IMG/VR virus record: IMGVR_UViG_3300027741_000200
Coordinates: 1-29,710 of that record
Source: a virus
DNA: 29,710 nt
Direction: 5' to 3' (one strand)
Shown: positions 1-29,710 of the stretch, one piece after another
How the letters are laid out: each line of letters begins with the position of its first letter
Numbering within the stretch: position 1 is the first letter of the stretch
Notes under the pieces: generated by a model
The model's database searches: none
Seen by the model: only the letters and a program-made list of their open reading frames with translations
What the model was told of the DNA's origin: nothing
Program-made: the position numbers and the translations under genes

Positions 1-2
1 TC

Positions 3-590
3 TACGCTAGCTATGACTTCACTGACTTCAAGACTGAATTGAAGCCAGTTGGCAAGCGTGCCAAGGGAGACATTCTCGGACTGCGATTGACTGTTAACAA
101 CAGTTATGACCGCTCCAGTCGTGTCTCATTAACCCTCGGTTTCCTCCGTTTGATTTGCACTAACGGAATGAAATCGTTGACCAAGGAGTTCAGCATGACC
201 AAGAGGCACACTCTTGCTGTCAATCTGGATTTTATTGGTGATGCGTTGGCTAATGCGGTCTCCAGTGTTGATACCTCTGTAGCAATCTTTAACAGGTTAG
301 CGCAGAAGGCAATCACTGATGAGCAGGGTTTGACCTTGCTCACCAAGTTGGAGGAGAAGGCTATCATCTCTGCCAAGGTGCGTGAAGGCATCGAAGCAGT
401 GTGGCGTAATCCTTCTTATGAGGAGGATACTGATCGCAACCTGTACAATTTGTACAATGCGTCAACTCAGTTCCTAACTCGTAATGTTGCAGATGAACGC
501 TACGAGTACAGTGAGCGTATCAGCACTGACTTGCTCAAAGTCTTCTCGGGCAAAACCCGTGACGAAGACCTCTTGAAACTGGTCGCCTAA
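3..590 (+). CDS. DUF932 / phage-plasmid-like protein, 3' part
   Basis: The reading frame is open to the left window edge, so the start lies outside; 195 residues are visible. The visible part resembles the DUF932 (TIGR03299, phage/plasmid-like protein) family. The recognisable pieces are a VNNSYDRSSRVSL stretch followed by a FLRLICTNGM motif, which match the family's 'NSYDGS...G.FRLVCSNGM' core. The function of the family is not established; members are common in large phages and plasmids. A strong intrinsic terminator follows 23 bases after the stop. Codon use is richer in G/C than in the virion genes further right, like the rest of this left region. Identification is by recalled family motif, without a search. 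Confidence 0.8.
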   Translation, partial: YASYDFTDFKTELKPVGKRAKGDILGLRLTVNNSYDRSSRVSLTLGFLRLICTNGMKSLTKEFSMTKRHTLAVNLDFIGDALANAVSSVDTSVAIFNRLAQKAITDEQGLTLLTKLEEKAIISAKVREGIEAVWRNPSYEEDTDRNLYNLYNASTQFLTRNVADERYEYSERISTDLLKVFSGKTRDEDLLKLVA

Positions 591-613
591 ACTAAAACGA
601 AACTTTAACAGAG

Positions 614-643
614 GCGGAGGGCAAAACCCTCCGCTTCTTTTTG
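614..643 (+). terminator. Rho-independent terminator
   Basis: GCGGAGGG (614-621) pairs perfectly with CCCTCCGC (627-634) around a CAAAA loop and is followed by TTCTTTTT. It ends the DUF932 gene transcript. Confidence 0.9.
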
Positions 644-660
644 CACTTATTGTATCATGC

Positions 661-737
661 ATAAGTCGTTGACTATCAAGCACTTGCGACGGCAGGGGTT
701 CCGCTTTTGTAACTCGTTATCTATCAAAGGTTTACAT
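661..737. repeat. Composite palindromic intergenic repeat, copy 1
   Basis: The left arm is AAGTCGTTGACTATCAAG, the GC-rich core is GGCAGGGGTTCCGC, and the right arm is AACTCGTTATCTATCAAAGG. Each arm is a degenerate version of the palindrome AAGTCGTTGA-TAG-TCAACGACTT. The core (GCAGGG type) is in the opposite orientation to most copies. It ends 3 bases before the -35 box of the next gene. Confidence 0.85.
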
Positions 738-740
738 AGC

Positions 741-768
741 TTGACATTTATATTATTTATGTTATAGT
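741..768 (+). promoter_or_regulatory. Leaderless-type promoter for the gene at 775
   Basis: TTGACA (741-746), a 16-base spacer, TATAGT (763-768), then 6 bases to the ATG. Transcription should begin at or next to the start codon; there is no room for a Shine-Dalgarno sequence. Confidence 0.85.
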
Positions 769-774
769 TATGAG

Positions 775-1116
775 ATGAAAGCAAAGCATAAAGTATATTA
801 TAATTTACATAAGCATTGTCTTTCTATTATGCTTAGAGGAAAAGTATTAGAGCATAGCACAGAATTCTTTTTGAAAGATGTTGAGTTTAGAGTGAGTCAA
901 GCTGGTAGAAACAGAGTATTAAAAGAACAAAGAAAGAATGTTCACGCTTTTGTGTGTGGCACACCAGACGATGGATGGCCAGTAGATCAAACTGAAAGAA
1001 AAGTAACATATAATCCTTATAAGTTTAATAGCTTTGTTTACTCTGATACCCTAGAGCCTGTATATAAAGCTAAATGGGTTGGAGTAATTAATCGTGATAT
1101 TTTTGTCTTGAATTAA
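775..1116 (+). CDS. Conserved-looking phage protein of unknown function
   Basis: 113 residues, basic. I do not recognise a named family. The segment RNRVLKEQRKNVHAFVCG resembles stretches found in hypothetical proteins of large T4-type phages, but that is memory rather than a search result. No signal peptide or membrane segment is visible. The ATG was chosen because a near-consensus promoter ends 6 bases before it, making this the first codon of a leaderless message. It is the first gene of a short plus-strand series; the next gene (1142) has its own promoter. Confidence 0.75.
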   Translation: MKAKHKVYYNLHKHCLSIMLRGKVLEHSTEFFLKDVEFRVSQAGRNRVLKEQRKNVHAFVCGTPDDGWPVDQTERKVTYNPYKFNSFVYSDTLEPVYKAKWVGVINRDIFVLN

Positions 1117-1130
1117 TCTAAAAGTATAGT
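1103..1130 (+). promoter_or_regulatory. Promoter for the 1142-1697 gene pair
   Basis: TTGTCT (1103-1108), 16-base spacer, TATAGT (1125-1130). The ATG follows after 11 bases, longer than the usual 6 in this region. It overlaps the last codons of the gene ending at 1116. Confidence 0.65.
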
Positions 1131-1141
1131 AAGATTATCTA

Positions 1142-1297
1142 ATGGAAATCACTAAAGCCAAAAAACTAAAGGAGGGTGGCTACGCACTATACGCAACTGA
1201 CCCTAAAACTAAAACTGAAACTCAAGTCGGATATATTGGAGAAGGTCTGACTTTGGAAGCGTGGCTTCCTAAAGGAGTAAAAATTGAAAACTCTTGA
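1142..1297 (+). CDS. Small protein of unknown function (51 aa)
   Basis: A 51-codon frame starting MEITKAKKLKEGGYALYAT. It has no recognised domain; a glycine-rich middle (QVGYIGEGL) suggests a small beta-rich fold, but that is only a guess. Support for its being real is positional. A promoter ends 11 bases before its ATG, and its last codons overlap the start of the next gene by 14 bases, the compact translationally coupled layout seen in phage operons. Confidence 0.6.
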   Translation: MEITKAKKLKEGGYALYATDPKTKTETQVGYIGEGLTLEAWLPKGVKIENS

Positions 1298-1697
1298 AGA
1301 AACATTTACCAGTCGAGGATTTAAGTTCACGATGGTTGGTCGTGATGGAGATGTTGCTATCTATAAAAAGAAACTCGATGAAGATGACAGCGAAGCTTTT
1401 AACTATGAAGTGATTGCTATTAAGCGTCACAATGGATATGAAATTGCAGGTGTGAAGATGCCTCCTGCTGAAATGTATCCTAGCGATAGTCAATGGGGCG
1501 ATTGGGCATTCACTTGTATTGATCGTGAAGATGCAGACAAACGATTCATCCAACTAAAAGAAAAACTATCAGCTTATGTTGCAACTGCAACTATGCCTAA
1601 TGGTGAGAAGCGTGGCCGTGGCCGTCCTCGGAAGAATAATGTTCTTCCAGAACCCCCAGCAGAAATTCACTTGACACCAGAACAATTAGCGGTATAA
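1284..1697 (+). CDS. Small protein with C-terminal AT-hook-like motif
   Basis: 137 residues. The start is a TTG at 1284, chosen because a clear Shine-Dalgarno AAAGGAG ends 6 bases upstream and no ATG fits. The body (residues 1-105) is an unrecognised domain with WGDW near residue 71. Residues 110-117 read RGRGRPRK, the canonical AT-hook core (GRP flanked by basic residues) that binds the minor groove of AT-rich DNA in many proteins. A proline-rich tail follows. By motif it may bind DNA; a role in phage or host transcription is inference. Its final 24 bases contain the promoter of the next gene. Confidence 0.7.
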   Translation: MKTLEETFTSRGFKFTMVGRDGDVAIYKKKLDEDDSEAFNYEVIAIKRHNGYEIAGVKMPPAEMYPSDSQWGDWAFTCIDREDADKRFIQLKEKLSAYVATATMPNGEKRGRGRPRKNNVLPEPPAEIHLTPEQLAV

Positions 1698-1698
1698 T
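1671..1698 (+). promoter_or_regulatory. Leaderless-type promoter for the gene at 1705
   Basis: TTGACA (1671-1676), 16-base spacer, TATAAT (1693-1698), 6 bases, ATG. This is the perfect consensus copy of the class. It lies across the 3' end and stop of the preceding gene. Confidence 0.9.
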
Positions 1699-1704
1699 CC
1701 GATT

Positions 1705-1941
1705 ATGACATATAAATGTGCAGTAAGCGGTGAAGCACTTTCACCAGAGAGAGTTGAGGCTCTGCAAGTCCTCGGCGTTCCAGAGAGTCAATGGACAAAA
1801 AAAGAACATAGTCAAACAAGAAAACTACGAGCTGTATATGCTGGTGATGATGGCAGTAATGACATCGTTATTTGTGATGCAGTAGATGGTGGCTCAATGT
1901 TTGACAACGCAGTAGCATTGGAGGTAGAAAATGAATCTTAA
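1705..1941 (+). CDS. Hypothetical small protein (78 aa)
   Basis: 78 residues with one CAVSGE segment near the N-terminus and an acidic C-terminal half. No family is recognised; a single Cys near the start is not enough for a zinc site. The start follows a consensus promoter by 6 bases, so the message should be leaderless. The 3' end overlaps the next gene by 11 bases, suggesting coupled translation. Confidence 0.7.
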   Translation: MTYKCAVSGEALSPERVEALQVLGVPESQWTKKEHSQTRKLRAVYAGDDGSNDIVICDAVDGGSMFDNAVALEVENES

Positions 1942-2089
1942 GTATATCGTTTTGCGAGATGGAGTCCGTGTGAGTGAAGATATGCACTCGAAGATGGAAG
2001 ATGCCGAGCAAGAAGCGGAGTTTTGGCGTAAGGTCATCCGCTCTTGGCCTGATGGAACGAAAGTTACCATCAAGAAAATCGGTGGATAA
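1931..2089 (+). CDS. Hypothetical small protein (52 aa)
   Basis: A 52-codon frame with a charged helical middle (SEDMHSKMEDAEQEAEFWRK) and a basic end (TKVTIKKIGG). It is unrecognised. It overlaps the end of the preceding frame by 11 bases; GGAGGTAGAAA immediately before the ATG provides a Shine-Dalgarno sequence (GGAGG, 5-6 base spacing). This contrasts with the first gene of the unit, which has none. Confidence 0.7.
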   Translation: MNLKYIVLRDGVRVSEDMHSKMEDAEQEAEFWRKVIRSWPDGTKVTIKKIGG

Positions 2090-2128
2090 CTTCGGAGGCT
2101 GACATTGAGCTACGGCTTGGTGTTGATT

Positions 2129-2219
2129 GCTAGGGTCGTCTAACTGGTTAAGACCCACGACTTATACTCGTGAAGCTCTAGATTTGAGCGTAATGAAGGT
2201 TCGAATCCTTCCCCTAGTA
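2129..2219 (+). tRNA. tRNA, anticodon UAU (reads AUA), with long variable arm
   Basis: The acceptor is GCTAGGG/CCCTAGT (one G-U) with discriminator A. The D arm is GTCT/AGAC. The anticodon stem CACGA/TCGTG encloses loop CTTATAC, giving anticodon TAT. The T arm is GAAGG-TTCGAAT-CCTTC. The 22-base variable region forms GCTC-TAGATTT-GAGC, a class II arm as in bacterial Leu, Ser and Tyr tRNAs. No CCA is encoded. By anticodon it reads the Ile codon AUA, but the body looks Leu-like, so the amino acid is uncertain. AUA is abundant in the AT-rich genes to the right. Confidence 0.8.
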
Positions 2220-2252
2220 TGTAAAGCCTTATCATTCAACGAATTATTTTTA

Positions 2253-2280
2253 TTGACTATTTCTCTAATTGTTGTATATT
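2253..2280 (+). promoter_or_regulatory. Leaderless-type promoter for the gene at 2287
   Basis: TTGACT (2253-2258), 16-base spacer, TATATT (2275-2280), 6 bases to ATG. It decides the start: an upstream in-frame TTG (2269) lies inside the promoter spacer and cannot be used. Confidence 0.85.
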
Positions 2281-2286
2281 AAACCT

Positions 2287-2493
2287 ATGACAAACAAAAC
2301 AATTCCATTCTATGTGGTGAATGTGTTCGGTAAAGACCGAGCCATCATCCTAAACACCTCAATCCGCATGTGCACACCGAAAGAGACTTGCTCTCTGAAA
2401 GACTTGGAAAATTACGCCAAGGCTTTTGCAGTAGAGTTCTTTCAAGTGCCAAAACCTTCGAGCTTTCCTGCTAAAGTGGGGCAAGTAGTTTAA
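2287..2493 (+). CDS. Hypothetical small protein (68 aa)
   Basis: 68 residues beginning MTNKTIPFYVVNVFGKDRAI. No family is recognised; the alternation of hydrophobic and polar residues suggests a small alpha/beta domain. The ATG is the first codon after a promoter with 6-base spacing. Its last five codons overlap the 5' acceptor strand of the tRNA at 2479-2550, so the gene's 3' end is lost if that tRNA is processed from the same transcript. Confidence 0.65.
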   Translation: MTNKTIPFYVVNVFGKDRAIILNTSIRMCTPKETCSLKDLENYAKAFAVEFFQVPKPSSFPAKVGQVV

Positions 2494-2550
2494 AGGTGAA
2501 ACAGAGAACTCATAATTCTCCTAGTGCTGGTTCGAGTCCAGCCTTGCCCA
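2479..2550 (+). tRNA. tRNA-Met or tRNA-Ile2 (CAU)
   Basis: Acceptor GGGCAAG/CTTGCCC, discriminator A, D stem GTTT/AAAC, anticodon stem GAGAA/TTCTC with loop CTCATAA (anticodon CAT), T arm GCTGG-TTCGAGT-CCAGC, 5-base variable loop. No CCA is encoded. Elongator Met and lysidine-modified Ile2 cannot be told apart here. The 5' end overlaps the stop region of the gene ending at 2493. Confidence 0.92.
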
Positions 2551-2570
2551 CTTCTCCTTGTGCGGATTGG

Positions 2571-2675
2571 ATGCTCAACTCTTATAGTAAGCATACAGAA
2601 ACAACTCAAGAAGATATAGATTGGTATTTTAACAATAAAAGTATTGACAAAAAACAAGAACAGGATAAACTATAA
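2571..2675 (+). CDS. Possible very small protein (34 aa)
   Basis: A 34-codon frame (MLNSYSKHTETTQEDIDWYF...) between a tRNA and the gene at 2679. The composition (acidic helix with W, then a Lys/Gln tail) is protein-like. No clear Shine-Dalgarno was found, and the promoter of the next gene lies within its 3' end, as happens at 1671 and 9054. It could be chance. Confidence 0.4.
   Translation: MLNSYSKHTETTQEDIDWYFNNKSIDKKQEQDKL
2644..2671 (+). promoter_or_regulatory. Leaderless-type promoter for the gene at 2679
   Basis: TTGACA (2644-2649), 16-base spacer, TAAACT (2666-2671), 7 bases to ATG. Confidence 0.75.
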
Positions 2676-2678
2676 ACT

Positions 2679-3065
2679 ATGAAATTAATGAAACAAAACC
2701 TCGGAGCACATTGGGTTATTGGAATTAAAGGTAACAAGGACGAGATTCAGCAGTTCCACAATCGAGTCTATAATTGGGGTGGAACAAACGGAGAGCTTCA
2801 ATGGATGAGTAATGACTTTGCTTATTTTTGGATTACTCTCGAAAAGTTGGAGCGAGTGATGTTTAAGTATATTATGAGTAGTTTGAGCGATAAACTTGGA
2901 AAGAAGTTCCGTGGTGCTAAAGGTGGATTAAAAGCAGTTGCTATGAATCGAGTGAAGAACACTATTGATAATATTCCAAACGAACATTTTGTTCGCACAG
3001 CACAAGTCGAGGACATCTATTCTCTCGGCACTATTTCTGCTGAAAAGTTAGATACTGACAGCTAA
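2679..3065 (+). CDS. Hypothetical protein, paralogue of the 9931-10350 product
   Basis: 128 residues. It shares several blocks with the minus-strand gene at 9931-10350: NWGGTNGELQWM against NWEGTNGKLHDM, KGGLKAVAMNRVKNTID against KGGLLDLAKAKAQSIVD, and a near-identical YSLGTISAEK close to the C-terminus. The two therefore belong to one family kept twice in this region. No enzymatic motif is recognised. A promoter with a 7-base gap to the ATG suggests a leaderless message. tRNA-UAA starts 6 bases after the stop and may be cotranscribed. Confidence 0.75.
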   Translation: MKLMKQNLGAHWVIGIKGNKDEIQQFHNRVYNWGGTNGELQWMSNDFAYFWITLEKLERVMFKYIMSSLSDKLGKKFRGAKGGLKAVAMNRVKNTIDNIPNEHFVRTAQVEDIYSLGTISAEKLDTDS

Positions 3066-3071
3066 ACAATC

Positions 3072-3144
3072 CGCCTAGTAGCCCAATGGCAGAGGCAAAC
3101 GACTTAAAATCGTTCAAGTGTCAGTTCGAGTCTGACCTAGGCGA
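3072..3144 (+). tRNA. tRNA with UAA anticodon (Leu codon UUA), short variable loop
   Basis: Acceptor CGCCTAG/CTAGGCG (7 bp), discriminator A, D arm GCC/GGC, anticodon stem AACGA/TCGTT with loop CTTAAAA (anticodon TAA), T arm GTCAG-TTCGAGT-CTGAC. The variable region is only 5 bases (CAAGT). Bacterial tRNA-Leu normally has a long class II arm, so this is an unusual body for a Leu anticodon. Confidence 0.88.
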
Positions 3145-3153
3145 AACTTTATC

Positions 3154-3226
3154 GCTCTCGTAGCATAGCGAATAATGCAATTGATTTCTAATCAATAGAT
3201 CGCAGGTTTGAATCCTGCCGAGAGCG
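3154..3226 (+). tRNA. tRNA-Arg (UCU)
   Basis: Acceptor GCTCTCG/CGAGAGC, discriminator G, D stem GCAT/ATGC, anticodon stem ATTGA/TCAAT with loop TTTCTAA (anticodon TCT, reads AGA), T arm GCAGG-TTTGAAT-CCTGC. It starts 9 bases after the preceding tRNA. AGA is the favoured Arg codon in the AT-rich virion genes of this window. Confidence 0.93.
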
Positions 3227-3295
3227 AGAATTTTTATGAAAACTTGCACTAAAGAGAGCGACATTACGAAATATTTTCTCTAAATAAAAAATAGA

Positions 3296-3427
3296 ATGTA
3301 TTCTATTTATGTGAGAAATGTTTTTGAGAAATTTGGCGTAGAGTTTTTTATTTTATGTTTAATGCTAACGATTTGCTGGGGTGGAGTACAAGAGTTAATC
3401 AAAATACTAATTACACATCTAAAATAG
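3296..3427 (+). CDS. Possible small membrane protein (43 aa)
   Basis: A 43-codon frame whose residues 17-31 (EFFILCLMLTICWGG) form one plausible membrane segment, followed by a short amphipathic end. No promoter of the regular class and no Shine-Dalgarno is clear, so existence is uncertain. It lies between the tRNA cluster and the gene at 3500. Confidence 0.4.
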   Translation: MYSIYVRNVFEKFGVEFFILCLMLTICWGGVQELIKILITHLK

Positions 3428-3462
3428 ATTTTCCTAAATATCTAACAGTATATAATAAATAG

Positions 3463-3491
3463 TTGAAATATTTTACAAATAATTGTAATAT
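3463..3491 (+). promoter_or_regulatory. Weak promoter for the gene at 3500
   Basis: TTGAAA (3463-3468), 17-base spacer, TAATAT (3486-3491), 8 bases to ATG. An overlapping TATACT (3491-3496) is an alternative -10. It fits the local class less exactly. Confidence 0.45.
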
Positions 3492-3499
3492 ATACTGAT

Positions 3500-3661
3500 A
3501 TGAAAAACGAAAATAGAATAAGCAAAATACTTGAGAAGAGGGTTCTTCGAGATGAAGATCCAAGGCTTATTGCTGAAATAGAAAAGCATCTTGCTGGCTT
3601 GGAAATCGTTTGGCATAAATGGGTTAAAGCTCATCCTAATTGGAAAGAACAAGAAGATTAA
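3500..3661 (+). CDS. Hypothetical small basic protein (53 aa)
   Basis: A 53-codon frame with long charged helices (ISKILEKRVLRDEDPRLIAEIEKH) and a Trp-rich end (VWHKWVKAHPNWKEQED). The HKW...HPNWK tail loosely resembles KWLESEKAG...HREKW in the small gene at 4358-4534, perhaps a shared short fold; this similarity is weak. It is followed directly by repeat copy 2. Confidence 0.65.
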   Translation: MKNENRISKILEKRVLRDEDPRLIAEIEKHLAGLEIVWHKWVKAHPNWKEQED

Positions 3662-3669
3662 ACTATTAT

Positions 3670-3743
3670 AAGTATTTGATTATTAAGTAGTTACAAAAGG
3701 CGGGTCCCTGCGCGCGTAAGTCGTTGACCATCAACGAGATTTA
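3670..3743. repeat. Composite palindromic intergenic repeat, copy 2
   Basis: Left arm AAGTATTTGATTATTAAG, core CGGGTCCCTGCG, right arm TAAGTCGTTGACCATCAACG. The right arm contains a perfect 7-bp hairpin TCGTTGA-CCA-TCAACGA. It lies between the stop at 3661 and the -35 box at 3758. Confidence 0.88.
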
Positions 3744-3757
3744 ATTTAAGATTTTTC

Positions 3758-3785
3758 TTGTGAAAAAACAAAGGTATGGTATATT
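3758..3785 (+). promoter_or_regulatory. Leaderless-type promoter for the gene at 3792
   Basis: TTGTGA (3758-3763), 16-base spacer, TATATT (3780-3785), 6 bases to ATG. Confidence 0.82.
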
Positions 3786-3791
3786 TAATCT

Positions 3792-4058
3792 ATGAACAAA
3801 ATCAAAAACGCAATCATATACGCAACCTCATATCTGAAACACTTCGTCCTTTTCCTCTTGGGGCAAAGGTATTTAATCGAATACAAACCCTACGGCAAGA
3901 ATGATGTCTATACTTACATCATCAGCAAGCCTTCTTCTCATACCATCAGCAAGGCAGGGAACAAGCTATTCACTAGCTTCTGCTTTTCTGGTCGTATGGA
4001 TTCTGGCGTGAAGCAATTCCGCTATGATCGAATCGCTGGTGGTCTTTCGCCAGTTTAA
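3792..4058 (+). CDS. Hypothetical protein (88 aa)
   Basis: 88 residues, basic. Residues 12-24 (TSYLKHFVLFLLG) are hydrophobic but short for a membrane span. The C-terminal half (RMDSGVKQFRYDRIAGGL) is reminiscent of small hypothetical proteins in large phages. No function is assigned. Start is set by the promoter 6 bases upstream. It is a single-gene unit bounded by repeat copy 2 upstream and a strong terminator downstream. Confidence 0.75.
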   Translation: MNKIKNAIIYATSYLKHFVLFLLGQRYLIEYKPYGKNDVYTYIISKPSSHTISKAGNKLFTSFCFSGRMDSGVKQFRYDRIAGGLSPV

Positions 4059-4082
4059 ACTACAGAAAGACATTATAGAAAG

Positions 4083-4110
4083 GGCGAGGCGTAAAAACCT
4101 CGCCTTTTTT
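4083..4110 (+). terminator. Rho-independent terminator
   Basis: GGCGAGG (4083-4089) pairs with CCTCGCC (4098-4104), followed by six T. It isolates the gene at 3792 from the RNA candidate downstream. Confidence 0.92.
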
Positions 4111-4111
4111 A

Positions 4112-4139
4112 TTGCACATAAACAAAAGTATGTTAAGAT
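4112..4139 (+). promoter_or_regulatory. Promoter driving a non-coding RNA candidate
   Basis: TTGCAC (4112-4117), 16-base spacer, TAAGAT (4134-4139). By the geometry of the neighbouring leaderless promoters, transcription would begin at about 4146. That is not a start codon but the first bases of the terminal helix of the element at 4145-4360. Confidence 0.75.
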
Positions 4140-4144
4140 AGTTT

Positions 4145-4360
4145 TAGTTCTTCGATATCAGAGAAGGTTGACCGAAAGGTTGCAGTTCTGGAAAGTTTTC
4201 AATGGCAACATTGATTATATATAACGGAACGCCAATACTTCTCTTGGCGAGTCTGACTAACTCCCATAAGAGGATGAACCTGCCAACGCCCAGAGTCAGA
4301 GGCGGTAGAGGAGCAGGATATTCCTTTACGAAATCATGAGCGTAGAGGGTCGAAGAATTA
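4145..4360 (+). ncRNA. Structured non-coding RNA candidate, ~216 nt, family not recognised
   Basis: The ends pair as an 11-bp helix (4145-4155 with 4350-4360, one G-U). Inside are TCAATG-GCAA-CATTGA (4198-4213, GNRA tetraloop), CGCCAA-TACTTCTC-TTGGCG (4230-4249), an ACC-GAAA-GGT hairpin, and CGCC/GGCG closing a ten-base loop near 4290-4304. That loop (AGTCAGA) is complementary to TCTGACT at 4252-4258, so a pseudoknot is possible. A promoter places the 5' end at the helix base, and a terminator insulates it upstream. There is no plausible gene on this strand. It matches no RNA family I can name (checked by eye against tmRNA, RNase P, 6S and group I intron cores). The 3' end touches the stop codon of the convergent gene at 4358-4534. 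Confidence 0.72.
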
Positions 4361-4534
4361 TTTATTACGCCATTTTTCTCTGTGATTGAAAACCCAATCT
4401 AACAGAGCTTTTTCAAAACCAATATCGTGGCCAGCTTTTTCGCTTTCGAGCCATTTGTGCTTTAGGATTTCATTTCGCTCTTCAACAAACTTTTTATATA
4501 GAGCAGACGATTCAAGTAAACCAGAAACCTTCAT
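4358..4534 (-). CDS. Small conserved-looking protein (58 aa)
   Basis: A 58-codon frame (MKVSGLLESSALYKKFVEER...). The core WLESEKAGHDIGFEKALLDWVFNHREKW resembles short segments annotated in many bacteria and phages around DUF4032-type proteins ('SEK.G...G.E.AL.DW'), by memory only. The function is unknown. A promoter (TTGATT-N16-TAATAT) ends 5 bases before the ATG. It is the only minus-strand gene in the first 6.5 kb and converges on the RNA candidate, whose 3' terminal helix overlaps its stop codon. Confidence 0.7.
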   Translation of the reverse strand: MKVSGLLESSALYKKFVEERNEILKHKWLESEKAGHDIGFEKALLDWVFNHREKWRNK

Positions 4535-4539
4535 AACTT

Positions 4540-4567
4540 ATATTACACTATATTGGTTTTAAATCAA
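4540..4567 (-). promoter_or_regulatory. Promoter for the minus-strand gene at 4534
   Basis: On the minus strand: TTGATT (4562-4567), 16-base spacer, TAATAT (4540-4545), 5 bases to ATG. The same stretch contains GTGTAAT (4542-4548), the late-type box, so the gene might be read in both phases. Confidence 0.6.
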
Positions 4568-4580
4568 TATTTTTATCTCT

Positions 4581-4648
4581 TTGATAGTCAAACACTTGCA
4601 TAAGCAGGGGCTCTTGTGCTATAAGTCGTTGATACTCAATGAAATTTA
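4581..4648. repeat. Composite palindromic intergenic repeat, copy 3
   Basis: Left arm TTGATAGTCAAACACTTGC, core AAGCAGGGGCTC (opposite orientation type), right arm ATAAGTCGTTGATACTCAAT. It sits 4 bases upstream of the -35 box at 4653 and beyond the promoter of the divergent gene at 4534. Confidence 0.85.
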
Positions 4649-4652
4649 AATG

Positions 4653-4680
4653 TAGACAAAAAACAAATTTCTGATATATT
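4653..4680 (+). promoter_or_regulatory. Leaderless-type promoter for the ArdC-like gene
   Basis: TAGACA (4653-4658), 16-base spacer, TATATT (4675-4680), 6 bases to ATG. Confidence 0.8.
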
Positions 4681-4686
4681 TAAGCT

Positions 4687-5523
4687 ATGAAAGTAAACGA
4701 AATTATCACAGAAAAGTTCATCGAAGCCCTCAACAAAGGAGTCATTCCTTGGCAGAAGCCTTGGAAAGTTTTTGATCTTTGCAACGGAGTTTCCAAAAAA
4801 GGTTATCGAGGCATTAATCAATTCTTACTTCGCATGGTAGCTTCTGATGATTTCTTTTTTACATTTAATCAGATTAAAGAGCTAGGTGGAAAAATCAAAA
4901 AAGGCGCTAAGTCTCACATGGTAGTTTATTACAAACTATTAAAAAAGAAAGATGATGAATCAGGTGGCTTTCCTCTTATGAGATTCTACAAGGTTTTTGG
5001 TTTGAGTGATATTGAAGGTATGAAGTGGAAACAGCCAGAAGTCCAGAAGTTGGATTTCTCACCAGTAGAAGAAGCAGAAAAGTTAATCAACAAGTGCGTG
5101 ATTCAGATTAAGTATGGTGGCAGTCGTGCCTGTTACTATCCAGAAGATCATAAGATTGATTTACCCCCAAAAGAAAACTTTAACAGCGTTGAGGAGTATT
5201 ACTCCACAGCATTTCATGAGATCGGCCACGCTATGCATAAAAGCACAGGCGATAATGTTAAGAATGGTTTTGGTTCTCAGAATTATAGCAAAGAAGAATT
5301 GACCGCTGAGATTTTTGCTAGTCTTTGTCTTAACTTCTGCGGAATTGATTCTGAAAAATGTTTTAACAATTCTGCCAGCTATCTTTCCAATTGGTTAGAA
5401 GTATTAAAAAAAGATACAAACTTTATCATCTCAGCTTCTAGCAAAGCACAAAAAAGATTTGACGCTTTTGTTGATAGAAAAGAAAGCGAAGAAATTCAAG
5501 AAGAAGAAGCTGTAACTGCTTAA
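4687..5523 (+). CDS. ardC: ArdC-like anti-restriction protein
   Basis: 278 residues in two parts. Residues 1-110 match the ArdC N-terminal (ssDNA-binding) domain: IPWQKPW near residues 20-26, KKGYRGINQFLL at 38-48, and a GAKSHMVVYYK segment at 73-83. Residues 125-285 form a zincin-like metallopeptidase domain with HEIGH at 177-181 (two zinc-binding His and catalytic Glu) and a downstream helix EELTAEIFAS (about 203-212) that probably supplies the third ligand. Proteins of this family protect incoming DNA from restriction, as known for conjugative plasmids. Here it presumably helps early infection. It sits as a single cassette between repeat copies 3 and 4 and is expected to be translated from a leaderless early message. 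Confidence 0.88.
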   Translation: MKVNEIITEKFIEALNKGVIPWQKPWKVFDLCNGVSKKGYRGINQFLLRMVASDDFFFTFNQIKELGGKIKKGAKSHMVVYYKLLKKKDDESGGFPLMRFYKVFGLSDIEGMKWKQPEVQKLDFSPVEEAEKLINKCVIQIKYGGSRACYYPEDHKIDLPPKENFNSVEEYYSTAFHEIGHAMHKSTGDNVKNGFGSQNYSKEELTAEIFASLCLNFCGIDSEKCFNNSASYLSNWLEVLKKDTNFIISASSKAQKRFDAFVDRKESEEIQEEEAVTA

Positions 5524-5587
5524 GTATTAACTACTTACGCAAGCGGGGTCCCTGCCGTCGTAAGTCATTGATAGTCAACGAGATTTA
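5522..5587. repeat. Composite palindromic intergenic repeat, copy 4
   Basis: It begins within the stop codon of the ArdC-like gene. Left arm AAGTATTAACTACTTAC, core GCGGGGTCCCTGCCG, right arm TAAGTCATTGATAGTCAACG. It ends 14 bases before the next -35 box. Confidence 0.88.
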
Positions 5588-5601
5588 ATTGTAAAAAAAA
5601 C

Positions 5602-5629
5602 TTGTCACAAGAAAAAAAAGTGTTAATCT
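5602..5629 (+). promoter_or_regulatory. Leaderless-type promoter for the gp88-like gene
   Basis: TTGTCA (5602-5607), 16-base spacer, TAATCT (5624-5629), 6 bases to ATG. Confidence 0.82.
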
Positions 5630-5635
5630 AATTCT

Positions 5636-6271
5636 ATGTTCAAAAACAAAAAACAAGCCGAAGAGATTGTTGGCACACTCTCAAAACCCTCGAAGATGCC
5701 TGGATATGCTTACTCAACGCCCGCAAAACGTTGTCTTATCGGGCAAAAAATGCGGAATGTTGTAGGAAGCATTTGTGCTTTTTGCTATGCTCTTAAAGGG
5801 CGTTATGTTTTCCCCAATGTTCAGAAAGCTATGGAAAAGCGTTTCGCTTCTCTTACTAACGATTTGTGGGTGGACGCTATGACTTATTTGATTGGTAAAG
5901 TTAAGAATCCACATTTCAGGTGGCACGATTCAGGAGACTTGCAAGGTGTTTGGCATATTGAAAAGATTGTGAAGATTGCAAAGAATCTTCCTCACATTTC
6001 TTTTTGGCTTCCAACTCGTGAATATGCTTTTGTCTCAACCTATATCGAACAAGGTGGAGAAGTGCCTAGTAATCTTACCATCCGTTTGTCTGCTCTTATG
6101 ATGGATGGCCCCGCACCCGTAGGAATTGCACAACGCCTTGGCTTGTGCGTTAGCGGTGCGAGCAAGCTAGGAAACTTTAACTGCCCATCTTCTAAACAAG
6201 GGAACAAGTGCGGTGATTGTCGCAAGTGTTGGGATAAGAATGAGTTTGCAATAGATTATAAAAAGCATTAA
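5636..6271 (+). CDS. gp88-like cysteine-rich phage protein
   Basis: 211 residues. It resembles the phage 'gene product 88' family: the SICAFCYALKGRYVFPNVQKA block (residues 46-66), FRWHDSGDLQ (94-103) and FWLPTRE (123-129) are the recalled conserved signatures. Cysteines come in two groups, C33/C47/C50 and C183/C192/C195/C198, a pattern able to bind a metal or an iron-sulphur cluster. The catalytic role of the family is not established. It forms a cassette between repeat copy 4 and the small gene at 6340, with a leaderless-type promoter deciding the ATG. Confidence 0.82.
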   Translation: MFKNKKQAEEIVGTLSKPSKMPGYAYSTPAKRCLIGQKMRNVVGSICAFCYALKGRYVFPNVQKAMEKRFASLTNDLWVDAMTYLIGKVKNPHFRWHDSGDLQGVWHIEKIVKIAKNLPHISFWLPTREYAFVSTYIEQGGEVPSNLTIRLSALMMDGPAPVGIAQRLGLCVSGASKLGNFNCPSSKQGNKCGDCRKCWDKNEFAIDYKKH

Positions 6272-6339
6272 GATGTCTAAATGGAAATATTTTTATGTCT
6301 TGTGATATTAGGATTAACTCTAACATTCAAAATGTCAAA

Positions 6340-6489
6340 ATGAATATAGAAAAACTATTAAACGAAAATTTAGAAAGTTTTTATCCGTGGGGTGATAATG
6401 AAAATCCTCCACTCGATACAAACAAAAGTTTTGTGCAAAAGCAGAGAGAGATTGACGAAGTTTTTGAAGGTTGGCGAGCCTCTATGTAA
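6340..6489 (+). CDS. Hypothetical small protein (49 aa)
   Basis: 49 residues (MNIEKLLNENLESFYPWGD...), acidic N-terminal half. An upstream in-frame ATG at 6295 would add 15 residues, but it overlaps a possible promoter (TTGTGA at 6300, 15-base spacer, TAACAT at 6321), so 6340 is preferred. The C-terminus (EIDEVFEGWRASM) looks helical. No family is recognised. It is followed by repeat copy 5 and a convergent operon. Confidence 0.55.
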   Translation: MNIEKLLNENLESFYPWGDNENPPLDTNKSFVQKQREIDEVFEGWRASM

Positions 6490-6500
6490 AAAATTGCTGG

Positions 6501-6575
6501 TGTAAGTCTTTGATTATCAAGGATTTACATCGGCGGCGTCCCTGCGGCCGTAAGTCGTTGACTATTAGCAACTTA
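6501..6575. repeat. Composite palindromic intergenic repeat, copy 5
   Basis: Left arm GTAAGTCTTTGATTATCAAG, core GGCGTCCCTGCGG, right arm GTAAGTCGTTGACTATTAGC. This copy lies between two convergent genes and touches the stop of the minus-strand operon at 6576, so it is not always linked to a promoter. Confidence 0.87.
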
Positions 6576-6713
6576 TTAAGACTCTCCCATATCACGCATA
6601 TGGTCAGAATCAAGTTCTGCTTGAGTTTCTAAAGCTCGCTCCATAGCTTGATCATCTAACATTTTTTTTGCCCAAATTTTTAGGGTTTTTTCGTCATCGA
6701 ATATATCAATCAT
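6576..6713 (-). CDS. Small acidic protein (45 aa), third gene of operon
   Basis: A 45-codon frame (MIDIFDDEKTLKIWAKKML...), predicted wholly helical and acidic. On the minus strand GGAG lies 8 bases before the ATG, a normal Shine-Dalgarno, and the start follows the upstream stop by 3 bases. It is unrecognised. It is the last member of a three-gene minus-strand operon whose products are all acidic. Confidence 0.65.
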   Translation of the reverse strand: MIDIFDDEKTLKIWAKKMLDDQAMERALETQAELDSDHMRDMGES

Positions 6714-6716
6714 ATA

Positions 6717-6980
6717 TTATTCTCCACAGAGGTTTTCGTCACCAGCCCAACCAAAGTCTTCCATCTGGTAACATCCACCATTGTAATCCTCATCAGTGCC
6801 GTGGCCAGCAGAAGCCATAGCAGAGTCGAAGTCGCCATCCATAGAATCGTTTGGCTCGTCTGATGTTTCGGATTTGATAGCGCGGTCATCCTCGCGCATC
6901 TGGTTAAGGATGTCGCGCACATCCAACGGAGACAGCATGTGCTGACTCATCCACTCCTTGAGAGAGGCTTTGTAGTCCAT
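6717..6980 (-). CDS. Strongly acidic protein (87 aa), second gene of operon
   Basis: 87 residues from the ATG at 6980, chosen because GGAGGT lies 8 bases upstream; a longer frame to 7025 would run into the preceding gene without a ribosome site. By eye, residues 25-87 are dominated by Asp and Glu with few Lys/Arg. The N-terminal 25 residues (LKEWMSQHMLSPLDVRDIL) are helical. The charge pattern is compatible with a DNA-mimic or protein-binding tail, which is inference. No family is recognised. Confidence 0.7.
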   Translation of the reverse strand: MDYKASLKEWMSQHMLSPLDVRDILNQMREDDRAIKSETSDEPNDSMDGDFDSAMASAGHGTDEDYNGGCYQMEDFGWAGDENLCGE

Positions 6981-6981
6981 A

Positions 6982-7146
6982 TTATTTGACCTCCACAATA
7001 GTTTCGACCGAATCGTAAACCCCACTCAACGCATCGAGCATCGAGTTAACCACATCATTGGAATTGATGTAGTCAAAGAACGCATTAGCGTCCACATAGG
7101 CTTCCTCGCAGGTTTCCGTCGCTAGGGATGTGATTTCGTTTGTCAT
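6982..7146 (-). CDS. Small acidic protein (54 aa), first gene of operon
   Basis: A 54-codon frame (MTNEITSLATETCEEAYVD...) with about eleven acidic and one basic residue. Its ATG lies 6 bases after a -10 hexamer, so this first gene is leaderless while the two genes behind it carry Shine-Dalgarno sequences. The next gene's start follows its stop directly. No domain is recognised. Confidence 0.7.
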   Translation of the reverse strand: MTNEITSLATETCEEAYVDANAFFDYINSNDVVNSMLDALSGVYDSVETIVEVK

Positions 7147-7152
7147 AAATTA

Positions 7153-7180
7153 AATGTATCACAGATTATTTTTAGCACAA
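7153..7180 (-). promoter_or_regulatory. Leaderless-type promoter of the acidic-protein operon
   Basis: On the minus strand: TTGTGC (7175-7180), 16-base spacer, TACATT (7153-7158), 6 bases to ATG at 7146. Confidence 0.78.
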
Positions 7181-7284
7181 GTTTTATTTTATAAAAAATC
7201 AAATAGAAGAATGCCTAATACTAAATACGAAATATTTTAATAGGAAATCATAACATTAAAATGATGTGTCCTGTTTAGCCTTAT

Positions 7285-7360
7285 GTAAGTCGTTGATAGT
7301 CAAGGGTTTGCGCGCGGGGCCTCCCTGCGCTCGTAACTCGTTGATAGTGAGTTATTTACA
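7285..7360. repeat. Composite palindromic intergenic repeat, copy 6
   Basis: Left arm GTAAGTCGTTGATAGTCAAG, core GGGGCCTCCCTGCG, right arm GTAACTCGTTGATAGTGAG. It lies about 100 bases upstream of the operon promoter at 7153-7180. Confidence 0.87.
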
Positions 7361-7492
7361 AGAGGTCTCTAAGATTCAAACAACTCGCAGAGATGTAGTA
7401 AAAAAATCTTTCACGCAAAAAGTTTTTCTTCTCACCATTTTTTACAGCAAGACGAAAAGTTTTTTTATTTATTTTGAAAAGTATTTTTTTCA
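7361..7492. other. Short intergenic stretch without recognised gene
   Basis: AT-rich with several T runs. It lies downstream of the minus-strand gene ending at 7493; the poly-A/T tracts could help terminate that transcript, but no clear hairpin-plus-U-run was found. Confidence 0.4.
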
Positions 7493-7894
7493 TTAGTCTC
7501 CTTTATAACTTCCAGCTTCGTTATAGCTTTGAAAGATTCGGTTTGAAACTTTCATCGCTTGTTCAACTTCTTGTAGAAGTGCGATGCTTCCTTTTACTTT
7601 TTTAACTTCCACAACATCGAGGAGACAAGTCATCCCAACGATGCCAGCACCATTGATTCCTCTGAATGAGAGGAAAAGAATGTTTTTGAGGAAAGGCAAA
7701 GTGTCGTAAGTATTCGCAGAATCTTCCACGAACAAAACTTCACTACCTTTCGAGGTTGTTATTTCGATGAAGTCACCAATTTGGATGTTGAGACTTTTGA
7801 AAAGTTCAGCCTTTTCTGCTGTGAGCCTAGCTTTTTCAGCTCTGTTGGCTTGTTGAGTTGCTATTTCTTTTTGTTTTCTTTTTTCGTATGTCAT
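7493..7894 (-). CDS. Hypothetical protein with coiled-coil start (133 aa)
   Basis: 133 residues. Residues 1-33 are a charged Lys/Glu/Ala-rich helix (MTYEKRKQKEIATQQANRAEKA). Residues 34-110 look like a small beta-barrel (QIGDFIEITTSKGSEVLFVED..., INGAGIVGMTCLLDVVEV), perhaps SH3-like. A final helix follows. No family is recognised. The ATG lies 6 bases after a consensus promoter. Confidence 0.72.
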   Translation of the reverse strand: MTYEKRKQKEIATQQANRAEKARLTAEKAELFKSLNIQIGDFIEITTSKGSEVLFVEDSANTYDTLPFLKNILFLSFRGINGAGIVGMTCLLDVVEVKKVKGSIALLQEVEQAMKVSNRIFQSYNEAGSYKGD

Positions 7895-7900
7895 ACCTTT

Positions 7901-7928
7901 AATCTATCACACTTTCTTATTTTGTCAA
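7901..7928 (-). promoter_or_regulatory. Leaderless-type promoter for the gene at 7894
   Basis: On the minus strand: TTGACA (7923-7928), 16-base spacer, TAGATT (7901-7906), 6 bases (AAAGGT) to ATG. The AGG abuts the ATG too closely to act as a Shine-Dalgarno. Confidence 0.85.
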
Positions 7929-7938
7929 ACTTTTTTTC

Positions 7939-7959
7939 TCTTTGATTATTAACGATTTA
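7939..7959. repeat. Half copy of the intergenic repeat
   Basis: TTGATTATTAACGATTTA matches one arm of the composite repeat; the GC core and second arm are missing. It overlaps the stop of the gene at 7957 and lies just upstream of the -35 box at 7923-7928. Confidence 0.65.
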
Positions 7960-8175
7960 GCGATACCAGACAAGAGAATCTGTATCGACATTATACAATC
8001 CGCTACGAAGATAAATGGTTGTCCATTTACCTTTGTCCTCACCTTCGAGGATTTCAGCAGTTGCAGTCATAGTTTTCCAACCGATTGTAGAAGGGAAAAC
8101 CTTTACGAGTAGTCTTTCGTGACCATATCGAAAAGTATTTTCATCTGTAGTTAGTTCTTTATTTATTGTTATCAT
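7957..8175 (-). CDS. Hypothetical small protein, paralogue of the 8728-9003 product
   Basis: 72 residues from the ATG at 8175. An upstream in-frame ATG (8229) lies inside the promoter and is rejected. The region LLVKVFPSTIG...TATAEILEGEDKGKWTTIYL matches LVKVSYKTSAN-TAVVTFLEGKDKDKVGTINL in the product of 8728-9003, so the two are related, perhaps a small KOW/SH3-like beta-barrel. Unlike its neighbours it has a 38-45 base purine-rich leader, almost identical to that of 9003. Confidence 0.7.
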   Translation of the reverse strand: MITINKELTTDENTFRYGHERLLVKVFPSTIGWKTMTATAEILEGEDKGKWTTIYLRSGLYNVDTDSLVWYR

Positions 8176-8213
8176 TTTATTTTTTCTTTCTTTGTTATTT
8201 CTTATCTTGTTAT
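8176..8213 (-). promoter_or_regulatory. Conserved purine-rich 5' leader
   Basis: The minus-strand leader includes ATAACAAAGAAAGAAAAA just before TAAAATG. Nearly the same sequence precedes the gene starting at 9003. These are the two transcription units of this region with a clear leader of about 40 bases. Confidence 0.65.
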
Positions 8214-8219
8214 AAGTAT

Positions 8220-8247
8220 AGTTTAGCATATTTCAGAGAAAACGCAA
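8220..8247 (-). promoter_or_regulatory. Promoter with leader, gene at 8175
   Basis: On the minus strand: TTGCGT (8242-8247), 16-base spacer, TAAACT (8220-8225). Predicted start near 8213. Confidence 0.65.
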
Positions 8248-8261
8248 CAAAAATCTTCATT

Positions 8262-8339
8262 TAAATTTCATTGATCATTAACGACTTGCAACGCAAGGGT
8301 CCCTGCCGTCGTAAGTCATTGGTATCCAACAACTTACAT
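8262..8339. repeat. Composite palindromic intergenic repeat, copy 7
   Basis: Left arm TTTCATTGATCATTAACGAC, core AAGGGTCCCTGCCG, right arm GTAAGTCATTGGTATCCAAC. It lies between the end of the three-gene unit at 8352 and the promoter at 8220-8247. Confidence 0.87.
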
Positions 8340-8351
8340 CAACTAATTTTG

Positions 8352-8549
8352 TCAAACTCCAAACTTGTTACGATATTGATTATATAGGTTTTGATATTCT
8401 TCGCCCCATTCTGATTCACCAGCTTGGGCGATAGCTTCTTCAATTTCTTTAAGTTGTTTTTGACCCCTACGATAGTAGTATGAGTCTTCACTCATTTGGT
8501 AAGTCCAATCGTGATTCTTTAAGAGTTCTTCGAATTGTTGAATGTTCAT
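8352..8549 (-). CDS. Hypothetical small protein (65 aa)
   Basis: 65 residues, predicted helical and acidic, with aromatic clusters (NHDWTYQMSEDSYYYRR; NLYNQYRNKFGV). No family is recognised. It is the last gene of a three-gene minus-strand unit starting at 9003; GGA about 10 bases upstream is a weak ribosome site, and the start follows the previous stop by 4 bases. Confidence 0.7.
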   Translation of the reverse strand: MNIQQFEELLKNHDWTYQMSEDSYYYRRGQKQLKEIEEAIAQAGESEWGEEYQNLYNQYRNKFGV

Positions 8550-8553
8550 TTAT

Positions 8554-8727
8554 TTATTTTCCATTAAGTTTTGCCTTTAGTAAGGCGTGAGCTTTAGCCT
8601 TTTCAGGATTATTCTTTTTCCATTCAGACCATCGCTTTTTACGATTAGCCCAAAGAGCTTGATTTTTTTCTTTGCGTTGAATTTCCCATTCTTGGGAAGT
8701 TAATTGTTTTTTATTATCGTTATTCAT
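8554..8727 (-). CDS. Small basic Trp-rich protein (57 aa)
   Basis: A 57-codon frame: acidic start, then a strongly basic helical middle with regularly spaced Trp (WEIQRKEKNQALWANRKKRW, SEWKKNN). The composition suggests nucleic-acid binding, which is inference. Its ATG directly follows the stop TAA of the preceding gene (TAAATG), and GGAAAA upstream gives a Shine-Dalgarno. Confidence 0.7.
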   Translation of the reverse strand: MNNDNKKQLTSQEWEIQRKEKNQALWANRKKRWSEWKKNNPEKAKAHALLKAKLNGK

Positions 8728-9003
8728 TTATTTATTTTCCTTTATTAGTTTAGCGTTATTAAGGTTGATAGTTCCAACCTTATCTTTATCTTTACCTTCT
8801 AGGAAGGTTACAACCGCAGTATTTGCAGAAGTTTTATAAGAAACTTTTACTAGAGTTCCTTCGTAAAGGTATATTTTACCAAAGTAAGTTGGTGTATTGT
8901 TAGAGTTAGTTATGATTACTTCTTCAGAAGCATTCATATTTTTTCGCATATTTTCACGCATTTGTTTTCGTTGAAAATTCCAGTTTATCATTCTATGAGT
9001 CAT
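8728..9003 (-). CDS. Hypothetical protein, paralogue of the 7957-8175 product
   Basis: 91 residues. Residues 1-25 are basic (MTHRMINWNFQRKQMRENMRK); residues 35-88 form the beta-rich domain shared with 7957-8175 (LVKV...TFLEGKDKDKVGTINL). The start at 9003 is supported by a purine-rich leader nearly identical to that of the paralogue, ending TAAAATG. It is the first gene of a three-gene unit; the promoter overlaps the stop of the gene upstream. Confidence 0.72.
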   Translation of the reverse strand: MTHRMINWNFQRKQMRENMRKNMNASEEVIITNSNNTPTYFGKIYLYEGTLVKVSYKTSANTAVVTFLEGKDKDKVGTINLNNAKLIKENK

Positions 9004-9053
9004 TTTATTTTTTTTCTTTCTTTGTTATTTGTTATCTTTTATCTTATGTATAT

Positions 9054-9081
9054 AGTTTACCACAATTCCTGCAAAAGTCAA
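9054..9081 (-). promoter_or_regulatory. Promoter with leader, gene at 9003
   Basis: On the minus strand: TTGACT (9076-9081), 16-base spacer, TAAACT (9054-9059). It is followed by a ~45-base leader sharing ATAACAAAGAAAGAAAAA with the leader at 8176-8213. Confidence 0.72.
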
Positions 9082-9266
9082 ATTATTTCTTCAATTTGTT
9101 TTTCGTTGACCATCATCGAGTTATGATGAGCGACTTCAACTTTATGTTCGTATTTTGCGAAACTTTCATCGAGTCTTTTTTGGGATTCTTCAACGGCTTT
9201 TTTGAGGTCAGCCGAAGCCTTGTCTAAATTTCCGAGGAGGATTTCTAATTTTGTTTTTCTTTTCAT
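9078..9266 (-). CDS. Small coiled-coil protein, paralogue of the 10470-10619 product
   Basis: 62 residues, helical, with heptad-like spacing through most of its length (LDKASADLKKAVEESQKRLDES). The segment KLEILLGNLDKASADLKKAVEES aligns with KYEQLIANLNKASQDLKDASTKA of the gene at 10470. The conserved NLxKASxDLK core shows common descent. No function is recognised. The ATG is 6 bases after a -10 hexamer. Confidence 0.72.
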   Translation of the reverse strand: MKRKTKLEILLGNLDKASADLKKAVEESQKRLDESFAKYEHKVEVAHHNSMMVNEKQIEEII

Positions 9267-9272
9267 ACTCTT

Positions 9273-9300
9273 AATTTATCACATTTTAGAAATTTTGCAA
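9273..9300 (-). promoter_or_regulatory. Leaderless-type promoter for the gene at 9266
   Basis: On the minus strand: TTGCAA (9295-9300), 16-base spacer, TAAATT (9273-9278), 6 bases to ATG. Confidence 0.8.
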
Positions 9301-9312
9301 GATATTTTTTCA

Positions 9313-9389
9313 TTTAAATCTCGTTCACCATCAACGAGTTACAGCTGCAGGGAGGTCGCTTTTGTAAGTCGTTAATGGTTAGGGGTTTA
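9313..9389. repeat. Composite palindromic intergenic repeat, copy 8
   Basis: Left arm TCTCGTTCACCATCAACGAG (6-bp perfect stem), core GCAGGGAGGTCGC (opposite orientation type), right arm GTAAGTCGTTAATGGTTAG. It ends 13 bases from the -35 box at 9295-9300. Confidence 0.85.
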
Positions 9390-9397
9390 GATTTTTA

Positions 9398-9467
9398 GCG
9401 TTCCATCAGGTTTTGTTGCAAGATCAGGCCTGATCTTTTGCGTTCATTCAGGTTTTGTCAGAAGATC
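9398..9467. repeat. Two tandem 28-base units with an 18-base perfect palindrome
   Basis: GCGTTCNNTCAGGTTTTGT..AAGATC occurs at 9398-9425 and 9440-9467 (23 of 28 identical, 42-base period). Between them AAGATCAGGCCTGATCTT (9420-9437) is a perfect palindrome followed by TT. No gene overlaps. It could be a bidirectional terminator or a protein-binding site. Confidence 0.75.
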
Positions 9468-9480
9468 GAGAATCTTTGCA

Positions 9481-9553
9481 AGTATCTGATTATAAAGGAC
9501 TTACATAAGGTGCGTCCCTGCGCTCGCAAGTCGTTGGTATTCAGCTACTTACA
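9481..9553. repeat. Composite palindromic intergenic repeat, copy 9
   Basis: Left arm AGTATCTGATTATAAAGGAC, core GTGCGTCCCTGCG, right arm GCAAGTCGTTGGTATTCAGC. Its end overlaps the stop codon of the cell-wall hydrolase gene. Confidence 0.85.
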
Positions 9554-9926
9554 ACTTATAAAACTTGTGGTTGCGTATTGTAGCCACTAGCCTTGCATCT
9601 CTAGCCCATCTAGGAGCGACGCTGATGGCGTGGTAATGGTTTGCACCCCTCACGATGTCTGGCATCTGTTTATGGACGACTAGATCAGCAAGGTATAGAG
9701 CGTTCTTACCTTGTGCTGTTGCCAGTAGCTTCTTCTTGGTAGCTTCACTTACTCCACCATTCCAGAAGCTGAATTGTTTAGGTGACAGGCACACTTGGCT
9801 AGGCGTTTGCTTACGCTCTATGGTGCGTGTTTGTATAACACTAGCAACGCCAGCCATACCCTCAAAGGTTTCACCCCTAGCTTCGCCAAGGATTGTTAAT
9901 GCTACGATGAATAGTTCTGCTGTCAT
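9549..9926 (-). CDS. SleB/CwlJ-like cell-wall hydrolase (Hydrolase_2)
   Basis: 125 residues from the ATG at 9926. A longer frame to 10145 is rejected because it would overlap the upstream gene by over 200 bases. Motifs of the Hydrolase_2 family are clear: ILGEARGE (residues 12-19, with the predicted catalytic Glu), MAGVASVIQTR, SPKQFSFW and, near the end, PDIVRGANHYHA. These enzymes cut peptidoglycan glycan strands. There is no signal peptide, so export would need a holin, or it acts from the virion. The start follows the stop of the upstream gene by 4 bases, suggesting co-translation. It lies far from the holin-like gene at 27994. Confidence 0.85.
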   Translation of the reverse strand: MTAELFIVALTILGEARGETFEGMAGVASVIQTRTIERKQTPSQVCLSPKQFSFWNGGVSEATKKKLLATAQGKNALYLADLVVHKQMPDIVRGANHYHAISVAPRWARDARLVATIRNHKFYKL

Positions 9927-9930
9927 AGGA

Positions 9931-10350
9931 TTAGTCCCTTCCGTTGCTGACTGCACCGCAGTAGTCAGAGGGTTTCTCTGCACTGATAGTTCCAAGGCTG
10001 TATCCCTCGGAGCTACTTGCACCCCATAGGAAACAAGTCTGACCCATAGCATCCACGATGCTCTGTGCTTTGGCCTTGGCAAGGTCAAGCAGTCCACCCT
10101 TGCGTCCCTTAGCGTTAATCTTATTGACCAAGCTATGCAACGCAACTTTAGTAAGAGCTTTCATCACATCATCTGGATGAGCGTAGAAGTAAAACGCTTT
10201 GCCGTTGCCCATATCGTGCAACTTGCCGTTAGTTCCTTCCCAATTATATATTGAATTGAAGAAGTGATTGATCTGTTTGATACTTCCTTCGAGAAGGTAA
10301 GCATTGTTTTCGCCGAAGGTTTGGTAACTGATTTTGAGGTTTTGTTTCAT
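9931..10350 (-). CDS. Hypothetical protein, paralogue of the 2679-3065 product
   Basis: 139 residues from the ATG at 10350 (MKQNLKISYQTFGENN...). An upstream ATG at 10386 lies in the promoter. Shared blocks with the plus-strand gene at 2679: MKQNL at the start, NWEGTNGKLHDM, KGGLLDLAKAKAQSIVD and YSLGTISAEK. It is slightly more G/C-rich than the other copy, suggesting separate acquisition rather than recent duplication. The function is unknown. It forms a two-gene unit with the hydrolase. Confidence 0.78.
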   Translation of the reverse strand: MKQNLKISYQTFGENNAYLLEGSIKQINHFFNSIYNWEGTNGKLHDMGNGKAFYFYAHPDDVMKALTKVALHSLVNKINAKGRKGGLLDLAKAKAQSIVDAMGQTCFLWGASSSEGYSLGTISAEKPSDYCGAVSNGRD

Positions 10351-10356
10351 AGGTTG

Positions 10357-10386
10357 TATATTGCCTTTCTGTTTATGTTTCGTCAA
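10357..10386 (-). promoter_or_regulatory. Promoter for the 10350-9549 unit
   Basis: On the minus strand: TTGACG (10381-10386), 18-base spacer, AATATA (10357-10362), 6 bases to ATG. The spacer is an exception to the 16-base rule. Confidence 0.55.
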
Positions 10387-10389
10387 GGG

Positions 10390-10473
10390 TTATTTTTTAG
10401 CTGTTACCATAGCGTAGATTCCGATAAGAATGGTTACGATGGTAAGGGTGAGGATGATTTCTATTTGATTCAT
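10390..10473 (-). CDS. Tiny membrane protein (27 aa)
   Basis: A 27-codon frame, MNQIEIILTLTIVTILIGIY then AMVTAKK: one membrane-spanning segment of about 19 residues with a basic end. Its start overlaps the stop of the preceding gene (ATGA), a typical coupled arrangement, which supports it being real despite its size. Confidence 0.6.
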   Translation of the reverse strand: MNQIEIILTLTIVTILIGIYAMVTAKK

Positions 10474-10619
10474 TTGGTCATCGCTTCCTGATGGATAGCT
10501 TCCACCTTGTTGGCGTGAGCGTCAAGAGTAGCGATAGCCTTGGTAGAGGCATCCTTAAGGTCTTGGCTAGCCTTGTTGAGGTTTGCGATCAGTTGTTCAT
10601 ATTTGCTTAATTTCTTCAT
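10470..10619 (-). CDS. Small coiled-coil protein, paralogue of the 9078-9266 product
   Basis: A 49-codon frame (MKKLSKYEQLIANLNKASQDLK...), all helical. NLNKASQDLK aligns with NLDKASADLK in the gene at 9078. The ATG is 6 bases after a -10 hexamer; the stop overlaps the start of the 27-aa membrane protein. The function is unknown; a small coiled-coil plus membrane-peptide pair suggests they act together (inference). Confidence 0.7.
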   Translation of the reverse strand: MKKLSKYEQLIANLNKASQDLKDASTKAIATLDAHANKVEAIHQEAMTK

Positions 10620-10625
10620 ATAGGT

Positions 10626-10653
10626 AATCTATCACAGAATAGGATTATCACAA
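10626..10653 (-). promoter_or_regulatory. Leaderless-type promoter for the gene at 10619
   Basis: On the minus strand: TTGTGA (10648-10653), 16-base spacer, TAGATT (10626-10631), 6 bases to ATG. Confidence 0.82.
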
Positions 10654-10668
10654 GATATTTCTTCAGTT

Positions 10669-10694
10669 AAATTTCATTGATAGTCAACGACTTA
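10669..10694. repeat. Half copy of the intergenic repeat
   Basis: TTTCATTGATAGTCAACGAC is one arm of the composite repeat, 15 bases upstream of the promoter at 10626-10653. No copy is seen to the right of this point. Confidence 0.7.
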
Positions 10695-11070
10695 GAGAAA
10701 GCGCTAAACCCCCACCCCATTTTTTCTGTGTTTTTTATTTTTTATATAGATCCCTAGCCTGTGTTTCTAGGTTTGAGTTCGCCTATGGGCTACCCCATTT
10801 TTGAAAAAATTACTTCGCTCTAAAACTCAAAAGAGAGAGGAGGGGGCTATCTTCAATCTCCACATTATTTTAATATGTTACTTATTTATACCTAATTTAA
10901 ATACAATAAATAGCTTATACTTTATCTTATCTTTATTTATACTCCTATATATACCCCTACCCCTTTTTCTAAATCTATAAAAAATCAATACAAATGAATA
11001 TACTTAGAAGTAAAAAAATCCGCGGGGCTATTTTTGTTATAAAGTGTTTTTTATATACAACCAAAACAAA
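10695..11070. other. Gene-free region between accessory and virion genes
   Basis: A 376-base gap with no credible frame. It holds three C-tract/T-tract motifs: ACCCCCACCCCATTTTTT (10708-10725), TACCCCATTTTT (10791-10802) and TACCCCTACCCCTTTTT (10952-10968). There is also a CCTAG/CTAGG hairpin near 10753-10771 and a purine-rich GAGAGAGGAGGGGG. It receives transcription from the minus-strand gene at 11071. It might hold an origin, terminators or a regulatory site; nothing specific can be shown. Confidence 0.5.
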
Positions 11071-11907
11071 CTATGGGAGAAGCTGCCAATATATTGTACC
11101 ATTTGCAGTACCATCTAAATAACCACCATATGGTCCATAACCTGCAGGTGCATAAGCTAAACATATCCAATTAAATCCACCTAAAGTTACTATATCTCCA
11201 ATATTATAAATATTTCCACCCTTCCAAGATGGCAAAAGTTTAGTAGATACAAAAGGTGATGGCCACTCAGCTTGCCAAGGAAAAGGTGCAACCGTTAAAG
11301 ATGTTACGATTGCATCTCCAACATTTCTATAAACCCAAAGACTCGAAGAGTTTGTCCTATCTAAAGTTTCATCTCCAGGATTACCACCCACATAATAAGT
11401 ATAAAGATTTTCGTTATCACGAGTTAAGATTCTAGGACCAGCGTACCAACCTTCCATAAGAACTTCTGCTTCTGAGTTATAGCAAGTAAGAGCAGGATTT
11501 ACAGTTATATTATATTCTGTTCCATTTGGACTAAAAGGTGGATGACCTCCACCAAAATCTCCTAATGAATAACTTAAACCCCAAATTGGTTTATAAGGAG
11601 GAGCATTTTCATTATTCGTGCCTGGAAAATCTAATATTATTTCTAAAACTGGAAGAGCAGGATTTGTTGGGGAGAATGTCCATGATCTTTTCCCAGCGCC
11701 AAGGTTTATAACATAATTTATAATAACGTTCACAGAAGGTTCTTGCACAAACGCAACAGCATTACCATAAGTAGCATAATCAAAATATCCATAGTTTATA
11801 GAGTAATTGCTTGCTTCTTGAAAAATAATAGATTTTAATCCTTCATAAAATATAGGACTACCTTGCACAGTTCTGTTAATAAATGTATGTTTTTTACCAG
11901 ACGGCAT
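11071..11907 (-). CDS. Putative virion adhesin with C-terminal carbohydrate-binding-like module
   Basis: 278 residues, rich in Gly, Pro, Tyr and Asn like tail adhesins. The C-terminal ~55 residues contain WKGGNIYNIGDIVTLGGFNW and then a GPYGGYLDGT..YWQL end. This is the pattern of small chitin/carbohydrate-binding modules (CBM5/12-like: W-x-Y-x-GD-V-x-G-x-W-x-C). The rest is unrecognised. It is transcribed divergently from the gene at 11950, with a GTGTAAT late-type box 8 bases before the ATG. A role in binding host surface sugars is inference. Confidence 0.68.
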   Translation of the reverse strand: MPSGKKHTFINRTVQGSPIFYEGLKSIIFQEASNYSINYGYFDYATYGNAVAFVQEPSVNVIINYVINLGAGKRSWTFSPTNPALPVLEIILDFPGTNNENAPPYKPIWGLSYSLGDFGGGHPPFSPNGTEYNITVNPALTCYNSEAEVLMEGWYAGPRILTRDNENLYTYYVGGNPGDETLDRTNSSSLWVYRNVGDAIVTSLTVAPFPWQAEWPSPFVSTKLLPSWKGGNIYNIGDIVTLGGFNWICLAYAPAGYGPYGGYLDGTANGTIYWQLLP

Positions 11908-11915
11908 ATATGCAA

Positions 11916-11922
11916 ATTACAC
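11916..11922 (-). promoter_or_regulatory. Late-type promoter box, minus strand
   Basis: GTGTAAT on the minus strand, 8 bases before the ATG at 11907. Together with 11934-11940 it forms the inverted pair ATTACAC-N11-GTGTAAT serving two divergent genes. Confidence 0.7.
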
Positions 11923-11933
11923 CATATTAACTA

Positions 11934-11940
11934 GTGTAAT
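11934..11940 (+). promoter_or_regulatory. Late-type promoter box, plus strand
   Basis: GTGTAAT, 9 bases before the ATG at 11950. No TTGACA-like element lies at the expected -35 distance. Confidence 0.7.
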
Positions 11941-11949
11941 CTACATTAT

Positions 11950-12183
11950 ATGAAACACAATATCAAATTATTAGCTTTAACAATATTATTAGGATCTTTA
12001 TATTACCTTATTAGTCAGACCAATATCTTAAAATCAAACAAAAACAAACCAAATGAGCCAATCCAAAATAATATACAATACATTGATAATAATTTACCAA
12101 AAATTACCACGGCCAAACCTTTATATTCTGTGCGCGAGCCCAATTTTTTAGGATTAGGTGGCAATTATAAATCAAAAAATTGA
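11950..12183 (+). CDS. Small membrane-anchored protein (77 aa)
   Basis: 77 residues: a basic start, a hydrophobic segment at residues 6-22 (KLLALTILLGSLYYLI) and a polar, Asn/Lys-rich tail. This is an N-terminal signal anchor with the rest probably outside the membrane. No family is recognised. It is the first gene after a late-type box; the next gene starts 4 bases after its stop, so they likely act together at the membrane. Confidence 0.65.
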   Translation: MKHNIKLLALTILLGSLYYLISQTNILKSNKNKPNEPIQNNIQYIDNNLPKITTAKPLYSVREPNFLGLGGNYKSKN

Positions 12184-12187
12184 ACTT

Positions 12188-13171
12188 ATGTTTAAATACT
12201 TATTAGGCTTGTCAGCTTTATTATTAGCAGGATGCGGGGCTTTCTTTTCTGTGAAAGGTATAGGTTTACTATTCTCTGGTAGCTTTATAGCATCAATAAT
12301 TATGGCAAGCAGCTTAGAGTTTGGAAAAATAATGGCAACTAGCTTTTTATATCGTTATTGGCAAAAAATTAATAATATTATTAGATCATATCTATTAGCG
12401 GCGATTATTGTATTGATGGCAATTACTAGTTTAGGTATATTTGGATTTTTAAGTCAAGCCTTTTACTCAACTAAAAGCAATATAGATGGTATAGAATCCC
12501 AAGTAGTTTTATTAGAGAATAAAAAACAATCATTAAATACTCAAATAGTTTCAAATAACGAAAGAATTAAGACTTTAACAGACACAAGAAAGAACCAAGA
12601 ATCAAATTTAACAAAAGCTCTAGATCAATCTACCACAACTACAATTACAAAATCTGGAGGTTTATTTAGTAGCGATACTCAAGAAAAAATAGTAGATAAA
12701 AAATCAGTAGAATTAAAATCTAAAACTTTAGATAGTATGCAAACTGGCATATCATCATTAGAATCTAATATAGAAAAAATTAATAATATTAATAATACTT
12801 TATTAGCTGAAATTAATGGTATTGACAATTCTATTATTTCTTTAAAACAACAAATCACAAAATCAGATATAGGAACTTATAAATTTATAGCAGAAGCTTT
12901 TAACGTAAAAATAGAAACAGTAGTTAAATGGTTTATACTTATAATTGTTTGTGTTTTTGATCCATTAGCGGTTTCACTTTTATTAGCTTATAACATAACA
13001 TCTAATAAAAAAGAAGATATAGAAATAAAACCAAAAATACAAGAAAAAGAAAATTTAGATATACAAACTTCTGCAGGTCAAGAGATAAAAACAGAAGAAA
13101 AGGATGAATCTAAAGAGCATATAATAGAAAAAATTTATAAGAATTTTAATTATTGCAACAGAAGAGGCTAG
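12188..13171 (+). CDS. Membrane protein with long coiled coil (DUF4407-like layout)
   Basis: 327 residues from the ATG at 12188; a GTG at 12158 would overlap the upstream gene. Hydrophobic segments lie at about 3-23, 28-45 and 65-88. A long polar, heptad-rich helix follows (about 95-225, with ENKKQSLNTQIVSNNERIKTL and similar), then a last membrane segment near 243-265 (WFILIIVCVFDPLAVSLLLAY) and a charged tail. This TM - coiled coil - TM layout with a DPLAV motif resembles DUF4407-type proteins and membrane proteins of large marine phages, by recall only. A sensor or structural role at the host membrane is inference. Confidence 0.68.
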   Translation: MFKYLLGLSALLLAGCGAFFSVKGIGLLFSGSFIASIIMASSLEFGKIMATSFLYRYWQKINNIIRSYLLAAIIVLMAITSLGIFGFLSQAFYSTKSNIDGIESQVVLLENKKQSLNTQIVSNNERIKTLTDTRKNQESNLTKALDQSTTTTITKSGGLFSSDTQEKIVDKKSVELKSKTLDSMQTGISSLESNIEKINNINNTLLAEINGIDNSIISLKQQITKSDIGTYKFIAEAFNVKIETVVKWFILIIVCVFDPLAVSLLLAYNITSNKKEDIEIKPKIQEKENLDIQTSAGQEIKTEEKDESKEHIIEKIYKNFNYCNRRG

Positions 13172-13172
13172 G

Positions 13173-13179
13173 GTGTAAT
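13173..13179 (+). promoter_or_regulatory. Late-type promoter box
   Basis: GTGTAAT, 7 bases before the ATG at 13187. Confidence 0.65.
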
Positions 13180-13186
13180 TAATTAT

Positions 13187-13240
13187 ATGCGCACATTCAA
13201 TGGACTTCAAATTTTTACTGATCAGTTGAAGGATCATTAG
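13187..13240 (+). pseudogene. Truncated tail-fibre N-terminal module (17 aa)
   Basis: ATG plus 16 codons reading MRTFNGLQIFTDQLKDH, then TAG. The first 11 residues are identical to the starts of the genes at 13255 and 15626, but the bases differ mainly at third positions, so it is an old copy. It has its own late-type box, and its stop codon contributes the first base of the box of the next gene. It is either a remnant left by recombination or a translated leader peptide. Confidence 0.6.
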
Positions 13241-13246
13241 TGTAAT
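13240..13246 (+). promoter_or_regulatory. Late-type promoter box
   Basis: GTGTAAT, 8 bases before the ATG at 13255; overlaps the stop of the 17-codon frame. Confidence 0.7.
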
Positions 13247-13254
13247 CATTTAAA

Positions 13255-13318
13255 ATGCGTACATTTAATGGATTACAAATTTTTACACAGCAACTGACTA
13301 ATTCTGGTCAATTAGATT
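13255..13318 (+). repeat. 64-base direct repeat, copy A (tail-fibre N-terminus)
   Basis: Matches 15626-15689 at 63 of 64 positions; similarity ends abruptly afterwards. It encodes MRTFNGLQIFTQQLTNxGQLD. Confidence 0.9.
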
Positions 13319-13542
13319 CTCGATATGTAACTTTAAATACAGATCAAACTATAACTGGACAAAAAACTCTAAAAAATAATTTAATTTTTAATCCAAATTA
13401 TGTACCTTCTACGCCTAATTCTCCAGGATATAGTGGACAAATAGCTTTTAATAGAGATTATATTTTTATTTGTGTTAGTGGAAATGGAATGAATGGAGAT
13501 TGGAGAGCAACTTCAATTGCAACAAATTGGGTTTTAAATTAA
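13255..13542 (+). CDS. Short tail-fibre-type protein (95 aa)
   Basis: 95 residues. The N-terminal MRTFNGLQIFTQQLTNSGQLDSRYV module is followed by TLNTDQTITGQKTL, a stretch typical of phage tail-fibre shafts. The end (GYSGQIAFNRDYIFICV...GDWRATSIATNW) resembles GQKGTITFDKNYVYYCY...WSRARLAGW in the protein at 16065. Both look like caps of fibre subunits. It is followed after 1 base by the gene at 13544, so one transcript is likely. Confidence 0.72.
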   Translation: MRTFNGLQIFTQQLTNSGQLDSRYVTLNTDQTITGQKTLKNNLIFNPNYVPSTPNSPGYSGQIAFNRDYIFICVSGNGMNGDWRATSIATNWVLN

Positions 13543-13543
13543 T

Positions 13544-15268
13544 ATGCCAACAAATAATATATACAATCAAGTTTTAAGTCTCCAATCAATTCCTAATGTA
13601 GGCTTTAGTTATATTAATGCTAATCAAGGAATTACAATATCTAGCGGTCAACAATTTTTTATTGATAATGTTTATACTGGTTTTTTTCCACCAGTACCAG
13701 CAGGTTCTACAGATAAAAATAAATATAGAAAACAAAAATGGTTAAGTATTGGTTTAGAAGGAAATTCTTTTAGAAGATATATAAATGAAAATACCGGTTT
13801 ACAAGGTATTCCTTCTGGGCTAGAACCTGGAAATTTTGTTTATTTCACTATCGAACCAAAAAGTAGTCTTTTGGAGTCTGGATTAAATACAGATTCAAAT
13901 AATGCAAGATACATATCATCTCTGAGAGCAAAACCTTATATGGTTATTGAAAATGATGGAAATAGACCAAACAGTTACGAAAAAACGCCATCAAATCTTT
14001 TCACTGGAGTTTCTGGAAATAATAATTTTGTAGTATTTAATCCTCAAAGTAGATACAAAAATTTAGCATTGCAGTCAGTAAGATTTCATCCAGTCATTGG
14101 CAATGGCCATACTGAATATAATTTATGGAGTGGTGTACCAATAACTGTACAACCAAAAAATCACCACTTAGAAACATTTATTAAACTTAATATAAAAAGT
14201 GGAGCAAATATAAATTATGGAAATAGTACAAAAAATTTATCTTTTGCAGGACAATTTCAACAAATTGCTAGTGGAGATGTATTAATAGTAAGCGGATCTT
14301 CCTATTCAGAAGCAAATGGAATGTATGTATATAAAAGTAGCAATAATTATATTAATGAAAATAATTATAGAATATATAATAGTGGAAATACCAATAGATG
14401 GGTTTTAGCTCAACCAAAAAATACAGGAGTTAGTTATACAATATCTCCAGATTCAATTAATTTTAATAGTATATACAAAACAACATCAGTAACATCATAT
14501 GCATATACTCATAAAATTTATGCAAATCCAAAACGTCAAGACATAAATCCTTATTATGCATATAATTATTTTAACTGGACAGGAGTGACTGACAATTCTT
14601 CTATAAGAGTCAGTCAAGGTTGCACAGATGCTTCTATATATCCTTATTACTCTTCCATAGGCTTATTGTATTCTAATAATAGCTCATGGAATGGTTTTAA
14701 TACTACCACAAATAAACCCACTGGAGCATATATTACTAGTAAAAATTCAATTTCATCATTACCAATTTCAAAAATTAATCAATATTCTAAATTTACAATA
14801 AATAGTTATAATTGGTCTCCAATTGCGAATGGAGTTAATCCAAATATAAAATTATACTATCCATATATTATATTTGATAATCAAGGATTAGATGTTTTTC
14901 CATATACATACTCTACTACAATGCCAAACGAATTAATAATCAAAGAAAAAGTTAATTTTAAAAGACCATTATCTCCAAACCTTCATCAAGGTAAAAAAGT
15001 TAATATGAAATTTAACTATGAAAATGATACTAGGACCGTTCAAGAGCAATTAGTAATTAGAAATTTCTATCCAGTATTAGAAAAAATTTATAGTGGATAT
15101 AGTAAGAATATAGAATTTTATGACGAAAGAGATAACGGCGCATATGATTCAAATCCATTTTATGTATTATCTGGAAAAGATTATAGTTTTGAACAAAATG
15201 AATTATTCATATATAAATCTAGACCAGATTTCAATAGTCCAACAAATCAAAGTGTAATAAAATGGTAA
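13544..15268 (+). CDS. Large tail/fibre-associated protein (574 aa)
   Basis: 574 residues, rich in Asn, Ser, Tyr and Gly, no membrane segment, almost no Cys; the composition of an extended beta-structured virion protein. Residues 1-80 (ISSGQQFFIDNVYTGFFPPVP...) are followed by many Tyr/Asn-rich repeat-like strands. No named family is recognised. It sits inside the fibre cluster and ends beside the inverted-repeat element at 15282. Codon use is strongly AT-biased. A fibre or baseplate role is inferred from position and composition. Confidence 0.65.
   Translation: MPTNNIYNQVLSLQSIPNVGFSYINANQGITISSGQQFFIDNVYTGFFPPVPAGSTDKNKYRKQKWLSIGLEGNSFRRYINENTGLQGIPSGLEPGNFVYFTIEPKSSLLESGLNTDSNNARYISSLRAKPYMVIENDGNRPNSYEKTPSNLFTGVSGNNNFVVFNPQSRYKNLALQSVRFHPVIGNGHTEYNLWSGVPITVQPKNHHLETFIKLNIKSGANINYGNSTKNLSFAGQFQQIASGDVLIVSGSSYSEANGMYVYKSSNNYINENNYRIYNSGNTNRWVLAQPKNTGVSYTISPDSINFNSIYKTTSVTSYAYTHKIYANPKRQDINPYYAYNYFNWTGVTDNSSIRVSQGCTDASIYPYYSSIGLLYSNNSSWNGFNTTTNKPTGAYITSKNSISSLPISKINQYSKFTINSYNWSPIANGVNPNIKLYYPYIIFDNQGLDVFPYTYSTTMPNELIIKEKVNFKRPLSPNLHQGKKVNMKFNYENDTRTVQEQLVIRNFYPVLEKIYSGYSKNIEFYDERDNGAYDSNPFYVLSGKDYSFEQNELFIYKSRPDFNSPTNQSVIKW
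15252..15258 (+). promoter_or_regulatory. Late-type box inside gene end, upstream of the inverted-repeat element
   Basis: GTGTAAT in the last codons of the 13544 gene. Predicted start would be near 15265, about 17 bases before the inverted repeat at 15282. It could drive a structured transcript or simply be coding sequence. Confidence 0.4.
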
Positions 15269-15281
15269 ATCAATTATACAG

Positions 15282-15432
15282 CTCTAGTAACGTGACAACT
15301 TGTTGGTCGCTCTCGGGTGGCCTTAAGAAAGTCAAGAGAATATTGGGGTTTATCGTAAAAAGTAAACCGCATTTTTTTCATGTGATTACTCTGGATGTGT
15401 GCGAACACAAAGAGGGGGTCACGTTACCAGAG
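15282..15432 (+). other. Foreign-looking 151-bp element closed by a 15-position inverted repeat
   Basis: GTAACGTGAC (15287-15296) pairs perfectly with GTCACGTTAC (15418-15427); CTCT/AGAG extends this past one mismatch. Inside are GGTTTA/TAAACC (15347-15352 with 15363-15368) and TGTGT-GCGA-ACACA (15396-15409, GNRA loop). G+C is about 44%, against under 30% in the flanking genes. A 59-codon frame (15262-15441) runs across it but uses codons unlike the neighbours and would overlap the preceding gene; it may be chance. A structured RNA or a small mobile element with terminal inverted repeats are both possible. Confidence 0.65.
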
Positions 15433-15445
15433 GGACTATAAAATT

Positions 15446-15616
15446 ATGAACACTAAAATAGATTTAAAATACATAAACTTGGATGGTAAACTTATAAAAG
15501 TTGAAGAATCTAACTTAAATTTTGATAATAAAAAAATAGCCGTTTTTGAAAGCGGAATTTACATTAACCCAAGCAATTCTAATTTTTCGTTAAATATAAC
15601 TGGTGTATTGGTGTAA
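15446..15616 (+). CDS. Short fibre-type C-terminal module (56 aa)
   Basis: 56 residues from the ATG at 15446; an in-frame ATG at 15395 lies inside the inverted-repeat element and is rejected. The C-terminus NFSLNITGVLV matches NIALNITGLLV, the end of the protein at 17103. This suggests a stand-alone version of, or a remnant of, a fibre C-terminal domain. Its stop overlaps the late-type box of the next gene, the same arrangement as at 18027. Confidence 0.55.
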   Translation: MNTKIDLKYINLDGKLIKVEESNLNFDNKKIAVFESGIYINPSNSNFSLNITGVLV

Positions 15617-15618
15617 AT
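15611..15618 (+). promoter_or_regulatory. Late-type promoter box (variant)
   Basis: GTGTAAAT, 7 bases before the ATG at 15626, overlapping the stop of the previous frame. Confidence 0.55.
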
Positions 15619-15625
15619 ATATGGT

Positions 15626-15689
15626 ATGCGTACATTTAATGGATTACAAATTTTTACACAGCAACTGACTAATACTGGTCAATTAGATT
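15626..15689 (+). repeat. 64-base direct repeat, copy B (tail-fibre N-terminus)
   Basis: Matches 13255-13318 with one mismatch; a likely site for homologous recombination that would delete or swap the 2.3 kb between them. Confidence 0.9.
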
Positions 15690-16063
15690 TAAGGTATCCT
15701 CGTATAACTGGAAATGATCAAGGCGCTAATTTAATCTTAGGTGATAATATTCAATCTAATTACAATTTCTATTCAGACACAAATTTTAATGTAACGAATT
15801 ATATAAATATATTTTATTGCACTGGAACAAATGGTTCTTATACAGCGTCCTTACCAGATATAACTGATAAAAAAACAATTATTATAAAAAATTTAAAATC
15901 TACAAATCCATTAATTATTACTGGATACAATACTAATCAAATTTTTGATAATTCAGATTCTACTCTAGCACTTCCTGCCCCAGCTTCAATTGCTTTGGTT
16001 GGTGTAATTAATAATAATTATACTGGATGGGTATGTTTGGAATCTACAGCAGGAATTTCATAA
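15626..16063 (+). CDS. Tail-fibre-type protein (145 aa)
   Basis: 145 residues. It has the MRTFNGLQIFTQQLTNTGQLDLRY module, then beta-rich sequence. The end (TASLPDITDKKTIIIKNL...IALVGVINNNYTGWVCLE) is the kind of domain often found near the end of phage fibres ('LP......G..I.IKN......I'), recalled rather than searched. It is followed after 1 base by the LamG-like gene at 16065. Probably one subunit of a fibre or spike. Confidence 0.7.
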   Translation: MRTFNGLQIFTQQLTNTGQLDLRYPRITGNDQGANLILGDNIQSNYNFYSDTNFNVTNYINIFYCTGTNGSYTASLPDITDKKTIIIKNLKSTNPLIITGYNTNQIFDNSDSTLALPAPASIALVGVINNNYTGWVCLESTAGIS

Positions 16064-16064
16064 T

Positions 16065-17099
16065 ATGGCAACATTAAATACAATATATTATCTAAATTCT
16101 GGAAAACAATTATATGTAAATAATGATACAAATCAATTTGTTATTTCTGGTTATCAACTCAGTCTAGATCCTAATTTAAATGCAAATATTTCATTAGTAA
16201 ATCCTCCAAATTTACCAGATTCATTAGGACAAAAAGGAACAATTACATTTGATAAAAATTATGTTTATTATTGTTACGCAGATAATAATTGGTCAAGAGC
16301 AAGATTAGCTGGATGGACAGTAGATTCTACAGTATCTCCAATTGGTATTACAAATCCAAATAATTGGTGGTATTTTACATTAAATTCAGATCCAGTATTT
16401 GGAAATGATTATTTTAGTAGCAATGGAAATGTTACATTTAACTCAAGTGGAGTAAACACTAGCGGAACAAATAATAATGGATTATTTTGTTATAGAACAT
16501 TAGCTGTTCCTGGTTGGTCAAAAGCCATGATGTACTATGGACAACCAGAAGGTCTTTATCCTAATAGATTTTCTACAAGTTTCGAAACAAAAAGAGTTAA
16601 TTCTAGTGGATTTTTATTAGGTTCAAAATATGGTCAACTTAATTTTCATTTCGAATTTAGTGGAAATTATTTAGTCTTTAATATGCCAAAGAGTGCTGGT
16701 GGTGGTAATCCAGTCACTGGACAATGGCATAAAATTCCATCTATTTCACAATTTAATAATAGTAGCTATTATCAAGTTGTAGCTACGTTTGATCCAAGAA
16801 ATGATTCTCTTGCTAAATTTTACGTTAATGGAGTTTTACAAGGAAGTGCAAATTATCATTATACTACAGTATCTTTATATAATGGTGGATTTTCATTTAA
16901 TACAATTCCTCAAGCACAAGGTTTTGGAATTGGAGGAACTCCTCTTGGAAATATAAACGGTGCTCAACCTAATACTTTAACAGAAAATAATAAAGCAATT
17001 GTTAGAAATTTAGGATTTTGGTATGAATACGTTTTAAATCAAACAGAAATTACCGCTCTATATAATGGAGGCACTTTTAGAAAATATCCATTTGCATAA
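16065..17099 (+). CDS. LamG/concanavalin A-like adhesin (344 aa)
   Basis: 344 residues. Residues 1-85 repeat the fibre-cap pattern (LGQKGTITFDKNYVYYCYADNNWSRARL). Residues 110-340 look like a LamG/ConA-like jelly-roll: GQWHKIPS..., YYQVVATFDPRNDSLAKFYVNGVLQGS (the characteristic 'w.hva.tydg....lYvnG' strand pair) and an end with NLGFWYEYVLNQTEITALYNGG, which is the usual LamG closing motif. Such domains bind carbohydrate or protein ligands on the host surface. It lies within a tightly spaced late operon. Confidence 0.78.
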   Translation: MATLNTIYYLNSGKQLYVNNDTNQFVISGYQLSLDPNLNANISLVNPPNLPDSLGQKGTITFDKNYVYYCYADNNWSRARLAGWTVDSTVSPIGITNPNNWWYFTLNSDPVFGNDYFSSNGNVTFNSSGVNTSGTNNNGLFCYRTLAVPGWSKAMMYYGQPEGLYPNRFSTSFETKRVNSSGFLLGSKYGQLNFHFEFSGNYLVFNMPKSAGGGNPVTGQWHKIPSISQFNNSSYYQVVATFDPRNDSLAKFYVNGVLQGSANYHYTTVSLYNGGFSFNTIPQAQGFGIGGTPLGNINGAQPNTLTENNKAIVRNLGFWYEYVLNQTEITALYNGGTFRKYPFA

Positions 17100-17102
17100 T
17101 AT

Positions 17103-18032
17103 ATGATAACAAATAACGAAAATTTATATGGAGTTTATAATGCAGATGGAACTTTAAGTAGTTTCCGAGAGAATAATTCAAATACAGCTTCAAGAGCAGG
17201 ACAAGCACAAACAATTGGTGGAGGAGAAAATAATACAGTATCTGGAAGTTATTCTACTGTAGTTGGAGGATACAATAATCAAATCATAAATAGTATTTCA
17301 TCCACAATAATTGCAGGACAAAATGGTGTTATTAAAAATCAAAATGGTGCATCATTAATCGCTGATGGAGATAATAGAAATCATTATGCGGATCAATCTA
17401 ACGCATTAACTATAGATTTTGCAAACGGAATATATTTAAAAAATAAATTTAGCCCACCAACTCCAACTGGATACTATGGAGTTTATAATAAAATTGATAC
17501 TTATCCTAATTTAGTTATAGGATCATATCTAGCTGGTCCTCAATATGAAAATATTCCTAGCGCAAAAAATTATTATCCATATACAGGAACATCAATAAAG
17601 ATACAAACTAATAATTGGTTGAAAACTGATGGTTACAGCGCAGAGAGAACAGATTCTATCTCATATATAACATTAGGATCAAATGGAATAAAATTGGCTG
17701 GAGTAAACGCAGGAGTTCAAGGTGACAATTACAATCAGTCAGGCATATACAGTACAGCATCTTTAATTTTAAATCAAGATATAACATTAGAAACAGCCAA
17801 AGACGGAAATTCTATATCTTTAATTTCAGATAATGATATCAGTTTACAAGGATATGGAGTATTTATTGGTAAAGGTACGAATAGATTAAATTTAAGCGAT
17901 GGATTTTATATTGGTTCAACATATATTCCAGGTGGAGCATATATAACTGGCGAAAGAATATTACTTAATAACTTATCTATTATAGAAAGAACAGAAAATA
18001 TAGCTTTAAATATAACAGGACTATTAGTGTAA
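17103..18032 (+). CDS. Fibre/adhesin with YadA-head-like repeats (309 aa)
   Basis: 309 residues. Residues 30-75 contain GQAQTIGGGENNTVSGSYST and VVGGYNNQI, the left-handed beta-roll repeats of trimeric autotransporter (YadA-type) heads, known also in phage fibres. A second stretch (SLIADGDNRNHYADQSNALT) continues the pattern. The C-terminus ALNITGLLV recurs in the 56-aa product at 15446. It probably forms a trimeric receptor-binding tip. The stop TAA forms part of the next gene's GTGTAAT box. Confidence 0.75.
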   Translation: MITNNENLYGVYNADGTLSSFRENNSNTASRAGQAQTIGGGENNTVSGSYSTVVGGYNNQIINSISSTIIAGQNGVIKNQNGASLIADGDNRNHYADQSNALTIDFANGIYLKNKFSPPTPTGYYGVYNKIDTYPNLVIGSYLAGPQYENIPSAKNYYPYTGTSIKIQTNNWLKTDGYSAERTDSISYITLGSNGIKLAGVNAGVQGDNYNQSGIYSTASLILNQDITLETAKDGNSISLISDNDISLQGYGVFIGKGTNRLNLSDGFYIGSTYIPGGAYITGERILLNNLSIIERTENIALNITGLLV

Positions 18033-18033
18033 T
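18027..18033 (+). promoter_or_regulatory. Late-type promoter box
   Basis: GTGTAAT, 8 bases before the ATG at 18042; overlaps the stop codon of the fibre gene. Confidence 0.68.
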
Positions 18034-18041
18034 AATATTAA

Positions 18042-18686
18042 ATGTCTTTTTTGAACGCAAATATTCCTCCGATAGAATGTTATGTTCGTGGAAACTATAT
18101 GAGAAATCAAGAAGATAGTTTTGATAAAAAATATAAATGTTTAATTTTTGGTGTTACAAGTCTTCCTAGCCAAGCTCCGCTTTTTAATTTTCTTATGGAA
18201 GATGGTGGAATTTGGTGGCATGCTCCTATTAGTGCATTTTGTCATAAAGAAAATGCTCCAACTATGGAATTAACAGAGTTAGAGCTTTGGGATAGTTTTA
18301 GTTACCATATAGCCGTAACAACTTTTTATTTACTAGAAAATAAAGTACTTAAATATACAGGAAGAACTGGCAACGAATATATGGGAACTTATTTATTTAC
18401 TCTTGATTGGGCTCATAGCGATTACAACGAATTAAATTTTGGATTTAGTCAAAAACCAGATCAACACAAAGCTGGTCATATTATTAAACTTGATAATGGT
18501 AATTTTGCTATTCAACCAAATAACAGAATTAAAGTCTTTGATCCAAGTTTCGCTACAAAACCAAACGAATTGGTTTTGGAAAGAAAAATAAATAGTCATA
18601 TTTATACTGCTGAAAATAGTCCAAAATGGATTACTGAAGACAGTAATAATTATAACTACAACATAAAGGAAATAAAAAGTGAATAA
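18042..18686 (+). CDS. Conserved-looking phage protein of unknown function (214 aa)
   Basis: 214 residues. The N-terminus MSFLNANIPPIECYVRGNYM and the central DGGIWWHAPISAFC, plus ELTELELWDSFSYH, look like a well-conserved globular phage protein that I recall from large marine phages as hypothetical. No function is known. It overlaps the next gene by 8 bases. Its position just after the fibre genes and before PhoH suggests late expression. Confidence 0.7.
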   Translation: MSFLNANIPPIECYVRGNYMRNQEDSFDKKYKCLIFGVTSLPSQAPLFNFLMEDGGIWWHAPISAFCHKENAPTMELTELELWDSFSYHIAVTTFYLLENKVLKYTGRTGNEYMGTYLFTLDWAHSDYNELNFGFSQKPDQHKAGHIIKLDNGNFAIQPNNRIKVFDPSFATKPNELVLERKINSHIYTAENSPKWITEDSNNYNYNIKEIKSE

Positions 18687-18963
18687 AACAATAAACATAA
18701 CAGAAAGAAACATTTTTGAAGGAGAAAAATCTAATCCTCAAAACTGTGCAATCGCCAGAGCAATCAAAAAAAATATGAAAGGTAAAGTTACTAGCATTTC
18801 AGTACTACCTTCTCATGTTAACATGAAAATTAAAAATAAAGAATATACTGCAGTTATGCCGAAAATTGGAGCAAACTTTATTAAAAGATTTGACGAAGGC
18901 CAAGCTGTTAATTCATTTTCTTTAGATTTAAAATTTAAAGAAGGTTATTCTTTAATTAATTAA
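18679..18963 (+). CDS. Hypothetical protein (94 aa), GTG start
   Basis: 94 residues, basic. GTG at 18679 is preferred because AAGGAAAT lies about 9 bases upstream and the frame overlaps the previous gene in coupled fashion. The body (NCAIARAIKKNMKGKVTSISV...NKEYTAVMP) looks like a compact alpha/beta domain. No family is recognised. Confidence 0.68.
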   Translation: MNKTINITERNIFEGEKSNPQNCAIARAIKKNMKGKVTSISVLPSHVNMKIKNKEYTAVMPKIGANFIKRFDEGQAVNSFSLDLKFKEGYSLIN

Positions 18964-19007
18964 GTTTAAACTTTATTAAAATTAATTTAAAAATTAATAC
19001 AATTGGG

Positions 19008-19014
19008 GTGTAAT
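19008..19014 (+). promoter_or_regulatory. Late-type promoter box upstream of phoH-like gene
   Basis: GTGTAAT preceded by GG, 17 bases before the ATG at 19032. Confidence 0.55.
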
Positions 19015-19031
19015 TATTTGTAGTAAGTTCA

Positions 19032-19751
19032 ATGTCTAAAAAGCATAAACAAAAAGAAGACAAGTCGGTTCCTGTTCCTCAAAGAGATAAAATTGAAGGT
19101 TTCCTAAATATTCGCGAATTACAATGGACCGAAAATCAAAAGAAATTTATTCAATTACTTCAAGATAAGAATACTAAAATGGTATTTTGCAAAGGCCCAG
19201 CAGGAACAGCTAAAAGTTTACTTAGCGTATACGCAGCTCTAAATGCTATAAATCAGAAAAAAATTGGTGAAATATTTTATGTACGTAATCCAGTAGAAAG
19301 TTCAACTCATAATCTAGGATTCCTCAAAGGTGATCTTCATAGTAAATTAGATCCTTATCTTCAACCACTTATGGACAAGCTTCATGAATTATTACCAAAA
19401 AATCAAGTAGAAATGCTATTAAAACAAGAAAGAGTAAAAGGATTACCAGTAGGCTTTTTAAGAGGACTTAGTATTAATGCTAGTTACATTATATGCGATG
19501 AAGCTCAAAATTTAAGCATACATGATCTATTATTAATAACTACAAGAATGGGCAAGTTTAGTAAATTAATTTTAATTGGAGATATTCGTCAATCAGATAT
19601 CAAGAATAGCGGGTTTGACAGGATATATAATCTTTTTGATGACAAGAAAAGTAAAGATAAGGGTATATGCACATTTAAATTTGGGCGCGAAGATATTATG
19701 AGAAATGATATATTAGCTTATATCATAGAAAAATTTGAAGAGCTTGATTAG
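19032..19751 (+). CDS. phoH: PhoH-like P-loop ATPase
   Basis: 239 residues, one PhoH-type P-loop domain. Walker A GPAGTAKS lies at 55-62, Walker B with the family signature IICDEAQN at 153-160, and a downstream LIGDIRQSD at 182-190, corresponding to the PhoH 'GD..Q.D' sensor motif. PhoH-like ATPases are widespread in large phages; their exact role (RNA metabolism is proposed) is unsettled. A short polar N-terminus precedes the domain. It converges with the portal gene; a weak hairpin lies between them. Confidence 0.92.
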   Translation: MSKKHKQKEDKSVPVPQRDKIEGFLNIRELQWTENQKKFIQLLQDKNTKMVFCKGPAGTAKSLLSVYAALNAINQKKIGEIFYVRNPVESSTHNLGFLKGDLHSKLDPYLQPLMDKLHELLPKNQVEMLLKQERVKGLPVGFLRGLSINASYIICDEAQNLSIHDLLLITTRMGKFSKLILIGDIRQSDIKNSGFDRIYNLFDDKKSKDKGICTFKFGREDIMRNDILAYIIEKFEELD

Positions 19752-19762
19752 TCCAACTAATT
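19746..19762. terminator. Weak hairpin between convergent phoH and portal genes
   Basis: ATTAGT-CCA-ACTAAT (19747-19761), flanked by AT-rich sequence, between two converging genes. It has no clean T run, so a terminator role is only suggested. Confidence 0.35.
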
Positions 19763-19770
19763 AAATTATA

Positions 19771-21669
19771 TTATTCAGATTTTTTGCTGTGATACAATAA
19801 ACTAGCTAAATAACTATCGACTTGATGCTCGGAAGCAATTGATTGAATTTCATTTACTTGATTTAAATTTTGATCAAATGGTTTTTCAATATAATCTTGT
19901 ATTTTTGCTTTCCACTGACTAGAATCTTCATTTGCTATAATTAATTCTGTAATTTTTTCTGCCATGTCTTTTTGTGCATTACTTAATTTCTTGATTTCAA
20001 ATTTTTTTCTTAAAGAACCTTTGACTTCTTCTTCAAGATCTTGAACAGCTAAAATATTTTCTCTTATCTTAAGAACAGAAAAGGCTTTTGAACTACCAAT
20101 TGGTTTTACATTTTTTGTAGACTGAGGAGTACCAGTTGAACCCATAGGTCTTCCAGCTTGAGCACCACCACCAATAAGTGGTTGATAAAATCCTTGATCT
20201 TTTAATTCTCTAAATTTTTGTTGAGATTGTGCAGATTCTTCTGGAGTAGGCAATCTTCCAGTTTCTATAGCTTGAATTCCTTCGTCAGCAGTTAATACGC
20301 CGAGCTCAACCAATCTGTTGTATATTCTAGAATATTGTACATCATCTTTAAGACTAATATCTTCAAATACTGGAACTGGAAAATTCTTAAATCCTAAATC
20401 TTTACTAATTCTTCTTATTTCTGGTATTAAAAATTCATTTAAGAAAACTTCTCTTGCTTGCTTTAGTCTTTCCATAAACACTTGCACTTTAATACTTGTA
20501 TTAGCAAATTTTTCACTGCCAATAAGAATATTATTTAATCCAATTTGAATATCTCTATCAACTACTTCATATTTCTCTGGTCCGATTAAACTTCCGATAT
20601 CAGGAATTACGAATTGAGCTTTGGTTGTATAATCTGCGATTAATACTCTACCAACACTTTGATTTTCAAATAATTGCTGCATGGATTGTAAATTTTTCTG
20701 ATTGATTCCACCTTTATCAGGCTCGTTACCCATAGTAACTAAAAGAATAGCCTGTTGAGTTGTTCTTGTAACTGCCATATCCATTTTTTTCATTTCTAAT
20801 TTCCAGTTAATATCATCTAATACTGGAAAACCCATTGGAATTGAGAGTGGTTCGTAATCTTGTTTTTTATAAAAAACTGCAGCCATCTTTTTAGGATCTA
20901 ATGGAACTAAAATATAAGAGTTACCTTTATTTTTTATCTTTTCTTTTATATCGGCTGGTAGTCCTTCGTAAACTTCTATATCTTCGTCAGTTTTTGGATC
21001 TCTAAGTTTTTCTAATTCGTAACTACTTAATAGTTTATAATATATATTATAAGAATAATTTACTCCACCAGCAACATAAACATCTGCTGGATTAATTATA
21101 GTATATCTTACAGGAATTTTAATTGATCCGTCTTTAGCTAAAGCTTTTGAACCAAATACTTGAGTGATTTTTAATACTTGCTCAGAATCCAAAGAAGTAT
21201 CAAATCTGTAAGTAAATACATTGCCACTTCTATAGTATTCTCTAAAAAATTGATCTTGAAAACTTGTTAAATTAATTTTTTTAAAATAAGCATCGAAAAA
21301 TTCTCTTGATTTTTGACTTCCACCAGTTAAATAAATAGAACTAGCAGAGAATTCTGTCATTAAATCTATTGTGTTTCTGAAAATTGCAACATTATAATAA
21401 GCTTTTTGACAAAGTATAACAGCATCTCTTACATCTAGGGTAGATAAATTATTAATATAATTAGAATATCTAAATGGAATAATTCCAGTATCAATATTTG
21501 TAAATCTATTAGTTCTTTCAATCGTACTAGCAGCATTTCTTCTAACTGGTGAACTTCCTCTTGCTTCTGAAGCTGTTAATTTTCTTTCTGAACCATAAAC
21601 CATTAATGGTGATATTTGCTCTTCTGTAGATGCTTTAATTTCTTGTATTTTTTTGGTATTTTTCTTCAT
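19771..21669 (-). CDS. Probable portal protein (632 aa)
   Basis: 632 residues, no membrane segment. It directly follows the terminase gene in the same direction, the most common place for a portal. Its size and predicted layout (alpha/beta wing with DVRDAVILCQKAYYNVAIFRNTIDLM near residues 75-105, a long helical crown, and a Gln/Lys-rich C-terminal extension) fit phage portals. Recalled portal-like features are the IIPF..SNY start and the RLKQAREVFLNEFLIPEIRRI helix (about residues 402-422). It would form the dodecameric DNA channel at the capsid vertex. Specific family membership was not verified. Confidence 0.75.
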   Translation of the reverse strand: MKKNTKKIQEIKASTEEQISPLMVYGSERKLTASEARGSSPVRRNAASTIERTNRFTNIDTGIIPFRYSNYINNLSTLDVRDAVILCQKAYYNVAIFRNTIDLMTEFSASSIYLTGGSQKSREFFDAYFKKINLTSFQDQFFREYYRSGNVFTYRFDTSLDSEQVLKITQVFGSKALAKDGSIKIPVRYTIINPADVYVAGGVNYSYNIYYKLLSSYELEKLRDPKTDEDIEVYEGLPADIKEKIKNKGNSYILVPLDPKKMAAVFYKKQDYEPLSIPMGFPVLDDINWKLEMKKMDMAVTRTTQQAILLVTMGNEPDKGGINQKNLQSMQQLFENQSVGRVLIADYTTKAQFVIPDIGSLIGPEKYEVVDRDIQIGLNNILIGSEKFANTSIKVQVFMERLKQAREVFLNEFLIPEIRRISKDLGFKNFPVPVFEDISLKDDVQYSRIYNRLVELGVLTADEGIQAIETGRLPTPEESAQSQQKFRELKDQGFYQPLIGGGAQAGRPMGSTGTPQSTKNVKPIGSSKAFSVLKIRENILAVQDLEEEVKGSLRKKFEIKKLSNAQKDMAEKITELIIANEDSSQWKAKIQDYIEKPFDQNLNQVNEIQSIASEHQVDSYLASLLYHSKKSE

Positions 21670-21680
21670 TTTACTTAAAT

Positions 21681-21687
21681 ATTACAC
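21681..21687 (-). promoter_or_regulatory. Late-type promoter box for the portal gene
   Basis: GTGTAAT on the minus strand, 11 bases before the portal ATG at 21669 and directly after the terminase stop. This gives the portal its own promoter. Confidence 0.6.
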
Positions 21688-23532
21688 TTAATTAATCATT
21701 ATAGGCATAAAAGTGCTTGATATATCCTCGGTTGGAGCGTTCATTATATCATAATAGCACTTTAAACCCCAATTTACTAATAAAAGTGCAGAATAATTAT
21801 CTTTTCTTGCTTTATTCGCAGAAGAACTTCTTTTTAAATGTTGAGGCAAGTCAAATGATTGGGTTCCTCTGGCTGTAGATGAATGCTCTACAAGAGTACA
21901 TTGTTTTTTAGTTTGATATATAAAATCATCTTGATTTTCAATAAAATCAAGAGTAGACCAATCCTTTTTTTCTTCTGTTTTCATTAGATCTATTGGTATA
22001 TTCTGGCTAAATTGAGATTCAAAGAAGCTATCATTAGCACAAGTTTTACTAGCAAACCATATTTTCTTATAATCAATCGAAGCCTGTAAGTGCTCATTAG
22101 CTTTACGAATAAAGTTACTTGTAAAGACTTGATTAAAAGCTATTTTCTTTGATTCTAGATTATAACTATTTCTAATCTTACGGACTTCTTGATCATAATC
22201 TTGTCCTTCTAAATCAGAATTAAATTCAAAACTATTTATATTTAAATTATTACTCTTGAATAACTCAGATTGATTGCAAGCAGAAAGAAATACATCTGCT
22301 CCAGCATTATCCAAAATCATAAATACAATATTAAAATTCGTCATGATATAATATAAGTAGTTAACATGATTTTTTAAATTTCCTAATCCAGCGTATGTAT
22401 GAACTAATGTACCAGTTTTAGTTTCTTCATCAATCTCCATTACAGCCATAGCAAAATAATCTGCATTAGGACTATCGCTCATATTAGGATCAATACCAAG
22501 AATATATTTCTTTCCAGAAACACCTTTCATTAAAGTATGAGGAGACTGACCGTTTGGAATAGTGCATTCTTCCATCTTTTTTGCGCTAAAATAACTATCA
22601 CTACCATCAATAAATCTTGCGCAGTATTCTCTTAAAAAACTACTATGACTTGAGCCTCCATTCTGAGCTTCTTCAATAATTGTTTTATCTATCATCTCTA
22701 ATGGTAAAGCTTCATAGCTTAATTGAGATACAAAATAAGATGCTTCTGTGTTTTCTTTTGAATAAATTTTCTCTATCCATTCATTGTACGTTTTATAAAG
22801 ATTCTCAAATGTATAACTTGCAGAAGAAAGAGCTATCATTTTACTATTATTTTCAAAAACCATTCTGTCTTCCTCTTTTATTGCTCCCTCTCGGATTAAA
22901 GTATCTTCCATTTCTCTAATCTCCATTCGTTCTTTCATGTTTTGTGGAGCAACCAAGAATGGCATTAATACAGTTTTAACAATATCCTCCGACAATAGAA
23001 GAAACTCATCAAGAACTAGTACATTAGCACGAAATCCTCGAATCTTTTCTCCGCTTAAAGGAATAGCTACGATACTTCCACCATTAATTGACCATTCGTA
23101 TTGATCATTTCTTTTACTTTTTGAACCAAAAGCTTGTTGAAGAAGTTCTGCGCCTTTGCTATTTACAATTTTTTCTAGATTATTAAATATGAATCTAGCT
23201 GTTCTGAAAGTTGGTCCTGCGATTAGAATTTTAGTATTAGGTTCAAAAACGCATTGAAGAAAACAAAACACGCTCGCGATAAAACTCTTGCCACAACCTC
23301 GACCAAATACGCACATACTAAAGTTTCTATTTAATAAACCTTTAAGATGAATTTCTTGATACGGAGCTAATTTGATACCACTTATAAGCTCAGTAGTAAA
23401 GCCTAAATTGGCTCTTAAAAATTTAGCAAGAGATATTTTTGCATCTTTATCGTTAAGAACGCCTTTAAGATTCATTAATTCTGTATTAATATCTGGATAA
23501 TCTTTTTTATATTTATCTGGAGAGTATATCAT
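21688..23532 (-). CDS. terL: Terminase large subunit
   Basis: 614 residues with both TerL domains. ATPase: Walker A FGRGCGKS at 76-83 and Walker B VLVLDE at 171-176. Nuclease (RNase H fold): ILGIDPN with the first Asp at 348 and FMILDNAGAD with Asp 408; a later acidic residue should complete the metal site. It packages DNA through the portal and cuts the concatemer. The start overlaps the stop of the upstream nuclease gene by 4 bases (ATGA type), so the two are translationally coupled. Confidence 0.95.
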   Translation of the reverse strand: MIYSPDKYKKDYPDINTELMNLKGVLNDKDAKISLAKFLRANLGFTTELISGIKLAPYQEIHLKGLLNRNFSMCVFGRGCGKSFIASVFCFLQCVFEPNTKILIAGPTFRTARFIFNNLEKIVNSKGAELLQQAFGSKSKRNDQYEWSINGGSIVAIPLSGEKIRGFRANVLVLDEFLLLSEDIVKTVLMPFLVAPQNMKERMEIREMEDTLIREGAIKEEDRMVFENNSKMIALSSASYTFENLYKTYNEWIEKIYSKENTEASYFVSQLSYEALPLEMIDKTIIEEAQNGGSSHSSFLREYCARFIDGSDSYFSAKKMEECTIPNGQSPHTLMKGVSGKKYILGIDPNMSDSPNADYFAMAVMEIDEETKTGTLVHTYAGLGNLKNHVNYLYYIMTNFNIVFMILDNAGADVFLSACNQSELFKSNNLNINSFEFNSDLEGQDYDQEVRKIRNSYNLESKKIAFNQVFTSNFIRKANEHLQASIDYKKIWFASKTCANDSFFESQFSQNIPIDLMKTEEKKDWSTLDFIENQDDFIYQTKKQCTLVEHSSTARGTQSFDLPQHLKRSSSANKARKDNYSALLLVNWGLKCYYDIMNAPTEDISSTFMPIMIN

Positions 23533-24476
23533 AATAGTTTTAGGTCATAAGCTAATTGAAGATCTACTTGTTTATAAAAACAATTTGATGTAAAAATAGA
23601 CTCAATTACCCTTGTCATCTCTCCTCTTCCATCTACAAAAAGAAATTGTAGATTATCATAGTTCTGAAGTAACTCTCGAACATTATGAAATATATATTCT
23701 GGAGTAGCTTTAATTTTTTTACTAATATGCGGAAGGTACTGAAAGCTTAATGCGTTAGCCAACTTTTCTTCTACTACAACAATTAAATATGCTCCACTTT
23801 TCTTTGCTCGATCTATTTCGTTTTTAAATCTATCAAAGTTTTTAACGCTTAATGTACTGATAAAATCACTTAAACTTTTTCTTTCTATAAAACATTTACA
23901 ATTATCATTACTGCAAGAGTAATCTCCGAAAGGTAATGTTTTAATTTCAAACTTTGTATCAAATTTTAACCAACTCTGTTCTCTTGTATCAACATAGATA
24001 ATTGATTTTTTATTTAATTTATTTTTAAATTGATCAGTTATGTTATTTGGGTGAATAAATTTATTCTCTAAGCCGAGACTTGAGCAAACATCATAATAAT
24101 CATTAAATATTTTATTATAAAAAACAATCGACGGGGCCATAATTGTTCTTAATTCTACTTGTGAAGGACTATAAGTTAAATTTTTCTCATGTTTTCTTTT
24201 GGATAATAATTGCTTGCAATATTCTTGAGCTTTTTCAACTGATTGTTGCTTAAGCCATTTTTTCATATTATTTTTATCATTGAAATCACTATTCAAATAT
24301 TGCTCTTTAGTTTTGAAATTAATAAGCTCGTTAGTTAGAAGATCTCTTCGTTCAAAATATGTTTGATAATATTTAACTTTATTCAAACCATAACCTTTAA
24401 GTGACATATGTAAAGCTTTATCACTTGCAAATTCTTTTCCATCTACTTTACATATAACTGACATAAATTTATCCAT
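23529..24476 (-). CDS. ERCC4-type nuclease with possible N-terminal zinc finger
   Basis: 315 residues. The C-terminal part contains the ERCC4/XPF nuclease signature: IYVDTRE (161-166), then GDY (184-186) and IERKSLSDF (197-205), i.e. GDxn-ERKxxxD, followed by an RFKNEIDRAK helix. XPF-family nucleases cut branched or structured DNA. The N-terminus (ICKVDGKEF...ALHMSLKGYGL) suggests a small Cys/His zinc-binding unit, incomplete by eye. It sits between the 24469-25560 gene and terL and overlaps both by a few bases. A role in resolving branched replicative DNA before packaging is inference. Confidence 0.82.
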   Translation of the reverse strand: MDKFMSVICKVDGKEFASDKALHMSLKGYGLNKVKYYQTYFERRDLLTNELINFKTKEQYLNSDFNDKNNMKKWLKQQSVEKAQEYCKQLLSKRKHEKNLTYSPSQVELRTIMAPSIVFYNKIFNDYYDVCSSLGLENKFIHPNNITDQFKNKLNKKSIIYVDTREQSWLKFDTKFEIKTLPFGDYSCSNDNCKCFIERKSLSDFISTLSVKNFDRFKNEIDRAKKSGAYLIVVVEEKLANALSFQYLPHISKKIKATPEYIFHNVRELLQNYDNLQFLFVDGRGEMTRVIESIFTSNCFYKQVDLQLAYDLKLL

Positions 24477-25560
24477 TTAAAATATCATCTTCTGATATTC
24501 CAAGTATCCTAGCTTTTATTTCATCCATAGTTCCAAGTCTTTCGATCTCTTTCTTAATACTATTTTTTCTTAGCTCTGCTATTTTTAATAATTTTTGTCT
24601 AGACTCTTCTTGTTTCCACATTTCTACAAGATTTAGAATACTTGCATTTTCCTTAACTTGTTTGCTAAGTCTTTCGCTTCTTTTGACTTTAAGATCTTGT
24701 AATAATTTTTGTTGGCGATTTACACAATCATTGTATTCTTTTCTAGCTGTACTACTAGCTTCTACTAAAGTCATTGGAATTTTACCATCTTCTTGAGTTG
24801 CAAGATCAATTTGATTTTGAAGAGTTGTAATTGTTTGTTGAATACTTGAAGATATGACTACTTCTGTTGCAAGAACAATATATTGATCAACTTCTTCTTG
24901 AGTTAAATCACTTTTATCGTAAGTATATCTTACAAAACTACTTTCAAAAAGATCCCTATCATTCTCATCATCATAAAGATTAATTTGATGGGTAAATCTA
25001 TATGTATTCATATAACCAATTAAAGAGTTCACCTCTTTCTTTTGCCTTGGAGTAATCTTTTCTTTATCTATTCCATCTAATATATATTTATTGATTTTAA
25101 CAACCATTCTTTCTTCGCTTCGTGGAGCTTTATAAGTTTCTGTAGCAATATTTTCATTTGTATCATTAAGATATTTAATATTACTAGGTATAGTTTTCAT
25201 ATAATCAAGAATACTTCTTGTTTCTTGAGAAAGATTAGTTAATGATTCATTTTTAAATAAAATTTTAGCTATTTCAATTCCAGTCATAGTTGCACAATTA
25301 TTACTAATGTATTCTTTTTGATCTTCTGTTAATTCTATAAGACCTTTAGCTTGGTATTCGTGACTTTTCCTTGGTTTAATTTGTCTTGAAGCTAGAAAAC
25401 TTTTTACAGCTTTTCCTTCTTTGCTTCTTCCGTCTAAATCATCACGATCAAAAGCTAATTTAACTAACTCAGTTAAAGCTGGTGGATTATCTGGTCTACG
25501 ATTCCACTCTTCGAGTAGTTTTAATTGCTGCTCTTCAGTTAAAGACAATTCATCATTCAT
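24469..25560 (-). CDS. Unrecognised helical protein; candidate small terminase or DNA-binding protein (363 aa)
   Basis: 363 residues, almost entirely helical and charged. Residues 85-110 (LTEDQKEYISNNCATMTGIEIAKILF) resemble a helix-turn-helix of the kind seen in small terminases. The C-terminal half (residues 225-340) is a long coiled-coil-like stretch (QTITTLQNQIDLATQ... RQKLLQDLKVKRSERL). Its place two genes before terL, in the same operon with overlapping starts, would suit a small terminase, but the size is large for one. The function is unconfirmed. Confidence 0.6.
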   Translation of the reverse strand: MNDELSLTEEQQLKLLEEWNRRPDNPPALTELVKLAFDRDDLDGRSKEGKAVKSFLASRQIKPRKSHEYQAKGLIELTEDQKEYISNNCATMTGIEIAKILFKNESLTNLSQETRSILDYMKTIPSNIKYLNDTNENIATETYKAPRSEERMVVKINKYILDGIDKEKITPRQKKEVNSLIGYMNTYRFTHQINLYDDENDRDLFESSFVRYTYDKSDLTQEEVDQYIVLATEVVISSSIQQTITTLQNQIDLATQEDGKIPMTLVEASSTARKEYNDCVNRQQKLLQDLKVKRSERLSKQVKENASILNLVEMWKQEESRQKLLKIAELRKNSIKKEIERLGTMDEIKARILGISEDDILNG

Positions 25561-26243
25561 ACATCTAAATCTATATCTCCATTATATATAAGTTTTTTAA
25601 CTTTTATCATTATGGATTTCTTTAAGTTCTTAACTTGCTTGTATCCAATTTTTCTATTTTTTTCTGAAGTTTTGTAACCCATATGTTTAGCAGCATCTTC
25701 TTCAGATTTATGTTCAATGTAAACTAATTTATAAAATTTTGCTTCTAGAGGTTTTAATGTATTCAACATTTTCTTATGTATAACTTCTGCGTTCTTTTCT
25801 ATATCTATAGAATCATATACCATATCATGAACTTCTTGAGTATGATTTTCAAGACTAACAGGTAGCTTTGTATCATATGCATTTTTTTTACTTTTTGTCC
25901 ATCTTGCGTAAAGTGGACAGTTATTACATTGTTTGCCATATATGTTACATAGATCTTCGCCCTCTGCAGCAGAACACTTCAAGCAAGGTCTAGAAAAATT
26001 ACCATAATTATTTCTTATTAAATTTTTAATTTGATTACTGATTATTCTATTTACCCAAGGAGCAAGCTTTTTATCTTGATCGTATAAGTGCCACTTTTTA
26101 TATATATGTATTCTTAATATTTGAGCTACATCACTAAAGTCAAGCCACGATAAAGAAGTCAAACTCCATTTATGTTTTCTTTTAAAAATCTCAGCATTAA
26201 TCTCATCGATTTTTGACTCAAAATTAGATTTCTTTGCTGGCAT
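25557..26243 (-). CDS. RNA polymerase sigma-like factor (late-transcription candidate)
   Basis: 228 residues. Residues 35-80 fit sigma region 2: DVAQILRIHIYKKWHLYDQD, then PWVNRIISNQIKNLIRN, the usual polymerase-binding/-10 recognition helix pair. Residues 87-109 hold five Cys (87, 90, 99, 106, 109), probably a zinc-binding insert. Residues 155-215 resemble region 4 (LKPLEAKFYKLVYIEHKSEEDAAKHMGY) with a helix-turn-helix. T4 gp55 is a known precedent for a small phage sigma. It overlaps the next gene by 4 bases. It is the best candidate to read the GTGTAAT boxes (inference). Confidence 0.78.
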   Translation of the reverse strand: MPAKKSNFESKIDEINAEIFKRKHKWSLTSLSWLDFSDVAQILRIHIYKKWHLYDQDKKLAPWVNRIISNQIKNLIRNNYGNFSRPCLKCSAAEGEDLCNIYGKQCNNCPLYARWTKSKKNAYDTKLPVSLENHTQEVHDMVYDSIDIEKNAEVIHKKMLNTLKPLEAKFYKLVYIEHKSEEDAAKHMGYKTSEKNRKIGYKQVKNLKKSIMIKVKKLIYNGDIDLDV

Positions 26244-26244
26244 T

Positions 26245-26682
26245 TTATTTTCTTTTATTCTTAGGTCTTATTGCTCCAGCTTCTTTTGAGAAATTATCAA
26301 AGAACTCTTGAGCGTCTTTTTTTGACACTTTCTTTCCTTTTATTTTTTCTTTTTTAATAGATCCAAAAGATGGATTAATTGGACTATCCATCATTTTATT
26401 GAATTTAATGCCTTGGTATTTTTGAACTTCACAATCTACATTTAATTCATTTATATTAGGGACATGATTAACATCATCATGGTCAAAATCGTCATCATTA
26501 TCAATTTCAATAGTATTATCTAAAGATATATTTGGTTTTATTTTTCTTTCTATCGTCTGCTTAACTGGTGGTTTAACCCCAGCAAAAGATGTATCAAAGT
26601 TATGCCCACACCCACTACAAAATTTAGGCTTAACAGAAGAGAATTCGGTTCCAGAACCACAATTTATGCAATATTTTTTCAT
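26245..26682 (-). CDS. Zinc-ribbon protein (145 aa)
   Basis: 145 residues. The N-terminus is a classical short zinc ribbon, C5-x2-C8 and C22-x2-C25 (YCINCG...FCSGCG). The rest is low-complexity, acidic in the middle (IEIDNDDDFDHDD) and Lys-rich near the end. It is the first gene of the minus-strand packaging operon and lies 1 base before the sigma-like gene. A partner role in late transcription, as T4 gp33 accompanies gp55, is only a positional guess. Confidence 0.72.
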   Translation of the reverse strand: MKKYCINCGSGTEFSSVKPKFCSGCGHNFDTSFAGVKPPVKQTIERKIKPNISLDNTIEIDNDDDFDHDDVNHVPNINELNVDCEVQKYQGIKFNKMMDSPINPSFGSIKKEKIKGKKVSKKDAQEFFDNFSKEAGAIRPKNKRK

Positions 26683-26687
26683 AATAT

Positions 26688-26694
26688 ATTATAC
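26688..26694 (-). promoter_or_regulatory. Promoter box of the packaging operon (variant)
   Basis: GTATAAT on the minus strand, 5 bases before the ATG at 26682. It differs at one base from the late box; no clear -35 element is visible. Confidence 0.5.
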
Positions 26695-26730
26695 AGAGAA
26701 AATTACTTTTATTCTATAAATTCATTTATA

Positions 26731-26738
26731 GTGTAAAT
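26731..26738 (+). promoter_or_regulatory. Late-type promoter box (variant)
   Basis: GTGTAAAT, 17 bases before the ATG at 26756; an AAGG lies between them as a possible ribosome site. Confidence 0.5.
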
Positions 26739-26755
26739 TTATTAAGGTAAAAGGT

Positions 26756-27961
26756 ATGCCAAGGAATAGAATAATATATAATACACAAGGACTATATTTT
26801 GCTCCTTATTCTGGAGAACAAAATGCATCTACGGATTATTATTTAAATGGTTATCAAATACTCAAAAGATTAGAAAAAATACAAAATTTCAATTATTCAA
26901 TCGATCAATCTCGAATAGGTCTTATAGGTTTTGGTGTTAATAAAAGTATATTTAGAAATGATTTAAATTCTCCAACTGTAAATTTTAGTTTTTCGTATAT
27001 TCCAGATGGAGTTACAAATGAAAATAGATTAAATTTTAACGTTAATCATTTTTCTGGATTTAATGCCCCAATGTTTTCTGGATTATGCCAAGATAACTCA
27101 ATTACAGACGAAAAAGATTTTTATCTTGTGATAAATAAAAATGAAAATGATTTATATGGTAACTATACTTTAACAAATCTAGATATAAATCCAACTACGG
27201 TTAATGATGTTATTGATCCAAATTCAAATAATTATGCAGTTTTAAATTTTCAAAATTGCTACTTAACAGATTATAATTTTAGGGTATCGGTTGACTCAAT
27301 ACCAATAGTAACTCAATCTTATGTTTCTGATAATATTAATTTTTATATAAGTGGCAGTGGAATACGTTATACAACACTAGATTTAAAATCTGGAATAAAT
27401 CAACCTCAAACTGATCAAATAATAATTCCGCAAGCTTTAAATTATTATCAAACTGGAATAAGTGGACAAAATATTCTCCTACCAGGAGATGCTAGTGTTA
27501 CTTTTTATACAAATAATACTACTGGAGTTTTATTTTACACAGATACAATTCAAAGTTTAGAATATTCATTAGCTTTTCAAAGAAATGCTTTAAGATCATT
27601 AAATTATAAATTTCCATTAGGAAGAAAATTATCATTTCCAGTCAATGGAAAATTAAGCACAAGCTTTATTGTAGAAGAAAATCTAAGTGGTTCATTTTTT
27701 GACACTTTAAATCGCGATGATGATTATAATGTTGTTGTTGATTTTAATACAAACAAATCTGGCGTTTACCCAACAAAATTAATTTTTAGTGGTTGTAAAT
27801 TTGATAATATTAGTTATGACTCTTCTATAGGTAAGAATAAAACAGCATCATTAAATTTTAATTTTGAACTGGATCCAACTTTTGGAAATAGAGGAATATT
27901 CGCTAGTGGAAATGTGTTATATGGTGTTTTGAATAATAGAAAGAAAGTATTGATATTTTAA
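26756..27961 (+). CDS. Virion protein, tail-tube-like (401 aa)
   Basis: 401 residues, beta-rich, no membrane segment. The patterns FNYSIDQSRIGLIGFG...NSPTVNFSFSYIPDGV (residues 45-85) and CYLTDYNFRVSVDSIPIVTQSYV (about 170-192) resemble the strand-loop layout of phage tail-tube proteins, where the 'L.SY.f.vs...iP...v.Y' strand occurs. A second half with similar motifs (TIQSLEYSLAFQRNALRSL, LIFSGCKFDNISYD) suggests a two-domain protein. A late-type box precedes it. The assignment is by recalled pattern only. Confidence 0.55.
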   Translation: MPRNRIIYNTQGLYFAPYSGEQNASTDYYLNGYQILKRLEKIQNFNYSIDQSRIGLIGFGVNKSIFRNDLNSPTVNFSFSYIPDGVTNENRLNFNVNHFSGFNAPMFSGLCQDNSITDEKDFYLVINKNENDLYGNYTLTNLDINPTTVNDVIDPNSNNYAVLNFQNCYLTDYNFRVSVDSIPIVTQSYVSDNINFYISGSGIRYTTLDLKSGINQPQTDQIIIPQALNYYQTGISGQNILLPGDASVTFYTNNTTGVLFYTDTIQSLEYSLAFQRNALRSLNYKFPLGRKLSFPVNGKLSTSFIVEENLSGSFFDTLNRDDDYNVVVDFNTNKSGVYPTKLIFSGCKFDNISYDSSIGKNKTASLNFNFELDPTFGNRGIFASGNVLYGVLNNRKKVLIF

Positions 27962-27981
27962 TTTTTAATACATATAATATA

Positions 27982-27988
27982 GTGTAAT
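27982..27988 (+). promoter_or_regulatory. Late-type promoter box of the lysis-type cluster
   Basis: GTGTAAT preceded by TATA, 5 bases before the ATG at 27994. Confidence 0.65.
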
Positions 27989-27993
27989 ATATT

Positions 27994-28275
27994 ATGAAAA
28001 CTATGTTATCTAAAATATTTGGCCCTAATTGGAGATCTAGCTCATCTGGAATAGCCACAGTTGTAGCAGTTTGTACAGCAATAGCAATTCATTCGGATCC
28101 TTCATTAGTAGCTTTTCTTCCAGATAATGCAGAAGTTTATATTCTTGGAATTTCAAAATTAGTAGCAGTTGTTAGTGGTATAGTTTTTGCATTAACAGTA
28201 AAAGATGCAGCAGTTACTGGTGGAACAGTAGCTCAAACAAACGAAGCAGAAAAAAGAACTGGAGAAAACATATGA
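27994..28275 (+). CDS. Holin-like membrane protein (93 aa)
   Basis: 93 residues with two hydrophobic segments at about 18-35 (SGIATVVAVCTAIAIHS) and 48-69 (VYILGISKLVAVVSGIVFALTV), then a polar tail. Size and two-span layout fit a class II-type holin, which opens the inner membrane at lysis. Its overlap by 4 bases with the downstream lipoprotein gene and the second lipoprotein further on are consistent with a lysis cluster. It could also be an unrelated small membrane protein. Confidence 0.6.
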   Translation: MKTMLSKIFGPNWRSSSSGIATVVAVCTAIAIHSDPSLVAFLPDNAEVYILGISKLVAVVSGIVFALTVKDAAVTGGTVAQTNEAEKRTGENI

Positions 28276-28721
28276 ATAAATTAAATTTAATTGCAGTTGC
28301 TCTTTTGAGCGTATTTCTTGGTGCTTGTGCTACAACTCCAACTGGTCAAGTTGATGCAGCAACAAGTGTTACCAACGCTCTTCCTTATGTTAAACCAGCA
28401 GTTGTATTAGCTTGTACGGTTGTCCTTGATCAAGCGGTTTCTGGTGATGATAGAGTTGAAAAAGCCAAAATGATTAATCATGTAGCAGCGATTGTTGAAG
28501 GGCTAACAGCTGGAATAGCACCAACTCCACTAGAATTACAAAAAGCTCTTAATGATTATCTTCCACAAGAAAAAACTCATTGGGTAAATTACGTTAGTGT
28601 TATTAAAGATATCTACGCTCAACAATTTGCTAGAATTGATGGAAATACTGCATTGGCTATTAAGGTACTTAACGCTATTGCATCTGGATGTAAAGATGCT
28701 ACAGCAAGTTACGTAGAGTAA
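28272..28721 (+). CDS. Lipoprotein (149 aa)
   Basis: 149 residues. Signal peptide MNKLNLIAVALLSVFLGAC with lipobox LGAC (Cys at 19), so it is lipidated at the membrane. The mature part is helical with no recognised enzyme motif. Two Cys remain (48 and near 138). It overlaps the holin-like gene by 4 bases. It may serve lysis or superinfection exclusion; neither can be decided here. The signal plus lipobox imply a diderm or otherwise lipoprotein-making host. Confidence 0.68.
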   Translation: MNKLNLIAVALLSVFLGACATTPTGQVDAATSVTNALPYVKPAVVLACTVVLDQAVSGDDRVEKAKMINHVAAIVEGLTAGIAPTPLELQKALNDYLPQEKTHWVNYVSVIKDIYAQQFARIDGNTALAIKVLNAIASGCKDATASYVE

Positions 28722-28723
28722 TC

Positions 28724-28924
28724 ATGCCAACTGGAATACTCCAAGCTTTACTATCAGCAGTATCTGGAATATTCTCAGCAATTAATAACGTATTCGGCGC
28801 AAAGAATACAAAAGAAATGAAAGAGCGTCAAGAAGCTCAAAAAGAAGTCCACTATCAAAGTGAAATAGAAAAAGAAGTGCAGGAGAAAAATCTTGAAGAA
28901 GTTCGCAAGCGTATTAGCTCTTAA
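28724..28924 (+). CDS. Small protein with hydrophobic N-terminus and coiled coil (66 aa)
   Basis: 66 residues. Residues 4-24 (GILQALLSAVSGIFSAINNVF) are hydrophobic or amphipathic; residues 28-66 are a charged helix (KEMKERQEAQKEVHYQSEIE). This anchor-plus-coiled-coil layout is that of a short inner-membrane spanin. Its 3' end overlaps the start of the next lipoprotein gene by 32 bases in another frame, as with Rz/Rz1-type pairs. Confidence 0.6.
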   Translation: MPTGILQALLSAVSGIFSAINNVFGAKNTKEMKERQEAQKEVHYQSEIEKEVQEKNLEEVRKRISS

Positions 28925-29309
28925 TTTTTTTCTAATTGGTTGCGCTACTGTGACACCAAATAAAATAGAAGATGACAAATCTTCATACGATGCAAGCACC
29001 CCAAAGCAATATCAAAAAGATAACGGCGGATTAATTTCTTTTATTGGTGATGATGCTCTTATTACTTGTCAAGCGCGTGAACGTTATAATAATTTAATTA
29101 AAATGTATAGAATCAAATTCAAAAAAGAAAAAGCAATTGATCTAGTTGAAGATTCTGGAATTAAACCTTATAAGGATAGTTTTGGTAATGAATTATTTTT
29201 AATTAATAGTGAACATCTTGTTTATTTTGGAGTTCTTAATAGTTGGTTAAAAGAAAAAGTCCCAGCAGATAATATCATAGACAAGACCATAGATAAAATA
29301 AATAATTAA
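28893..29309 (+). CDS. Lipoprotein overlapping the preceding gene (138 aa)
   Basis: 138 residues starting with TTG at 28893 inside the previous gene; this start gives a complete signal peptide MKKFASVLALNFFLIGC with lipobox LIGC (Cys at 17). The next possible starts would lose it. The mature part is acidic/basic mixed without a known domain. If a spanin pair is present this is the outer-membrane lipoprotein, though it is longer than most. An alternative is an unrelated surface lipoprotein. Confidence 0.62.
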   Translation: MKKFASVLALNFFLIGCATVTPNKIEDDKSSYDASTPKQYQKDNGGLISFIGDDALITCQARERYNNLIKMYRIKFKKEKAIDLVEDSGIKPYKDSFGNELFLINSEHLVYFGVLNSWLKEKVPADNIIDKTIDKINN

Positions 29310-29313
29310 AAAA

Positions 29314-29710
29314 ATGGGTTATTTATCCACATCATCTTCGTTATTTGCTGGAATTTTAGCATATTGGAAATTAGATGATATCAGCTGGACTGATTCAAGT
29401 AGCAACGGAAGAAATCTTACACTTGTTGGCTCACTTTCAAATCCTGCTGGATTGATAGGAAATTCTGCAAGCGGATTTTCTGGTAATGATTATTTAATTA
29501 CTCCATCTGGTCTTGCTCCACTTTCTGGAAAAAGAACTTATTCTTGTTGGGTATATTTTAATTCAAATGATATTGGGTATCAGATTATTTGGGGTCAAGG
29601 TGGAACAGAAGATTATCAATCAACATATCCATTTATAATTGAAACCAATAACCAAATAACATCTTGGTTTACTACAGAAAATGGATATTGGACAAATGGA
29701 ATTGATAGTG
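29314..29710 (+). CDS. LamG/concanavalin A-like protein, 5' part
   Basis: The frame begins MGYLSTSSSLFAGILAYWKL and is cut by the right window edge after 132 codons. Early motifs AYWKLDDISWTDSSSNGRNL, then SGNDYLITPSGL and YSCWVYF are the typical opening of LamG/ConA-like domains ('YW.LDE...D.sg...L', 'fT...Wv'). It is related in fold, not closely in sequence, to the protein at 16065. It starts 4 bases after the preceding stop. Probably a further receptor-binding virion protein. Confidence 0.72.
   Translation, partial: MGYLSTSSSLFAGILAYWKLDDISWTDSSSNGRNLTLVGSLSNPAGLIGNSASGFSGNDYLITPSGLAPLSGKRTYSCWVYFNSNDIGYQIIWGQGGTEDYQSTYPFIIETNNQITSWFTTENGYWTNGIDS

Follow-up and report, generated by a model that had tools for sequence, protein, structure and literature searches.

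A stretch of 29,710 bases, the whole of one virus record and here called the window, is a fragment of the genome of an uncultured tailed phage. Its right part codes for a terminase large subunit and for portal-like, PhoH-like, ferredoxin-like and sigma-70-family proteins, and the heptamer GTGTAAT recurs in the window directly before start codons. Is this word a promoter of late genes and, if so, which factor reads it? The comparisons below point to an answer on both counts: GTGTAAT is very probably the switch for the late genes, those that build the particle, in a large family of bacterial viruses that has never been cultured, and sigma-T, a sigma-70-family protein of the phage, is its likely reader.

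GTGTAAT in the window

The original prediction had placed GTGTAAT 5–17 nt before the ATGs at 11907(-), 11950, 13187, 13255, 18042, 19032, 21669(-) and 27994, variants of the word before 15626 and 26756, and a further copy before a small accessory gene; all of these are present, both variants being GTGTAAA. The putative late boxes, listed with the terminase and portal-like genes, are:

4542..4548, minus strand: GTGTAAT, 7 nt before the ATG at 4534 of a 58-aa accessory ORF (4358-4534, minus)
11916..11922, minus strand: GTGTAAT, 8 nt before the ATG at 11907 of a 278-aa gene (minus); divergent pair with the box at 11934
11934..11940, plus strand: GTGTAAT, 9 nt before the ATG at 11950
13173..13179, plus strand: GTGTAAT, 7 nt before the ATG at 13187 of a 17-codon relic ORF
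13187..13240, plus strand: the 17-codon relic itself, MRTFNGLQIFTDQLKDH*, a partial copy of the N-terminus of the products of 13255 and 15626
13240..13246, plus strand: GTGTAAT, 8 nt before the ATG at 13255
15611..15617, plus strand: variant GTGTAAA, 8 nt before the ATG at 15626
18027..18033, plus strand: GTGTAAT, 8 nt before the ATG at 18042 (ferredoxin-like, phrog_3704)
19008..19014, plus strand: GTGTAAT, 17 nt before the ATG at 19032 (PhoH-like)
19771..21669, minus strand: portal-like protein, identified by weak tblastn similarity to the portal of the Bacillus phage Slash group and by its position after the terminase
21681..21687, minus strand: GTGTAAT, directly after the terminase stop codon and 11 nt before the ATG at 21669 (portal-like)
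21688..23532, minus strand: terminase large subunit
26731..26737, plus strand: variant GTGTAAA, 18 nt before the ATG at 26756, with a Shine-Dalgarno-like AAGG in between
27982..27988, plus strand: GTGTAAT, 5 nt before the ATG at 27994

As anticipated, the word should occur several times by chance in such a window (3.99 copies, sd 1.84, in dinucleotide shuffles), but 12 are found, a count reached by 0 of 100 shuffles. GTGTAAT lies within 31 nt upstream of 8 of the 34 starts, as against a mean of 0.26 for its 210 permutations; the next-best permutation, at 6 starts, detects these sites again through a shifted, overlapping match. No start is suitably positioned after the copies at 3410(-), 15252 and 16002. 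A placement before starts beyond chance is thus upheld, whereas the claim that these are starts of virion or packaging genes holds only in part, since the gene at 19032 is PhoH-like and that at 18042 is ferredoxin-like. The start at 13187 opens the relic ORF.

Several other features of the window deserve mention. The boxes at 11916-11940 stand back to back, 11 nt apart, before the divergent genes 11907(-) and 11950(+), and similar divergent pairs occur in the relatives G021 and G026. The N-terminal stretch MRTFNGLQIFT(Q/E)QLTNSGQLD.RY opens several proteins, each with a putative late box just upstream: starts of this type are seen in the window at 13187 (the relic), 13255 and 15626, and also in G001, G002, G004, G010 and G026. 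The G+C content falls from ~33-43% in positions 1-11500 to ~26-32% in the late region, 12000-28000. The left part also carries four tRNA genes (2128-3227), for Ile(tat), Met(cat), Leu(taa) and Arg(tct), and, at 4687-5523, a gene for an anti-restriction-type protein combining an ArdC-like N-terminal domain with a zincin-like metallopeptidase.

Conservation and placement of the box among relatives

Relatives of the terminase number 486 among viral contigs, some of which are 133.6 kb long; searches of bacterial and archaeal genomes for relatives, aimed at naming a host, recovered none. Cultured relatives show remote terminase or portal similarity only, e.g., Microcystis phage MaeS and Bacillus phage Slash, and the stretch of MaeS that we examined has ordinary Shine-Dalgarno words and no box before its starts.

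The site between the terminase and portal-like genes is conserved. In one set of loci, GTGTAA[AT] follows the terminase stop codon in 74 of 74 (61 with GTGTAAT, the rest with GTGTAAA), and in a wider set, with terminase identities of 50-100%, 117 of 128 unique sequences have it ahead of the portal-like gene; the flanks vary widely while the box stays constant. Most of the 11 remaining relatives have GTGTAAC or a differing sequence downstream of the terminase. For the clade whose portal gene follows GTGTAAC, the sites are too few to support a shift of the whole promoter set. Elsewhere, the box at 4542..4548 recurs in the related contig G031 as an identical 17-nt site including the ATG (GTGTAATATAAGTTATG).

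Motif discovery in the 32 nt upstream of genes, with starts in the related contigs taken from a home-made gene caller, ranks GTGTAAT first of all 7-mers, with 110 occurrences against 2.03 expected in the pooled contigs, an enrichment whose p-values overstate independence because the contigs are related. It also heads the individual rankings given for seven tight-group sequences, the window among them, and in the relative G022 (44% G+C) it comes second, level with the first-ranked word. Together with the shuffle and permutation controls, this ranking rules out a chance origin. For a large phage family known only from metagenomes, the transcription programme becomes legible: one word could mark the late genes in any contig, even in relatives at ~40-44% G+C.

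The box is distributed unevenly along the genome. In G001 it precedes 17 of the 52 genes of the first 54.7 kb (the late region), none of the 31 genes of the replication block, where the DNA polymerase and the DnaB-like helicase are encoded, and 2 of the 46 genes in the final third (Fisher p=2.6e-6, late region versus the other two regions pooled). Boxed genes of G026 include the tape measure gene and the first gene of a minor-tail run; the later genes of that run have no box, a pattern that suits boxes at the heads of operons. The G026 gene syntenic to window 26756 (50316-52100) is also boxed and matches the virion structural family phrog_19691. It is from this gene content that we infer late timing for the boxed genes.

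Candidate readers and a proposed late switch

Three genes upstream of the terminase lies the gene for sigma-T, in an operon with its own promoter-like site, listed here together with a plus-strand site of similar build before 27994:

25557..26243, minus strand: sigma-T, a sigma-70-family protein of 228 aa with region 2, a cysteine cluster and a weak region 4; the proposed box reader
26245..26682, minus strand: zinc-ribbon-like protein (145 aa), whose gene opens the sigma operon
26688..26716, minus strand: promoter-like site TAGAAT-N17-TATAAT at the head of the zinc-ribbon/sigma operon, distinct from the late boxes
27950..27978, plus strand: TTGATA-N17-TATAAT promoter-like site with 11/12 matches, in tandem with the late box at 27982

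Profile searches recover region 2 of sigma-T with Sigma70_r2 (E 1.3e-6; 28.5 bits against a Pfam cut-off of 24) and region 4 through a weak, below-cut-off match to Sigma70_r4_2 (E 0.015). An alignment of 91 sequences, in which relatives share 55-75% identity with the protein from the window, shows region 2 and the cysteine cluster to be highly conserved. The structure predicted from these 91 sequences is of moderate quality (pLDDT 76, pTM 0.37; an earlier model with 40 sequences was poorer, at pLDDT 65) and has a helical C-terminal domain. Foldseek places many sigma factors, both solved and viral, among its nearest structures, and these neighbors serve as supporting evidence only, because no E-value falls below 0.001. 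A search for a beta-prime RNA polymerase, with a control that worked, gave no match, and neither did one for a T7-type RNA polymerase, which matched no control genome either.

The original prediction, a late-type promoter that lacks a -35 element, is supported by the 7-mer ranking, the late-region bias, the conservation of the portal site, the absence of -35 conservation and the decoupling of the box from Shine-Dalgarno words (see below). We consider it probable that GTGTAAT and GTGTAAA are late promoters of this kind, read by a phage sigma factor, most likely sigma-T, to give near-leaderless mRNAs within a sigma cascade. GTGTAAT, with GTGTAAA tolerated, would then be the -10-type core at which the host RNA polymerase, carrying the phage sigma factor, opens the DNA. 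The predicted near-leaderless mRNAs and the sigma-factor genes are additions to what had been proposed before.

As genomes of the family carry two to three sigma-like genes, we infer that it is sigma-T that reads the box. Besides sigma-T there is sigma-2 (209 aa in G001, at L155:2820-3449, plus strand), encoded near the ribonucleotide reductase gene and with relatives in 28 loci, and, in some relatives (among the surveyed contigs G033-G048), a more canonical sigma-3. It is thus conceivable, if unlikely, that the late promoter is real but is read by sigma-2 or sigma-3, with sigma-T serving another class: both occur in the family, and G043-G048 have sigma-2 and boxes with no sigma-T on the contig. 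These contigs are, however, fragments, and sigma-T alone is common to the large contigs G033 and G037-G042, in which it is accompanied by sigma-3 (G040, G042) or by one shorter sigma (G037, G041). Sigma-T is also found in every large boxed contig tested that includes the terminase side; G005, with no sigma-T on the contig, is cut inside the terminase gene. Moreover, sigma-2 diverges faster than sigma-T (39% in L308 versus 54% for sigma-T on the same contig).

The anatomy of the box bears on whether the host sigma factor might suffice. After removal of duplicates, 106 unique contexts aligned on the box hold almost no information around -35 beyond A+T richness. Exact GTGTAAT is enriched 154-fold and GTGTAAA 23-fold (11 sites); other single mismatches are absent or single-copy, except for GTATAAT (4-fold), and both G positions are nearly invariant. 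As GTGTAAT resembles a -10 element (TGTAAT), it could be an altered or extended -10 of host type, recognised by the host sigma-70 together with an activator from the phage, or by a holoenzyme that has been remodelled. A precedent is Thermus phage P23-45, whose middle and late promoters belong to an extended -10 class served by the host sigma (PMC7403470). This we regard as very unlikely, given the near-invariant G positions, the absence of GTATAAT at 16-25 nt and its weak presence at 5-9 nt, and the ordinary TTGACA-N16-TATAAT sites in the same window. A phage sigma with such strict sequence demands and no -35 would form a new sigma/promoter pair, useful for testing minimal -10 recognition.

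These ordinary sites, which lie in the leftmost 12 kb, are accompanied by a second class. TTAGATT-N17-TATAAT precedes ATGs in 33 unique contexts, many of them orthologous, where permuted words average 0.74. The GTATAAT before 26682(-), earlier taken for a variant late box, turns out to belong here: it is part of the TAGAAT-N17-TATAAT site at 26688..26716, whose orthologs likewise have TATAAT with TTAGATT or TAGAAT 17 nt upstream. The statement that no TTGACA-like element accompanies the box is right in general but fails at the box at 27982, which has TTGATA-N17-TATAAT (27950-27978) directly upstream; in orthologs of 27994 the late box likewise stands in tandem with a TATAAT site of the TTGATA or TTAGATT type. 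Judged by these patterns, at least two promoter classes besides the putative late box operate in these genomes. The sigma-T gene would itself stand under TTAGATT-N17-TATAAT, and this separate class suggests a cascade in which early genes, transcribed with the host sigma, lead to sigma-T and sigma-T in turn to the late genes.

Box-to-start spacing offers a further view of the proposed switch. In 57 of the 106 contexts the distance from box to ATG is 7 or 8 nt, a sharp peak. Where the box is within 9 nt of the ATG, Shine-Dalgarno-like words occur at 6% of starts (shuffled 5%); where it is 15-40 nt away they occur at 72% (shuffled 11%), between box and ATG, although some such boxes, that of 19032 in the window among them, have none. 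Unboxed starts have a Shine-Dalgarno word in 22% of cases (shuffled 8%). This decoupling by distance fits a promoter with a predicted RNA start ~6-8 nt downstream of the box and argues against a translation signal. From the usual spacing of 7-8 nt and the missing Shine-Dalgarno words, we predict that most late mRNAs start at the AUG or 1-2 nt before it and are thus leaderless or nearly so, while boxes farther from the ATG would give a leader, mostly with a Shine-Dalgarno word. That the box is instead a translation-initiation signal replacing the Shine-Dalgarno word is hardly credible and we reject it: its close, fixed spacing to the ATG and the lack of Shine-Dalgarno words at those genes would suit such a signal, but the more distant boxes have these words in between, closely following genes inside runs are unboxed (median gap at unboxed genes 8 nt), and replication genes go without the box.

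Returning to the promoter model, an elaboration that we advance tentatively, at somewhat under even weight, has several phage sigma factors acting in sequence, sigma-2 and/or sigma-3 before sigma-T. The late switch would then alter the mode of translation as well, most late genes being expressed from leaderless mRNAs that start at one near-invariant box and other genes retaining Shine-Dalgarno leaders. Systematically leaderless late mRNAs would be a natural case bearing on which hosts can support these phages. Thermus phage P23-45 reportedly makes leaderless late mRNAs; T4 late mRNAs are not known to be predominantly leaderless.

Comparison with known phage promoter systems

The family shows two general marks of late promoters served by a phage sigma: a short conserved motif that keeps a constant position upstream of late genes and is missing from early and replication genes, and a phage-encoded sigma-70-family protein. 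A literature search for the word GTGTAAT gave matches which, among those listed, appear unrelated.

The closest parallel in design is the late system of T4, whose promoter has the consensus TATAAATA at -13 to -6 and is read by the sigma factor gp55 (PMC1524935). As in T4, a short, highly conserved -10-only element precedes virion genes, with a phage sigma as the reader in T4 (PMC1524935); unlike in T4, the word is GTGTAA(T/A) rather than TATAAATA, and other single mismatches are nearly absent. A tblastn search for relatives of sigma-T, gp55 included, returned no match at E<=0.01 in 50,697 phage records, a level at which remote homology is possible.

Phages phiEco32 and 7-11 likewise have a phage sigma with its own middle and late promoters, predicted from conserved intergenic motifs (PMC4331800). 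The Foldseek neighbors of sigma-T list the ECF sigma of Cronobacter phage vB_CsaP_GAP52, but no sequence similarity of sigma-T to the phiEco32/7-11 sigma was found by tblastn in the phage records. The late promoters of P23-45 manage with less -35 contact using the host sigma (PMC7403470), and the middle and late promoters of that phage share with the box a lack of -35 dependence; they differ in relying on the host sigma with gp39 and no phage sigma, and in their extended -10 sequence (PMC7403470). AR9 similarly has a short late consensus, AACA-N6-TA/G, before most of its late genes, but there the reader is a phage multisubunit RNA polymerase and the leaders are long, at 26-491 nt (PMC5312081).
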